Part shown: piece by piece, positions 1-54,618 of the stretch
Numbering within the stretch: position 1 is the stretch's first letter
Layout of the letters: the number at the start of each line of letters is the position of its first letter
NCBI GenBank assembly: GCA_020851235.1
Contig: JADZDD010000001.1
Span: 1-54,618, forward strand
Length of the DNA stretch: 54,618 nt
Origin: Burkholderiales bacterium
GTDB lineage: Bacteria; Pseudomonadota; Gammaproteobacteria; Burkholderiales; Casimicrobiaceae
Reading direction: 5' to 3'
Made by a program: the position numbers and the translations under genes
Notes under the pieces: generated by a model
The model's input: the letters and a program-made list of their open reading frames with translations, nothing else
Databases searched by the model: none
Told to the model about the DNA's origin: nothing

Positions 1-123
1 AATCGGCCCGATGCCAATCACCGCTACATGACTCGCCCGGCGCTGCGCGACGAGATGGTCGCCAAGGGCTGGCTCGCCGAGGGCGACGGGCCGGAACTCG
101 TCGTCATGTGCGCGCCGCAGTAG
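1..123 (+). CDS. C-terminal fragment of a DUF5648-like protein
   Basis: The window opens inside a reading frame (frame 1) that encodes 40 residues and stops at TAG 121-123. The fragment contains NHRYMTRPALRDEMVAKGW followed by AEGDGPELVVMCAP. This resembles the closing repeat of DUF5648-type domains, found at the C-terminus of secreted proteins of betaproteobacteria (pattern NHRY-T-x-RD-MVAKGW-AEG-G---V-MC-P). The start, full length and function lie outside the window. The family call rests on a short motif recalled from the family, so it is moderate. Confidence 0.5.
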   Translation, partial: NRPDANHRYMTRPALRDEMVAKGWLAEGDGPELVVMCAPQ

Positions 124-228
124 CGCGTCGTCGCGGGGGTTTTCGGGCTCCGGCGCCCGGGCCGGCACTTCTGCGCAGCGCGAGGCCGCGTCATCGCACG
201 CTCGCGCGCCTGCGCGCTTGCACAAATA

Positions 229-262
229 ATTGAACGTCGTCTAAACTTGGGCGACGTTCAAT
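229..262. promoter_or_regulatory. Palindromic operator over the start of the TetR gene
   Basis: Perfect inverted repeat with 11-bp arms: ATTGAACGTCG at 229-239 and CGACGTTCAAT at 252-262, separated by 12 bp. The right arm runs into the ATG of the TetR gene at 261. This is the expected layout for an autoregulatory TetR operator. Protein binding is inferred. Confidence 0.65.
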
Positions 263-902
263 GAAATCCAGCTTACCCGACCCTGCCGCACCCGGTCGCC
301 GCGAACGGCGCCGCGCGGCCACGCTCGATCATGTCGCCCGCACGGGTACGCGGCTATTCGAGGCGCAAGGCTTCGAAGCCACGACGATGGAGCAGATCGC
401 GGCGGCGGCCGACGTCGCGAAGGGGACGTTGTACAACCACTTCCCGACCAAGGAAGCGGTGCTCGCGCATGGCATGCACCTCACGCTCGCCGATGACGCG
501 GCGCAGCTGCGAGCATTGCTCGAGCGGCCCGGGAGCTTCGAGGAGAAGCTCACGCGCCTGTTTGCCGCGTCGGCGCAGTGGGCCGAGGCGTATCGCGCAT
601 GGTTGCCGCCGTATTTCCGGCATCGCTTCCTGCACATCGACAGCGAGGTCGGCGCGGTCCGCGGCCAGGTGCCGCGCGACCTCGTCGCGGTCTATGCCGG
701 GCTCATCGGCGACGCGCAGGAGGGCGGTACGCTGCGCACCGACCTCGACGCCGAGCATCTCGCCACGCTCTTGCATCAGCTCTATTTCGGCGCGTTGATG
801 CGTTGGCTGACCGTGCCTGGCCGCGCGCTGGGTGACGAATTCGCTGCGGCGATCGAGCTCTTCGTGCGTGGTGCGGCGGCGCACGGCCGGCGCCCGCGAT
901 GA
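261..902 (+). CDS. TetR/AcrR family transcriptional regulator
   Basis: 213 aa. The N-terminal helix-turn-helix is typical of TetR: residues about 20-65 contain TRLFEAQGFEATTMEQIAAAA, then KGTLYNHFPTKEAVL. The C-terminal ligand domain is not assignable to a substrate. The start at 261 lies inside a perfect palindrome, so the protein probably represses its own transcription. The stop codon overlaps the start of the downstream glycosyltransferase by 4 bp (ATGA), so the two are almost certainly co-transcribed. The likely role is local control of that glycosyltransferase; the inducer is unknown. Confidence 0.85.
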   Translation: MKSSLPDPAAPGRRERRRAATLDHVARTGTRLFEAQGFEATTMEQIAAAADVAKGTLYNHFPTKEAVLAHGMHLTLADDAAQLRALLERPGSFEEKLTRLFAASAQWAEAYRAWLPPYFRHRFLHIDSEVGAVRGQVPRDLVAVYAGLIGDAQEGGTLRTDLDAEHLATLLHQLYFGALMRWLTVPGRALGDEFAAAIELFVRGAAAHGRRPR

Positions 903-2143
903 AGCTTTGCGTCGTCACCTACGGCACCGAGGGCGATGTGCGCCCGCTCGCCGCGCTATGCGCCGCACTGGATCGGCGCGGCCACACGACCGAGCTCCTC
1001 GCCGACGCGGCCACACTCGGCAGTGCGCAGTCGCTGGGTGTCGCGACACGCCCGCTTGCGGGTGACATCGCGGGCGACCGTGATGCAGCCGGCTCGATCG
1101 CGCACGTCGTGCGCAGCAACGAGGCAGGTGCGGTCGCGCGTGCGCTGGTCGGGATCGTCAACGCCCATACCGCGGCGTGGCTGCGACAGTCGGTCGAAGC
1201 CGCGCGCGATGCCGACGCCGTGCTCACCGCGGGGCTCGCGGGCTTCGTGGGTCTCGCGGCGGCCGAGGTACTGCGACGGCCGGTCATCGGCCTCGGCATG
1301 TTTCCGCTGACCCCGACGCGCGAGTTCGCGTATCCGTTCCTGCCGCCCGGCGTCGCCTGGCGCCCCCTCAACCGGCTGGGCTTTCACGTCATCAATGGCC
1401 TGCTCTGGCGGGCGATGCGCGCGCCGCTCAATCGCGCCCGTGCCGAAGCGTGCAACCTTCCGCCGCTGCGACGCATGCCCGCGAGCCACCCGATGCTCTA
1501 CGGGTTCTCGCCGACGCTGCTGCCGCGCCCGACCGACTGGCCCGAACAGGTGGAAGTGTGTGGCCAGTGGACGCTGCCGCAACCGCACTGGCGCCCGCCG
1601 GCCGCGCTCACCGCGTTTCTCGATGCCGGGCCACCGCCGGTGTACGTCGGTTTCGGCAGCATGGGGGGGTTCGACACCGACCGCCTGCGCGACGCGCTGC
1701 TCGGCGGGCTCGCCGGTCGGCGCGCGCTCTTCTATCCCGGCTGGAGCGGGATCGACGTGTCGACGCTGCCGGCAACGGTGCACGTGGTCGGCGATACCCC
1801 TCACGACTGGCTGTTTCCGCGCGTGGCCTGCGTCGTGCACCACGGGGGCTCGGGCACGACGCACTCGGCCGCTCGCGCCGGGGTGCCGTCGATCGTCGTG
1901 CCCTTCGCCGGCGACCAGCCGTTCTGGGCGCATCGCCTCGCCCTTGCCGGCGTTGCGCCGCGGGCCGTGCCCGGGGCGCGTTTTCGCGGCGACGATCTCG
2001 CCCGGGGACTCGCCTTTGCCGAACGCGCCGACGTGCGCGAGCGCGCGCGGTTGCTGGGCGCGACGCTCACGGCAGAGGATGGCGTCGGCCACGCGATCGC
2101 GGCGATCGAGCGCCATGTCGCGCGCGCGCGATGGCGCGAGTAA
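899..2143 (+). CDS. GT1-family glycosyltransferase (UDP-glucose:sterol/macrolide type)
   Basis: 414 aa. It has the two-domain GT-B layout of UGT/MGT glycosyltransferases. The N-terminus VVTYGTEGDVRPLAALCAAL is the acceptor-domain start seen in sterol- and antibiotic-type enzymes. The C-terminal donor-binding motif follows VYVGFGSMG and consists of HHGGSGTTHSAARAGVPSIV and then VPFAGDQPFWA. Such enzymes move a sugar from a nucleotide donor to a lipid or small hydrophobic acceptor. The gene overlaps the upstream TetR gene by 4 bp, which suggests an inducible modification or detoxification function. The acceptor cannot be read from the sequence. Confidence 0.8.
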   Translation: MKLCVVTYGTEGDVRPLAALCAALDRRGHTTELLADAATLGSAQSLGVATRPLAGDIAGDRDAAGSIAHVVRSNEAGAVARALVGIVNAHTAAWLRQSVEAARDADAVLTAGLAGFVGLAAAEVLRRPVIGLGMFPLTPTREFAYPFLPPGVAWRPLNRLGFHVINGLLWRAMRAPLNRARAEACNLPPLRRMPASHPMLYGFSPTLLPRPTDWPEQVEVCGQWTLPQPHWRPPAALTAFLDAGPPPVYVGFGSMGGFDTDRLRDALLGGLAGRRALFYPGWSGIDVSTLPATVHVVGDTPHDWLFPRVACVVHHGGSGTTHSAARAGVPSIVVPFAGDQPFWAHRLALAGVAPRAVPGARFRGDDLARGLAFAERADVRERARLLGATLTAEDGVGHAIAAIERHVARARWRE

Positions 2144-2171
2144 CGAAGTCCGCCGTCCGCGCTCCGCCCGC

Positions 2172-3701
2172 TCAGCCGACCGCGAGCGGCAACTTGCCGA
2201 TGCGCGCCTGCCACGTCCTTGGCGCCGTCTCGTGCACGCTGTGGCCGCTCGCGTCGACGGCGACGGTCACCGGCATGTCGCGCACGACGAACTCGTAGAT
2301 CGCCTCCATGCCGAGGTCCGCAAATCCCGCAACTCTCGCGGACTTGATGGCCTTCGCGACGAGGTAGGCCGCACCCCCGACCGCCGTCAGATAGGCGCTC
2401 TTGTGCTTGCGGATGGCCTCGATCGCAACCGGGCCGCGCTCGGCCTTGCCGACCATCGCGAGCAATCCTGTCTGCGCCAGCATCATTTCGGTGAACTTGT
2501 CCATGCGCGTGGACGTCGTCGGCCCGGCCGGGCCGACGATCTCATCGCGCACCGGGTCGACGGGGCCCACGTAGTAGATGACACGATTGCGGAGATCGAC
2601 CGGCAGACGCTCACCGCGGGAGAGCATTTCCTGGATGCGCTTGTGGGCCGCATCCCGCCCGGTGAACAGGCGACCGTTGAGCAGCAGCCGCTCACCCGAC
2701 TTCCAGCCGGCGACTTCCTCCGGCGTCAGCGTATCGAGATCGACCCGCCGGCTCTTCGCAAGATCGGGCGCCCAATGCACGTCCGGCCAAAGATCGAGTG
2801 AGGGTGCGTCGAGGTAGGTCGGACCCGAACCATCGAGCACGAAATGCGCGTGGCGCGTGGCGGCACAGTTCGGGATCATCGCAACCGGCTTCGAGGCCGC
2901 GTGCGTCGGATAGGTCCTGATCTTGACGTCGAGCACGGTCGTCAGGCCGCCGAGGCCTTGCGCACCGATGCCGAGCGCGTTGACCTTCTCGTAGAGCTCG
3001 ATGCGCAGTTCCTCGAGCCTGTCCTTCGGACCGCGCTCCAGGAGCTCGTACATGTCGATGTCATCCATCAGCGACTGCTTGGCGAGCAGCACCGCCTTCT
3101 CCGCCGTGCCGCCGACACCGATGCCGAGCATGCCCGGCGGGCACCATCCCGCGCCCATCGTCGGCACGGTGTCGAGCACCCAGTCCACGAGGTTGTCGCT
3201 CGGAGTGAGCATGGCGAGCTTCGCCTTGTTCTCGCTCCCGCCACCCTTGGCTGCGACGATCACGTCGACCTTGTCGCCGGGAACGATCTCGGCGTGGATC
3301 ACCGCGGGTGTGTTGTCGCGGGTATTGCGCCGGGTGAACAGTGGATCGTCGAGCACCGAGGCGCGCAGCACGTTGGCCGGATCCAGATAGCCCTGTCGCA
3401 CGCCCTCGTTGACCGCCGCATCGAGCGAGCTGCCCTCGAAGCCTTCCCAGCGCACGTCCATGCCGACGGTGAGGAACACGTTGACGATGCCCGTGTCCTG
3501 GCAAATCGGCCGATGGCCCTCGGCGCACATGCGCGAGTTCGTCAGGATCTGCGCGATGGCGTCCTTGGCGGCAGGACTCTCTTCCCTCGCGTAGGCGCGG
3601 GCGAGGTGTCGGATGAAGTCAGGCGGATGGTAGTAGCTGATGTACTGGAGCGCCGCGGCGACGCTCTCGACGAGGTCGGTCTTGCGGATCGTGGCAGTCA
3701 T
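2172..3701 (-). CDS. fumA: Class I fumarate hydratase
   Basis: 509 aa, about the length of single-chain class I (oxygen-sensitive, [4Fe-4S]) fumarases, in which the two subunits seen in archaeal and tartrate dehydratase-type enzymes are fused. Visible family blocks are GHRPICQDTGIVNVFLTVGM in the alpha part, AKGGGSENKAKLAMLTPSD, GAGWCPPGMLGIGVGGTAEK, and the beta-part block YYVGPVDPVRDEIVGPAGPT followed by TSTRMDKFTE. The enzyme interconverts fumarate and malate in the cytosol. It is convergent with the glycosyltransferase and divergent from the enoyl-CoA hydratase. A TATGAT hexamer at 3710-3715 (minus strand) just before the ATG may be the -10 element, giving a very short leader. The symbol is used generically for class I fumarase; L(+)-tartrate dehydratase is a less likely alternative. 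Confidence 0.9.
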   Translation of the reverse strand: MTATIRKTDLVESVAAALQYISYYHPPDFIRHLARAYAREESPAAKDAIAQILTNSRMCAEGHRPICQDTGIVNVFLTVGMDVRWEGFEGSSLDAAVNEGVRQGYLDPANVLRASVLDDPLFTRRNTRDNTPAVIHAEIVPGDKVDVIVAAKGGGSENKAKLAMLTPSDNLVDWVLDTVPTMGAGWCPPGMLGIGVGGTAEKAVLLAKQSLMDDIDMYELLERGPKDRLEELRIELYEKVNALGIGAQGLGGLTTVLDVKIRTYPTHAASKPVAMIPNCAATRHAHFVLDGSGPTYLDAPSLDLWPDVHWAPDLAKSRRVDLDTLTPEEVAGWKSGERLLLNGRLFTGRDAAHKRIQEMLSRGERLPVDLRNRVIYYVGPVDPVRDEIVGPAGPTTSTRMDKFTEMMLAQTGLLAMVGKAERGPVAIEAIRKHKSAYLTAVGGAAYLVAKAIKSARVAGFADLGMEAIYEFVVRDMPVTVAVDASGHSVHETAPRTWQARIGKLPLAVG

Positions 3702-3925
3702 GGCGGCCCATCATAGCGGATCGAGCGGCCCCACGGCGCCACCGCGGCAGCGTTGCGTCCGATGCCCGGCGCGGGGGGATCGCCACCGTCACCGTGGCTG
3801 CTCGCGCGTGCGCCTTGCGGAGCGCTTGCCGCACTGCGCTCGGCTACCATGGCACGGTGGCGCAGACGGCGGCGGCGCTGCGCGCAGGCAAGCCCGATTC
3901 GCTGCCAACCAAGGAGGCAAAGACC

Positions 3926-4717
3926 ATGGCTGAATCCCCTGTGCTGATCGACGTGGACCCGCGGGGCGTGGTGCAGGTCACGCTGAATCGTCCGCAAGTG
4001 AACAATGCCTACAACGGCGAGCTCATCGACGCGCTGTTGGGCGCCCTGGACGGGTTCGGGGCGATCAGGAACGCGCGCGCGCTGCTGCTGCGCGGCAACG
4101 GGCGCCACTTTCAGGCCGGCGCCGATTTGACGTGGATCAATGCCGTGCGCACGCAGAGCGTGGCTGCCAATCTGGCGGCGTCGCGCGCCACGGCCGAGGT
4201 CATCGATCGCCTGAACCACCTGCCGGTGCCGGTGGTGGCGCTGGTGCAGGGGGCGTGCTTTGGCGGCGCCACGGGCGTGGTGGCAGCAAGCGACGTGGTC
4301 CTCGCCGCGGAGGACGCCTTCTTCTCGATTGCCGAGGTACGCTGGGGGCTGCACGCGGCGATCATCATCCCGCAACTCAACGACGCCATGTCGGTGCGCC
4401 AGGTGCGTCGCTACGCGCTCACCGGCGAGCGCTTCGACGCGGCCGAGGCGCGGCGCATCGGTCTCGTGCACGAGGTGGTGCCGCGCGATCGCCTGGAGGC
4501 GCGCGGCGAGGAGGTCATCGCGCAGATCCTGCGCAATGGCCCCGCGGCGCTCGCGCAGACCAAGCAGCACGTGCTCGACCATGCGTTCGGCACGCTCGAC
4601 GCGGCCGCGCTGGACGAGCTCATCGAAAGCCACGCCACGACGCGCCGCACGGGCGAGGCGGCCGAAGGGTTGGCGTCGTTTGCCGAGAAGCGCGAGGCCG
4701 CCTGGGCGCCCCAATGA
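3926..4717 (+). CDS. Enoyl-CoA hydratase/isomerase family protein
   Basis: 263 aa with this start. The ATG at 3926 is chosen because AAGGAGG lies at 3911-3917; the open frame extends further upstream without family sequence. Crotonase-fold blocks are present: GRHFQAGADLTWI (CoA/oxyanion region), VQGACFGGATGVVAASDVVL, and the catalytic-loop block FFSIAEVRWGLHAAIIIPQL with a glutamate, followed by LTGERFDAAEARRIGLVHEV. The subtype resembles methylglutaconyl- or general enoyl-CoA hydratases. It precedes the TRAP/itaconate-type operon by 317 bp on the same strand and may be transcribed separately. Substrate unknown. Confidence 0.85.
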   Translation: MAESPVLIDVDPRGVVQVTLNRPQVNNAYNGELIDALLGALDGFGAIRNARALLLRGNGRHFQAGADLTWINAVRTQSVAANLAASRATAEVIDRLNHLPVPVVALVQGACFGGATGVVAASDVVLAAEDAFFSIAEVRWGLHAAIIIPQLNDAMSVRQVRRYALTGERFDAAEARRIGLVHEVVPRDRLEARGEEVIAQILRNGPAALAQTKQHVLDHAFGTLDAAALDELIESHATTRRTGEAAEGLASFAEKREAAWAPQ

Positions 4718-6024
<1,307 letters not shown>

Positions 6025-6066
6025 CCGCACGGGCACGGGGTCAGCGGCGCTGGCCCCGTCGACACC

Positions 6067-6600
6067 ATGCGCTGGCTCGAGCACCTCGAAGAAGGCCTCG
6101 TCGCCTTCCTGATGGCGGCGATGACGATGATCACCTTCATGCAGGTGGTCGCGCGCTACGTCTTCAACTACAGCTTCGTCTGGGCTCTCGAGGTCACCGG
6201 CGTGCTGTTCGCGTGGCTGATCTTCATCGGCATGTCGTACGGCGTGCGGGTTGGCGCGCACATCGGCGTGGACGCGCTGGTCAAGACCCTGGGCGCCAGC
6301 GCCCAGCGCGCGGTTGCGATCGTGATGACGCTGCTGTGCATCGTCTACGCGGCGATCTTCACGGTCGGCGGCTATCTCTACGTGCGCAAGATCTACGACG
6401 TCGGCATCCTGATGCAGGACGTCCCGATCGCGCAGTGGATCCCGCGGTTGATCCTGCCGCTCGGATTCCTGCTGTTGACCGTCCGCTTCCTCCAGGCGCT
6501 GTACCGGCTTGCCACCGGCAAGGAGGCGCACCTCATCAGCGATGAGGTCGAGGACGCGCTCAAGCTCTACGACGAGTCCGGAGAGGAGACGCGGCGATGA
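6067..6600 (+). CDS. dctQ: TRAP transporter small permease DctQ
   Basis: 177 aa membrane protein with four predicted transmembrane helices, the usual count for the small TRAP subunit. Helices are visible at about residues 12-33, 41-60, 82-107 and 122-145. The ALEVTGVLFAWLIFIGMSYG block is characteristic. It lies 42 bp after dctP and overlaps dctM by 4 bp (ATGA). The protein joins the large permease in the inner membrane. The C-terminal tail after the last helix is hydrophilic and cytoplasmic in type. Confidence 0.88.
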   Translation: MRWLEHLEEGLVAFLMAAMTMITFMQVVARYVFNYSFVWALEVTGVLFAWLIFIGMSYGVRVGAHIGVDALVKTLGASAQRAVAIVMTLLCIVYAAIFTVGGYLYVRKIYDVGILMQDVPIAQWIPRLILPLGFLLLTVRFLQALYRLATGKEAHLISDEVEDALKLYDESGEETRR

Positions 6601-7874
6601 CCACGCTGGCGCTCTTCGTGCTCTTGTTCGTGTTCATGTTCCTGGGCATGCCGGTGGCGATCGCGCTCGGGCTTTCGTCGCTGCTGACGATCCTGTTCTT
6701 TGCGCAGGACTCGCTCGCCTCGCTGTCGCTCAAGCTGTTCGAGACTGCCGAGCACTACACGCTGCTCGCGATCCCGTTCTTCATTCTGGGCGGCGCGTTC
6801 ATGACCACCGGTGGCGTGGCGAAGCGGATGATCCGCTTTGCGAACGCCTGCGTCGGGCATCTGCGCGGTGGCCTGGCCATGGCGTCGGTGATGGCATGCA
6901 TGCTGTTTGCCGCAGTGTCGGGCTCGTCGCCGGCGACCGTCGTCGCCGTCGGGTCGATCGTGATCACCGGGATGGTGCGTGCCGGCTATTCGCAGGGTTT
7001 CGCCGCCGGCGTGATCTGCAATGCGGGAACGCTCGGCATCCTGATCCCGCCTTCGATCGTCATGGTGGTCTACGGCGCCGTGACCGAGACCTCGGTGGGG
7101 AAGCTCTTCATGGCCGGCGTGATCCCGGGAATCCTCCTCGGTGTCCTGCTCATGGTGGTGATCTACTTCCGCGCCCGCGCGACCAACCTCCCCAGGCAAC
7201 CCCGCGCGACGCTGCGCGAGGTGCTGACGTCGGGGCGCGACTCGTTGTGGGGTCTGCTGCTCATCGTGATCATCCTGGGTGGGATCTACGGCGGCGTGTT
7301 CACGCCGACCGAAGCCGCCGCCGTGGCCGCCGTCTACGCGTTCGTGATCGCCGTGTTCGTCTACCGCGACATCGGCATGCGGCAGGTGCCGGAGGTGCTC
7401 GTCGACGCCGGCAAGGTCACGGTGATGCTGATGTTCATCATCGCCAATGCGCTCCTTTTCGCGCACGTGTTGACGACCGAGCGCATTCCGCAACAGATCG
7501 CCCAGACGATCGTGAGCTGGGGGATGTCGGGCTGGCAATTCCTGATCGTCGCCAACATCCTGCTGCTGATCGCCGGCATGTTCATGGAGCCGACCGGCAT
7601 CATCCTGATCCTGGCGCCGATCCTGTTCCCGATCGCGACACAACTGGGCATCGACCCGGTGCACCTGGGCATCATCATGGTGGTGAACCTGGAGATCGGC
7701 ATGGTGACACCACCGGTGGGCCTCAACCTTTTCGTGACCGCGGGAATCACCAAGATGTCGATCGGTGCGGTCATGCGGGCTGCGTTGCCGTGGACGCTGG
7801 TGCTGCTCGCGTTCCTCGTCATGGTGACCTACGTGCCGGCGATTTCGCTGTTCCTGCCCAATCTGTTCGGCTGA
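6597..7874 (+). CDS. dctM: TRAP transporter large permease DctM
   Basis: 425 aa, the standard DctM length, hydrophobic throughout. Family signatures are MFLGMPVAIALGLSSLLTIL at the N-terminus, IPFFILGGAFMTTGGVAKRM, AAVSGSSPATVVAVGSIVI, and near the C-terminus GMVTPPVGLNLFVTAGITKM. This is the ion-coupled channel subunit (usually Na+-driven) of the TRAP transporter in the inner membrane. It overlaps dctQ by 4 bp and is followed 73 bp later by the hydratase gene, which suggests one transcript. Confidence 0.92.
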   Translation: MTTLALFVLLFVFMFLGMPVAIALGLSSLLTILFFAQDSLASLSLKLFETAEHYTLLAIPFFILGGAFMTTGGVAKRMIRFANACVGHLRGGLAMASVMACMLFAAVSGSSPATVVAVGSIVITGMVRAGYSQGFAAGVICNAGTLGILIPPSIVMVVYGAVTETSVGKLFMAGVIPGILLGVLLMVVIYFRARATNLPRQPRATLREVLTSGRDSLWGLLLIVIILGGIYGGVFTPTEAAAVAAVYAFVIAVFVYRDIGMRQVPEVLVDAGKVTVMLMFIIANALLFAHVLTTERIPQQIAQTIVSWGMSGWQFLIVANILLLIAGMFMEPTGIILILAPILFPIATQLGIDPVHLGIIMVVNLEIGMVTPPVGLNLFVTAGITKMSIGAVMRAALPWTLVLLAFLVMVTYVPAISLFLPNLFG

Positions 7875-7926
7875 CCTCGGATTGGACCCTCTCGACCTCG
7901 ATCCCACGATCCTGACGGCGTCTGGC

Positions 7927-7952
7927 GTGAAGCCATGAGGTGAAGCCATGAG
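7927..7952 (+). repeat. 13-bp tandem duplication covering a start codon
   Basis: GTGAAGCCATGAG occurs twice back to back (7927-7939 and 7940-7952). The second copy carries the ATG (7948) of the MaoC-type hydratase. The first copy carries ATG-AGG-TGA, a two-codon frame that stops just before the real start. Confidence 0.85.
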
Positions 7953-8820
7953 TTCGTCCCGTCTGGCCCCCGAGTCGAATCCCTGGCGCGATTGGATCGG
8001 CCGCACCGAGACGCACGTCGAGTCGGTGACCGCGATGCCGCAGGTCGCGCTCTCGGCGACACTCGACCGTGACGACGCGCGCCCCGTCCCCGGCAGCGAG
8101 GTGCCGCCGCTGTGGCATTGGCTGTACTTCGCGCCGATCGCGAGGGCGCGCGACCTCGGCCCGGACGGTCACCCCAAGCGCGGCGGCTTCCTGCCGCCGG
8201 TGCCACTGCCGCGGCGCATGTGGGCGGGCGGACGGCTCAGCTTCGCGCACGCGCTGCGCGTCGGCGACGAGGTCAAGCGCACCTCGCGCATTGCCGACGT
8301 GACGACGAAGCAAGGACGCACCGGGCAACTCGTGTTCGTCACCGTGCACCACGAACTGGCGGATGCGCGCGGTGTGGCGGTCACCGAGGAACACGACATC
8401 GTCTACCGCGACATGCCGCCGCCGGACGCGGCTTCGCCTTCCGCCAAGCCGGCGCCCGCGCCCACGGGCGAGCAGTACGCGCGCGAGATCGTCCCCGACC
8501 CGGTGCTGCTGTTCCGCTATTCGGCGCTGACCTTCAACGGTCACCGCATCCACTACGACCGCAGCTACGTCACCGGCGTGGAGGGCTACCCGGGGCTCGT
8601 CGTCCATGGTCCGCTCATCGCCACACTGCTGCTCGACAACCTGCGCCGCCATCACCCCGACGCGCACGTGAAGGCGTTCCGGTTCCGTGCGGTGAGCCCA
8701 CTCTTCGACATCCACCGCTTCACCGTGTGCGGCCGCGCCGACGATCCGCAGCATCACGCGCTGTGGGCGCGCAACCACGAAGGCGCGCTGGCGATGGACG
8801 CCACCGCCGAAATCGCCTGA
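7948..8820 (+). CDS. ich: MaoC/hot-dog-fold dehydratase, probable itaconyl-CoA (mesaconyl-C4-CoA type) hydratase
   Basis: 290 aa. It belongs to the double hot-dog 'FAS1-like dehydratase' group that includes itaconyl-CoA hydratase and mesaconyl-C4-CoA hydratase. Visible blocks are HWLYFAPIARARDLGPDGHP in the N-terminal half. In the C-terminal half is the catalytic region LLFRYSALTFNGHRIHYDRS followed by YPGLVVHGPL, with the Asp/His pair of hydratase-2 enzymes. It would add water to an unsaturated C5-dicarboxyl-CoA, giving citramalyl-CoA if the substrate is itaconyl-CoA. The neighbours (CaiB-type transferase, CitE lyase, acyl-CoA dehydrogenase, MmgE/PrpD, TRAP) match the Pseudomonas itaconate operon. 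The specific substrate is inferred from that context; mesaconyl-C4-CoA is the main alternative. Confidence 0.75.
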   Translation: MSSSRLAPESNPWRDWIGRTETHVESVTAMPQVALSATLDRDDARPVPGSEVPPLWHWLYFAPIARARDLGPDGHPKRGGFLPPVPLPRRMWAGGRLSFAHALRVGDEVKRTSRIADVTTKQGRTGQLVFVTVHHELADARGVAVTEEHDIVYRDMPPPDAASPSAKPAPAPTGEQYAREIVPDPVLLFRYSALTFNGHRIHYDRSYVTGVEGYPGLVVHGPLIATLLLDNLRRHHPDAHVKAFRFRAVSPLFDIHRFTVCGRADDPQHHALWARNHEGALAMDATAEIA

Positions 8821-8839
8821 AGTCGACCCTGACACGATC

Positions 8840-10003
8840 ATGATCAAGCACCAGCCCGACCCCTACCAGGACATCCGCGACGCGGTGCGCGCGCTGTGCG
8901 CCGAGTTTCCCGACGAGTACCACCGCAAGGTCGACGAGGTGCGCGGCTACCCCGAGGCGTTCGTCGATGCGCTCACCCGGGCGGGCTGGCTCGCCGCGCT
9001 CATTCCGCAGGAGTACGGCGGCTCGGGCTTGGGACTCGCCGAGGCGAGCGTGATCATGGAGGAGATCAACCGTTGCGGCGGCAATTCCGGTGCCTGCCAC
9101 GGTCAGATGTACAACATGGGGACGCTGCTGCGCCACGGCTCGGATGAGCAGAAGCGCCGGTACCTCCCCAGGATCGCGAGCGGCGACCTTCGCCTGCAGT
9201 CGATGGGGGTCACCGAGCCCACGACCGGCACCGACACGACCAAGATCAAGACCACCGCGGTGAAGAAGGGCGACCGCTACGTCGTCAACGGCCAGAAGGT
9301 GTGGATCTCGCGCGTGCAGCACTCCGACTTGATGATCCTGCTCGCCCGCACGACGCCGCTGCCCGAGGTGCGGCGGAAGTCGGAGGGCATGTCGATTTTC
9401 ATCGTCGACCTGCACCAGTCGATCGGTCACGGGCTCACGGTACGTCCGATCGCCAACATGGTGAACCACGAGACCAACGAGCTCTTCTTCGAGAACCTCG
9501 AGATTCCGGCCGAGAACCTGATCGGACAGGAGGGCAAGGGATTCAAGTACATCCTCGACGGCTTGAATGCCGAGCGCACGCTGATCGCCGCCGAGTGCAT
9601 CGGCGACGGCTACTGGTTCATCGACCGCATCGCGAAGTACGCGAACGAGCGGGTCGTGTTCGGGCGGCCGATCGGCCAGAACCAGGGCGTGCAGTTTCCG
9701 ATCGCGGAAGCCTACATCGAGGTCGAGGCGGCGAACCTCATGCGCTTCAAGGCCTGCGAGCTGTTCGATGCGCACAAGCCCTGCGGGGCTGAGGCGAACA
9801 TGGCGAAGTACCTCGCGGCCAAGGCCTCGTGGGAGGCGGCCAACGTCTGCCTGCAGTTCCACGGCGGATTCGGCTTCGCCCACGAGTACGACGTCGAGCG
9901 CAAGTTCCGCGAGACGCGCCTGTACCAGGTCGCGCCGATCTCGACCAACCTCGTCCTGTCGCACATCGCCGAGCACACGCTCGGGCTGCCGCGTTCGTTC
10001 TGA
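8840..10003 (+). CDS. Acyl-CoA dehydrogenase family protein
   Basis: 387 aa FAD enzyme of the acyl-CoA dehydrogenase family. Blocks seen are IPQEYGGSGLGLAEASVIME, the flavin-binding MGVTEPTTGTDTTKIKTTAV and VNGQKVWISRVQHSDL, then FGRPIGQNQGVQFPIAEAYI and FHGGFGFAHEYDVERKFRET. A glutamate in GLNAERTLIAAE sits where isovaleryl-CoA-type enzymes keep their catalytic base; the alternative C-terminal glutamate position (RLYQVAPIST) has none. It lies 19 bp after the hydratase. A dehydrogenase of this type is part of the Pseudomonas itaconate operon, where its exact role is not settled. Here it may oxidise a saturated relative such as methylsuccinyl-CoA. Confidence 0.85.
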   Translation: MIKHQPDPYQDIRDAVRALCAEFPDEYHRKVDEVRGYPEAFVDALTRAGWLAALIPQEYGGSGLGLAEASVIMEEINRCGGNSGACHGQMYNMGTLLRHGSDEQKRRYLPRIASGDLRLQSMGVTEPTTGTDTTKIKTTAVKKGDRYVVNGQKVWISRVQHSDLMILLARTTPLPEVRRKSEGMSIFIVDLHQSIGHGLTVRPIANMVNHETNELFFENLEIPAENLIGQEGKGFKYILDGLNAERTLIAAECIGDGYWFIDRIAKYANERVVFGRPIGQNQGVQFPIAEAYIEVEAANLMRFKACELFDAHKPCGAEANMAKYLAAKASWEAANVCLQFHGGFGFAHEYDVERKFRETRLYQVAPISTNLVLSHIAEHTLGLPRSF

Positions 10004-10015
10004 AGGAGGCGCTCC

Positions 10016-11194
10016 GTGCGACCGCTTGAGGGCATCACCGTCGTCACGCTCGAGCACGCGATCGCGGCGCCGTTCTGCACGCGCCAGCTCGCCGACCTCG
10101 GCGCGCGCGTGATCAAGGTCGAGCGTCCGGGCGTGGGTGATTTCGCGCGCGCCTACGACGGCCGCGTGCGCGGGCTCGCCTCGCACTTCGTCTGGTCGAA
10201 TCGCAGCAAGGAGAGCCTCACCCTCGATGTGAAGCACGCCGAGGCCGCCGCGATCCTCTCGAGGCTTCTGGCCAAGGCCGATGTTCTGGTGCAGAACCTG
10301 GCGCCGGGTGCGGCCGCACGCCTCGGCCTGGCGTACGACGCGTTGTCAAGGCAGCACCCGAAGCTCATCGTCTGCGACATCTCGGGCTACGGCGCCGACG
10401 GCCCGTACCGCGACAAGAAGGCTTACGATCTCCTGATCCAGAGCGAATCGGGGTTCGTGTCGATCACCGGCTCCCCCGACCAGCCCGCGAAGGCCGGCTG
10501 CTCGATCGCCGACATCGCGGCGGGCATGTACGCGTACACCAACATCCTGGCCGCGCTCATCGAACGGGGCCGTACCGGCCGTGGCAAGGCGATCGACGTG
10601 TCGATGCTCGAGAGCATGGTCGAGTGGATGAGCTATCCGCTGTATTACGCGTTCGACGGCGCCGAGCCGCCGCCGCGCGCGGGTGCCGCGCACGCGACCA
10701 TCTACCCCTACGGCCCGTTCCCGACCGGCGACGGCAAGACCGTGATGCTGGGCCTGCAGAACGAGCGCGAGTGGCAGGTGTTCTGTGCGAAGGTCCTCGG
10801 CAAGCCGGAGCTTGCGAGCGACGCGCGCTTCGCCTCGAACGCGAAGCGCGTCGCTTCGCGTGACGCGCTGCGCGCGCTGATCGTCGCCGAGTTCGCCGAT
10901 CTCACCGCCGAGCAGGTGGTCGCGCGGCTCGACGAGGCGCAGATTGCCAATGCGCGCGTCAACACCATGGCCGACGTCTGGGAGCATCCGCAATTGAAGG
11001 CTCGCGAGCGCTGGGTGCACGTGGACACCCCCGCAGGACCCATCCCCGCGCTGTTGCCGCCCGGCGTTCCCGATGCCGCGAGCACGCGCATGGACGCGGT
11101 GCCGGCGCTGGGACAACATACCAACGCGATCCTCGCCGAGTTGGGCTACACGGAAAGCGCGATCGCCACGCTCGCGAGCGAGAAGGCGATATGA
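10016..11194 (+). CDS. ict: CaiB/BaiF (class III) CoA-transferase, probable itaconate CoA-transferase
   Basis: 392 aa; GTG start at 10016 with a strong AAGGAGG 7 bp upstream. Class III CoA-transferase blocks: MRPLEGITVVTLEHAIAAPF, ARVIKVERPGVGDFARAYDG, the SKESLTLDVKHAEA region, and VQNLAPGAAARLGLAYDALS. The next block, LIVCDISGYGADGPYRDKKA, is followed by YDLLIQSESG, where the catalytic aspartate sits (KKAYD). It moves CoA from a donor such as succinyl-CoA to a dicarboxylate. The position between the acyl-CoA dehydrogenase and the MmgE/PrpD gene supports activation of itaconate. Mesaconyl-CoA C1-C4 transferases belong to the same family and cannot be excluded. Confidence 0.8.
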   Translation: MRPLEGITVVTLEHAIAAPFCTRQLADLGARVIKVERPGVGDFARAYDGRVRGLASHFVWSNRSKESLTLDVKHAEAAAILSRLLAKADVLVQNLAPGAAARLGLAYDALSRQHPKLIVCDISGYGADGPYRDKKAYDLLIQSESGFVSITGSPDQPAKAGCSIADIAAGMYAYTNILAALIERGRTGRGKAIDVSMLESMVEWMSYPLYYAFDGAEPPPRAGAAHATIYPYGPFPTGDGKTVMLGLQNEREWQVFCAKVLGKPELASDARFASNAKRVASRDALRALIVAEFADLTAEQVVARLDEAQIANARVNTMADVWEHPQLKARERWVHVDTPAGPIPALLPPGVPDAASTRMDAVPALGQHTNAILAELGYTESAIATLASEKAI

Positions 11195-11207
11195 GCGCCG
11201 TCACCTC

Positions 11208-12587
11208 ATGAGCGCGAGGTCGCCCGCAGACGCCGCGATGACGCACGAAACTGCGCTCGCAGCCATGGCCGCAACCCTTGCGCTCGATGACGTTCCGGCC
11301 CCCGTGGTGCGGCGTACCGAGGACTTGATGATCGACTGGCTCGGCTCCGCGCTTGCAGGCAAGGGTGCGCGACCGGTCGAGACCATCGTGCGCTTCGCCG
11401 AGGCGATGGGCCCCGCCGGTGGCCCCTCCGAGATCCTGATCCGCCGTCGCGGCACGAGCCCGCTCATGGCAGCGCTGGCCAACGGCGCGTCGTCGCACTT
11501 CGCCGAGCAGGACGATGTGCACAACGGCTCGGTGCTGCATCCGGCCACCGTCGTCTTTCCGGCCGCGCTTGCGGTGGCGCAGGCGGAAGGGTCGAGCGGC
11601 GCCGACCTCCTCGCCGCGTGCATCGCCGGCTACGAGGTCGGCATCCGCGTGGGCGAGTTTCTCGGGCGGTCGCACTACAAGGTGTTCCACACCACCGGAA
11701 CCGCGGGCACCCTCGCGGCCGCGGCTGCGGTCGGTCGCCTGCTGCACCTGACGCCGGAGACGATGGTCGACGCCTTCGGCTCGGCGGGCACGCAGGCGGC
11801 GGGCCTGTGGGAGTTCCTGCGCGACGGCGCGGACTCGAAGCAACTCCATGCCGCACACGCATCGGCGGCGGGCCTGACCGCCGCGTATCTCGCGCGCGAC
11901 GGTGTCACGGGGGCGAAGCGCATCCTCGAGGGCCGTCAGGGGCTCGCCGCGGGCATGTCGAGCGATGCCGACCCCGCGAAGCTCGTCGATGGCCTCGGCA
12001 CACGCTGGGCGCTCGCGGAGACCTCGTTCAAGTACCACGCGTCGTGCCGGCACACGCACCCGGCGGCCGATGCCCTCCAGCAGGTGATGCGCGAGCATCA
12101 GCTTTGCGCCGAGGATGTCGGGCGGGTGACTGCGCGTGTGCACCAGGGTGCGATCGACGTGCTGGGGCCCGTGGTCGATCCCGCGACGGTGCATCAATCG
12201 AAGTTCTCGATGGGCACGGTGCTCGGCATCATCGCGGTCGACGATCGCGCCGGGCTCGCCGAGTTCGATCGGGACTGGCGCGACCCGCGCGTGGTCGCCT
12301 TCCGCAAGCGCGTCGCGATGGTGCTCGACGACGAGGTCGACGGGGCTTATCCGGGCCGTTGGATCGGCAAGGTGACCGTCGAGACCCGCGACGGCCGCAA
12401 ACTCGACGCACGCGTGGACGAGCCGAAGGGCGATCCGGGCAACACGCTCACGCCCGAAGAGCTGGAGGACAAGGCGGTGCGGCTCGCGCGCTACCGCGAC
12501 GGCGCGACCGAGGACGAGATGCGCCGCGCGTTCGTCGCCATCCGGGCACTGGCCTCGACGCCGCGCGTCGGACGGCTGCTTCCCTAG
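11208..12587 (+). CDS. MmgE/PrpD family protein
   Basis: 459 aa from the ATG at 11208; a second ATG at 11238 is also possible. The family includes 2-methylcitrate dehydratase PrpD and cis-aconitate decarboxylase. Visible blocks: LMIDWLGSALAGKG, the FAEQDDVHNGSVLHPATVVF region, AGYEVGIRVGEFLGRSHY, FHTTGTAGTLAAAAAVGRLL and ETSFKYHASCRHTHPAADAL. A member of this family is also found in the Pseudomonas itaconate operon. Formation or isomerisation of a C5/C6 tricarboxylate or dicarboxylate is plausible, but the reaction here is not known. It follows the CoA-transferase by 13 bp. Confidence 0.85.
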   Translation: MSARSPADAAMTHETALAAMAATLALDDVPAPVVRRTEDLMIDWLGSALAGKGARPVETIVRFAEAMGPAGGPSEILIRRRGTSPLMAALANGASSHFAEQDDVHNGSVLHPATVVFPAALAVAQAEGSSGADLLAACIAGYEVGIRVGEFLGRSHYKVFHTTGTAGTLAAAAAVGRLLHLTPETMVDAFGSAGTQAAGLWEFLRDGADSKQLHAAHASAAGLTAAYLARDGVTGAKRILEGRQGLAAGMSSDADPAKLVDGLGTRWALAETSFKYHASCRHTHPAADALQQVMREHQLCAEDVGRVTARVHQGAIDVLGPVVDPATVHQSKFSMGTVLGIIAVDDRAGLAEFDRDWRDPRVVAFRKRVAMVLDDEVDGAYPGRWIGKVTVETRDGRKLDARVDEPKGDPGNTLTPEELEDKAVRLARYRDGATEDEMRRAFVAIRALASTPRVGRLLP

Positions 12588-12603
12588 CAGCGCAGGCGCA
12601 GAC

Positions 12604-13413
12604 GTGACGCTACGCTCGTACCTGTTCGTTCCGGCGAGTCGACCCGACCGCATTGGCAAGGCGCTTGCCGCCGGCGCGGGCGCGGTGATCGTCGATCTCG
12701 AGGACGCCGTGGCGCCGGACGCGAAGGCCGATGCGCGTCACGCGCTCGCGGCCTGGCTTGCGCAGGGGGAGGGCGCGGTCCTGGTGCGCGTGAACGCCGT
12801 CGACACGCCCTGGTACGTCGACGATCTGGCGTTGTGCGCCCACGCCGCGGTGACCGGCGTGGTGCTGCCCAAGGCCGAGCGTCGCGCCGACCTCGCGCAG
12901 GTCGCATCGGTGGCCCCCGGGAAGTGCCTGTATCCGCTGATCGAGACTGCGGCCGGCTACGACGCTGCACGCGAGCTTGCCGCGTCGCCGAATGTCGAGC
13001 GGCTCGTGTTCGGCTCGATCGACTTCCAGGTGGATCTTGGCATCGACGGTGAACTCGACGAGCTCCTCGTGTTCCGCTCGGGTCTCGTGCTCGCGTCGCG
13101 CCTCGCCGGCATCGCCTCTCCGGTGGACGGCGTATCCACCGCGATCGACGACGTCGACGCGCTGCGCGCCGACGTCCTGCGCTCACGCAAGCTTGGCTTC
13201 GGCGCGAAGCTGTGCATCCATCCGAAGCAGGTCGCGGTGGTCAACGCCGCGTACAAGCCGAGCGCGGCCGAGGTCGACTGGGCGCGCCGCGTGCTCGATG
13301 CGGCGGCGAAATCGGGCGGGGCGGCCGTGGCGGTCGATGGCAAGATGGTCGACAGGCCTGTGATCCTGAAGGCGAAGGCGATCCTGGATGAAGGCGGCCC
13401 GACGCGTGCGTGA
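12604..13413 (+). CDS. ccl: CitE-like lyase, probable (S)-citramalyl-CoA lyase
   Basis: 269 aa; GTG start at 12604, 16 bp after the MmgE/PrpD gene. CitE/HpcH aldolase family: SYLFVPASRPDRIGKALAAG, AVIVDLEDAVAPDAKADAR (acidic metal and CoA site), VLVRVNAVDTPW, LIETAAGYDAARELA (metal-binding Glu), VFGSIDFQVDLGIDGELDEL (Asp ligand) and GAKLCIHPKQVAVVNAAY. It would cleave citramalyl-CoA to acetyl-CoA and pyruvate, the last step of itaconate breakdown. The specificity comes from operon context. Malyl-CoA or methylmalyl-CoA lyase activity is the alternative. Confidence 0.78.
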   Translation: MTLRSYLFVPASRPDRIGKALAAGAGAVIVDLEDAVAPDAKADARHALAAWLAQGEGAVLVRVNAVDTPWYVDDLALCAHAAVTGVVLPKAERRADLAQVASVAPGKCLYPLIETAAGYDAARELAASPNVERLVFGSIDFQVDLGIDGELDELLVFRSGLVLASRLAGIASPVDGVSTAIDDVDALRADVLRSRKLGFGAKLCIHPKQVAVVNAAYKPSAAEVDWARRVLDAAAKSGGAAVAVDGKMVDRPVILKAKAILDEGGPTRA

Positions 13414-13485
13414 GATAGGGCCGCTGCCCGTCGAAGCGGGGTCGTGCCCGGCCGCAGCGGGTGTCGTGCTTGATGCAGGTCTCGA

Positions 13486-14157
13486 ATGACGACCTCCTCG
13501 CCTCCCGATCCGGTCAGCCGCCTCAAGGCGTTCTGGAATTCGCGCTACGCGAAGGCGGGCGACGGCTTCGTCTACGGCACCGCGCCGAATACCTTCCTTG
13601 CCGCATCGGCGGGAGCGCTTCCCCCGGGCGGCACCGTCCTGTGCATCGCCGATGGCGAAGGGCGCAACTCGGTGTGGCTCGCGAAACAGGGCTTCACGGT
13701 GGGCGCGATCGACGTCGCCGAGCAAGGTGTCGCCAAGGCGCGCGCGCTCGCCGCGCGCGAGGGCGTGAGCGTCGACGCGTCGGTCGCGGATGTCACGCGC
13801 TTCGACTATGGAACGGCGCGCTACGACGCGGTCGTGTCGATCTTCCTGCACCTGCCGGCCAAGGCGCGGCGCGCGACGCATCGGCGGATTGTCGAAGCGT
13901 TGAAACCCGGTGGCGTGTTCGTCTACGAGGCGTACGGTCCCGACCAGCTCGCCTACGGCACCGGCGGCCCGCCCGAACAGGCGCTGCTGCATCCGCTCGA
14001 CGACGTGCTCGCCGACCTCGAGGGCTGCGCCATCGAGCACGCGTTTTGCGGCGCCCGCACGGTGCAGGAAGGCGACGCGCACCACGGGGAAGGGCAGGTC
14101 GTCCAGGTGATCGCGCGCAAGATCGAACCGTCGAACGCGTCGCCGACGCCGCGATGA
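13486..14157 (+). CDS. Class I SAM-dependent methyltransferase (TehB-like)
   Basis: 223 aa. Rossmann-fold methyltransferase with motif I VLCIADGEGRNSVWLAKQG, then VGAIDVAEQGVAKARALAA (motif II acidic residue), VADVTRFDYG, YDAVVSIFLHLPA (motif IV) and LKPGGVFVYEAYG. The N-terminal FWNSRYA---DGFVYGTAPN is typical of TehB-like proteins. It lies 72 bp after the lyase on the same strand and could be co-transcribed, but no link to dicarboxylate use is evident. Substrate unknown. It converges with the large regulator gene, only 4 bp from that gene's stop. Confidence 0.8.
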   Translation: MTTSSPPDPVSRLKAFWNSRYAKAGDGFVYGTAPNTFLAASAGALPPGGTVLCIADGEGRNSVWLAKQGFTVGAIDVAEQGVAKARALAAREGVSVDASVADVTRFDYGTARYDAVVSIFLHLPAKARRATHRRIVEALKPGGVFVYEAYGPDQLAYGTGGPPEQALLHPLDDVLADLEGCAIEHAFCGARTVQEGDAHHGEGQVVQVIARKIEPSNASPTPR

Positions 14158-14161
14158 GCCG

Positions 14162-16594
14162 TCACGGCGTGGTCGGGTGCGTGCCGTTGGATCTACGCGC
14201 GCGAGCCTCCCCCTCGAGCCAGGCGCGGACCTCCGCGAGGGCGTCGGCGCTCGCGAGCGCCCGGCCGGCGGCCACGGCGCTGGCTGCCGCCGCGACCCCC
14301 AGCGCCTCGCGTGCGGGAGCCATCTGCAGGGCGTGAATCCGGCGGTCCACCCCTTGGGCGTGCAGGCCATGGCGATCGCCATGCGCGTCGCCCGCACCGC
14401 CCATGCGCAGCGCCCGGGCCCATTGGCCGCGGAGCGCTGCGATCCCGGCGCCGTTGAGCAGCACGATCCATCCAGCGATCGGCGAGCACTCCGGGCCCGC
14501 CTTCGCGATCGCCTCGCGCAGGTAGCGGGTCGCCTTGTCACTGGCGCGTTGCAGGATCGCGGTACGGGCGAGGTTGCCGAGCGTGACGACGGTGCTTTCC
14601 GGATCGCTGCTGTTTGCCAGCGCTTCCAGGTACGCCGCCTCCGCGTGCTCGTGCTGACCCTGCTGCGTATGGACCTCGCCCAAGCCGGTGAGCGCCATGC
14701 TGATCACCGTCGCATCACCCGCTTGCCGTGCGAGGGCGAGGCTCTCCTCGAGGTCCGTGCGCGCCTCATCCAGGCGGTCGATCGCAAGCGCCGCGATGCC
14801 CAAGTTGTAGAGCGCCTCGCTCAGCGCTTGCGCATTGCGACACGCGCGTGCGATCGCCACGCTCGACTCGGCGAGCGCGAACGCTTCGGCGTGCCGCCCG
14901 GTGAGGTAGTTGACGAACGCCGCGGCGTACAGCGCGCGACTGCGCGCCGCGGTCGCACCTTGTGCACCCGGATGGGCGAGCGCCTCGTCGGCGACCCGGC
15001 ACCACAGTTCGAGGTGGTTCCACCAGAACCAGCGATTGAGGTCGTACACCATGGCCAGTCCGACGGGGCCGCCGTCGGGGACCTGGCGTGCGCGTGCGAA
15101 CGCGCCCAGGATGTTCTCGTGTTCGGCGTCGAGGCGGGCTCGCCAACGCGCGTGCTCCGCGCTGGCGAGCCCAGGCCCCGCCTGCCCGGCCAGCGCCGCG
15201 TAGCACGCCAGGTGGCGGTCGCGGGCCGCCGCTTCCTCGCCGGCCGCCGCGAGACGCTCCAGCGCGTACTGTCGCACCGTCTCGAGAAGGCGGTAGCGCT
15301 CCGCATGCACGTCGAACACGATCAACGACTTGTCGACGAGATGCCCGAGGATGTCGAAGGCTGCGCCCGGCGTGCCGCCCTCGGTCGCACCCATCGCTTC
15401 CGCGGCATCCATCGTGAAGCCGCCTGCAAACACCGCCAGTCGACACAGCAGCGCGCGCTCCACGGGCGCCAGCAGATCGAAGCTCCAGTCGATGGTCGCG
15501 CGCAGCGTCTGCTGCCGTGGCATCGCCGTCGGATCGTCGCCTTTCAGCACGGCGAAGCGATCGACCAGGCGCGCGGCGAGCGCTTCGCTCGACATCGTGC
15601 GCGTCCGCGCCGCGGCCAGTTCGAGCGCCAGCGGAATGCCGTCGAGATCGCGGCAGATGCGGGCGACGGCGGCCGCATCGCGCTGCGTCAGGGTGAAATC
15701 CGGACGCGCGTCGATCGCGCGATCGGTGAAGAGTCGCACCGCCGCGTTCCTGCCGAGTGCCGCGAGCGAGTCGTCGTCGCGCGGATCCGGCACCGGTAGC
15801 GAGGGCAGCGGATAGACCGCCTCGCCCGAAACGTGGAGCGGTTCGCGGCTCGTCGCGACGATCCGGAGGTCCGCCGCCGCGTTCAGAAAATCGCCGACCC
15901 GTTGCCCGCAGGCGTGCAGGAGGTGCTCGCAGTTGTCGAGGACGACGAGCAGCGTGCGCTCCGCGACGAATGCCTGGAGCCTGGCGAGGAGCGGCTGGCC
16001 GGCGTCGTCGCGGACCCCGAGTGCCGAGGCCACGGCGCTCGTGACGTGCTCCGGTTGAAAAACCGGAGCGAGATCGACGAACCAGACGCCATCGGCGTAC
16101 GCGTCAGCGAGGCCGGACGCAAGCTCGAGGGCGAGGCGCGTCTTGCCAATGCCGCCGACTCCCGTGAGCGTCACCAGGCGGTGCCGCGTGAGCATCGTGC
16201 GCAACTCCGCCAATTCGCGCTCGCGGCCGATGAACGACGCGAGCGGCACCGGCAGGTGTCGCTTCGAGGCAGAGGGCCTGGCCGCCGCCGCCGTCGCGTC
16301 CGTCACGGCCCAGGTGAAGCGATAGCCGCGACCGGCGACGGTGGCGATGGCCTGCGCGCCCAGGATCTTGCGCAGCGCCGAGACGTGTACCTGGAGGTTG
16401 TTCTCCTCGACCACCAACCCCGGCCACACGAGGTCGAGGAGCTCGTTCTTGCTGACGAGACGATCGCGTCGCTCGACCAGCGCCACCAGGAGGTCGAATG
16501 CCCGTCCGCCCAGCGCGAGCGGCTGCCCGTCGGCCACCAGTTGCCGGGCGGCGGGCGAGAGCTCGAAGCGACCGAAGCGGTACGTGACGGTCAC
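14162..16594 (-). CDS. CadC-type winged-helix regulator with STAND ATPase and TPR-like repeats
   Basis: 810 aa. Domains in order: an OmpR/CadC winged helix at about residues 5-97 (LALGGRAFDLLVALVERRDR, VEENNLQVHVSALRKILG, VAGRGYRFTW); a linker; a nucleotide-binding ATPase with P-loop GVGGIGKTR at about 145-153 and Walker B LLVVLDNCEHLL; the NB-ARC/LuxR-MalT-like arm with RIVATSREPL and DGIPLALELAAARTRTMSSE; and a C-terminal half of alpha-helical TPR-like repeats (ALYNLGIAALAIDRLDEART, ALTGLGEVHTQQGQHEHAEA). Such proteins sense a ligand through the repeat region. The gene is divergent from the small membrane protein at 16762, a possible target. No ligand can be inferred. Confidence 0.85.
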   Translation of the reverse strand: MTVTYRFGRFELSPAARQLVADGQPLALGGRAFDLLVALVERRDRLVSKNELLDLVWPGLVVEENNLQVHVSALRKILGAQAIATVAGRGYRFTWAVTDATAAAARPSASKRHLPVPLASFIGRERELAELRTMLTRHRLVTLTGVGGIGKTRLALELASGLADAYADGVWFVDLAPVFQPEHVTSAVASALGVRDDAGQPLLARLQAFVAERTLLVVLDNCEHLLHACGQRVGDFLNAAADLRIVATSREPLHVSGEAVYPLPSLPVPDPRDDDSLAALGRNAAVRLFTDRAIDARPDFTLTQRDAAAVARICRDLDGIPLALELAAARTRTMSSEALAARLVDRFAVLKGDDPTAMPRQQTLRATIDWSFDLLAPVERALLCRLAVFAGGFTMDAAEAMGATEGGTPGAAFDILGHLVDKSLIVFDVHAERYRLLETVRQYALERLAAAGEEAAARDRHLACYAALAGQAGPGLASAEHARWRARLDAEHENILGAFARARQVPDGGPVGLAMVYDLNRWFWWNHLELWCRVADEALAHPGAQGATAARSRALYAAAFVNYLTGRHAEAFALAESSVAIARACRNAQALSEALYNLGIAALAIDRLDEARTDLEESLALARQAGDATVISMALTGLGEVHTQQGQHEHAEAAYLEALANSSDPESTVVTLGNLARTAILQRASDKATRYLREAIAKAGPECSPIAGWIVLLNGAGIAALRGQWARALRMGGAGDAHGDRHGLHAQGVDRRIHALQMAPAREALGVAAAASAVAAGRALASADALAEVRAWLEGEARARRSNGTHPTTP

Positions 16595-16761
16595 AGCGGC
16601 GAGGCGTGCAGCTGCCGGGTGCGAGAGGCGTCAATCTACTCCACTGCCTGTCGTTTCAGAACAATTCAGCGCCGCTCAAGGACGGGGCCGGCGTTTGGGA
16701 AGACATTGGACCCCAGCCGCAGCGCATCCGACCCGCGTGTGTCCCTGCCCAGGAGCCCCGC

Positions 16762-17010
16762 ATGAACGCCAAGCCAAGCCTGCCGCAATCCTCCCCCCTC
16801 GTCACGATCAGCATCGCTGCGCTGGCGGCGTTCGTTGCCGTCGGCATCGTCGGCGGCATCGCTTTCGTGTTCCAGCGCGACGGCGCACCGCTGCAGCAGC
16901 TCGTTGCTGCCGAGCGCGCCTGCGTGCATCACCGTTTCGTGTCGGAACGTGAAGGCTGCGTGCGCGACTGGCTTGCCACTGCGCACGCGGCGCGCGTTGC
17001 GAGCAGGTAG
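16762..17010 (+). CDS. Small single-pass membrane protein of unknown function
   Basis: 82 aa from ATG 16762, with AGGAG 7 bp upstream. Residues about 12-37 form one hydrophobic helix (TISIAALAAFVAVGIVGGIA then FVFQRDG). The rest is short and hydrophilic with two cysteines (ERACVHHRF and EREGCVRDWL), probably periplasmic. It is divergent from the CadC/ATPase regulator, 167 bp away, and convergent with glnD. I do not recognise a family. Coding is supported by the ribosome-binding site and the coherent membrane-protein pattern. Confidence 0.5.
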   Translation: MNAKPSLPQSSPLVTISIAALAAFVAVGIVGGIAFVFQRDGAPLQQLVAAERACVHHRFVSEREGCVRDWLATAHAARVASR

Positions 17011-17033
17011 CCGACCCGTCGCGTCCCCGGACG

Positions 17034-19661
17034 CTACCCCGACTCGCCGGCGCCCACGGCGAGGTCGTCGTACAGCGCGGTCTCGAGTCGCAGCAACGCC
17101 TGCTCGTCGTGCAGCGGCGCGCCATCGACGAGGAACACGTCTTCGGCGCGGTCACCGAGCGTATTGATCTTGGCGCTCGCGACGTTCACGCCGGCCTGCG
17201 CGAGCGTGTACGCGATGCGCGCGAGGAGCCCCGGCCGGTCGGCGGCGGTGATCTCGAGGATGAAGTGCGTCGCCTTGTCGTCGGGAAAGATCTGGATCTG
17301 CGGCGTCAGCGGAAAATGGCGCACGCGTCGCGAGCCGCGACCCGGCACCGGGCGCGTGAGCGGCAAACGCTCGATCAACTGGCGGGTGAGTTCGGACTCG
17401 ATCCGCGCCACGCTGTCCGCCGCCGACGGACCTTCGGCGCTCGGGTCGTTCAGCGTGAACGTGTCCAAGGCGAAGCCCGATCGGGTGGTGTGGATCTTCG
17501 CTTCGAGGATCGACAGGCCACGGTGGCCGAAAAAGCCGCACAGTCTCGCGAAAAGCTGCGGCTCGTCACGCGTGTAGACGAGGACCTGCAGGTCCGCGCC
17601 GTCGTGGGCAAGACGCGCCTTGACGATCGGTGCCGCACTGTCGACGCAGGCGAAGAGTTGACGCGCATGCCAGGCGAGCTCTTCGGCGGTGTGTCGCTGG
17701 AAGTACGGCGTGTCGAGGTAGCGCCACAGCGCGGTCTCGGCGCCTTCCGGGACGCCGGCCGCGTGGAGCAGGTGCCGGGCTTCGTCGCGCCGCGTCTCGA
17801 CGCTGTCGCGGATGGTGCGCTCGGGGGTGTCGCCGGCGAGCACGTCGTGCGTGGCGTGATAGAGCTCCTCGAGGAGCTTTCCCTTCCAGCTGTTCCACAC
17901 GGTGGGGCTCGTGCCACGGATGTCCGCGACCGTGAGCAGGTACAGCGCGGCGAGGCGGCGTTCGGTGCCGACGCGGCGGGCGAAGGCATGAATGACCTCG
18001 GGGTCGCTGAGATCCTGCTTCTGCGCGGTCGCCGACATCACGAGATGCTCGGCGACGAGCCACTCGACGAGGGCTGCGTCGGCGGCAGCAAGTCCATGTT
18101 CGCGACAGAAGCGCCGCGCGTCGCGGGCGCCCAGGATCGAGTGATCGCCGCCACGCCCCTTGGCGATGTCGTGGAACAGGCCCGCAATGTAGAGCACCCA
18201 ACGCCGGTCGAAATCGGTGATGAGGCGCGAGCACAGCGGATACTCGTGTGCGTGCTGCGGTTCGGTGAAGCGGCGCAGGTTGCGGATCACCATGAGGATG
18301 TGCTCGTCCACCGTGTAGACGTGGAAGAGGTCGTGCTGCATCTGGCCGACGATGCGCCCGAATACGGGGAGATAGCGGCCGAGAACGCCGTAGAGGTTCA
18401 TCCGGCGCAGCCCGTGGAGGAGGCCGCGCTCGGTGCGAAACATCGCGATGAAGCGCTCGCGATTGGCGGGATCGGCGCGGAACGCGGCGTCGATGCGCTG
18501 CCGCTCGGCCCAGATCGCGCGCACGGTGCGCGCCGTCATTCCGGTGAGGTGGGAGTGCGTCTGCAACAGGAGAAAGGCGTCGAGGATCGCTGCCGGGCGG
18601 CGAGCGAAGAGATCGTCGCTGCGTGCATCGAGGAGCTCGTCGACTTGCTGGAAGTCGGCGTCGATGGCCACCGGTGCGGTCGCGGCAGGATGCAGCCGCG
18701 CGTGCAGGTTGGCGAGCAGGATCGTGTTGACCTGCAGCACGAGCTTGGCGGCGCGGTAGTAACGCTGCATGAGCTGCTCGCTCGCGCGCCTGCTGCGCGT
18801 GTCCGCGAGGTGCAGTTCGGCGGCGAGTGCATGCTGCGCGTCGAAGATCAAGCGATCCTCGCGGCGCCCGAGGAGGAAATGCAGGCGAATGCGCAATTCG
18901 GCGATGAGCCGCTCGGCGCGAGCGACGCCGCGCGCCTCGTCCTGCGTCATGAGACCGTTGCGCGCGAGTTCGCGCCACGAGCTGCCAAATCCTGCCGCCT
19001 GCGCGATCCACAGTACCGTGGCGAGATCGCGCAGGCCGCCCGGGCTCTCCTTGACGTTGGGCTCGAGGTTGTAGACGGCGTCCTGGTACTTGAGATGGCG
19101 CTGCTGCTGCTCGCGGACCTTCGCGGCGTGGAACGCTTCGACGTCGAGCGCGGCGGCAAAGTGCTGCCGGAAGCGACGCAGCAGCGCGCGCGAGCCGACG
19201 ATGAGGCGATGGTCGAGCAGGCTCGTGCGCGTGGCGACGTCACGCGCCATCTCGGTCTCGCAGTCGGCGAGCGTGCGTACCGCGTGCGAAAGCTCGATAC
19301 CGATGTCCCACAGCGCGGTGAAGAAACGTTCGATCGCCGCCGTCGGCAGGTCCGCGTCGTCCGGGAGCAGCACCAGGACATCGACGTCCGAGTGCGGGTA
19401 GAGCTGGCGCCGGCCGTAGCCGCCGACCGCGACCGCAGCCAGCGTGGTCGGCATCGCGCTCGCGCGCCATACGCTTCGGATCGCGTCGTCGACGAGCGCG
19501 GTGTGGTCGTGGAGCAGACGTCGACTGTCGGGGTCGACCGCGAACGCGGCGCGCAGCGCCTGCCGGCTCGCGCGCAGGCGCTCGCGCCAGGACGCAACGA
19601 CATCGGGCGCGTCCGCCGCGATGGCTGCCGGTGCAGCGGGCGTCGGCGGCCGCGGGGTCAC
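17034..19661 (-). CDS. glnD: [Protein-PII] uridylyltransferase/uridylyl-removing enzyme
   Basis: 875 aa, full length for GlnD. Domains in order: nucleotidyltransferase with GGYGRRQLYPHSDVDVLVLL at residues 80-99 (catalytic Asp92 and Asp94); GlnD uridylyltransferase helical domain (YNLEPNVKESPGGLRDL); HD domain with LFHDIAKGRGGDHSILGA at about 490-510; and two C-terminal ACT domains (LARLCGFFGHRGLSILEAKI and DRPGLLARIAYTLAQAGVNV). It uridylylates and deuridylylates the PII protein in response to glutamine, controlling nitrogen metabolism. It lies 4 bp after map in the dapC-dapD-map-glnD run. Confidence 0.97.
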   Translation of the reverse strand: MTPRPPTPAAPAAIAADAPDVVASWRERLRASRQALRAAFAVDPDSRRLLHDHTALVDDAIRSVWRASAMPTTLAAVAVGGYGRRQLYPHSDVDVLVLLPDDADLPTAAIERFFTALWDIGIELSHAVRTLADCETEMARDVATRTSLLDHRLIVGSRALLRRFRQHFAAALDVEAFHAAKVREQQQRHLKYQDAVYNLEPNVKESPGGLRDLATVLWIAQAAGFGSSWRELARNGLMTQDEARGVARAERLIAELRIRLHFLLGRREDRLIFDAQHALAAELHLADTRSRRASEQLMQRYYRAAKLVLQVNTILLANLHARLHPAATAPVAIDADFQQVDELLDARSDDLFARRPAAILDAFLLLQTHSHLTGMTARTVRAIWAERQRIDAAFRADPANRERFIAMFRTERGLLHGLRRMNLYGVLGRYLPVFGRIVGQMQHDLFHVYTVDEHILMVIRNLRRFTEPQHAHEYPLCSRLITDFDRRWVLYIAGLFHDIAKGRGGDHSILGARDARRFCREHGLAAADAALVEWLVAEHLVMSATAQKQDLSDPEVIHAFARRVGTERRLAALYLLTVADIRGTSPTVWNSWKGKLLEELYHATHDVLAGDTPERTIRDSVETRRDEARHLLHAAGVPEGAETALWRYLDTPYFQRHTAEELAWHARQLFACVDSAAPIVKARLAHDGADLQVLVYTRDEPQLFARLCGFFGHRGLSILEAKIHTTRSGFALDTFTLNDPSAEGPSAADSVARIESELTRQLIERLPLTRPVPGRGSRRVRHFPLTPQIQIFPDDKATHFILEITAADRPGLLARIAYTLAQAGVNVASAKINTLGDRAEDVFLVDGAPLHDEQALLRLETALYDDLAVGAGESG

Positions 19662-19665
19662 GGCG

Positions 19666-20463
19666 TCAGGCTGCGGCGGGTGGCGGTGGCGTGCCGGCCG
19701 AGACGGTCAGCACGTCGTAGCCCTCGGGCGTCACCAGGATCGTGTGCTCCCATTGCGCGGAGAGCGAGTGATCCGCGGTCACGATCGTCCAACCGTCGGC
19801 AAGGCAGCGGATCCCGGGACGTCCGGCGTTGATCATCGGCTCGATCGTGAAGATCATCCCCGCCTGCAACTCGATGCCGGTTCCGGCCCGGCCGTAGTGC
19901 AGCACCTGCGGCTCCTCGTGGAACTGGCGACCGATGCCGTGACCGCAGAACTCACGCACCACCGAGAAGCCCTGGCCCTCGGCGAAGCGCTGGATCGCCG
20001 CGCCGATGTCGCCCAGGCGCGCGCCGGGGCGCACCACGCGAATGCCGCGCCACATGGCTTCGTAGGTGAGTTCGACCAGGCGCTTGGCCTGGATCGATGG
20101 CTTGCCGGCGACGAACATTCGGCTCGAGTCGCCATGGAAGCCGTCCTTGATCACGGTGACGTCGACGTTGACGATGTCGCCGTCCTTGAGCTTGCGCTCA
20201 CCGGGAATGCCGTGACAGACGACGTGATTGATCGACGTGCAAAGCGATGCGGGATACGGCGAATGCCCGGGCGGCGCGTAGTTGAGCGTCGCGGGGATCG
20301 TGTGCTGGACGTCGAGCATGTAGCGGTGCGCGAGGTCGTTGATCCGGCCGGTGGTGACACCCGGGCGCACGTGCGGCGCGAGGTAGTCGAGGAGTTCCGC
20401 GGCGAGGCGTCCGGCGACGCGCATGCCGGCGATCTCGTCGGCGGTCTTGATGTGGACGGGCAT
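19666..20463 (-). CDS. map: Type I methionine aminopeptidase
   Basis: 265 aa. Peptidase M24A features: the histidine in GYAPPGHSPYPASLCTSINHV-type context (the family SVNEVVCHG region reads TSINHVVCHGIPGERKLKDG), metal ligands in DGDIVNVDVTVIKDGFHGDS, the histidine in FCGHGIGRQFHEEPQVLHYG, and glutamates in GMIFTIEPMINAG and near the C-terminus (QWEHTILVT). It removes initiator methionine from new proteins. Map and glnD are commonly adjacent in betaproteobacteria. It starts 6 bp after the dapD stop. Confidence 0.96.
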   Translation of the reverse strand: MPVHIKTADEIAGMRVAGRLAAELLDYLAPHVRPGVTTGRINDLAHRYMLDVQHTIPATLNYAPPGHSPYPASLCTSINHVVCHGIPGERKLKDGDIVNVDVTVIKDGFHGDSSRMFVAGKPSIQAKRLVELTYEAMWRGIRVVRPGARLGDIGAAIQRFAEGQGFSVVREFCGHGIGRQFHEEPQVLHYGRAGTGIELQAGMIFTIEPMINAGRPGIRCLADGWTIVTADHSLSAQWEHTILVTPEGYDVLTVSAGTPPPPAAA

Positions 20464-20469
20464 TGCGGA

Positions 20470-21300
20470 TCAGGCGCGAAGGAGTTCGTTGATGCTCGTC
20501 TTGCTGCGCGTCTTCGCGTCGACCTGCTTCACGATGACGGCGCAGTAGAGCTGGCACGCACCCTTGCCCGAGGGCAGGCTGCCCGCCACGACGACCGATC
20601 CCGCCGGCACGCGCCCGTAGGTGACGTTGCCCGTGGCGCGATCGTAGATGCGCGTGCTCTGGCCGATGAAGACACCCATGCCGAGCACCGAATTCTCCTC
20701 CACGATCACGCCTTCGACGACTTCCGATCGCGCGCCGATGAAGCAGTTGTCCTCGATGATCGTCGGGTTCGCCTGGACCGGCTCGAGGACACCGCCAATG
20801 CCCACGCCACCGGACAGATGCACGTTCTTGCCGATCTGCGCGCACGACCCGACCGTCGCCCAGGTGTCGACCATCGTGCCTTCGTCGACGTACGCGCCGA
20901 TGTTGACGTACGAGGGCATGAGGACGACGTTGCGGGCGATGTACGCGCCACGGCGGGCGACCGCCGGCGGCACCACGCGCACCCCGGCGGCAGCGAACTG
21001 CGCGTCGCTGTACTGCGCGAACTTGGTCGGCACCTTGTCGTAGAAGCGAAACGGCACCTGGGGTCCGGCGAGCCCGATGGCCGCATTCTCGGTGAGCACG
21101 AACGAGAGCAGCACCGCCTTCTTCACCCACGCGTGCGTCACCCACTGTCCGCTTTGCTTGTCCGCGACGCGAAGCCGGCCGGCATCGAGTTCCGCGAGCA
21201 CGCAAGCAATGGCTTCGCGCAACGCGGCGGGCGCCGCTGCGGCCGACAGCGTCGCGCGCGTGTCCCACGCGGCGTCGATCACCGAGGCAAGATCATCCAT
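20470..21300 (-). CDS. dapD: 2,3,4,5-tetrahydropyridine-2,6-dicarboxylate N-succinyltransferase
   Basis: 276 aa from the ATG at 21300; the open frame runs further upstream but the family begins at [16 protein letters not shown]. The left-handed beta-helix of hexapeptide repeats is clear ([20 protein letters not shown], then [20 protein letters not shown], with [20 protein letters not shown] following). It transfers succinate from succinyl-CoA to tetrahydrodipicolinate in the succinylase branch of lysine/diaminopimelate synthesis. It is downstream of dapC by 109 bp, same strand. Confidence 0.96.
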
Positions 21301-21409
21301 GGGGTCCGTCGCCGTGCATGGCGACTCGAAAAAAGGTGAAATTATAGGTGAGCGCGCGCAGGCGGCTCGCCTTGCGGCGTGGGCCGCATCGCTCGCTCCA
21401 GCCCGGGCG

Positions 21410-22624
21410 TCACGCGGCCGCGCGCGGCGCGCCCAACCGTTGCGTGAAGGCGACCAGCCGATCCACGGCTTCCGTGCATTCGTCCAGCGTGGCGACGAGC
21501 GCGAGCCGCACCCGGCGCTCGCCGGGGTTGACGCCTTCGGCCGTACGGCCGACGTAGCTGCCGGGCAGGACGGCGACGTTCTCCTCGGCGTACAGGCGGC
21601 GCGCGAACTCGGTGTCGGGAATCGGCGTGCGCGCCCAAAGGTAGAACGCAGCCTGCGGCATCGCGCACGGCAGCCATGCCGCGACCCGCGGTTGCAAGGC
21701 CGTGAACTTTGCCGCGTACTCGGCACGATTGGCGCGCACGTGCGTCTCGTCGTTCCATGCCGCGATGCTCGCCGCCGCGACGGGGCCGGCCATCGCACTG
21801 CCGTGATACGTGCGGTAGACGAGGAAGCGCGCGAGGAGCGCGGCGTCGCCCGCGACGTAACCCGAGCGCAGCCCCGGGACATTCGACCGCTTGGAGAGGC
21901 TCCCGAACACGACGAGGCGGGGATAGCCGACACGGCCGGACGCCTGCGCCGCTGCCAGGGCGCCGAGGGGCGGCCGCGCCTCGTCGAAATGGATCTCGGA
22001 GTAACACTCGTCGGAGGCGATGACGAACCCGTATCGATCCGCCAGCGCGAACAGCCGCTGCCACTCGGCGAGATCGAGCACGCGACCGGTGGGGTTGTCG
22101 GGCGAGCAGACGTAGAGCAATTGCGTGCGCGCCCACGTGGCCGGCGGGACGCCGTCGAAATCGTGCGCGAAGCCGCGCTCCTCGCGTGCGTTCACGCAAT
22201 GGATGCGCGCGCCGGCGAGCAGCGCCGCGCCCTCGTAGATCTGGTAGAAGGGATTGGGGACGACGACGGTGGCCCCCGGCTTCGCGCCATCGAGCACGGT
22301 TTGCGCGAACGAGAAGAGCGCCTCGCGACTGCCCAGGACGGGCAGCACCTGCGTTTGCGGATCGAGCGCGGCAAGGCCGTGGCGGCGACACAACCAACCC
22401 GCGATGGCCTCGCGCAGGGCAGCGGGACCGATCGTCGTGGGATAATGCGCGAACCCGGTTGCGCTTGCGGCGAGCGCGTCGATGATCAGGCGCGGCGTCG
22501 GGTGTCGCGGCTCACCCAAGGACAGGCGAATCGCCGATTTGGCAGGGTCCGGAGAGACCCCCGCGAAGAGCGCGCGCAACTTCTCGAACGGGTACGGGCT
22601 CAGCAGATCGAGGCGGGGATTCAC
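21410..22624 (-). CDS. dapC: Succinyldiaminopimelate transaminase
   Basis: 404 aa from the GTG at 22624. That start is preferred over the ATG at 22648 because the family begins with [19 protein letters not shown], and because a TATAAT box at 22651-22656 would place the transcription start too close to the ATG. Fold-type I PLP enzyme: [58 protein letters not shown], and the lysine-containing [20 protein letters not shown]. It makes N-succinyl-LL-2,6-diaminopimelate from the keto acid with glutamate. It heads the run dapC-dapD-map-glnD. Confidence 0.93.
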
Positions 22625-22650
22625 GGTGCGCCAAGCGTTGCGGGACAACG

Positions 22651-22656
22651 ATTATA
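22651..22656 (-). promoter_or_regulatory. Probable -10 element of the dapC promoter
   Basis: Perfect TATAAT on the minus strand, reading out of a GC-rich context toward dapC. The -35 region at 17-18 bp is poorly conserved. Transcription would start near 22645, giving a leader of about 20 nt before the GTG at 22624. Confidence 0.5.
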
Positions 22657-22729
22657 GCGGTGCGCCACGCGTTGCTACCGTCGACGCGGAGGCGGCTTCG
22701 CCCCGTGGTGACGCGTCGCCGCGCGCGGC

Positions 22730-23581
22730 ATGGACACGAAGGCGATGAGCCTGCACGCCGTGGCGTTGCCGGCAGCACGGTTCGTTGCCACCGCGGCCGC
22801 TGCCGTGCTCCTCGCGATCGTGCTCGCCTGGTGGGGCTGGCAAGGATTCGGACCTCGCGCCGCAAGCGTGGTGCCCGCAACACCCAAGGACCCGGCGGCG
22901 ACCATTCTCGCCTCGGGGCTGTGGCAGGGCTCCGCGGTCGCACCCGCGCCCGACGCGCCGCCGGCCGAGGCGACGACGTTGTCGGGGGACGCCCGGCTCG
23001 TCGGCGTCATCGCCGAACGTGAGGGTCGCGGTTACGCGCTCTTCCGGTTGCCGACGGGACCACGGCTCGTCGCGGTCGGCGAGGAGATCGCACAAGGCGC
23101 AACGCTCGTCGCAGTGCAAGCCGACGCCGTGACGATTCGCGAAGGCGGGCGTGAACGGCGCGTCGACCTGCGCGTCGTTGCCGCGGCGAAGCCAGCGCCT
23201 GCGGTCGCCGCTGCGCCACCCGTGGCGTCCCGACGCAGTGCGGCGTGCACGCCACCGGCGGGTTTTCGCGGCGCTGTGCTGCGGCTCAATGCCGAACTCT
23301 TCCAGGGCATCATCGCCAAACCCGAAGCGTGGACGGCGCTCCTCGCGAGCGATCGGACCGGGCTCGTCGTGCGTGGCGACAGCGGCTTTTCGGCGATGCT
23401 CGCGATGCGCAAGGGTGATCGCCTCATGCAGGCGAACGGCATCGCACTGACGGCCCCCGACGACGTCGTCACCGCCGTGCTGCGGCCGCTGGTGGCGCAG
23501 CAGGCGGTGCGTGTGACCGGCGCGCGCAACGGGCAGCCGCGCGAATGGCTGCTGCTCAACGCCGGCAGTTGCCCACCGTGA
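22730..23581 (+). CDS. GspC-like type II secretion protein (orphan)
   Basis: 283 aa. Layout of a GspC/PulC inner-membrane protein: short cytoplasmic N-terminus, one transmembrane helix at about residues 20-40 (ATAAAAVLLAIVLAWWGW), a homology region that binds the secretin (DARLVGVIAEREGRGYALFR, then AVGEEIAQGATLVAVQADAV), a proline/alanine linker, and a C-terminal PDZ-like part (LVVRGDSGFSAMLAMRKGDR, then LMQANGIALTAPDDVVTAVL). No gspD or other gsp gene is adjacent; its neighbours are dapC (divergent) and gph (convergent). In several betaproteobacteria the gsp genes are scattered, so this can still be a working subunit. Confidence 0.7.
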   Translation: MDTKAMSLHAVALPAARFVATAAAAVLLAIVLAWWGWQGFGPRAASVVPATPKDPAATILASGLWQGSAVAPAPDAPPAEATTLSGDARLVGVIAEREGRGYALFRLPTGPRLVAVGEEIAQGATLVAVQADAVTIREGGRERRVDLRVVAAAKPAPAVAAAPPVASRRSAACTPPAGFRGAVLRLNAELFQGIIAKPEAWTALLASDRTGLVVRGDSGFSAMLAMRKGDRLMQANGIALTAPDDVVTAVLRPLVAQQAVRVTGARNGQPREWLLLNAGSCPP

Positions 23582-23591
23582 CCCGGTAGCG

Positions 23592-24281
23592 TCAGGGCAC
23601 CTGACCCGGGAGCCAGGCGAGGAGGTCGAGCGGGCGATCGATCCACCCCGACGCCGGCCAGCGCCGCGCGTCGCCGCCGATCCCCATGTAGCCGTAACCG
23701 GCGACGATCGTCGCCATGCCCGCGGCGTTGCCGGCTTCGACGTCGCGCAGATCGTCGCCGATGTACACGCACTGCGTGGCTTCGACGCCGAGGGCGAGTG
23801 CCGCGTGCAGCAGCGGCGCGGGATGCGGCTTGGGATGCGGCGTCGTGTCGCCGCCGACGATCGTGCGGGCCCGCGCCGCCAGTCCGAGCGCGGCGACCAC
23901 GGGCTCGGTGAAGCGCATGTGCTTGTTGGTCACGATGCCCCAGGCGAGTCCACGGGCCTCGATCGTGTCGAGCAAGGCATCGACGCCTTCGAAGAGCGTC
24001 GTGTGCGTGGCAAGACATCCCGCGTAATTGGCGAGGAACGTCTCGCGCAGCGCGGGATAGCTCGGATCGTCCGGGGTGATGCCCATGCCACGGTGCAGGA
24101 GGCCGCGGGCGCCCGATGACGCATACGGGCGCAGGTCGACCGCCGGCACGGGGTCGAGCCCGCGTTCCTCGCGGATCATGTTGAGTGCGAGGGCGAGATC
24201 CGCCGCCGAGTCGGCGAGGGTGCCGTCGAGATCGAACAGCACCGCGGCGACGGGTAGCGCACGCGGTGCGTCAAAAACCAT
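23592..24281 (-). CDS. gph: Phosphoglycolate phosphatase
   Basis: 229 aa from the ATG at 24281, which overlaps the last codons of ubiG by 11 bp; a longer frame exists but the family starts at VAAVLFDLDGTLADSAADLA. HAD-superfamily motif I is DLDGTLADS, motif II is the VTNKHMRF region, motif III the lysine in GDTTPHPKPHPAPLL, and motif IV is YIGDDLRDVEAGNAAGM. It dephosphorylates 2-phosphoglycolate formed in DNA repair and photorespiration-like reactions. UbiG-gph overlap is the usual arrangement in this class. Confidence 0.92.
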   Translation of the reverse strand: MVFDAPRALPVAAVLFDLDGTLADSAADLALALNMIREERGLDPVPAVDLRPYASSGARGLLHRGMGITPDDPSYPALRETFLANYAGCLATHTTLFEGVDALLDTIEARGLAWGIVTNKHMRFTEPVVAALGLAARARTIVGGDTTPHPKPHPAPLLHAALALGVEATQCVYIGDDLRDVEAGNAAGMATIVAGYGYMGIGGDARRWPASGWIDRPLDLLAWLPGQVP

Positions 24282-25005
24282 GGACGGGCTTGCGAAATGC
24301 GGCGAGATAGTTGACCGACGTATCCGGCGTGAGCTCATACGTGCGGCTGAGCGGGTGGTAGGTCATCCCGTTCATCGCCACGAGGTCGAGCCCGGCGCGG
24401 CGCGCGTGTCGGGCAAGCTCGGCAGGGCGCACGAACTTCGTCCAGTCGTGCGTGCCCCGCGGCAGGAGGCCGAGGAGATACTCGGCACCCAGGATCGCGA
24501 AGGCGTAGGACTTCGGGTTGCGGTTGAGCGTGGCGAAGACGAGGGTCGCACCGGGCGCCGCCGCCGCGGCGCAGGCGGCGACGACCGAGCCAGGGTCCGG
24601 GACGTGCTCGAGCATCTCCATGCAGGTGACGACCTCGTGCGTGCCTGGATGCTCGCTCGCGTACGTCTCGGCAGCCACGAGGCGGTAGTCGACCGTCACG
24701 CCGGATTCGAGACCGTGCAGGCGGGCGACGCCGAGTGCCTTCTCCGACAGGTCGATCCCGGTGACCTTGGCGCCCGCGGCGGCCATCGCCTCGGCGAGGA
24801 TGCCACCGCCGCAGCCGACGTCGAGCACGCTCTTGCCGGCAAGCCCCCCCGCCATCGTCTCGATCCAGCCCAGGCGCAACGGATTGATCTCGTGCAGCGG
24901 GCGGAACTCGCTCGTCGGATCCCACCAGCGATGTGCGATCTCGGAGAACTTGCCAAGCTCGGCCGGATCGACGTTCGTGGGTGCGGAGGGGGTGGCGAGG
25001 CTCAT
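24271..25005 (-). CDS. ubiG: Ubiquinone biosynthesis O-methyltransferase
   Basis: 244 aa. SAM-dependent methyltransferase with the UbiG N-terminal signature ELGKFSEIAHRWWDPTSEFR and PLHEINPLRLGWI, motif I VLDVGCGGGILAEAMAAAGA and TGIDLSEKALGVARLH, then VVTCMEMLEHVPDPGSVVAA. It carries out both O-methylations in ubiquinone synthesis. It lies downstream of the amidohydrolase by 31 bp and overlaps gph; ompA, this gene and gph form a conserved neighbourhood before gyrA in betaproteobacteria. Confidence 0.95.
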   Translation of the reverse strand: MSLATPSAPTNVDPAELGKFSEIAHRWWDPTSEFRPLHEINPLRLGWIETMAGGLAGKSVLDVGCGGGILAEAMAAAGAKVTGIDLSEKALGVARLHGLESGVTVDYRLVAAETYASEHPGTHEVVTCMEMLEHVPDPGSVVAACAAAAAPGATLVFATLNRNPKSYAFAILGAEYLLGLLPRGTHDWTKFVRPAELARHARRAGLDLVAMNGMTYHPLSRTYELTPDTSVNYLAAFRKPVHGF

Positions 25006-25036
25006 GCGAGTGCGAAGGACCGTCGGGCGACGGCGG

Positions 25037-26365
25037 TTACGAAGACGTCAGCAGGCGTTGCTGCCAAACGAGCGCTTGCGCGCGTATCGCCGCTTCGTCG
25101 AGCGTCGTGAGCGCGCCATCTGCCAGGATTCTAGCGCCTCGGACCCACACGTCGCTGACGCACGAGCGGTCGGCCACGTGAACGAGGTGGGATACGGGGT
25201 CGAACACCGGTTGCAGCGGCAGCGCTGCGAGATCGACGGCAACGAGGTCTGCGTCCTTTCCCGGCTGCAGCGATCCGGTGACCCGATCGAGGCCGAGCGC
25301 GCGTGCACCGTTGATCGTCGCCATGGCGAGCGCCTCGGCCGCGGGCAGCGTCGCGGCGTCACCCGTCGACACCTTGGCAAGCAGGCAGGCGAGGCGCATC
25401 TCGGAGAGGATGTCGAGACGATTGTTCGATGCGGCGCCGTCGGTGCCCAAAGCGACGTTCACGCCCGCCTGGAGGAGCGCCGCCACGGGGGCGATGCCGC
25501 TCGCGAGCTTCATGTTCGACGCCGGGCAATGCACGACGTGGCAGCCGTGTGCGGCCAGTCGCGCGATGTCGGTGGCGTCGAGGTGCACGCCGTGGATCGC
25601 GATGAAGTCGGGACCGGTCACGCCGAGGCGGTCGAGGCGGCCAAGCGTCGTCGCTCCGGTTGCCGCGCGCGCGCTATCGACCTCGTCGCGCGTTTCCGCG
25701 AGATGCGTCTCGAGTGGCAGGTCGAGCTGTCGCGCGTAGGTGAGGGCTCGCGTGAAGGTCGCGTCGGACACGGTGTACGGGGCGTGTGGCGCCAGCGCGA
25801 ACGACAGCAGCGGCGCGTGCCGCCACGCGTCGCGGGCCGCGAGCCCGTGCATGAGGTAGTCCTCGGCGGTGGCCGCGTAGCGGGTTGCGAAGTCGAGGAT
25901 CGGCACCCCGACCACCGCGCGCAGGCCGGCGGCGTCGTACGCGCCCGCGGCGGCATCCGGGTAGAAGTACATGTCGCTGCACGTCGTGATGCCGCTGCGG
26001 ATCATCTCGGCGCAGGCGAGCAGCGTCCCGTCGCGGACGAACTCGGGTGACACGAAGCGGCTCTCGCAAGGCCAGATGTGCTGCTCGAGCCAGGGTTGGA
26101 GCGCGACGTCGTCGGCGATGCCGCGCATGAGGCTCATCGCCGAGTGCGCGTGCGCATTGACGAGCCCGGGGATGACGAGGTGCGACGGGCGGACGACCGT
26201 TTGCCGGGGGCTGTACGCCGCGCTCGCGTCGGCACCGGGGAGCATGGCGACGACGCGCCCGTCGTCGACGATGAGCGCGTGGTCGGCGAGCACGCCGGGC
26301 GGCTCCACCGGAGCGATCCAGCGGGCATCGATGCGCAGGTCGACGGGGCGGGGGGCAGGGGGCAT
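25037..26365 (-). CDS. TRZ/ATZ-family amidohydrolase (MtaD-like deaminase)
   Basis: 442 aa from the ATG at 26365. Amidohydrolase-superfamily metal site: HxH in IPGLVNAHAHSAMSLMRG (about residues 69-71), histidine in LPLETHLAETRDEV, histidine in FIAIHGVHLDATD, and aspartate in VALGTDGAASNNRLD. The subgroup covers 5-methylthioadenosine/S-adenosylhomocysteine deaminases and s-triazine hydrolases, and PCESRFVSPEFVRDGTLLAC fits it. A purine-nucleoside deaminase role is most likely. It sits between ompA and ubiG, after a terminator. Confidence 0.82.
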   Translation of the reverse strand: MPPAPRPVDLRIDARWIAPVEPPGVLADHALIVDDGRVVAMLPGADASAAYSPRQTVVRPSHLVIPGLVNAHAHSAMSLMRGIADDVALQPWLEQHIWPCESRFVSPEFVRDGTLLACAEMIRSGITTCSDMYFYPDAAAGAYDAAGLRAVVGVPILDFATRYAATAEDYLMHGLAARDAWRHAPLLSFALAPHAPYTVSDATFTRALTYARQLDLPLETHLAETRDEVDSARAATGATTLGRLDRLGVTGPDFIAIHGVHLDATDIARLAAHGCHVVHCPASNMKLASGIAPVAALLQAGVNVALGTDGAASNNRLDILSEMRLACLLAKVSTGDAATLPAAEALAMATINGARALGLDRVTGSLQPGKDADLVAVDLAALPLQPVFDPVSHLVHVADRSCVSDVWVRGARILADGALTTLDEAAIRAQALVWQQRLLTSS

Positions 26366-26371
26366 GTGGCG

Positions 26372-26398
26372 AAAAAAAGCCCCGCACAAGGCGGGGCT
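26372..26398 (-). terminator. Rho-independent terminator after ompA
   Basis: On the minus strand the 8-bp stem AGCCCCGC / GCGGGGCT (arms 26378-26385 and 26391-26398, 5-nt loop) is followed by a run of seven Ts (26372-26378). It lies 24 bp past the ompA stop and 7 bp before the next gene's start, so the amidohydrolase is probably read through at a low level or has its own promoter within the ompA end. Confidence 0.85.
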
Positions 26399-26421
26399 CT
26401 CTTGCTGCTGGAGCGTGCGGA

Positions 26422-27186
26422 TCAGCGACGTACGGTCGCTTCGCCCTTGACTTCGATCTCGACGCGGCGGTTCGGCGCGAGACAGGCGATCAGCTCCTTG
26501 AAGTTCTTCTGGTTGCAGACGACGCCCGGCAGCGGCTGCGTCTTGCCCATGCCAAGGGTCTCGATCTTGTTCTTCGGCACGCCCTTGCTCACGAGGTAGT
26601 CGCGGACGGCATCGGCACGACGCTCGGAGAGCTTCTGGTTGTACTGCTGCGTTCCGATGCGATCGGTGTGGCCGGTGACGAGGACGAGTTCGAGCTTCTG
26701 CACTTGCGGCAGCTTCGCGATGATCTCGCTGTCGATCGCCGCCTTGCCTTCGGGCTTCAGCACGGACTTGTCGAAGTCGAACAGGGCCTTGGATGCAAGC
26801 GTGATCTTCTGGATCTGCGGGGCCGGGGCCGGGGCAGGCTTCGGCGCGGGCGCCGGAGCGGCAGGGGCGGGAGCCTTCGCCGGCGCAGGCGCCGGTGCCG
26901 GCGGCTTCGGCACGAGATCCGGATCGCATTCCTTGATGGCGTTGGCGGGGGTCCAGTAGCCTTGGCGGTAGCAAAGATTGCCGGAGAGGCCGGCGGTGCT
27001 GTTATAGGCAGCGCTCTTCACCACACCGTCGGTCGGTGTCGGATAGGCGTTGCAGACGTATCCGGGCGAGCACGGCGCGGTTCCCGGCACGTATCCCTTG
27101 GTTTGCGCAACCGCATCGACCGCACCGCCGGCGAATGCTGCGGCAAACAGGCCAGCAACCGCTCCGGACACGAAACGTCGAGTCAT
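26422..27186 (-). CDS. ompA: OmpA family outer-membrane protein
   Basis: 254 aa. Signal peptide at residues 1-28 (ending VDAVAQ). A short cysteine-containing N-terminal region (PCSPGYVCNAYPTPTDG, LCYRQGYWTPANAIKECDPD) resembles other betaproteobacterial OmpA/RmpM proteins. An Ala/Pro-rich linker follows at about 92-122. The C-terminal OmpA peptidoglycan-binding domain has TGHTDRIGTQQYNQKLSERR, ADAVRDYLVSKGV and the NRRVEIEVKG ending. There is no room for a full 8-strand barrel, so it is probably a periplasmic, peptidoglycan-anchoring protein. Own promoter and own terminator. Confidence 0.92.
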   Translation of the reverse strand: MTRRFVSGAVAGLFAAAFAGGAVDAVAQTKGYVPGTAPCSPGYVCNAYPTPTDGVVKSAAYNSTAGLSGNLCYRQGYWTPANAIKECDPDLVPKPPAPAPAPAKAPAPAAPAPAPKPAPAPAPQIQKITLASKALFDFDKSVLKPEGKAAIDSEIIAKLPQVQKLELVLVTGHTDRIGTQQYNQKLSERRADAVRDYLVSKGVPKNKIETLGMGKTQPLPGVVCNQKNFKELIACLAPNRRVEIEVKGEATVRR

Positions 27187-27289
27187 TGTTTCACCCCTTT
27201 GGCTTTGGTTTTGAACAAATTATTGCGAACTTGAGGTTTTCGGCGCCAAGGAAGGCTCCACCGGCGCGATATGCGATATCTCCCCAACG

Positions 27290-27318
27290 AATATAGCACA
27301 CGGGATTTCGCCTCGCAA
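27290..27318 (-). promoter_or_regulatory. Sigma-70 promoter of ompA
   Basis: Minus-strand -35 TTGCGA (27313-27318), 17-bp spacer, -10 TATATT (27290-27295) preceded by TGC, which makes it an extended -10. Transcription would start near 27283, giving a leader of about 97 nt. Confidence 0.7.
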
Positions 27319-27376
27319 AAGAAACCTGTCCCGCGACGAGCGCCTCGGCTCGGACTGTCGCGGCATTACAACGCCA

Positions 27377-27385
27377 TGATAAAAT
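27377..27385 (+). promoter_or_regulatory. Candidate extended -10 of the gyrA promoter
   Basis: TGATAAAAT (TG-n-TAAAAT) in an otherwise GC-rich stretch. The -35 position is weak. The transcription start would be near 27392, with a leader of about 170 nt before gyrA. Confidence 0.4.
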
Positions 27386-27564
27386 GCCGTGATATCAAGG
27401 GCCTCCGAGCGTCCCCCGGACGTTGCCCCAACGCGGTTGCGGCAGTGCAAACGGCACGCACGAACCTTCGTGAACCGGCGGCAGGCCCTGTCGGTTGGCG
27501 CTTTTCGGGGCCGATCGCGCGCAAGAACCCTTCACTGCCCACTTCCGGATAAAAAAGCCCGCCC

Positions 27565-30147
27565 ATGGAGTCATTCGCCAAGGAAACCCTGCCCATCAGC
27601 CTCGAGGCGGAGATGCGGCACAGCTACCTCGACTACGCCATGAGCGTGATCGTGGGCCGGGCGCTGCCGGACGTGCGCGACGGCCTCAAGCCCGTGCACC
27701 GGCGCGTCCTGTACGCGATGCACGAGGGCAACATCGCCTGGAACCGCCCGTATGTGAAGTGTGCCCGGGTCGTCGGCGACGTCATGGGGAAGTACCACCC
27801 GCACGGCGACTCGGCGATCTACGACACCCTGGTCCGGATGGCGCAGGACTTCTCGCTGCGCTACCCGCTGGTCGACGGGCAGGGGAACTTCGGCTCGGTC
27901 GACGGCGACAATGCCGCCGCGATGCGCTACACCGAATGCCGGCTGGCGCGCATCTCCGCCGAACTCGCGGCGGACATCGACAAGGAGACGGTCGATTTCG
28001 TCCCCAACTACGACGGCAAGGAGCGCGAACCGGCGGTGCTCCCCGCGCGGCTGCCCAATCTCCTCGTCAACGGCGCGGCCGGGATCGCCGTGGGGATGGC
28101 CACCAACATCCCGCCGCACAACCTCACGGAGACACTCAACGCCTGCGTCGCGGTCCTCGACAACCCGGAGATCAGCGTCGACGACCTGATGGAGATCGTG
28201 CCGGCGCCGGACTTTCCCACCGCCGGGATCGTCTACGGTCTCGACGGCGTGCGCGAGGGCTATCGCACCGGGCGCGGGCGCGTCGTGATCCGCGCCCGCA
28301 CGCATGTCGAGGATCTCGAGCGTGGCGGCAAGCAGGCGATCATCGTCGACGAACTGCCCTATCAGGTCGGGGGGGACGCCGTGCTGAAGCGCATCGGCGA
28401 CCTCGTGCAGGAGAAGAAGATCGACGGCATCGCCGACCTGCGCAACGAGAGCGACAAGAAGGGAATGCGCCTCGTCATCGAACTGAAGCGCGCCGAAGTC
28501 CCGGACATCGTCCTCAACAACCTCTTCAAGCTCACGCAGCTGCAGGACAGCTTCGGCATGAACATGGTCGCGCTGGTCGACGGCCAGCCGCGCCTGCTCA
28601 ACCTCAAGCAGTTCATCGAGTTCTTCCTCGGCCATCGCCGCGAGGTCGTGACGCGCCGCACCATCTACGACCTGCGCAAGGCGCGCGAGCGCGGCCACGT
28701 GCTCGAAGGGCTGGCCGTAGCGCTGTCCAACGTCGACGAGATCATCGCGCTCATCAAGGCGTCGGCGACGCCGCCCGAGGCACGCAGCGCGCTGATGGCG
28801 CGCACGTGGCGCTCGCCGGTCGTCGAGGCGATGCTGGCCCGCGCGGCGGCCGATGCGATGCGCCCCGACGGCTTGCCCGTCGAGTTCGGCTTGCAGGCGC
28901 AGGGTTACCGGCTGTCCGAGGCGCAGGCACAGGCGATCCTGGAGCTTCGCCTGCAGCGGCTGACCGGGCTCGAGCAGGAGAAGATCACCGCCGAGTATCG
29001 CGAAGTGATGGAGCTCATCGCCGACCTCCTCGACATTCTCGCCAAGCCGGCGCGCGTGACGCAGATCGTGCGCGACGAACTCGTCGTGATTCGTGACCAG
29101 TTCGGCGACGCGCGGAGGAGCGAGATCGTCGCGCAGGGTGTGGACCTGTCGGTCGAGGACCTGATCGCGCCGCAGGACATGGTCGTGACGCTCTCGCACG
29201 GCGGTTACATGAAGGCGCAGCCGGTCGACGAGTACCGCGCGCAAAAGCGCGGCGGACGCGGCAAGCAGGCGACGGCGACCAAGGAGGACGACTTCGTCGA
29301 TCGGATGTTCGTGGCCAACACGCACGACCACATCCTGTGCTTCTCCAACCGCGGCCGCGTCTACTGGCTCAAGGTCTACAGCGTGCCGCAGGGCTCGCGC
29401 ACGTCGCGCGGCAAGCCGATCGTCAATCTCGTGCCACTGGTCGACGACGAGAAGATCACGGCGATCCTGCCCGTGAAGGAGTTCACCGACCGCGAATTCG
29501 TCTTCATGGCCACGGCAATGGGGACCGTCAAGAAGACGCCGCTCGCCGAGTTCTCGCGGCCGCGGCCGTCGGGGATCATCGCGGTCGACCTGGCCGAGGG
29601 TGATTCCCTCATCGGCGTCGCGCTCACCGACGGCGCGCACGACGTGATGCTCTTCAGCTCCGGCGGCAAGGCGGTGCGCTTCGACGAGAACGACGTCCGG
29701 CCGATGGGGCGCAATGCGCACGGCGTGCGCGGCATGACGCTCGAGCCGGGACAGCGCGTGATCGCGATGCTCGTTGCCGAGGATGAGGCGCAGTCGGTGC
29801 TCACGGTGACCGAGAACGGCTACGGCAAGCGCACGCCGATCGTCGAGCACACGCGCCACGGTCGCGGCACGAAGGGCATGATCGCGATCCAGCAGTCCGA
29901 GCGCAACGGTCAGGTCGTCGCCGCAGCGCTGGTGCGCGACGAGGACGAAGTGATGCTCATCTCCACCGGAGGCGTGCTCATCCGCACCAAGGTGAATTCG
30001 ATCCGTGCCATGGGTCGCGCAACGCAGGGCGTGACGCTCATCAACCTCGCCGCCGGGGAGACGCTTGCCGGCCTCGAGCGTGTGGCCGAGGGTGACGATG
30101 ACCGGCTCGACGGTGACGACGCGGGCAGCACCCCCGAGGAGGCGTAG
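27565..30147 (+). CDS. gyrA: DNA gyrase subunit A
   Basis: 860 aa, full length. N-terminal breakage-reunion domain: [40 protein letters not shown], and the catalytic tyrosine Tyr122 in [12 protein letters not shown]. The quinolone-resistance positions keep the E. coli wild-type residues Ser83 and Asp87 in the same numbering. The C-terminal beta-pinwheel domain has the GyrA box in [11 protein letters not shown], which distinguishes it from ParC. It wraps and passes DNA with GyrB to introduce negative supercoils. It is followed 3 bp later by pheA; the serC usually found there is absent. Confidence 0.98.
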
Positions 30148-30150
30148 CCG

Positions 30151-31242
30151 ATGGTGGGCGAGGCGGAGGAGCGCGGCGACGAGGCACTCGCCGGACATCG
30201 GCAGGCGATCGACAAGCTCGATCGCGAGATCCTCGAGCGATTGAACGAGCGGGCGCGGCACGCGCAGGCGATCGGCGCCCTCAAGGCCGGGAGCGCGGCG
30301 TATCGACCCGAGCGTGAGGCGCAGGTCGTGCGAGGCCTGCATGCGGTCAACGCGGGGCCGCTGTCGAACGACGCGGTCACGAGCGTGTTTCGCGCCGTGA
30401 TGTCGGCGTGTCGCGCGCTCGAGCAGACGCTGCGCGTCGCATACCTCGGACCGGCCGGCACCTTCAGCCACGCCGCGGTCGCGAAGCACTTCGGCGCCGT
30501 GGTCGAGGCGGTGCCGTATCCGGCCTTCGACGACATCTTTCGCGCGGTGGAGGGACAGCAGGCCGATTTCGGTGTCGTCCCCGTCGAGAACTCGACCGAA
30601 GGCGCGGTCGGTCGCACGCTCGACCTCATGGTGGCGACCGATCTTTCGATCTGCGGCGAGATCAACCTGCGGGTCAATCAGAACCTCCTGTCGAACGCGC
30701 CGGACGTCGCGGCGATCACCCGCGTGTACTCGCACGGCCAGTCGCTGGCGCAGTGCGTGCACTGGCTCGCGCGGCACTTGCCGGCGGTGCCGCGGATCGC
30801 CGTCGCCAGCAACGCCGAGGCGGCGCGACTCGCTGCGGCCGAGCCGCACGCCGCCGCCATCGCCGGCGAGAATGCGGGCGCCATCTATGGCCTTGCAACG
30901 CTGGCCGCGCACATCGAGGACGAGCCCAATAACGTCACGCGCTTCTGGGTGCTCGCGCGGCAGCAGCCGAAGGCATCGGGTCGCGACGTGACCTCGCTCG
31001 TGATGGCGTGCCCGAATCGTCCCGGCGCCGTCTACCGGCTGCTCGAACCCATCGCCCGTCACGGCGTGTCGATGTCGCGCTTCGAGTCGCGACCGGCCCG
31101 CACCGGGCGCTGGGAGTACGTCTTCTTCGTCGATCTCGTCGGCCATCGCGACGACGCGCCGGTGCGCGCGGCACTCGCCGAACTTGCCGAGATCGCCCCC
31201 TTGCTCAAGCTCCTGGGATCGTATCCCGCCGCCCTCGATTGA
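30151..31242 (+). CDS. pheA: Bifunctional chorismate mutase/prephenate dehydratase (P-protein)
   Basis: 363 aa with three domains. AroQ chorismate mutase is at about residues 12-90 (RQAIDKLDREILERLNERAR). Prephenate dehydratase is at about 95-272 (YLGPAGTFSHAAVAKHFGAV, VVPVENSTEGAVGRTLDLMV, and the TRF motif in NNVTRFWVLA). The ACT domain is at about 283-360 (PNRPGAVYRLLEPIARHGVS, then the ESRP phenylalanine-binding motif). It converts chorismate to phenylpyruvate with feedback by phenylalanine. It begins 3 bp after gyrA and is followed 5 bp later by hisC. Confidence 0.97.
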   Translation: MVGEAEERGDEALAGHRQAIDKLDREILERLNERARHAQAIGALKAGSAAYRPEREAQVVRGLHAVNAGPLSNDAVTSVFRAVMSACRALEQTLRVAYLGPAGTFSHAAVAKHFGAVVEAVPYPAFDDIFRAVEGQQADFGVVPVENSTEGAVGRTLDLMVATDLSICGEINLRVNQNLLSNAPDVAAITRVYSHGQSLAQCVHWLARHLPAVPRIAVASNAEAARLAAAEPHAAAIAGENAGAIYGLATLAAHIEDEPNNVTRFWVLARQQPKASGRDVTSLVMACPNRPGAVYRLLEPIARHGVSMSRFESRPARTGRWEYVFFVDLVGHRDDAPVRAALAELAEIAPLLKLLGSYPAALD

Positions 31243-31247
31243 CGCCC

Positions 31248-32348
31248 ATGACCGCATCGCCCGCCGCGCTCGATTACGTCGCGCGCATCGCCCCGTACGT
31301 CCCCGGCAAGCCGATCGAGGATCTCGCCCGCGAGCTCGGTCTCGATCCCGCGACGATCGTCAAGCTCGCGTCGAACGAGAATCCGCGGGGTCCGAGTCCG
31401 GCGGTGCTGCGCGCCCTGGCGGCGAGCGCTGCCGACGCCACGCGCTACCCCGACGGCAGCGGCTATGTGCTCAAGGAGGTGCTCGCCCAACGGCTCGGCG
31501 TGCAGCCCGAGCAACTCGTGCTCGGCAACGGCAGCAACGACGTTCTCGAACTGGCGACGCTTGCGTACCTGCGCCCCGGCGATCACGCCGTGTATGCGCA
31601 GCACGCGTTCGCCGTGTATCCGCTCGCGACGCTCGCACGCGGCGCGACCGGGATCGAGGTCCCCGCGCACGAGCTCGGGCACGACCTGCCGGCGATGCGC
31701 GCAGCGATCACCGCGCGCACGCGCATCGTCTTCGTTGCCAATCCCAACAATCCGACGGGGACCTGGATCGCGCCGGCGGCGCTCGAGGCCTTCATCGACG
31801 CGATTCCGCGCGAGGTCCTCGTCGTGCTCGACGAGGCGTACAACGAGTATCTCGATGCCGCCGACCAGGCCGACAGCGTCGGCTGGGTCGCGAAGTATCC
31901 GCACCTCCTCGTGTCGCGGACGTTCTCCAAGGTGTACGGGCTCGCGGCGTTGCGCGTCGGCTACGCGGTGACGCGCGCCCCGATTGCCGACGTGCTGAAC
32001 CGCGTGCGCCAGCCGTTCAACGTCAACGCGCTGGCGCAGGCGGCCGCCGTGGCCGCGCTGGGCGACACCGATTACATCGAGGCGAGCCGCAAGCTCAATG
32101 GCGACGGCCTTGCGCAGCTCTACGCGGGGCTTACTGACCTGGGCGTCACGTACGTCCCGTCGCATGGGAATTTCGTCCTCGCCAGGGTGGGGGACGCGGC
32201 GCGCGTGAACGCCGCCTTGCTGCGTCAGGGCGTGATCGTGCGGCCCGTCGGCAACTACGGGCTGCCCGAGTGGTTGCGCATCACCGTCGGCCTGCCGGCC
32301 GAGAACGCCCGATTCCTGACCGCGCTCGGGGTCGCCCTTGGACGCTGA
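31248..32348 (+). CDS. hisC: Histidinol-phosphate/aromatic aminotransferase
   Basis: 366 aa from the ATG at 31248; the open frame upstream overlaps pheA and is not used. Fold-type I PLP enzyme: IVKLASNENPRGPSPAVLRA, LVLGNGSNDVLELATLAYLR, VFVANPNNPTGTWIAPAALE, VLDEAYNEYLDAAD, and the Schiff-base lysine in SRTFSKVYGLAALRVGYAV. In this betaproteobacterial cluster HisC lies with pheA and tyrA, so it probably serves both histidine and phenylalanine/tyrosine synthesis. It overlaps tyrA by 11 bp. Confidence 0.95.
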   Translation: MTASPAALDYVARIAPYVPGKPIEDLARELGLDPATIVKLASNENPRGPSPAVLRALAASAADATRYPDGSGYVLKEVLAQRLGVQPEQLVLGNGSNDVLELATLAYLRPGDHAVYAQHAFAVYPLATLARGATGIEVPAHELGHDLPAMRAAITARTRIVFVANPNNPTGTWIAPAALEAFIDAIPREVLVVLDEAYNEYLDAADQADSVGWVAKYPHLLVSRTFSKVYGLAALRVGYAVTRAPIADVLNRVRQPFNVNALAQAAAVAALGDTDYIEASRKLNGDGLAQLYAGLTDLGVTYVPSHGNFVLARVGDAARVNAALLRQGVIVRPVGNYGLPEWLRITVGLPAENARFLTALGVALGR

Positions 32349-33273
32349 TGCCGTGGCGGCGCGCACCGCGGCGCCGGCGTTGGCACGACTCGTCGTCGTC
32401 GGTGTCGGTCTCATCGGCGGGTCGTGCGCGCTGGCGCTGCGCGAAGCCGGGGTCGTGCGCGAGGTCATCGGCGTGGGGCGCACGCGCGAGAATCTCGACA
32501 CGGCGTGCGCGCGCGGCATCATCGATCGTGGCGTCGTGCTTGCCGACGACTGGCCGCGCGAGTGCGCCACCGCCGACGTGGTGCTGATCGCAACGCCGGT
32601 CGCACAGTTCACGGCGCTCTTCGCCGCGGTGGCGCCGACGCTCGGACCCGATACCGTGGTCACCGATGCCGGGAGCACCAAGCTTGGCGTGATCGCCGCG
32701 GCGCGTGCCGCGCTGGGAGCCCGCTTCGGCGCCTTCGTTCCGGGACACCCGATCGCGGGCACCGAACACACCGGCGCGGCGGCGGCCTTTCCGACGCTTT
32801 TCGCCGACCGCAACGTCATCGTCACGCCGCTTCCCGAGACCGACCGCGGCGCGGTCGAGCGCGTGCGCGCGCTGTGGCAGGCCTGCGGTGCGAAGGTGCG
32901 CGAGCTCTCCCCCGAACGGCACGACGCGATCTTTGCCGCGGTGTCGCACCTGCCGCACGTGCTCGCCTTCGCGCTCGTCGCCGAACTCGCGGCACGACCG
33001 GATGCTGCGGCATACTTCGACTTCGCCGCGAGCGGCTTTCGCGATTTCACGCGGATCGCCGGCAGTTCGCCGGAGATGTGGCGCGACATCGCGGTGGCCA
33101 ACCGCGAACCCCTGCTCGCGGAAATCGATGCGTACATGCGAGCGCTCGCCGCGGCGCGGGCGCGAGTTGCCGCCGCCGACGGCGCGGGGCTTGCTGCCAT
33201 GTTCGAGCGGGCGAGTGTCGCACGTCGCAGGTGGGGCGCTCGATTCGCCGCACCCGTCGACGATTCGCGCTGA
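32338..33273 (+). CDS. tyrA: Prephenate (or arogenate) dehydrogenase
   Basis: 311 aa if started at the TTG at 32338; the GTG at 32353 gives 306 aa and still precedes the Rossmann motif. NAD(P) site ARLVVVGVGLIGGSCALALR, then VLIATPVAQFTALFAAV, VVTDAGSTKLGVIAAARAAL, the substrate-binding HPIAGTEHTGAAAAFPTLF, and HDAIFAAVSHLPHVLAFALV in the helical dimer domain. It oxidises prephenate to 4-hydroxyphenylpyruvate for tyrosine. No chorismate mutase domain is fused. Lies between hisC and aroA, consistent with translational coupling. Confidence 0.94.
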   Translation: MDADAVAARTAAPALARLVVVGVGLIGGSCALALREAGVVREVIGVGRTRENLDTACARGIIDRGVVLADDWPRECATADVVLIATPVAQFTALFAAVAPTLGPDTVVTDAGSTKLGVIAAARAALGARFGAFVPGHPIAGTEHTGAAAAFPTLFADRNVIVTPLPETDRGAVERVRALWQACGAKVRELSPERHDAIFAAVSHLPHVLAFALVAELAARPDAAAYFDFAASGFRDFTRIAGSSPEMWRDIAVANREPLLAEIDAYMRALAAARARVAAADGAGLAAMFERASVARRRWGARFAAPVDDSR

Positions 33274-33309
33274 TCACGATCTTGCTCTCGCGGCTCGCGC
33301 CGCCCCTCG

Positions 33310-34614
33310 ATGACGTCCGACTTTCCTCCCCAGCTGACTCTGCCGCCGGCACCGCGGGCCGTCGGGACCGTTGCTCTTCCCGGATCGAAGAGCATCAGCA
33401 ACCGCCTGCTCCTGCTCGCGGCGCTGGCGCGCGGCACGACCACGCTCACGGGACTGCTCGAGTCCGACGACACGAGCGTCATGCTGGCCGCGCTGCGGCA
33501 ACTCGGCATCACGATCGTCGCGCGCGGTGCGCAGCGCTACGACATCGAGGGCGCCGCCGGGCCGTTTCCCGGCAAGGCCGCCGACCTCCACCTCGGCCTT
33601 TCGGGTCTGTCGATGCGCACGCTGGTGGCGGCCCTCGCGCTGTCGGGGGGTCACTATCGCGCCGACGGCGTGCCGCGCATGCGCGAGCGACCGATCGGCG
33701 ATCTCGTCGAGGCCTTGCGCCCGCTTGGCGTGGACATCCGCTACGAGCTCGCGTCCGGCTTTCCTCCCGTGCTGATCGGGCCAGGGGCGCCGCACGCGGC
33801 GCCGCTGCGCGTTCGCGGCGACGTGTCGAGCCAGTTCCTGACCGGCGTCCTGCAAGCGCTGCCCCTGCTGCGCGCACGCGTGGCGGTCACGGTCGACGGC
33901 GACCTCGTCTCCCGACCGTACGTCGAGATCACGTGCGATCTCATGCGCCGCTTCGGCGTGGATGTCGTGTCCGAGGCGAGCGCCTTCGTCGTTCGGGCAA
34001 GCGTGGGGTACACGAGCCCGGGAACGGTCGCGGTGGAGGGGGATGCCTCCGGCGCGTCGTACTTCCTCGCCGCGGGACTGTTGGGCGGCGGCCCGGTGCG
34101 CGTCACTGGTGTCGGCCGCAACTCGATCCAGGGTGATGTGGGGTTTGCCCACGTCCTGGCGGCGCAGGGTGCCGACGTGCGCATGGGCGCCGACTGGATC
34201 GAGGCTCGTCCGGGTGCCACGTTTCGTGGCGGCACGATCGACTGCGTCGCGATCCCCGATGCCGCGATGACGCTTGCGATCACGGCCCTCATCGCCGACG
34301 GTCCGACCACGCTCACCGGCATCGCGTCGTGGCGCGTGAAGGAGACCGATCGCCTGGCGGCGATGGCGACCGAATTGCGCAAGCTCGGCGTGACGGTCGA
34401 GGAGGGCGCCGATTGGCTGCGCGTCACGCCGCCGGCGAGCCTCAACACGGCCACGATCGCGACCTACGACGACCACCGCATGGCGATGTGCTTCGCGCTC
34501 GTCTGCCTCCTCGGAACCGCGGTCACGATCGACGACCCGGGCTGCGTGCGCAAGACCTTCCCCGACTACTTCGCCGCACTCGGCGCGGTGACGGCGTCGC
34601 ATGGCGGCAAGTAG
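33310..34614 (+). CDS. aroA: 3-phosphoshikimate 1-carboxyvinyltransferase (EPSP synthase)
   Basis: 434 aa. Class I EPSP synthase signatures: [118 protein letters not shown] and [13 protein letters not shown]. It joins shikimate-3-phosphate and phosphoenolpyruvate in the sixth step of the shikimate pathway. The stop overlaps the cmk start by 14 bp. Confidence 0.97.
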
Positions 34615-35293
34615 CGCGATCGCCACCGCCGCCGGGGCCGCGCCCGTCATCGCCATCGACGGCCCCGCGGCGTCGGGCAAGGGCACCGTGGCCGCACGCG
34701 TCGCGGACGCGCTCGGTTTTCACCTCCTCGACAGCGGCGCCTTGTATCGGCTGGTGGCGCTCAAGGCGCTGGGCGCGGGTGTGCCATTCGACGATGCGTC
34801 ACGTCTGGGCGAGCTTGCCACGGCGCTCGATGTCAGCTTTGGTCCGACGGGCGTGACGCTCGAGGGCAACGACGTCACGCAGGCGATCCGGGGCGAGGCC
34901 GTTGCCGAAGGCGCTTCGCGGGTCGCCGTCCATCCGGCCGTGCGTCGGGCGCTCCTCGATCGCCAGCGTGCCTTCCGGGCGCCGCCAGGACTCGTCGCGG
35001 ACGGCCGCGACATGGGGACCGTCGTCTTTCCGGAGGCGGGCACCAAGATCTTCATCACGGCGACGCCCGAGGCGCGCGCCGAGCGGCGGCGCTTGCAGTA
35101 CGCCGAACGCGGCGTCGTCGCCGACGTCGCGGCACTCCTCGCCGAGATCCGCGCCCGCGACGCGCGCGACAGCGCGCGTGCCGTGGCGCCATTGGTGCCG
35201 GCCCGCGATGCGGCGATCCTCGACACGACCGACCTCAAGGTCGATGCCGCCGTCGATTTCGTGCTGCAGCGCTACGCGCAGCGCGCCGCCTGA
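34601..35293 (+). CDS. cmk: Cytidylate kinase
   Basis: 230 aa. P-loop [20 protein letters not shown] at about residues 17-36, then [17 protein letters not shown], the CMP-binding [20 protein letters not shown], and the lid region [18 protein letters not shown]. It phosphorylates CMP and dCMP. AroA-cmk overlap is the standard betaproteobacterial order, but rpsA, which normally follows, lies 17.4 kb further on. It converges with the enamidase-like gene 67 bp away; no T-tailed terminator hairpin is seen between them. Confidence 0.96.
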
Positions 35294-35360
35294 CCTCGCA
35301 ACGTCGCGCCGCGCGCCAAGGCAGCGTTCGCCAGCGGCGACGACGTTGCAGGCGGCGGCG

Positions 35361-36560
35361 TCAATGCCCCGCGGAAACGACGACCGGAATCTCGGTCGCC
35401 GGCGGCGTGTTCCGGCTGCGGCCACAGCGCACGACGCCGTCGATCATCACCATGCCGACCCCGGGGAGGTCGCCCAGGCCGACACTGTCGAGAAGCGTGC
35501 GGCCCGCGCTGTGCTGCGCGCGATCCATGAACACGAAATCGGCGGCGCGGCCGACCTCGATCAAGCCGCAGTCGAGGTTGCGCATGCGTGCGGTGTTGCC
35601 GGTCGCGAAGCAGAACACGAGTTCGGCGGGCACGCCCGCGACGCCGGCGAGGAAGGCGATCATGCGCAGGATGCCGAGCGGTTGCACGCCCGAGCCTGCC
35701 GGCCCGTCGGTGCCGAGGATCACGCGATGCGGACATTTCAGTTCGATCGCCGCTTTCGCTGCCGCGACGGCGATGCGCTCGTTGCCGTTGTGCACGATCT
35801 CGATCGCACGCGCGCTGCGCTCGCACAATTCGCAGACGTGCTTTTCGGGAAGCGCGGTGTGGCCGCCGTTGATGTGCCCAATGACGTCGGCGTCGGCTTC
35901 CAGCACCACGTCCTTGTCGATGAGCCCCGAGCCTGGAATCGACGGGCCGCCGGTGTGGATCGTGCTCTGGATGCCGTGCTTGCGCGCCCAGGCGACCATC
36001 GCTTTCGCCTCCGTCCCGCCCTTCACCGATCCCAGACCGACTTCACCCAGGAGCTTGACCCCCGCCTTCGCGAGGTCGGCGAAGTCGTCTTCGGTCATGC
36101 CCTTCTCGATGACGGGTGCGCCGGCGAGCACCTTGACGCCACCCGGGCGGAAGTTGTCGAACGCACGCTGCGCGGTGATGGCGAGCGCCTTGAGTCCCAC
36201 GATGTCCTTGGGGCGACCCGGCAGGTGCACCTCGCCCGCCGAGATCATCGTCGTCACGCCGCCATGCAGCGTCGAGTCGATCCAGCCCAACTGCCCTTGC
36301 CGCGGCGTCCAGTCGCCGAAGACCGGGTGGACGTGACTGTCGATGAGCCCCGGTGCGAGCGTGGTTCCGCGCGCATCGACGACAAGATCGGGATCGGTGA
36401 CGTCGCAATCGCTGGCACGCCCGACGGCGGCGATCCGGCCGTCGCGCACGACGAGCGTGTCGGCATCGAGAATCGGCCGGTCGATATCGCCGGAGAGCAG
36501 GAGCCCGACGTTGCGGATCACGACCTTGCCGGATGCCGCACCTGCTGCCGCTTCTGCCAT
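35361..36560 (-). CDS. ena: Enamidase-like amidohydrolase (6-oxo-1,4,5,6-tetrahydronicotinate hydrolase)
   Basis: 399 aa cytosolic amidohydrolase. It shows the whole pattern of Eubacterium barkeri enamidase: HxH at His76/His78 in LAPGLIDSHVHP, LHGGVTTMISAGEVHLPGRP at about 98-117, the bridging-type glutamate Glu173 in GEVGLGSVKGG, His202 in IHTGGPSIPGSG, His229 in GHINGGHTALP, Asp285 in LGTDGPAGSGVQPLGILRM, and the tail SRNTPPA. The known enzyme is a bifunctional Fe-Zn protein. It opens 1,4,5,6-tetrahydro-6-oxonicotinate to ammonia and 2-formylglutarate. The gene is convergent with cmk and has its own operator 40 bp upstream (36600-36615). Imidazolonepropionase or dihydroorotase-type enzymes lack these blocks. 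Substrate inferred from the family and from the Hnr homologue nearby. Confidence 0.85.
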   Translation of the reverse strand: MAEAAAGAASGKVVIRNVGLLLSGDIDRPILDADTLVVRDGRIAAVGRASDCDVTDPDLVVDARGTTLAPGLIDSHVHPVFGDWTPRQGQLGWIDSTLHGGVTTMISAGEVHLPGRPKDIVGLKALAITAQRAFDNFRPGGVKVLAGAPVIEKGMTEDDFADLAKAGVKLLGEVGLGSVKGGTEAKAMVAWARKHGIQSTIHTGGPSIPGSGLIDKDVVLEADADVIGHINGGHTALPEKHVCELCERSARAIEIVHNGNERIAVAAAKAAIELKCPHRVILGTDGPAGSGVQPLGILRMIAFLAGVAGVPAELVFCFATGNTARMRNLDCGLIEVGRAADFVFMDRAQHSAGRTLLDSVGLGDLPGVGMVMIDGVVRCGRSRNTPPATEIPVVVSAGH

Positions 36561-36599
36561 CGTCGCTCTCCGTGGTTGCCGGCGCGGTGCGCCGTTTCA

Positions 36600-36615
36600 T
36601 GTAGCAAATGCTAAA
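36600..36615. promoter_or_regulatory. Cluster operator site 1, upstream of the enamidase gene
   Basis: TGTAGCAAATGCTAAA, matching the 16-bp dyad TGTAG-N6-CTACA seen at the other promoters of this cluster (one mismatch in the right arm). Read on the minus strand it contains TGCTACATG, a possible extended -10 (TG-C-TACATG) for the enamidase gene, so a bound repressor would cover the promoter. Confidence 0.6.
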
Positions 36616-36675
36616 CCCCGCGTCGGGTGCGCGGCAAGCGTCGCACCCGGTCGGCGCGGCGTGGCCGGTCGCGGA

Positions 36676-37413
36676 TCACCGGGCCGGCAGCGTATCGGGT
36701 GGCAGCAATGCGCGACGGACGGTGTCGACGATGAAGGCCTCCCAGTGCGCGAGCGCCGCGGGCGAGTCGGTGCGCTCGCCCAGGAACGCCGAGAGCGTAT
36801 GCCGGTTGCCGAGGTAGAAGTAACCCATCGCCGCGACCATGAGGTAGATGTCGCGCGCGCTCACCGTGCTGCGGAAAAGGCCGCGCGCCGCCCCGCGCGC
36901 GAGCGCGTCGCGCAACAGGCGCATGGCCGAAGGCGAGAAGGCGCTGGCGCGTGGTGACTTGGCGATGTGCCGGCCGCGATGCAGATTCTCGTCGTTGAGC
37001 AGGGCAATGAACTCGGGATGACGGCGGTAGTAGTTCCACATGAAGCGCGCCGCGACTGCCACCGCCTCGTCCGGCGGTTCGACGTCGAGCGGCAGCTTCG
37101 ACTCGGCTTCGTTGAACCGGCGGTACTGCTCCTCGAGCACGGCGACGTAGAGCCCCTCCTTGCTGCCGAAGTAGTAGTAGATCATGCGATCGAACGAGCG
37201 CGACGCCTTGGAGATCGCATCGACGCGCGCACCGTCGAAGCCGCGCCTGGCGAAGATCCGGGTTGCGGCGCGCAGGATCGTTTCGCGCGTTGCCTGCGCG
37301 GCGGCGGCACGCGTGCCGCGGATGGGGCCCGATGTCGATCGGCGCGGCACCGGACGCTTCGGCGCGCGACTCAAGGATCGAGTCCGGGGAGCTTGTTCTT
37401 GACGTCCTTCCAT
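36676..37413 (-). CDS. TetR-family regulator (RutR/NicS-like)
   Basis: About 245 aa from the ATG at 37413, which overlaps the ferredoxin gene by 43 bp; a TTG at 37374, fused to the ferredoxin stop (TTGA), is an equally good start and gives about 232 aa. Helix-turn-helix: [20 protein letters not shown], then [20 protein letters not shown] and [20 protein letters not shown]. The C-terminal domain ([20 protein letters not shown]) is the RutR-like type that senses pyrimidines and related heterocycles. In Pseudomonas putida the TetR protein NicS controls the nicotinate hydroxylase genes nicAB, so this one is a candidate to bind the TGTAG dyads. The first 30 residues are basic and not conserved in appearance. 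Confidence 0.82.
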
Positions 37414-37694
37414 TGCTCGGCGTCGGGCAGCGGCTCGTGCGCCTTGATCAGCACCGGCCATTCCCGCGCGAGCCGCGCGTTGATCTCCAGGAACGCGGCT
37501 TCCTCCGCTGGCATGTCGGCTTCGGCGTAGATGGCGTTGACGGGGCACTCCGGCACGCACACCGCGCAATCGATGCACTCGTCCGGGTCGATGACGAGGA
37601 ACAACGGCCCTTCGTGGAAGCAGTCGACGGGGCAGACTTCGACGCAATCGGTGTACTTGCAGCGGATGCATGCATCGGTCACGACATGGGTCAT
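37371..37694 (-). CDS. fdxA: 7Fe ferredoxin ([3Fe-4S][4Fe-4S], FdI type)
   Basis: 107 aa; the ATG at 37694 has AAGGAG 8 bp upstream. Cysteine spacing equals Azotobacter FdI shifted by one: Cys9, Cys17 and Cys50 for [3Fe-4S]; Cys21, Cys40, Cys43 and Cys46 for [4Fe-4S]; extra Cys12 and Cys25. Core sequence [20 protein letters not shown] and [20 protein letters not shown]. It is a soluble low-potential electron carrier. Transcribed divergently from the hnr homologue, which in E. barkeri takes electrons from reduced ferredoxin. A partner Fpr-type reductase is encoded at 45929-46702. The adjacent TetR gene overlaps its 3' end. Confidence 0.93.
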
Positions 37695-37755
37695 TGCAAA
37701 CTCCTTCGCCCGGTTGCGCCAGTGCGGTGGATGCGCTACGCTAGACGCGCCGCCA

Positions 37756-37771
37756 TGTAGTGAACGCAACA
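37756..37771. promoter_or_regulatory. Cluster operator site 2a in the ferredoxin-hnr divergent region
   Basis: TGTAGTGAACGCAACA, a 16-bp copy of the TGTAG-N6-CTACA dyad with one mismatch in the right arm. It lies 62 bp upstream of the ferredoxin ATG, where a minus-strand promoter is expected. Confidence 0.5.
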
Positions 37772-37781
37772 CATTTCATTA

Positions 37782-37794
37782 TGTAGTTGCTACA
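37782..37794. promoter_or_regulatory. Cluster operator site 2b and candidate hnr promoter
   Basis: TGTAGTTGCTACA has perfect TGTAG/CTACA arms but a 3-bp spacer instead of 6. On the plus strand TTGCTACACG forms an extended -10 (TG-C-TACACG) for hnr with AACACA 17 bp upstream as a fair -35. The leader would be about 60 nt. Confidence 0.5.
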
Positions 37795-37862
37795 CGAATT
37801 TACCGCAGACGCCAGGGGCGTGCAATCCCGGGCGGGGCGACTCCTCCGAGGAGGCCTTCGCG

Positions 37863-39452
37863 ATGACCGAACACACGAAGACCGATGGGCTGCCGGGGAT
37901 CGAGCCCGGCGCGGTGGCGCCCGTGCTCGAGCGGGCGCGTCCGCGCAACGAGCGCATGGCGAGCGACAAGATCGAATGCAACGCCTGCCCGATCCTGTGC
38001 CAGATCGCGCCCGGACGCGTGGGCGCCTGCGATCGCTACGGCAACGTCGACGGCGCACTGGTACGTGTCGATCCGGCCGTCGTGCTGCGACGGACCGCCG
38101 CCGCTGACGACGCCACCCTCGTCGCCTTCGCGCCGCGCGAGACGCAGGCCGAGCCGGCGGCGCCGGTGGCGACCGACGCCGACGAATACTTCGTCACCGG
38201 GATCGGGGCGTCGACGACGTATCCCGACTACAAGCCGGCGCCGTTCATCGTCGCCTCGCAAGCCGACGGCGTCGACATGATCACCGTGGTGACCGAGGGG
38301 ATCTTCAGCTCCTGCAGTTTCAAGGTGAAGATCGACACCGATCGCTACCTGGGCCCCGAGCAGGCGAACGTGCGCTGCAAGGGCGAGGTGGTCGGACACG
38401 TGATGACCGCCGAGTATGGCTCGCAGATGCTCTCGCTGGGCGGCGTCCATCACCTGACCGGCGGGAGCAAGAAGGAGGGACGCGTCACCTGCGCGACGAT
38501 GGAAGCGCTCGGCAACAAGGCCGCGGTCGAGCTCACGATCGACGGCGGGTCGCAGATCGTCGTGCAGGCGGCGCACGCGCCGATCGTCAACGGGGTTCGT
38601 GAAGAGCGCATGCGCGTGGGCTGCGGATCGGCGACCATCGGCATCTTCGCCCGCCAGTTCCACGGGCTCGCCGACGAGGTCGTCGTCGTCGACGACCACA
38701 TCACCGGCGTACTCACGCAGCATCAGGCGGGGCGCTGCCTCGACATGCGCGCCTCCGGCGTGAAGATTCGCGGCCGGCGCTCGACCCCGGGGCGCTACTT
38801 CCAGGTCGCCAATCCGGGAACCGGGTGGGGTGGCACCGACATCGTCGATCCCTTGTCGATCATCGAGGGTTGGGACCCGGCCACCGCCTGGCCGGGACTG
38901 CGCCTGCTCATGGTGTCGACCACCGGTGAGCATGCGCAGTGGTACGTCCTCGACGCCGCGCTGCAGCCTCGACCCGCCGCGCTGCCGGCGGCCGTGGCGC
39001 GCATCGTCGCGCGCATCGGCGAGAACTGCGAGCCGTCGCTGTGCTCGGTGCTCTTCGTCGGCGGCGCCGGCGGCAGCCTGCGCGCGGGCGTGACCGACAA
39101 TCCGGTGCTGCTGACGCGCGCGATCAAGCGCTCGCTCGTCAACGTGACCTGCGGCGGCGCCCCGGCGTACGTCTGGCCGGGGGGTGGCATCACGATCATG
39201 GTCGATGTCGCGCGCATGCCCGACCGGAGCTTCGGCACGGTGCCCACCCCCGCACTCGTCGCGCCGATCGAGTTCACGCTGCGCGCCGACGACTACCGCG
39301 CCCTCGGCGGGCACATGGACGTCGTGCGCGGCATCGACGACGCGTTGCGGCACGGCGCGTGGCACCGCGACGGCGCGCCGGTTGCACGCCGCACCGAGGC
39401 GATCGCCGCGGCGAATCCGTGGCCGATCGGCCGCGCGCCGCTGCTGGGCTGA
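37863..39452 (+). CDS. hnr: 6-hydroxynicotinate reductase homologue
   Basis: 529 aa; ATG 37863 with AGGAGG about 9 bp upstream. The N-terminal ferredoxin-like cluster is Cys39, Cys42, Cys46 and Cys56 (ECNACPILCQIAPGRVGACD). Eight further cysteines (151, 172, 210, 254, 292, 389, 394, 430) can hold the other Fe-S clusters. Conserved-looking blocks: VVTEGIFSSCSFKVKIDTDR, EYGSQMLSLGGVHHLTGGSK, VGCGSATIGIFARQFHGLAD and VTCGGAPAYVWPGGGITIMV. The E. barkeri enzyme carries a covalent flavin, one [2Fe-2S] and two [4Fe-4S] clusters. It reduces 6-hydroxynicotinate to 1,4,5,6-tetrahydro-6-oxonicotinate with ferredoxin. GSAT at 255-258 resembles the end of ApbE flavinylation motifs. It begins the plus-strand operon hnr-UPF0280-PF06684x2-nicA-nicB. 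Confidence 0.82.
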   Translation: MTEHTKTDGLPGIEPGAVAPVLERARPRNERMASDKIECNACPILCQIAPGRVGACDRYGNVDGALVRVDPAVVLRRTAAADDATLVAFAPRETQAEPAAPVATDADEYFVTGIGASTTYPDYKPAPFIVASQADGVDMITVVTEGIFSSCSFKVKIDTDRYLGPEQANVRCKGEVVGHVMTAEYGSQMLSLGGVHHLTGGSKKEGRVTCATMEALGNKAAVELTIDGGSQIVVQAAHAPIVNGVREERMRVGCGSATIGIFARQFHGLADEVVVVDDHITGVLTQHQAGRCLDMRASGVKIRGRRSTPGRYFQVANPGTGWGGTDIVDPLSIIEGWDPATAWPGLRLLMVSTTGEHAQWYVLDAALQPRPAALPAAVARIVARIGENCEPSLCSVLFVGGAGGSLRAGVTDNPVLLTRAIKRSLVNVTCGGAPAYVWPGGGITIMVDVARMPDRSFGTVPTPALVAPIEFTLRADDYRALGGHMDVVRGIDDALRHGAWHRDGAPVARRTEAIAAANPWPIGRAPLLG

Positions 39453-39465
39453 GGGCGCTGCCGCG

Positions 39466-40383
39466 ATGCCCGCCGCGCGTGCACGTCTGCCGGACGGGCG
39501 GTGGCACTTCCACCACGGTCCGATCGACATCGTCATCGGCGCGGACGGCGATGCGGCGAGTGTCGCCGCCGCGCACGAAGCGGCGTGGCAGCGCTTCGCC
39601 ACCGTTCTCGACGAGCTCGTCTGCGAGTTGCCGCGCTTGCGCGAGCCCGTCGGCGCGACGTGCCCGCTCACCGGGACCGTCGCCCGGCGCATGTGGCACG
39701 CCTGCGCGCCGTTTCGCGCTTGCTACATCACGCCGATGGCGGCGGTCGCCGGGTCGGTCGCGCAGGAACTCGTCGCGGCGTACGCCCGTGACGGGGTGCG
39801 CCGGGCGTGGGTGAACAACGGTGGCGACATCGCGCTCCACCTCGCACCGGGGAGCGCGGTTTCGGTGGGCGTGTACGCCGATCTCGCACGCTTCGTGCCG
39901 GCAGCGGCGAGGCAGCCGCTTGCCACCGACGCCGACTTTCGCATCGACGCCGACTCGCCGGTGCGCGGCATCGCGACCTCCGGCTGGCGGGGTCGCAGCT
40001 TCTCGCTGGGGATCGCCGACGCCGTGACGGTCCTCGCCGCCACCGCGGCACAGGCCGACGCTGCCGCAACGATGATTGCCAATGCCGTCGACGTGGCCGA
40101 TGCGCGGATCGTGCGTCGCCCCGCCGTCGAGTTGCGCGACGACAGCGATCTGCGCGACATTCCCGTCACCGTCGAAGTGCCGCCGTTGGGCGAGGCGGCG
40201 GTGCGCGTGGCGCTGGCCGCGGGTGTCGCACGGGCGCGCGAGATTCGCGCCGCCGGCGCGTGTCACGATGCCGTCCTGGTCTGCCAGGGCTGGGTCGCAG
40301 CGATCCGCGGCGCGCCACGCCGGCTCGCATCGCACATGCGCGCCGCATCGCCAGCCCCGGACGCCGTTGCCGTCCACGCCTGA
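39466..40383 (+). CDS. UPF0280 (ApbE-like) family protein
   Basis: 305 aa, ATG 39466, 13 bp after hnr. It matches the UPF0280/COG2122 family, distant relatives of the flavin transferase ApbE. ApbE-type elements are visible: RRAWVNNGGDIALHL at about residues 112-126 (NxGGD), GIATSGWRGRSFSLGIADAV at 168-187, and the Ala-Asp-rich metal/FAD end AAQADAAATMIANAVD at about 194-209. Function is not established for the family. Because the E. barkeri Hnr has a covalently bound flavin, a role as a dedicated flavin transferase for the neighbouring Hnr is an attractive inference. No signal peptide, so it would act in the cytosol, unlike most ApbE proteins. Confidence 0.75.
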   Translation: MPAARARLPDGRWHFHHGPIDIVIGADGDAASVAAAHEAAWQRFATVLDELVCELPRLREPVGATCPLTGTVARRMWHACAPFRACYITPMAAVAGSVAQELVAAYARDGVRRAWVNNGGDIALHLAPGSAVSVGVYADLARFVPAAARQPLATDADFRIDADSPVRGIATSGWRGRSFSLGIADAVTVLAATAAQADAAATMIANAVDVADARIVRRPAVELRDDSDLRDIPVTVEVPPLGEAAVRVALAAGVARAREIRAAGACHDAVLVCQGWVAAIRGAPRRLASHMRAASPAPDAVAVHA

Positions 40384-40396
40384 AGGAGCGAAACCG

Positions 40397-41038
40397 ATGC
40401 TCGAAGTCCGTCGCATCCTCATTCGCGTCGAGGACATCCACCACGAGTTCGGACCGGTCGCAGCGACGCCGCAGCGGCGGGGCACGGTGGCGGTCGTCAT
40501 CACCAATCCGTTCGCGGGTCGCTACGAGCCCGAGATCCTGCCGTTCATGGACGCCTTGAATCCCTTGGGCCTCGATCTGGCGCAGCGATTGCAGGCGGCC
40601 ATGCGCGTGCCGGTCACCTCGATCGAGAGTTACGGCAAGGGTGCGATCGTCGGCGCCGGCGGGGAGATCGAGCACGGTGCGCTGTGGCACGTCCCCGGCG
40701 GTTACGCGATGCGCGAACTGCTGGGCTGGAAGGGCGATCGCGATGCCTATCGCAAGGGGGGAGTGCAGACCACGACCGGGCAGCCGGGGAACGCGCTCGC
40801 GATCGTGCCTTCGACCAAGAAGGTGGGGCCGCCGGGCGCCACCCTCGACGTTCCGCTCACGCACATCAACGCGAGCTACGTGCGCAGCCACTTCGATGCC
40901 ATCGAGGTGCGCGTTCCCGGTGCACCGCGCGCCGACGAGATCGTCTACGTGCTCGCCATGAGCACGGGGGCGCGGGTGCACGCGCGTGTCGGCGGGCTCG
41001 CGGCGTCGGCCATCGCGAAATGGGACGGCCTGCGCTGA
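40397..41038 (+). CDS. 'Amino acid synthesis' family protein (PF06684/DUF1185), copy 1
   Basis: 213 aa; ATG 40397 with GAAGGAG 8 bp upstream. Family blocks: RRGTVAVVITNPFAGRYEPE, SIESYGKGAIVGAGGEIEHG, AIVPSTKKVGPPGATLDVPL, NASYVRSHFDAIEVRVPGAP and the closing RVGGLAASAIAKWDGLR. It shares all of these with the next gene but has an extra segment (about residues 96-118, VPGGYAMRELLGWKGDRDAY) missing in the sister. No biochemical role is known to me for this family. The position between Hnr/UPF0280 and the NicAB-like hydroxylase suggests a step or chaperone function in the heterocycle pathway. Probably soluble. Confidence 0.78.
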   Translation: MLEVRRILIRVEDIHHEFGPVAATPQRRGTVAVVITNPFAGRYEPEILPFMDALNPLGLDLAQRLQAAMRVPVTSIESYGKGAIVGAGGEIEHGALWHVPGGYAMRELLGWKGDRDAYRKGGVQTTTGQPGNALAIVPSTKKVGPPGATLDVPLTHINASYVRSHFDAIEVRVPGAPRADEIVYVLAMSTGARVHARVGGLAASAIAKWDGLR

Positions 41039-41068
41039 CTCGCGCCGGCACCGATTGGGGAGACGAAG

Positions 41069-41653
41069 ATGCAAGCGAAGATCCGCAAGCTCGTGGTCGA
41101 GATCGAAGAGACACGCATCGAGATGGGGCAGCCGGTGGTGCCGCCCACCCGCCGTGCGCTCGCGATGGCGGTGATCGACAATCCCTGTGCGGGCCGTTAC
41201 GTGGAGAACCTCGACGTGCTGACGGCGATCGGCGAGGAACTCGGAGGCCTGCTCGGGACGAAGTGTGTCGAGGCGCTGGGAATCGCGCCGGGTGCCGCGC
41301 AAAGCTACGGCAAGGCGGCGATCGTCGGCGAGGCCGGGGAGCTCGAGCACGCGGCGGCAATCCTGCACCCCAAGCTCGGCGCGCCGCTACGCAAGGCGGT
41401 CGAAAAGGGCGCCGCTCTCGTGCCGTCGGCAAAGAAGCGGGGGGGCTTGGGCACCGCGATCGACGTGCCGCTCGGACACAAGGATGCGGCGTTCGTGCGC
41501 AGCCATTTCGACGCGATGGAGGCGCGCGTGCCCGATGCGCCGCGGGCCAACGAGATCGTCGTCGCCGTCGTCGTCACCGACAGCGGGCGACCCTTGCCCC
41601 GCATCGGGGGCCTCAAGGCGAGCGAGATCAAGGGTGAGGACGGCCTGCGCTGA
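41069..41653 (+). CDS. 'Amino acid synthesis' family protein (PF06684/DUF1185), copy 2
   Basis: 194 aa; ATG 41069 with GGGGAG upstream, 30 bp after copy 1. Shared blocks: RRALAMAVIDNPCAGRYVEN, SYGKAAIVGEAGELEHAA, VPSAKKRGGLGTAIDVPL, VRSHFDAMEARVPDAPRANE and IGGLKASEIKGEDGLR. The two genes look like an old tandem duplication that has diverged, and a heteromeric complex is plausible. Nothing in the sequence shows a catalytic motif that I can name. Followed 7 bp later by the [2Fe-2S] subunit gene. Confidence 0.78.
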   Translation: MQAKIRKLVVEIEETRIEMGQPVVPPTRRALAMAVIDNPCAGRYVENLDVLTAIGEELGGLLGTKCVEALGIAPGAAQSYGKAAIVGEAGELEHAAAILHPKLGAPLRKAVEKGAALVPSAKKRGGLGTAIDVPLGHKDAAFVRSHFDAMEARVPDAPRANEIVVAVVVTDSGRPLPRIGGLKASEIKGEDGLR

Positions 41654-41660
41654 CGCGCTC

Positions 41661-42152
41661 GTGAGCGGCACCGGCTCGCCACCGTTGCGCCTCACGGTCA
41701 ACGGACGCGACCACGACGTGGCGGCGACGCCGGGAACGGCGCTCCTCACGGTGCTGCGCAACGACCTTGGCCTCAACGGGCCGAAGTACGGCTGCGGGCT
41801 GGGCGAGTGCGGCGCGTGCACCGTGCTGGTCGACGGTGTCGCGGCACGCGCCTGCGTGATCCCCGCGGGCGGCGTCGCCGGACGCGCGATCACCACCCTC
41901 GAAGGGCTCGCGCAGGAGGGGATGTTGCATCCGGTGCAGCGTGCCTTCATCGCCGAGGAGGCCGCGCAGTGCGGTTACTGCCTCAACGGGATGATCATGA
42001 CCACCGTTGCGCTTCTTGCCCGGCGGCCGCAGCCCACCGACGCGGAGATTCGCGCCGAGTTCGCACGCAGCCTGTGCCGCTGCGGCGCGCACGTCGAGAT
42101 CCTGCGAGCGGTGCACCACGCGGCAGCGCTCGTCGCCCACGAGGCCAAGTGA
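41661..42152 (+). CDS. nicA: [2Fe-2S] subunit of a NicA-type molybdenum hydroxylase
   Basis: 163 aa; GTG start at 41661. Two [2Fe-2S] domains of the xanthine dehydrogenase family. The plant-type cluster is at about residues 42-64 (GPKYGCGLGECGACTVLVDG) with a fourth cysteine in ACVIPAG. The four-helix C-terminal cluster is in EEAAQCGYCLNGMIMTTVAL and SLCRCGAHVEILRAV. It passes electrons from molybdopterin in the large subunit. It overlaps the large-subunit gene by 4 bp (GTGA). In NicA-type enzymes there is no FAD subunit; electrons go to cytochrome c domains in the partner, as here. Symbol given by analogy with Pseudomonas nicAB. Confidence 0.85.
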   Translation: MSGTGSPPLRLTVNGRDHDVAATPGTALLTVLRNDLGLNGPKYGCGLGECGACTVLVDGVAARACVIPAGGVAGRAITTLEGLAQEGMLHPVQRAFIAEEAAQCGYCLNGMIMTTVALLARRPQPTDAEIRAEFARSLCRCGAHVEILRAVHHAAALVAHEAK

Positions 42153-45100
42153 CACCCCCCCGTGCAGCCTTGCCGCGCACGCGGGATGATTTCCATGCCG
42201 CCCGCGGTGTCCTCGTCGTCGTGCGCGATCCGCCACCCGCGGTGCCGCCCGCGCGCGGACAGCCGCCGACGGTGCCCGCCGATCCTGCCGAGGGCGTCGA
42301 GATCCTGGTGGCGGTGTGGGACGACGGCAGCGTCACCGGGCTTTGCGGTCACGTCGATCTGGGAACGGGACTGCGCACGTCGCTCGCGCAGATCGTCGCC
42401 GACGAGCTCGACGTGCCCTTCGACGCCGTCGCGATGGCCCTGGGGGATACGGCGCGCGTGCCGAACCAGGGGCCGACGATCGCCAGTGCGTCGATTCAGA
42501 TCTCGTCGGTGCCGCTGCGCCTGGCGGCGGCGCAGGCGCGCGGATGGCTGGTCGAACGGGCCGCGGCGCGCTTTGCCGTGGCGCGCGATGCGCTGGCCAC
42601 GCGTGACGGCGTGGTGTTCGTCGCGCCCGACCCGGCACGATGCGTGTCCTACGGCGAGCTCGTCGCCGGTGGCCACGTCCAGCTCGAGCTCGATCCCACG
42701 ACGCCGGTGAAACCGGTCGCCCTGCAGCGGCTTGTCGGCCAGCCGGTGCCCCGCGTCGACCTCCCGGCGAAGGCCGCGGGCGAGGCGGTGTACGTGCACG
42801 ACGTGCGCCGACCGGGCATGCTGCACGGGCGCGTCGTACGCCCGCCGTACGTCGGCGTCGATGCCGGCGACTTCGTCGGCAACTCGCTCGTCGCGGTCGA
42901 CGAGGCATCGATCGCGCACCTGCCGGGGATCGTCGCCGTCGTCGTGATCCGCGACTTCGTCGGCGTCGTCGCCGAGCGCGAGGAGGTTGCCGAGGCGGCG
43001 GCGCGCGCGCTGCGCGTCGAATGGAAGCCGTGGCCCGGCGTCGCGGGCCTTGCCGACGTGAAGAACGCGCTGCGCACGAATCCGGCGACGCGGCGCGTCG
43101 TCGCCGAGCGCGGCGACGTGGACGCCGCCCTCGCGAGCATCGCGCAGCCGCTCACGCGGGAATACCTGTGGCCGTATCAGCTCCACGCATCGATCGGACC
43201 GTCGTGTGCGGTGGCCGACTGGCACGGCGAGCGCGCGACGGTGTGGACCGGCTCGCAGAACCCGCACACGCTGCGCGCCGATCTCGCACGACTCGTCGCG
43301 CTGCCTGCACCGGCCATCGAGGTCATCCGCCTCGAGGCTTCGGGTTGCTACGGACGCAACTGCGCCGACGACGTCGCGGCCGATGCGCTGCTCCTCGCGC
43401 GCGCCACGGGTCGCCCGGTGCGCGTGCAGCTCACCCGCGAACAGGAGCACCTGTGGGAGCCCAAGGGCGCGGCGCAACTCATGCAGGTGTCGGGGGGACT
43501 CGATGCCGAAGGCCGGGCGCTGGCCTACGACTTCTCCACGTCGTATCCGTCGAACGCGGCGCCGACGCTCGCCTTGCTCCTCACCGGCACCGTTGCGGCG
43601 CAGGCGGTCGCCTTCGAGATGGGCGATCGAACCGCGGTTCCGCCGTATGCGTACGCGCATCTTCGCGTGGCGGCGCACGACATGGCGCCGATCCTTCGCG
43701 CGTCGTGGCTGCGCGGCGTGTCGGCGCTGCCGAACAGCTTCGCGCACGAGTCCTACATCGACGAACTCGCCACCGCGGCAGGCGTCGATCCGGTCGCGTT
43801 CCGACTGCGTCACCTGGACGATCCGCGCGCGATCGAACTCATCGCGGCGACGACGCGGCGCGCGAACTGGATACCGCACACGGCGCCGCAGGGCCAGGGG
43901 AGCGACGGCAACATCCTCAAGGGCCAGGGCTTTGCGTACGCACGCTATGTCCACAGCCGCTTTCCCGGCTTCGGCGCGTCGTGGACCGCGTGGGTGGCCG
44001 ACGTCGAGGTCGATCGCGTGAGCGGCGAGGTGCAGGTGCGTCGGGTCGTCGTCGGGCAGGATGCGGGGGCCATCATCAATCCCGCCGGGGCGGTGCATCA
44101 GGTCCACGGCAACGTCGTGCAGACGACGAGCCGGGCGCTGAAGGAGCAGGTGCCTCTCGATGCGCGCGGCGCACCCGAGGCGCGCGAATGGGGTGCGTAT
44201 CCGATCCTGTCGTTTCGCGAGGTCCCGGTCATCGAGGTCGTGACGATGCCGCGCCAGGGCGAGCCGCCGCTGGGCATCGGCGAGGCGTCGTCGGTGCCGG
44301 GGACCGCGGCGATCGCCAATGCGATCTTCGACGCGATCGGGGTGCGCCTGCGTGAGCCTCCGTTCACACCCGAAACCGTGCGCGCGGCGCTCGGTGTCGC
44401 CACGCCGGCCGCTGCCGCGCCGGCGCTCGCGGCGCCTGCGGTCCCGACCGGGTCGATCACGCCGGTGCGGCGCCGGCGACGCGGCGCCTGGAGCGTTGCC
44501 GCCGCGCTCGTCGCCGGCGCCTTGGGGATGGCGGGGGCGCTGCTGGGTTGGCGTCCGGCGCTGGCCCCCGTCGGTGCGAGCGACCCGTCGCTGTTCACTG
44601 CAGCCGCGTTGAGTCGTGGCCGCGAGGTCGCCGCCGCGGGCAACTGCGCGGTGTGCCACACCGCGCCCGGTGGCGTCACGAATGCCGGTGGCCGCACGAT
44701 GGCAACGCCGTTCGGGACGCTCGTCACGACCAACCTCACGCCGGATCCCGACACGGGGCTCGGCCGCTGGTCGTATGCCGCGTTCGCCCGGGCGATGCGC
44801 GAAGGCATCTCCCGCGATGGTCGCCACCTGTACCCGGCGTTTCCGTACACGGCGTTCACGCGGCTGTCCGACGACGATCTCCTGGCGCTGTACGCGTATC
44901 TGATGGCGCAACCGCCCGTGCGAAACGAGGTCGCGAAGGTCGATCTGCCGTTTCCCTACGGCCGCCCGGCGATAGCGATCTGGAATGCGCTCTTCCTCGA
45001 TCCGGGGGCGTACGCGCCGGATCCGACACGCGGGGCCGCGTGGAACCGCGGTGCGTACCTCGTCGAGGCGGCCGGACACTGCGGCGCGTGCCACACGCCG

Positions 45101-45760
45101 CGTGGCGCGCTCGGGGCGGAGCGCGGGGGCGGGGCGTATCTCGCGGGGGCGATGGTCGAGGGCTGGGAGGCCCCGCCGCTCACCGCCGCGTCGCACGCGC
45201 CCGTGCCGTGGACCGAGGACGAGTTCTTTCGCTACCTCCGCGACGGCCACACGCGCGAGCATGGCAGCGTCGCGGGGCCGATGGCGCCCATCGTGCGCGA
45301 TCTCGCGAGCTTGCCCGAGACCGACGTGCGCGCGATCGCGACGTATCTCGCGTCGCTGCACGGACCCGCGGGTGACACCGCGGCGGTCGCCCGCTCACTC
45401 GCCCAGGCATCGCGCGGGATCGCCGTGGACAGCGAAGCGGCGCGGCTCTTCGACGGTGCCTGTGGCGCGTGCCACCACGGCGGCGACGGACCGGTGCTCG
45501 TCGGCCGCAACCTGCCGCTCGCCCACTATTCGAGCCTGCACAGCACGCGACCCGACAACCTGCTGCGGGTGATTCTCGAAGGCGTGCGCGACCCGGCCAC
45601 CGCGCAGATCGGCTTCATGCCGGCGTTTCACGACGCGCTGTCCGATCGGCAAGTGGCGCTGGTCGCCGCGTACCTGCGCGCACGCTTCGCACCCGACAAG
45701 CCCGCCTGGCCCGACCTCGAGTCCGCGGTCGCCCGGATCCGCGCGCACCCCACGCCATGA
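42149..45760 (+). CDS. nicB: Molybdopterin hydroxylase large subunit fused to three c-type haem domains (NicB type)
   Basis: 1203 aa; the GTG at 42149 overlaps the upstream stop (GTGA). Residues 1 to about 755 are the molybdenum-binding part of the xanthine dehydrogenase family (IASASIQISSVPLRLAAAQA, WPYQLHASIGPSCAVADWHG, VIRLEASGCYGRNCADDVAA, RASWLRGVSALPNSFAHESY, GEPPLGIGEASSVPGTAAIA with the catalytic-type glutamate). One transmembrane helix at about 782-802 follows. Three CxxCH haem sites then appear: CAVCH at 833, CGACH at 978 and CGACH at 1105. This architecture equals nicotinate dehydrogenase subunit B of Pseudomonas putida (about 1190 aa). It would hydroxylate nicotinate at C6 with water and deliver electrons to the respiratory chain. 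Other N-heterocycles are possible substrates. Confidence 0.85.
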   Translation: MTPPRAALPRTRDDFHAARGVLVVVRDPPPAVPPARGQPPTVPADPAEGVEILVAVWDDGSVTGLCGHVDLGTGLRTSLAQIVADELDVPFDAVAMALGDTARVPNQGPTIASASIQISSVPLRLAAAQARGWLVERAAARFAVARDALATRDGVVFVAPDPARCVSYGELVAGGHVQLELDPTTPVKPVALQRLVGQPVPRVDLPAKAAGEAVYVHDVRRPGMLHGRVVRPPYVGVDAGDFVGNSLVAVDEASIAHLPGIVAVVVIRDFVGVVAEREEVAEAAARALRVEWKPWPGVAGLADVKNALRTNPATRRVVAERGDVDAALASIAQPLTREYLWPYQLHASIGPSCAVADWHGERATVWTGSQNPHTLRADLARLVALPAPAIEVIRLEASGCYGRNCADDVAADALLLARATGRPVRVQLTREQEHLWEPKGAAQLMQVSGGLDAEGRALAYDFSTSYPSNAAPTLALLLTGTVAAQAVAFEMGDRTAVPPYAYAHLRVAAHDMAPILRASWLRGVSALPNSFAHESYIDELATAAGVDPVAFRLRHLDDPRAIELIAATTRRANWIPHTAPQGQGSDGNILKGQGFAYARYVHSRFPGFGASWTAWVADVEVDRVSGEVQVRRVVVGQDAGAIINPAGAVHQVHGNVVQTTSRALKEQVPLDARGAPEAREWGAYPILSFREVPVIEVVTMPRQGEPPLGIGEASSVPGTAAIANAIFDAIGVRLREPPFTPETVRAALGVATPAAAAPALAAPAVPTGSITPVRRRRRGAWSVAAALVAGALGMAGALLGWRPALAPVGASDPSLFTAAALSRGREVAAAGNCAVCHTAPGGVTNAGGRTMATPFGTLVTTNLTPDPDTGLGRWSYAAFARAMREGISRDGRHLYPAFPYTAFTRLSDDDLLALYAYLMAQPPVRNEVAKVDLPFPYGRPAIAIWNALFLDPGAYAPDPTRGAAWNRGAYLVEAAGHCGACHTPRGALGAERGGGAYLAGAMVEGWEAPPLTAASHAPVPWTEDEFFRYLRDGHTREHGSVAGPMAPIVRDLASLPETDVRAIATYLASLHGPAGDTAAVARSLAQASRGIAVDSEAARLFDGACGACHHGGDGPVLVGRNLPLAHYSSLHSTRPDNLLRVILEGVRDPATAQIGFMPAFHDALSDRQVALVAAYLRARFAPDKPAWPDLESAVARIRAHPTP

Positions 45761-45928
45761 ATGCCACGCTGGTGCCGGCGTAACCGCGCCGCGCGTGCGC
45801 GGTACGACGACCTGAGCCACCGCATGCCGGGCCTCACGAGCGTGACCGGTCGTGCCGCGTGGGTGGCCGACGCGCGGTAAGCGACCCCCCGGGCGGCGTT
45901 GCGCGTCGGTGGCGTGCCGTGAATCCTG

Positions 45929-46702
45929 CTATCGCTCGGCGAACGCCCGCTCGACCACGAATGCGCCGGGGGTGGTGGTGTTGCCCTCGACGAAGCCGCG
46001 CGCATCGAAGAGGGCCTTGAGGTCGCGCAGCATCGCTGCGCTGCCGCAGATCATCGCGCGGTCCTCGGCGGGATCGAGCGGCGGCAGCCCGAGGTCCGCA
46101 AAGAGCTTGCCGCTCGCGATGAGGTCGGGGATGCGGCCCGTGTAGCGATATTCCTCGCGGGTGACCGTCGGGTAGTACAGGAGCTGGCTTGCGATCATGT
46201 CGCCCAGGAACTCGTGCGACGGCAGGTGCTCGACCAGGAGGTCGTGGTACGCGAGTTCGTCGACGTTGCGCACGCCGTGCACGAGGACGATCTGGGTGAA
46301 GCGCTCGTACGTCTCCGGATCGCGCACGATGCTCATGAACGGGGCAAGCCCCGTGCCGGTGGCGAGGAGGTACAGCCGCTTGCCGGGCAGGAGGTAGTCG
46401 ACGAGCAGCGTCCCGGTCGCCTTGCGGCCGACGATGATCGTATCGCCCGGGCGGATGTGCTGCAGGCGCGAGGTCAGGGGCCCATCGTCCACCTTGATGC
46501 TCAGGAATTCGAGATGGTCCTCATAGTTGGCGCTCGCGATGCTGTACGCGCGCATGAGCGCACGCTCGTCGACCTTGAGGCCGATCATCGTGAAGTGGCC
46601 GTTGGAGAAGCGCATCGCGCCGTGACGCGTCGTCGTGAAACTGAACAGCCGCTCGGTCCAGTGATGCACCGACAGCACGCGCTCTTCGTTGAAGGCGCTC
46701 AT
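45929..46702 (-). CDS. fpr: Ferredoxin-NADP+ reductase (Fpr, Azotobacter type)
   Basis: 257 aa. FAD domain with RAYSIASANYEDHLEFLSIK (the RxYS-type motif); NADP domain with LLATGTGLAPFMSIVRDPET, IVLVHGVRNVDELAYHDLLV and AMICGSAAMLRDLKALFDA. The ending AFVVERAFAER is typical of the subclass that pairs with 7Fe ferredoxin (FPR/FdI). It moves electrons from NADPH to ferredoxin. It converges with nicB and is divergent from the ABC transporter, with operator 3 lying 122 bp upstream of the ATG. In this cluster it is the obvious electron source for ferredoxin and Hnr. A housekeeping oxidative-stress role is the alternative. Confidence 0.92.
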   Translation of the reverse strand: MSAFNEERVLSVHHWTERLFSFTTTRHGAMRFSNGHFTMIGLKVDERALMRAYSIASANYEDHLEFLSIKVDDGPLTSRLQHIRPGDTIIVGRKATGTLLVDYLLPGKRLYLLATGTGLAPFMSIVRDPETYERFTQIVLVHGVRNVDELAYHDLLVEHLPSHEFLGDMIASQLLYYPTVTREEYRYTGRIPDLIASGKLFADLGLPPLDPAEDRAMICGSAAMLRDLKALFDARGFVEGNTTTPGAFVVERAFAER

Positions 46703-47026
46703 CCGGGGATCTCGCGCGGGTCGGAAGGATCGCCGCAGGCGTTGCCGGCGGTCACGAACGAGGGGTGCAACGCAGGACTCGAAAACAGGATGCGAAGGAG
46801 CGGATCGGCGGCTGCCGATTTGATGTAGTAAATGCTACACTGCCCACCGCCGTCCGGCAATCGGGGCGGCGGCAACGAGGCGTTGCGCGCAGCGTGGCGA
46901 GGAGGTTGGGCGGCGGCGATCGGCGAGGACTGCGTCTGGTCAAGGAACCGCGCGCCGTGGCACGATGGCGAGCGCGTGAGCCTGTACCAAACCATCGTTC
47001 CACCCATCTTCCAGGGAGGCAACACC
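46703..47026. promoter_or_regulatory. Divergent fpr-ABC transporter intergenic region
   Basis: 324 bp with no supported gene. It carries operator site 3 (46824-46839) about midway. The rest is GC-rich leader for the transporter operon, ending in the ribosome-binding site AGGGAGG at 47013-47019. Confidence 0.5.
46824..46839. promoter_or_regulatory. Cluster operator site 3, between fpr and the ABC transporter
   Basis: TGTAGTAAATGCTACA, a perfect TGTAG-N6-CTACA dyad and the best copy in the window. On the plus strand it overlaps TGCTACACT (TG-C-TACACT, extended -10 at 46833-46841), so a repressor bound here would block the transporter promoter and probably the divergent fpr promoter. Confidence 0.65.
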
Positions 47027-48238
47027 ATGTCGCGATTGTCGAGCCGCATCGCCGTGCCGTTGGCCGTCGCCGTCTTGCTGGGCGCGTCGGCACTGCCGGT
47101 CGCCGCACAAGGCACGATCAAGATTGGCGAGATCAACAGCTACAAGGCGCAGCCGGCGTTCCTCGATTCGTACAAGCGGGGGATGCAGCTCGCCATCGAC
47201 GAGATCAATGCTGCCGGCGGCGTCAACGGCAAGCAGATCGAGCTCATCACCCGCGACGACAACGCCAATCCCGGTGACGCCGTGCGTCTGGCCGAGGAGC
47301 TCGTCTCGCGCGAGAAGGTCGACGTGCTCATGGGCGGCTTCCTTTCGCACATCGGCCTCGCACTCACCGACTTCGCGAAACAGAAGAAGGTCTTCTTCCT
47401 TGCGAGCGAGCCGCTGACCGACAAGATCGTCTGGCAGAACGGCAACCGCTACACGTTCCGGCTGCGCCCGTCGACGTACATGCAGGTGGCGATGCTCATT
47501 CCCGAGACGGTCAAGATGGGGAAGAAGCGCTGGGCGATCGTCTATCCCAACTACGAGTACGGACAGTCGGCGGTGGCCACGTTCAAGGCGTTGCTCAAGG
47601 CAGCGCAGCCGGACGTCGAGTTCGTCGCCGAGCAGGCGCCGCCGCTCGGCAAGGTCGATGCCGGCAGCGTCGTCCAGGCGCTGGCCGATGCGAAACCGGA
47701 CGCCATCTTCAACGTCCTCTTCGGCGCGGATCTCGCGAAGTTCGTCCGTGAGGGCAATACGCGCGGGCTGTTCAAGGGTCGCGAAGTGGTGAGCCTTCTC
47801 ACCGGCGAACCCGAGTACCTCGATCCACTGAAGGACGAGGCGCCCAACGGCTGGCTCGTGACCGGGTATCCGTGGTACGGGATCAACACGCCCGAGCACA
47901 AGGCGTTCCTCGCCGCGTATCGCAAGGCCTTCAACGACTATCCGCGCCTCGGATCGATCGTCGGCTACAGCGCGATCAAGTCGCTCGCCGCCGGCATGCA
48001 GAAGGCGAAGTCGACCGACACCGAGAAGATGATCGCGGCGTTCTCGGGACTGCAGGTGTCCACGCCGTTCGGCATGATCACGTACCGTCCCGAAGACCAT
48101 CAATCGACGATGGGCGGGTACGTGGGCAAGACGAAGAACGACGGCGGCAAGGGGGTCATGGTCGACTACCGCTACGTCGATGGCAACAAGGTATTGCCGT
48201 CGGCGGCCGAGGTGAAGAAGCTGCGCCCGGCGGACTGA
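47027..48238 (+). CDS. ABC transporter substrate-binding protein (LivJ/LivK type)
   Basis: 403 aa from the ATG at 47027, chosen for AGGGAGG upstream and the signal peptide (MSRLSSRIAVPLAVAVLLGA, cleaved after VAAQ). Periplasmic-binding fold type I: IKIGEINSYKAQPAFLDSYK, GMQLAIDEINAAGGVNGKQI, VDVLMGGFLSHIGLALTDFA, WAIVYPNYEYGQSAVATFKA and GYSAIKSLAAGMQKAKS. Members bind branched-chain amino acids, amides, aromatic acids and other small carboxylates. First gene of the transporter operon and preceded by operator 3, so the ligand is probably the pathway's heteroaromatic acid. Confidence 0.88.
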   Translation: MSRLSSRIAVPLAVAVLLGASALPVAAQGTIKIGEINSYKAQPAFLDSYKRGMQLAIDEINAAGGVNGKQIELITRDDNANPGDAVRLAEELVSREKVDVLMGGFLSHIGLALTDFAKQKKVFFLASEPLTDKIVWQNGNRYTFRLRPSTYMQVAMLIPETVKMGKKRWAIVYPNYEYGQSAVATFKALLKAAQPDVEFVAEQAPPLGKVDAGSVVQALADAKPDAIFNVLFGADLAKFVREGNTRGLFKGREVVSLLTGEPEYLDPLKDEAPNGWLVTGYPWYGINTPEHKAFLAAYRKAFNDYPRLGSIVGYSAIKSLAAGMQKAKSTDTEKMIAAFSGLQVSTPFGMITYRPEDHQSTMGGYVGKTKNDGGKGVMVDYRYVDGNKVLPSAAEVKKLRPAD

Positions 48239-48256
48239 CCGGACCTCGCGTCCCGG

Positions 48257-50155
48257 ATGGACGCCCTGGCAAGCTTCGTTGCCCAGCTCCTCAACGGGCT
48301 TGCTGGTGCATCCTCGCTCTTCCTCGTCGCGGCGGGGCTGTCGCTCATCTTCGGCGTCACGCGGATCGTCAATTTCGCGCACGGCTCGTTCTACATGCTG
48401 GGGATCTACGTCGCCTATTCGGCGGTGGCGTGGCTCGGTCGCGGCGTCGGCTACTGGCTGGGGCTTGCGCTCGCCGCGATCGCGGTCGGCATCGTCGGCG
48501 CCGTGGTCGAGATGGTCGTCTTGCGTCGCATCTACCGTGCGCCCGAGCTCTTCCAGCTCCTCGCGACGTTTGCGCTCGTGCTCATCATCAAGGACGCGGC
48601 GCTGTGGATCTGGGGCGCCGAGGAGCTGCTCGGACCGCGGGCGCCGGGTCTTGGAGGTTCGCTGCCGATTCTCGGGCGCGCGTTCCCGTCGTACGACCTC
48701 TTCCTCATCGTCATCGGCCCCACGGTGCTGGGCCTCGTCTGGCTGCTGCTGACCCGGACGCGCTTTGGCACGCTCGTGCGTGCCGCAACGCAGGACCGCG
48801 AGATGGTCGGCGCGCTCGGGGTGAACCAGGCGTGGCTCTTCACCGCCGTGTTCGCCCTCGGCGCCTTGCTCGCCGCGCTCGGTGGCGCGCTGCAGCTCCC
48901 GCGCGAACCCGCCAACCTCGAGCTCGACCTGACGACGATCGGCGCCGCATTCGTCGTCGTCGTCGTCGGTGGCATGGGGTCGCTGCCCGGGGCCTACATC
49001 GCGGCGCTTCTGATCGCGGAACTGAAGGCCATCTGCATCTGGCTCGGCGTGGTCGACGTCTTCGGCGTCACGATCTCGTTTTCCAAGCTCACGCTCGTCG
49101 TCGAGTTCCTGGTGATGGCGGTCGTCCTCGTCGTGCGCCCGTGGGGCCTGCTCGGCCGGCCGCAGGCGCCGCCGCGGGTGAGCGGGGCGGCCGAGGCACC
49201 GTTGCGACTCGGGGACAACCTCACCACGGCCGTGGCAGCGGTGCTGGTGCTCAGCCTGGTCGCGCTGCCGCCGATGACCGCGAGCCAACCCTACGTCGCG
49301 GTGCTCGCCATCGACATCCTGGTCGCGGTGCTCTTCGCGACGAGTCTTCACTTCATCATGGGACCCGGCGGCATGCATTCCTTCGGGCACGCCGCGTACT
49401 TCGGGTTGGGCGCGTACGGTGCGGCGATCCTCGTGCGCGCCGCGGGATTGCCGATGGAGGCGGCGCTCGTCCTCGGACCCTTGGTCGCCGGCATCGGTGC
49501 CGTCGTCTTCGGCTGGTTCTCGGTGCGCCTGACCGGCGTGTATCTCGCCATGCTGACGCTCGCCTTCGCGCAGATCGCCTGGGCGGTTGCCTACCAGTGG
49601 GATTCGGTCACCGGCGGCAGCAACGGCCTGACCGGCGTGTGGCCGGCAGCGTGGCTCGCCGGAACCCGGGCCTACTACTACCTCACGCTCACGCTGGTCC
49701 TCGCCGGGGCGTGGCTGCTGCGCCGCATGCTCTTCTCGCCCTTCGGCTACGCGATGCGCGCGGCGCGCGATTCGGCCCTGCGCGCCGATGCGATCGGCAT
49801 CGACGTGAAGCGCGTGCAATGGGTGGGCTTTGCCATCGCTGGCCTTTTCGCCGGCCTCGCCGGATCGCTCTTCGCCTTCTCGAAGGGCAGCATCTCGCCG
49901 GAGAGCCTGTACGTGGGCAAGTCGATCGATGCCCTCGTGATGGTGCTCCTGGGCGGCGTACAGACGCTCGCCGGCCCCGCGGTCGGGGCGAGCGTGTTCA
50001 CCTGGCTGCACGACACGGTGGCGCGCAACACCGAGTACTGGCGGGCGATGCTGGGCGCGATCATCCTCATCCTCGTGCTCCTCTTTCCGCAGGGCATCGC
50101 CGGATTCGTGCAGCAGGTGGTCGACGCGCGGCGCGACGCGAAGGGGGATCGGTGA
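48257..50155 (+). CDS. Fused branched-chain-type ABC permease (LivH-LivM)
   Basis: 632 aa, about twice the size of one permease. Residues 1 to about 295 are LivH-like (GLSLIFGVTRIVNFAHGSFY, GTLVRAATQDREMVGALGVN, VVVVVGGMGSLPGAYIAALL). Residues about 325-632 are LivM-like (MGPGGMHSFGHAAYFGLGAY, YAMRAARDSALRADAIGIDV, VMVLLGGVQTLAGPAVGASV). A short hydrophilic linker (about 295-320, GLLGRPQAPPRVSGAAEAP) joins them. It forms the whole transmembrane channel as one chain. The stop overlaps the livG-type gene (GTGA). Confidence 0.9.
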   Translation: MDALASFVAQLLNGLAGASSLFLVAAGLSLIFGVTRIVNFAHGSFYMLGIYVAYSAVAWLGRGVGYWLGLALAAIAVGIVGAVVEMVVLRRIYRAPELFQLLATFALVLIIKDAALWIWGAEELLGPRAPGLGGSLPILGRAFPSYDLFLIVIGPTVLGLVWLLLTRTRFGTLVRAATQDREMVGALGVNQAWLFTAVFALGALLAALGGALQLPREPANLELDLTTIGAAFVVVVVGGMGSLPGAYIAALLIAELKAICIWLGVVDVFGVTISFSKLTLVVEFLVMAVVLVVRPWGLLGRPQAPPRVSGAAEAPLRLGDNLTTAVAAVLVLSLVALPPMTASQPYVAVLAIDILVAVLFATSLHFIMGPGGMHSFGHAAYFGLGAYGAAILVRAAGLPMEAALVLGPLVAGIGAVVFGWFSVRLTGVYLAMLTLAFAQIAWAVAYQWDSVTGGSNGLTGVWPAAWLAGTRAYYYLTLTLVLAGAWLLRRMLFSPFGYAMRAARDSALRADAIGIDVKRVQWVGFAIAGLFAGLAGSLFAFSKGSISPESLYVGKSIDALVMVLLGGVQTLAGPAVGASVFTWLHDTVARNTEYWRAMLGAIILILVLLFPQGIAGFVQQVVDARRDAKGDR

Positions 50156-50958
50156 GCGCGCCATCGCCGCTCCTCGAGGTCAGCGGCTTGTCGAAATCGT
50201 TCGGTGGAGTGAAGGCCGTCGACGGCATCGATTTCACGCTCGCGCCAGGCGAACTCCTCGCGCTGATCGGCCCCAACGGCGCCGGGAAGTCGACGACCTT
50301 CAACATGGTCAACGGGCAACTGCGTCCGGACACGGGCTCGATCCGGCTCGAAGGGCGCCAGATGATCGGGCTCACGCCACGCGCGATCTGGCGCCACGGC
50401 GTGGGCCGCACGTTCCAGATCGCGGCGACCTTCGCCTCGCTCACCGTCGTCGAGAACGTGCAGATGGCACTCATCTCGGCTGATGCGAAGCTCTACGCGA
50501 TGTGGCGGCGGGCCCGCGACTATCGGCGCGACGATGCGCTCGAACTGCTCGAGCAGGTGGGCATGGCCGCGCAGGCCGATCGGCCGTGCAGCGTGCTCGC
50601 CTACGGCGACGTCAAGCGCGTCGAGCTCGCGATCGCGATGGCGAATCGGCCGAAGCTCCTCCTGATGGACGAGCCGACCGCCGGCATGGCGCCGAAGGAG
50701 CGCAACGACCTCATGGCGCTCACGAAGTCGCTCGTCGTCGAACGCGGCACCGCGGTGCTGTTCACCGAGCACAGCATGGACGTCGTTTTCGCGTATGCGG
50801 ATCGGATCATCGTGCTCGCCCGTGGGCGACTCATCGCGGGCGGCGCGCCGGCGGCGATTCGCGACGACCGGCGCGTGCAGGAGGTCTATTTCGGCACCGG
50901 GCGCACGTTCGAGCGGCACACCGCGACGGTCGTGCCGGCGGCCCCGGCGGCGCCATGA
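50152..50958 (+). CDS. ABC transporter ATP-binding protein (LivG type)
   Basis: 268 aa; GTG start at 50152 overlapping the permease stop. Walker A LIGPNGAGKSTTFNMVNGQL, Q-loop region GVGRTFQIAATFASLTVVEN, signature LAYGDVKRVELAIAMANRPK (a variant of LSYGEQRxLEIA), Walker B LLLMDEPTAGMAPKE, H-loop FTEHSMDVVFAYADR. The C-terminus has a 20-residue extension rich in Ala and Pro. Partner of the LivF-type protein. Confidence 0.92.
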   Translation: MSAPSPLLEVSGLSKSFGGVKAVDGIDFTLAPGELLALIGPNGAGKSTTFNMVNGQLRPDTGSIRLEGRQMIGLTPRAIWRHGVGRTFQIAATFASLTVVENVQMALISADAKLYAMWRRARDYRRDDALELLEQVGMAAQADRPCSVLAYGDVKRVELAIAMANRPKLLLMDEPTAGMAPKERNDLMALTKSLVVERGTAVLFTEHSMDVVFAYADRIIVLARGRLIAGGAPAAIRDDRRVQEVYFGTGRTFERHTATVVPAAPAAP

Positions 50959-51698
50959 GCGCGCAGCACCCCGCCGGGTCGCTCCTCGACGTGCGTGCGC
51001 TTTGCGCGTGGTACGGCGCCGCGCAGATCCTGTTCGGCGTCGAGCTCCACGTCGGGCGCGGCGAGGTCGTCGCGCTCATGGGGCGTAACGGCGCCGGCAA
51101 GTCGACGACGCTGAAGGCGCTGATGGGCATGCTCGACAAGCGCAGCGGCACGCTGTCGTTCATGGGGCGCGACATCTCGCGCAGCAGCCCGCATCAGGTC
51201 GCGCAACGGGGGCTGGGCTTCGTGCCGGAGGACCGGCGCATCTTCACCGACCTCACCGTCGAGGAGAATCTCGAGGTGGGGCGCCAACCGGCGCGCCGCT
51301 GGCCCGACGGCAGCGCCGCCCCGTCGTGGACGCCGCGGCGCCTGTACGCATTGTTCCCGAACCTGGGCGAGATGCCGACCCGTCCCGGGGGACGCATGAG
51401 CGGCGGCGAGCAGCAGATGCTCACCGTCGCCCGCACGCTCATGGGCAATCCGTATCTCGTGCTGCTCGACGAACCCTCGGAGGGAGTGGCGCCGGTGATC
51501 GTCGAGCAGATGGCGCGGATGATCGTCGAACTCAAGGGCGAAGGGGTCAGCATCCTGCTCTCGGAGCAGAACATGCACTTCGCCGAGCTCGTGTCGGACC
51601 GTGCCTACGTCCTCGAGAAGGGTCAGATCCGTTTCGCGGGCGCGATGGCCGAGCTCGCGGCCAACGACGAGGTGCGGCGCGCCTATCTGAGCGTTTGA
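50955..51698 (+). CDS. ABC transporter ATP-binding protein (LivF type)
   Basis: 247 aa; ATG 50955 overlaps the LivG-type stop (ATGA). Walker A LMGRNGAGKSTTLKALMGML, LGFVPEDRRIFTDLTVEENL, signature MSGGEQQMLTVARTLMGNPY, Walker B LVLLDEPSEGVAPVIVEQMA, H-loop LLSEQNMHFAELVSDRAYVL. With the LivG-type protein it powers uptake through the fused permease. The marR gene follows after 71 bp on the same strand. Confidence 0.92.
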   Translation: MSAQHPAGSLLDVRALCAWYGAAQILFGVELHVGRGEVVALMGRNGAGKSTTLKALMGMLDKRSGTLSFMGRDISRSSPHQVAQRGLGFVPEDRRIFTDLTVEENLEVGRQPARRWPDGSAAPSWTPRRLYALFPNLGEMPTRPGGRMSGGEQQMLTVARTLMGNPYLVLLDEPSEGVAPVIVEQMARMIVELKGEGVSILLSEQNMHFAELVSDRAYVLEKGQIRFAGAMAELAANDEVRRAYLSV

Positions 51699-51769
51699 GC
51701 ACGAGACACGGTCCAACCCGTGACGGGCCGCATCGCAAGGGCGGCGCGTCATTCCGACGGAGATCGACG

Positions 51770-52213
51770 ATGAGTCCCGCTTCGCCCGAATACCGCTTCA
51801 CCGATCAGATCGGCCACCTGCTGCGCCGGGCCTACCAGCGGCACGTCGCGATCTTCAAGGAAACGGTCCCCGACTCGCAGCTGACCGCCGCGCAATTCGT
51901 CGTGCTGTGCACGCTGCGCGACCACGGCAGCTGCCAGATCCCGCGCATCGTCGAGGCCACCGCCATCGACGAGGCGTCGGTACGCGGCATCGTCGAGCGG
52001 CTGCGCTGGCGGGGCCTTTTGACCGCGACGCACGAGCCGGGGGACGCCCGGCACACCGAGGTCGCGCTCACGCCGACCGGCCGGTCCCTCGTCCTGCAGA
52101 CCGTCCCGATCGCCGAGCAGATCTCCGAACTCACGTTCGGCGACCTCACCCCTGACGAGCGGGCCACGGTCGTCGTCCTGCTGCGCAAGCTCGCCGGCAT
52201 GGCGCCGCGCTGA
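51770..52213 (+). CDS. MarR-family transcriptional regulator (NicR-like candidate)
   Basis: 147 aa from the ATG at 51770. Winged helix: LTAAQFVVLCTLRDHGSCQI, then ATAIDEASVRGIVERLRWRG and the wing LLTATHEPGDARHTEVALTP. The dimer helices end with EQISELTFGDLTPDERATVV. In Pseudomonas and Bordetella the MarR protein NicR/BpsR represses nicotinate-degradation genes with 6-hydroxynicotinate as inducer. This gene closes the transporter operon and has no TGTAG dyad of its own upstream. Either it or the TetR protein at 36676 is expected to bind the four cluster operators. Confidence 0.82.
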   Translation: MSPASPEYRFTDQIGHLLRRAYQRHVAIFKETVPDSQLTAAQFVVLCTLRDHGSCQIPRIVEATAIDEASVRGIVERLRWRGLLTATHEPGDARHTEVALTPTGRSLVLQTVPIAEQISELTFGDLTPDERATVVVLLRKLAGMAPR

Positions 52214-52713
52214 ACGGCGGACGGACCTCGCCGGCGGCGCGAGGAGAAGTACGCCGCGGCACGCCTTGCCGCCGCCGGGGCGCCGGGGCGCCGGCGTGGC
52301 ACGACGCGGTCGGCGGCAGGCTGCCTCCGGCCGAGGGCCGACCCGGGCCGGATCGGATAAACGGTTGATCGTAAAAGGAAACTCCGCTATCATTTCAAGT
52401 CTTTTGCAGGCATTCTCCGGGGGTGACGTGGCACGATTTGCCACCCGGGACCGACCGGGCGGCCCACGCCGCCACGGCCGGGACGCAGCGGTCGTCCGCG
52501 GCGATTGACAGGCCATGGCTCGGGCGGGATCGGTTCCGCACGGCGCACCGGCCGGTCGCGTCACGTCACCCCTGCGGTCTTTTTGCAAAGGGTCGTCATC
52601 CGCTCGCTCACAGCCGGCGAACGGGTGACGCTGACATCCACCCACCCGCTGGCGGGCGAGAAAAAGGGTTCTCGACCCCGGCGGTGTTCGATTCTCTAGA
52701 GGAACCAACCCGC
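52214..52713 (+). other. Intergenic region and long leader upstream of rpsA
   Basis: 500 bp with no supported gene. The first 150 bp are extremely GC-rich with overlapping hairpins (GGGGCGCCGGGGCGCCGGCG near 52276) that may end the upstream operon, though no T-run follows. Then comes the rpsA promoter and a leader of about 310 nt with further hairpins. S1 represses its own translation through the mRNA leader in E. coli; whether this leader does so cannot be read from sequence. Confidence 0.45.
52365..52393 (+). promoter_or_regulatory. rpsA: Sigma-70 promoter of rpsA
   Basis: -35 TTGATC (52365-52370), exact 17-bp spacer, -10 TATCAT (52388-52393). It sits in the only AT-rich stretch of the intergenic region. 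Transcription would start near 52400. It makes rpsA independent of the cmk operon, from which it has been separated. Confidence 0.75.
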
Positions 52714-54453
52714 ATGGCTACTGCAACGCCCGTCACTGCCACCCCCACCGCCGCCACTCCGCCGATGGAAGATTTCGCGAAGCTCTTCGAGGAATCGCTG
52801 TCGCGCCAGGAGATGCGTCAGGGTGAGCTCATCACCGCCGAAGTGGTTCGCGTCGACTTCAACGTCGTCGTGGTCAACGCCGGCCTGAAGTCCGAGTCGT
52901 TCATCCCCATCGAGGAGTTCAAGAACGACAAGGGCGAAGTCGAAGTGCAGCCCGGGGACTTCGTCACCGTGGCGATCGAGTCGCTCGAGGACGGCTACGG
53001 CGAAACGCGCCTGTCGCGCGACAAGGCCAAGCGCCTCAAGGCGTGGCACGACCTCGAATCCGCGATGGAGCAGGGCTCCATCGTCCAGGGTCTCGTCACC
53101 AGCAAGGTTAAGGGAGGCCTCACCGTCATGATCAACGGCATCCGCGCGTTCCTGCCCGGGTCGCTCGTCGACATCCGTCCGGTCAAGGACACCTCGCCGT
53201 TCGAGAACAAGGCGCTCGACTTCAAGGTCATCAAGCTCGACCGCAAGCGCAACAACGTCGTCGTCTCGCGGCGCGCCGTCCTCGAGGAGTCGCAGGGCGA
53301 GGTGCGCGAGAAGCTGCTGTCGACGTTGTCCGAGGGCGCGATCGTCAAGGGCGTGGTCAAGAACATCACCGACTACGGCGCGTTCGTGGACCTGGGCGGG
53401 ATCGACGGCCTGCTGCACATCACCGACCTCGCCTGGCGGCGCGTGAAGCATCCGTCGGAGGTGCTCGCCGTCGGCGACGAGGTGACCGCCAAGGTCCTCA
53501 AGTTCGATCAGGAGAAGAACCGCGTCTCGCTCGGCATGAAGCAGCTGGGCGAGGATCCGTGGGTCGGCCTCGGACGCCGCTATCCGCAAGGCACGCGCCT
53601 GTTCGGCACGGTCACCAACATCACCGACTATGGCGCGTTCGTCGAGATCGAATCGGGGATCGAAGGTCTCGTCCACGTCTCCGAGATGGACTGGACCAAC
53701 AAGAACATCCACCCGACCAAGGTCGTGCAGCTGGGCGACGAGGTCGAGGTGATGATCCTCGAGATCGACGAGGAGCGTCGCCGCATCTCGCTCGGCATGA
53801 AGCAGTGCATGCCGAACCCGTGGGACGAGTTCTCGATGAATCACAAGAAGGGCGAGCGCGTGAAGGGCATGATCAAGTCGATCACCGACTTCGGCGTCTT
53901 CGTCGGCCTCCCGGGCGGCATCGACGGGCTCGTCCACCTGTCCGACCTGTCGTGGTCGGCGGTCGGCGAGCAGGCGGTGCGCGACTACAAGAAGGGGCAG
54001 GAAGTCGAGGCGGTGGTGCTCGCCATCGACGTCGAGCGCGAGCGCATCTCGCTTGGCATCAAGCAGCTCGACGGCGATCCGTTCACCAATTTCGTGGCGC
54101 TGCACGACAAGGGCAGCATCGTGTCGGGCGTGGCCAAGGCGGTCGACGCCAAGGGTGCGGTGGTGCTGCTCGCCAACGACGTCGAGGGCTACCTGCGCGC
54201 CTCGGAGCTGTCGCGTGATCGCGTCGAGGACATGCGCCAGCACATGAAGGATGGCGACAGCATCACGGCGATGATCATCAACGTCGATCGCAAGAACCGC
54301 AGCATCAACCTGTCGATCAAGGCGAAGGACAATGCCGAGGAAGGCGAGGCGATGCAGCGGATGAGCGTCGAAAACCAGGGCGCCAGCACCGGCACCACCA
54401 ACCTCGGCGCGTTGCTCAAGGCCAAGCTCTCCGATACCAAATCCAACGGCTGA
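52714..54453 (+). CDS. rpsA: 30S ribosomal protein S1
   Basis: 579 aa from the ATG at 52714 (GAGGAA upstream). Six S1/OB-fold repeats in a row: [100 protein letters not shown] and [20 protein letters not shown]. The first two bind the ribosome and the rest bind mRNA. An extra Ala/Thr/Pro-rich N-terminus of about 17 residues precedes [12 protein letters not shown], which is the usual start; an internal ATG there is a possible alternative. IhfB follows after 27 bp. Confidence 0.97.
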
Positions 54454-54480
54454 TCACAGTAACGGGCAACGGACCGTGCC

Positions 54481-54618
54481 ATGACCAAATCGGAGCTGAT
54501 CGACCGCCTCGCGGCACAGTTTCCGCAGCTCGTGGCCAAAGACGCTGAACTTGCGGTCAAGATGATCCTCGACGCGATGGGCGAGTCCCTGGCGAAGGGG
54601 GAGCGCATCGAGATCCGC
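54481..54618 (+). CDS. ihfB: Integration host factor beta subunit (partial, cut by the window end)
   Basis: First 46 codons, beginning [20 protein letters not shown] and continuing through [20 protein letters not shown]. This is the helical N-terminal half of IHF-beta (HU/IHF family). RpsA-ihfB order is the standard one, which separates it from HU. The DNA-binding arms lie beyond the window. Confidence 0.92.

Follow-up and report, generated by a model that had tools for sequence, protein, structure and literature searches.

Genes of the cmk–rpsA island

The window analysed here is a stretch of 54,618 nucleotides from a Burkholderiales bacterium, and the betaproteobacterial host suggested by the initial annotation is supported. 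The block at 35361–52213, whose coordinates had been given beforehand and are confirmed, extends from the enamidase gene to the MarR gene and sits between cmk and rpsA. In 13 of 19 cmk loci of the same genus, cmk is followed directly by rpsA, and these 13 genomes do not carry the block; the block is therefore a genomic island. Its features are listed in table 1.

Table 1. Features of the island and of its two borders in the window.
Feature	Position	Strand	Evidence
cmk, cytidylate kinase; left border, outside the pathway	34601..35293	+	PF02224, E=5e-69
Enamidase homologue (predicted to open tetrahydro-6-oxonicotinate)	35361..36560	-	PF01979; PDB 2vun match
TetR-family regulator (start codon unsettled)	36676..37356	-	PF17938 + PF00440
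FdxA, 7Fe ferredoxin, likely electron carrier to Hnr	37371..37694	-	NF045490, 165.7 versus cut-off 135 bits
Divergent fdxA/hnr intergenic region, 168 bases; likely promoter and operator	37695..37862	.	gene order
Hnr, 6-hydroxynicotinate reductase homologue, 529 aa	37863..39452	+	annotation of relatives
UPF0280 protein, ApbE superfamily, proposed Hnr flavin maturase	39466..40383	+	NF003322, 378.9 versus 290 bits
PF06684 protein, copy 1	40397..41038	+	E=6.5e-66
PF06684 protein, copy 2, like SPO0826 (PDB 2qtp)	41069..41653	+	E=1.2e-70; 2qtp E=1e-84
NicA-type 2x[2Fe-2S] subunit (GTG start read by eye)	41661..42152	+	PF00111 + PF01799 within ORF 41265-42152
NicB-type molybdopterin subunit, C-terminal cytochrome c part	42149..45760	+	MoCoBD_1, MoCoBD_2, Cytochrom_C
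Fpr-like ferredoxin-NADP reductase	45929..46702	-	PF00175, PF00970; PRK10926 E=2.5e-44
ABC importer, periplasmic binding protein	46832..48238	+	PF13458, E=2.4e-75
ABC importer, fused permeases	48257..50155	+	PF02653, two stretches
ABC importer, ATPase 1	50152..50958	+	PF00005 + PF12399 in enclosing ORF
ABC importer, ATPase 2	50955..51698	+	PF00005 within ORF 50502-51698
MarR-family regulator	51770..52213	+	PF01047 within ORF 51326-52213; reading frame
rpsA, ribosomal protein S1 (ORF as listed); right border	52423..54453	+	PF00575, six stretches

The putative enamidase and hydroxylase are assigned on clear family matches. The amidohydrolase, described as enamidase-like in the initial annotation, matches the Eubacterium barkeri enamidase (PDB 2vun) over residues 11–390 (E=2.3e-108), with 176 of 380 aligned residues identical (46%, ungapped). 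Its HVH, GEVGLG, HTGG and HINGG motifs and a G-x-D-x-P segment are in register with 2vun, and we read them as probable metal-site segments. The domains of a NicA/NicB-type hydroxylase are present as claimed, with three CxxCH sites in the NicB-type subunit (44645, 45080 and 45461); the nicB GTG start, read by eye, overlaps the nicA stop, and neither subunit reaches an NCBIfam cut-off. The predicted 7Fe ferredoxin and Fpr were also found, the latter with its domains but below the NCBIfam equivalog cut-off (151 versus 390 bits), as were, by their Pfam families, the importer, which is of the branched-chain type, and the TetR and MarR regulators. A search of the fdxA/hnr intergenic region for a regulator operator returned just short overlapping palindromes, at the hnr end. 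Among the ORFs of the block that were scanned, no family match is to an oxygenase, in agreement with the stated absence of a NicC/NicX-type enzyme.

Hnr matches no Pfam, NCBIfam or PDB family. Most of its annotated plasmid relatives are labelled 6-hydroxynicotinate reductase, and its probable identity, already proposed in the initial annotation, rests on the annotation of these relatives and on the available part of PMC3511419. Conserved cysteines are found at C39/C42/C46/C56 and C151/C254/C389. The AF2 model has a pLDDT of 86.9; of its 435 Foldseek matches none reaches an E-value of 0.001 or better, and no solved relative was found. We believe it to be new that the predicted Hnr structure is without a match to any solved structure at this threshold.

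The search for the same gene set in other bacteria, suggested at the outset, showed that the set recurs in dozens of loci and is thus more than a chance assembly. Two patterns yielded at least 586 confirmed stretches with Hnr relatives, in which one locus may count twice; the 80 GTDB loci are the best 80 of these and lean towards close relatives. Among the 49 of them that are at least 21 kb long, and with E-value thresholds chosen by us, UPF0280 and PF06684 are each present in 49, enamidase in 48, importer permease and ATPase in 48, NicA in 47, NicB in 42, Fpr in 32 and FdxA in 10. FdxA is therefore not a fixed part of the set. The PF06684 count records the family and not two copies, since the two queries match each other's genes.

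Proposed pathway and its precedents

Nicotinate, or a 3-carboxypyridine close to it, is very probably what this catabolic island breaks down. After uptake of the acid by the importer, NicAB would hydroxylate it at C6; the electrons would go to the cytochrome c part of the enzyme, anchored in the membrane, and hydroxylation would thereby feed respiration. NADPH, Fpr and FdxA would provide low-potential electrons for Hnr, which would reduce 6-hydroxynicotinate to 1,4,5,6-tetrahydro-6-oxonicotinate; hydrolysis of the lactam by the enamidase would then release ammonium and 2-formylglutarate. The gene for UPF0280 comes immediately after hnr, and its product is proposed to be a maturation factor that brings the flavin to Hnr or links it covalently. 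The unstable formyl acid or semialdehyde would be handled by the PF06684 pair. We infer the substrate, the order of electron transfer, the reaction of UPF0280 and the role of the PF06684 proteins. The hybrid sequence of NicAB hydroxylation, Hnr and enamidase put forward in the initial annotation thus stands as the best reading of the chemistry, with nicotinate as its presumed substrate. For the glutarate/glutaryl-CoA steps that follow downstream in Azorhizobium, 14 stretches of the genome match NF052585, none of them above the cut-off, and no glutarate CoA-transferase over the cut-off was found in the genome.

The hydroxylase type is common to the island and to the nic pathway of Pseudomonas putida, whose NicA/NicB hydroxylase also has cytochrome c sites; the two are likened here by description. 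The island differs in having no ring-cleaving oxygenase step, with Hnr and enamidase in its place, and Hnr would reduce the ring in aerobes without an oxygenase. The E. barkeri pathway, which continues by fermentation, has an enamidase related to that of the island, and its Hnr is homologous according to the available part of PMC3511419. Its hydroxylase, in contrast to the cytochrome c-bearing enzyme of the island, is described in the accessible text of PMC10331938 as a four-subunit enzyme with a flavoprotein subunit, and in that of PMC5746545 as using selenium.

The initial annotation took the cluster for a new genetic version of the Azorhizobium route. This was rejected: the accessible part of PMC3511419, published in 2012, already describes this gene cluster for A. 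caulinodans ORS571 (AZC_2804-AZC_2790) as well as for Bradyrhizobium japonicum, Rhodopseudomonas palustris and strain SG-6C, and gives 42% identity to the E. barkeri enzyme for an Hnr homologue. The nicotinate reading is the best one but not new, and as a nicotinate cluster the island is one of many. Set against the published description only, it differs from the clusters of Azorhizobium ORS571 and Bradyrhizobiaceae SG-6C in its betaproteobacterial host and its cmk/rpsA insertion. A search of the open-licence literature for 6-hydroxynicotinate reductase together with enamidase found no paper. The first three genes were reportedly noted in nine Proteobacteria in a 2006 paper on E. barkeri.

Ring openers and the PF06684 pair

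The ring opener was compared among 127 Hnr loci, two of which (L040 and L147) represent one and the same contig and eight of which are plasmid loci picked by us from 26 records. With bit-score thresholds set by us, enamidase was not seen within the fetched flank in 43 of the 127, and in 15 of the 127 HyuA is present and enamidase absent within that flank; no locus of the 127 combines enamidase with HyuAB (hydantoinase/oxoprolinase) within the fetched flanks. In the 80 GTDB loci, again the best 80 of at least 586 stretches, 66 have enamidase and 14 neither opener, which in such loci may lie beyond the fetched flank. The Hnr tree was built from 20 of the 80 GTDB loci (our choice), every one of the 8 plasmid loci and 38 of the 39 loci from genomes (L174 was too short). 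It requires at least four switches between enamidase and HyuAB, and a single clade for its 14 HyuAB rows was rejected (p_AU 6e-6). The HyuA loci without enamidase also led us to reject Hnr as a specific marker of enamidase-type nicotinate clusters; Hnr alone thus fixes neither substrate nor ring opener. We believe that the pairing of an Hnr–UPF0280 core with either enamidase or HyuAB is new. Such an exchange on the same reductase would show a pathway being rebuilt from parts.

Both PF06684 (AA_synth, DUF1185) proteins noted in the initial annotation are well above the Pfam gathering score of 27 (221.5 and 236.9 bits). Residues R6, E91, E93, H94, H100, R174 and R178 occur in all 201 sequences compared, both window copies included. 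A structure of the family was reportedly solved in 2010, as a candidate for amino-acid metabolism. Proteins of this type are likewise encoded in the heterocycle catabolic operons of TgnF and HcdD, and the island differs in having a tandem pair adjoining UPF0280 and Hnr; the accessible part of PMC7913881 places HcdD (7-hydroxycoumarin degradation) in PF06684 and calls it homologous to TgnF (trigonelline degradation).

Two alternatives bear on this scheme. It is improbable, though chemically equivalent, that the island degrades another N-heteroaromatic acid, for instance a nicotinate with a halogen or other substituent, or a different pyridine carboxylate. Hnr homologues accompany different hydroxylases as well as different ring openers, and so do not fix the substrate; moreover, 6-chloronicotinate joins the route after hydrolysis in strain SG-6C, according to the available part of PMC3511419. 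Against this, both the enamidase and the NicB-type subunits correspond to those of the nicotinate set, and the same text reports growth on nicotinate for a bacterium with this cluster. The PF06684 pair might also perform the ring opening or an enamine/lactam hydrolysis rather than handle the formyl acid or semialdehyde. Its occurrence near either ring opener in the 127 loci and the intact charged and histidine residues of both copies would suit such a role, and a TgnF-like stimulation was sought for HcdD and not seen (PMC7913881, available part). We nevertheless consider it unlikely: hydrolase candidates, enamidase or HyuAB, are already present, TgnF is said in that text to stimulate succinic semialdehyde oxidation, and PF06684 was not found, at E-value thresholds of our choosing, in five Hnr loci with several kilobases after hnr (L117, L118, L152, L154 and L160). 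The formyl-acid/semialdehyde assignment would place the PF06684 family at a stage of heterocycle breakdown.

UPF0280 as a candidate flavin maturase

The Hnr of E. barkeri carries a covalent flavin. In the island, the UPF0280 protein, recognized from the start and over the NF003322 cut-off, is encoded next to hnr. In each of the 80 loci compared (the best 80 of at least 586 stretches), the UPF0280 gene is the next one 3′ of hnr, and 77 of the 80 frames are at least 250 aa long. Among 398 sampled genomes, which are not independent, UPF0280 and Hnr are present in the same 32, many of them supplied by two genera. All 39 Hnr genomes have UPF0280, and 14 of the 39 are without an ApbE over the Pfam cut-off.

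The fold points to the ApbE superfamily. Rows 1–41 of the Foldseek search are DVU1097 or ApbE/FmnB/Ftp chains; nine ApbE/FmnB rows have an E-value of 0.001 or better, the best ApbE row reaching E 1.5e-4 with probability 1.00. The match is moderate (TMq 0.31–0.49 and 9–15% identity over all ApbE rows). Aligned by hhalign with 20 canonical ApbE sequences, taken from 20 loci, UPF0280 gives 95.2% (E 2.4e-8) versus at most 1.9% in 12 controls. It shares the N-x-G-G-D/E, ATSG and AD-x-x-AT motifs of the ApbE/FmnB/Ftp flavin transferases; the Ser of ATSG and the Asp of AD-x-x-AT align with ApbE, and neither S172 nor D198 varies in 47 rows. Judging by their spacing, they would correspond to Ser241 and Asp285 of Vibrio cholerae ApbE, and two of the three conserved catalytic residues would thus be kept. 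In contrast to the transferases, UPF0280 is without the histidine loop: the H-x-x-D-P-x-T-G segment with the general base His257 falls in a gap, and the invariant columns of the 47 rows contain no His, H14 being conserved at 90% or more. The proposed target also differs, with the ApbE target motif D-x-x-[ST]-G-A-[ST], as given in the accessible part of PMC12052999, in none of 63 Hnr rows and S-G-A-T alone in two. UPF0280 also scores below the PF02424 (ApbE) cut-off (13.8 versus 25.6 bits), and with these three results a true ApbE was rejected.

No paper on UPF0280 was found in the open-licence literature, and a search there for 6-hydroxynicotinate with flavin or ApbE gave none among the matches listed. 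Neither DUF375 nor UPF0280 appears in the available parts of the ApbE papers PMC8238504 and PMC12052999, nor does 'nicotinate' in that of the former or 'hydroxynicotinate' in that of the latter. We believe the candidate role of UPF0280 as the flavin maturase of Hnr to be new. The value of the island lies in such pointers to function for proteins that have none, UPF0280 becoming a testable flavin maturase.

We tentatively propose that UPF0280 (formerly DUF375) may have diverged within the ApbE superfamily as a cytoplasmic branch, losing the catalytic histidine and becoming a maturase dedicated to Hnr, whose covalent flavin it would install. Hnr and UPF0280 would then form a portable ring-reduction module, combined again and again with various hydroxylases and with either enamidase or the ATP-dependent HyuAB as ring opener, for an oxygen-free attack on N-heteroaromatics in aerobes. 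The missing histidine loop and target motif would fit a UPF0280 that has kept the ApbE fold but is no transferase, carrying flavin without catalysis or serving Hnr as a structural partner; this is doubtful, though a serious contender, and the invariance of S172 and D198 argues against it. UPF0280 could also be a pathway enzyme rather than a maturation factor, as its place within a catabolic operon might suggest, its tie to Hnr reflecting shared operon history only. This we hold to be improbable, since UPF0280 stays with Hnr when the hydroxylase, the ring opener and PF06684 change, and in one genome (G088) it is still present on a different contig from Hnr.

Gene content and genomic position of the probable nicotinate block

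The block that runs from the enamidase gene to the marR gene is set between cmk and rpsA, and its features are listed in the table. Within the group from hnr (the 6-hydroxynicotinate reductase homologue) to nicB, genes are separated by gaps of 7–30 bases or overlap by 4 bases. The enamidase matches the solved Eubacterium barkeri enzyme with E = 2.3e-108, 176 of 380 residues being identical without a gap. The molybdopterin subunit of the hydroxylase carries three CxxCH sites preceded by one hydrophobic stretch (read by eye), which suggests that the molybdenum part lies on the inner side of the membrane and the haems on the outer side. No oxygenase was found among the open reading frames scanned within the block.

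Features of the window and their coordinates
Feature	Coordinates	Strand or orientation
Catabolic-looking block (see last section)	3794-13413	
Probable nicotinate block, enamidase to MarR	35361-52213	
Leftward group: fdxA, tetR, ena	within 35361-52213	-
Rightward group, divergent from the fdxA group: hnr, UPF0280, two PF06684 genes, nicA, nicB	within 35361-52213	+
hnr	37863-39452	+
UPF0280	39466-40383	+
PF06684, copy 2	41069-41653	
fpr	within 35361-52213	convergent
Importer with marR gene	within 35361-52213	+

The initial annotation had suggested that this combination would be a genetic version of the Azorhizobium route. That novelty falls, because a conserved nicotinate cluster was already in print for A. 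caulinodans (PMC3511419). The route itself, ring hydroxylation followed by Hnr and enamidase, stands; PMC9304392 describes it for both E. barkeri and A. caulinodans. The pathway is ordinary; what appears to be new is one sharp, testable link between UPF0280 and Hnr, and one evolutionary observation, the exchange of ring openers.

Hnr is present in five of 22 genomes of the genus (own genome included), in none of 38 other genomes of the family and in 4 of 40 other genomes of the order. The cmk gene was detected in 19 of the 22 genomes of the genus, and directly 3' of it lies rpsA in 13 loci and the enamidase gene in three (own genome, G003 and G019). Two further loci, in genomes G014 and G001, both with Hnr, have neither gene within 1.5 kb of cmk, and one stops too early for the next gene to be read. 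These neighbours show that at least three members of the genus have the block inserted into the gene order aroA-cmk-rpsA.

UPF0280 as a companion of Hnr

Co-occurrence was analysed in 398 genomes of the phylum, including that of the window. Hnr has strong matches (E of 9e-107 or better) in 32 of them; UPF0280 (NF003322) scores over its cut-off in exactly these 32 and in no other of the 398, and its two weaker matches, below the cut-off, are both in genomes without Hnr. UPF0280 is also present in all eight further Hnr genomes; in G088 the two genes lie on different contigs. PF06684 is less tightly tied to Hnr, occurring in 31 of these 32 Hnr genomes and in 28 genomes without strong Hnr. Weak Hnr matches, with E near 3e-4, were obtained in four of the 398 genomes. 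A 355-residue open frame in G193, G397 and G484 (one genus of the same class) matches Hnr residues 361–442 weakly (32%, E about 3e-4) and is possibly a distant relative of the C-terminal part.

A scan of species genomes gave at least 586 confirmed stretches with Hnr relatives, a single locus possibly counting twice because two search patterns were used. The best 80 distinct loci of these stretches are assigned by record title to Burkholderiales or its taxa (among them Paraburkholderia xenovorans LB400, Variovorax, Acidovorax and Polaromonas), except for two labelled 'uncultured bacterium' and two unplaced betaproteobacteria. UPF0280 lies directly 3' of hnr in all 80. For the 49 of these best 80 loci that span at least 21 kb, the neighbours are UPF0280 and PF06684 (49 each), enamidase, importer permease and first ATPase (48 each), NicA (47), TetR (46), MarR (45), NicB (42), LivK (37), Fpr (32) and FdxA (10). 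Among plasmids, 26 of 72,556 records carry an Hnr relative. Two genes are interrupted, by decay or sequencing error: Hnr is split over two overlapping frames at G115:C1:2969820-2971261, and UPF0280 has one internal TGA at G477:C28:9639-10463.

The Hnr of E. barkeri reportedly contains a covalent flavin and Fe–S clusters. Seven cysteines (C39, C42, C46, C56, C151, C254 and C389) are invariant in 63 Hnr sequences. The Hnr model (pLDDT 86.9, pTM 0.85) has no PDB match at E of 0.001 or better among 435 matches. The UPF0280 model (pLDDT 92.7) is closest to DVU1097 (2o34, E 3e-10), and structure matches 1–41 are all DVU1097 or the flavin-related ApbE, FmnB and Ftp proteins; for the latter three, E ranges from 1.5e-4 to 3.4e-2 and probabilities from 0.87 to 1.00, with TMq of 0.31–0.49 and 9–15% identity. 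Profile comparison of UPF0280 with 20 canonical ApbE proteins gave 95.2%, and the controls (Hnr profile, ten column shuffles, reversed alignment) at most 1.9%.

The motifs N-x-G-G-D/E, ATSG and AD-x-x-AT are common to both families in the alignment. Ser241, His257 and Asp285 are named as conserved in ApbE (PMC12052999), and the spacing suggests that Ser241 and Asp285 correspond to the serine of ATSG and the aspartate of the AD motif. Of 39 Hnr genomes, 25 have a canonical ApbE over the cut-off, and the window's own genome has one; 12 of the other 14 have no ApbE match and two match only inside their own UPF0280 gene. Should Hnr depend on a bound flavin that this superfamily makes, UPF0280 would be the only candidate found in those 14 genomes. 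Three points count against such a maturase: the histidine is missing, the H-x-x-D-P-x-T-G loop of ApbE being absent from UPF0280 in the alignment with canonical ApbE; the fold score is moderate; and the ApbE target motif occurs in none of the 63 Hnr sequences.

Proposed exchange of ring openers and variation of the hydroxylase

The 127 Hnr loci compared comprise 80 from GTDB (the best 80 of at least 586 stretches), 39 from genomes and eight from plasmids, one contig being counted twice. In the flanking DNA covered, 84 of them have enamidase, 15 have HyuA of the hydantoinase/oxoprolinase HyuAB, 28 have neither and none has both. The amidohydrolase (enamidase) type is annotated on a Comamonadaceae and a Sulfitobacter plasmid, and the hydantoinase/oxoprolinase or 'acetophenone carboxylase' type in Pseudosulfitobacter, Sagittula, a Paracoccaceae bacterium, Neorhizobium, Fuscovulum and Pleomorphomonas. 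On an Hnr tree of 66 sequences (36 with enamidase, 14 with HyuAB, 16 with neither), the distribution of the two types requires at least four changes, against a mean of 12.1 after shuffling. HyuAB may be a substitute ring opener. A single HyuAB clade on this tree was rejected (p_AU 6e-6).

The hydroxylase near Hnr is not constant either: some loci have the NicB type, others one whose FAD subunit is separate. Some Hnr clusters adjoin an oxygenase gene, since the alpha subunit of a Rieske (aromatic ring-hydroxylating) dioxygenase is encoded in Roseobacter plasmid blocks (L145, L146 and L191) and a 45% match lies near Hnr in L153, an order-level relative.

PF06684 proteins and a possible glutarate stage

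Two PF06684 genes accompany Hnr in 82 of the 127 loci, one in 38 and none in seven, some loci being truncated. None was seen in the DNA examined 3' of hnr in L117, L118, L152 (G088), L154 (G069) and L160 (G237), nor anywhere in G237 in a whole-genome search. Both copies of the window retain residues shared by all 201 sequences compared (R6, N38, Y80, K82, E91, E93, H94, H100, R144, R174, R178 and others), so both may be active.

In Azorhizobium, CO2 is said to be lost from the ring-opened acid. From this comes the guess, rather an unlikely one, that PF06684 acts on 2-formylglutarate or glutarate semialdehyde. A PF06684 structure was solved in 2010 and its function was then left unsettled (PMC2954203). 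PMC7913881 names TgnF, from trigonelline breakdown, as a homologue of HcdD, a PF06684-like protein for which a stimulating effect was not seen. Copy 2 very closely resembles SPO0826 (2qtp, E 1e-84). This protein, whose structure was solved by structural genomics, has a branched-chain ABC importer among its neighbours and may itself come from a similar cluster.

A second catabolic-looking block, some 22 kb away from the island, encodes an enoyl-CoA hydratase-like protein, a TRAP transporter, an acyl-CoA dehydrogenase, a CaiB-type CoA-transferase whose best-scoring family is succinate-glutarate CoA-transferase (283 of 750 bits), and a lyase of RipC/CitE-like type (162.6 of 375 bits). This block may or may not contribute to the glutarate stage.
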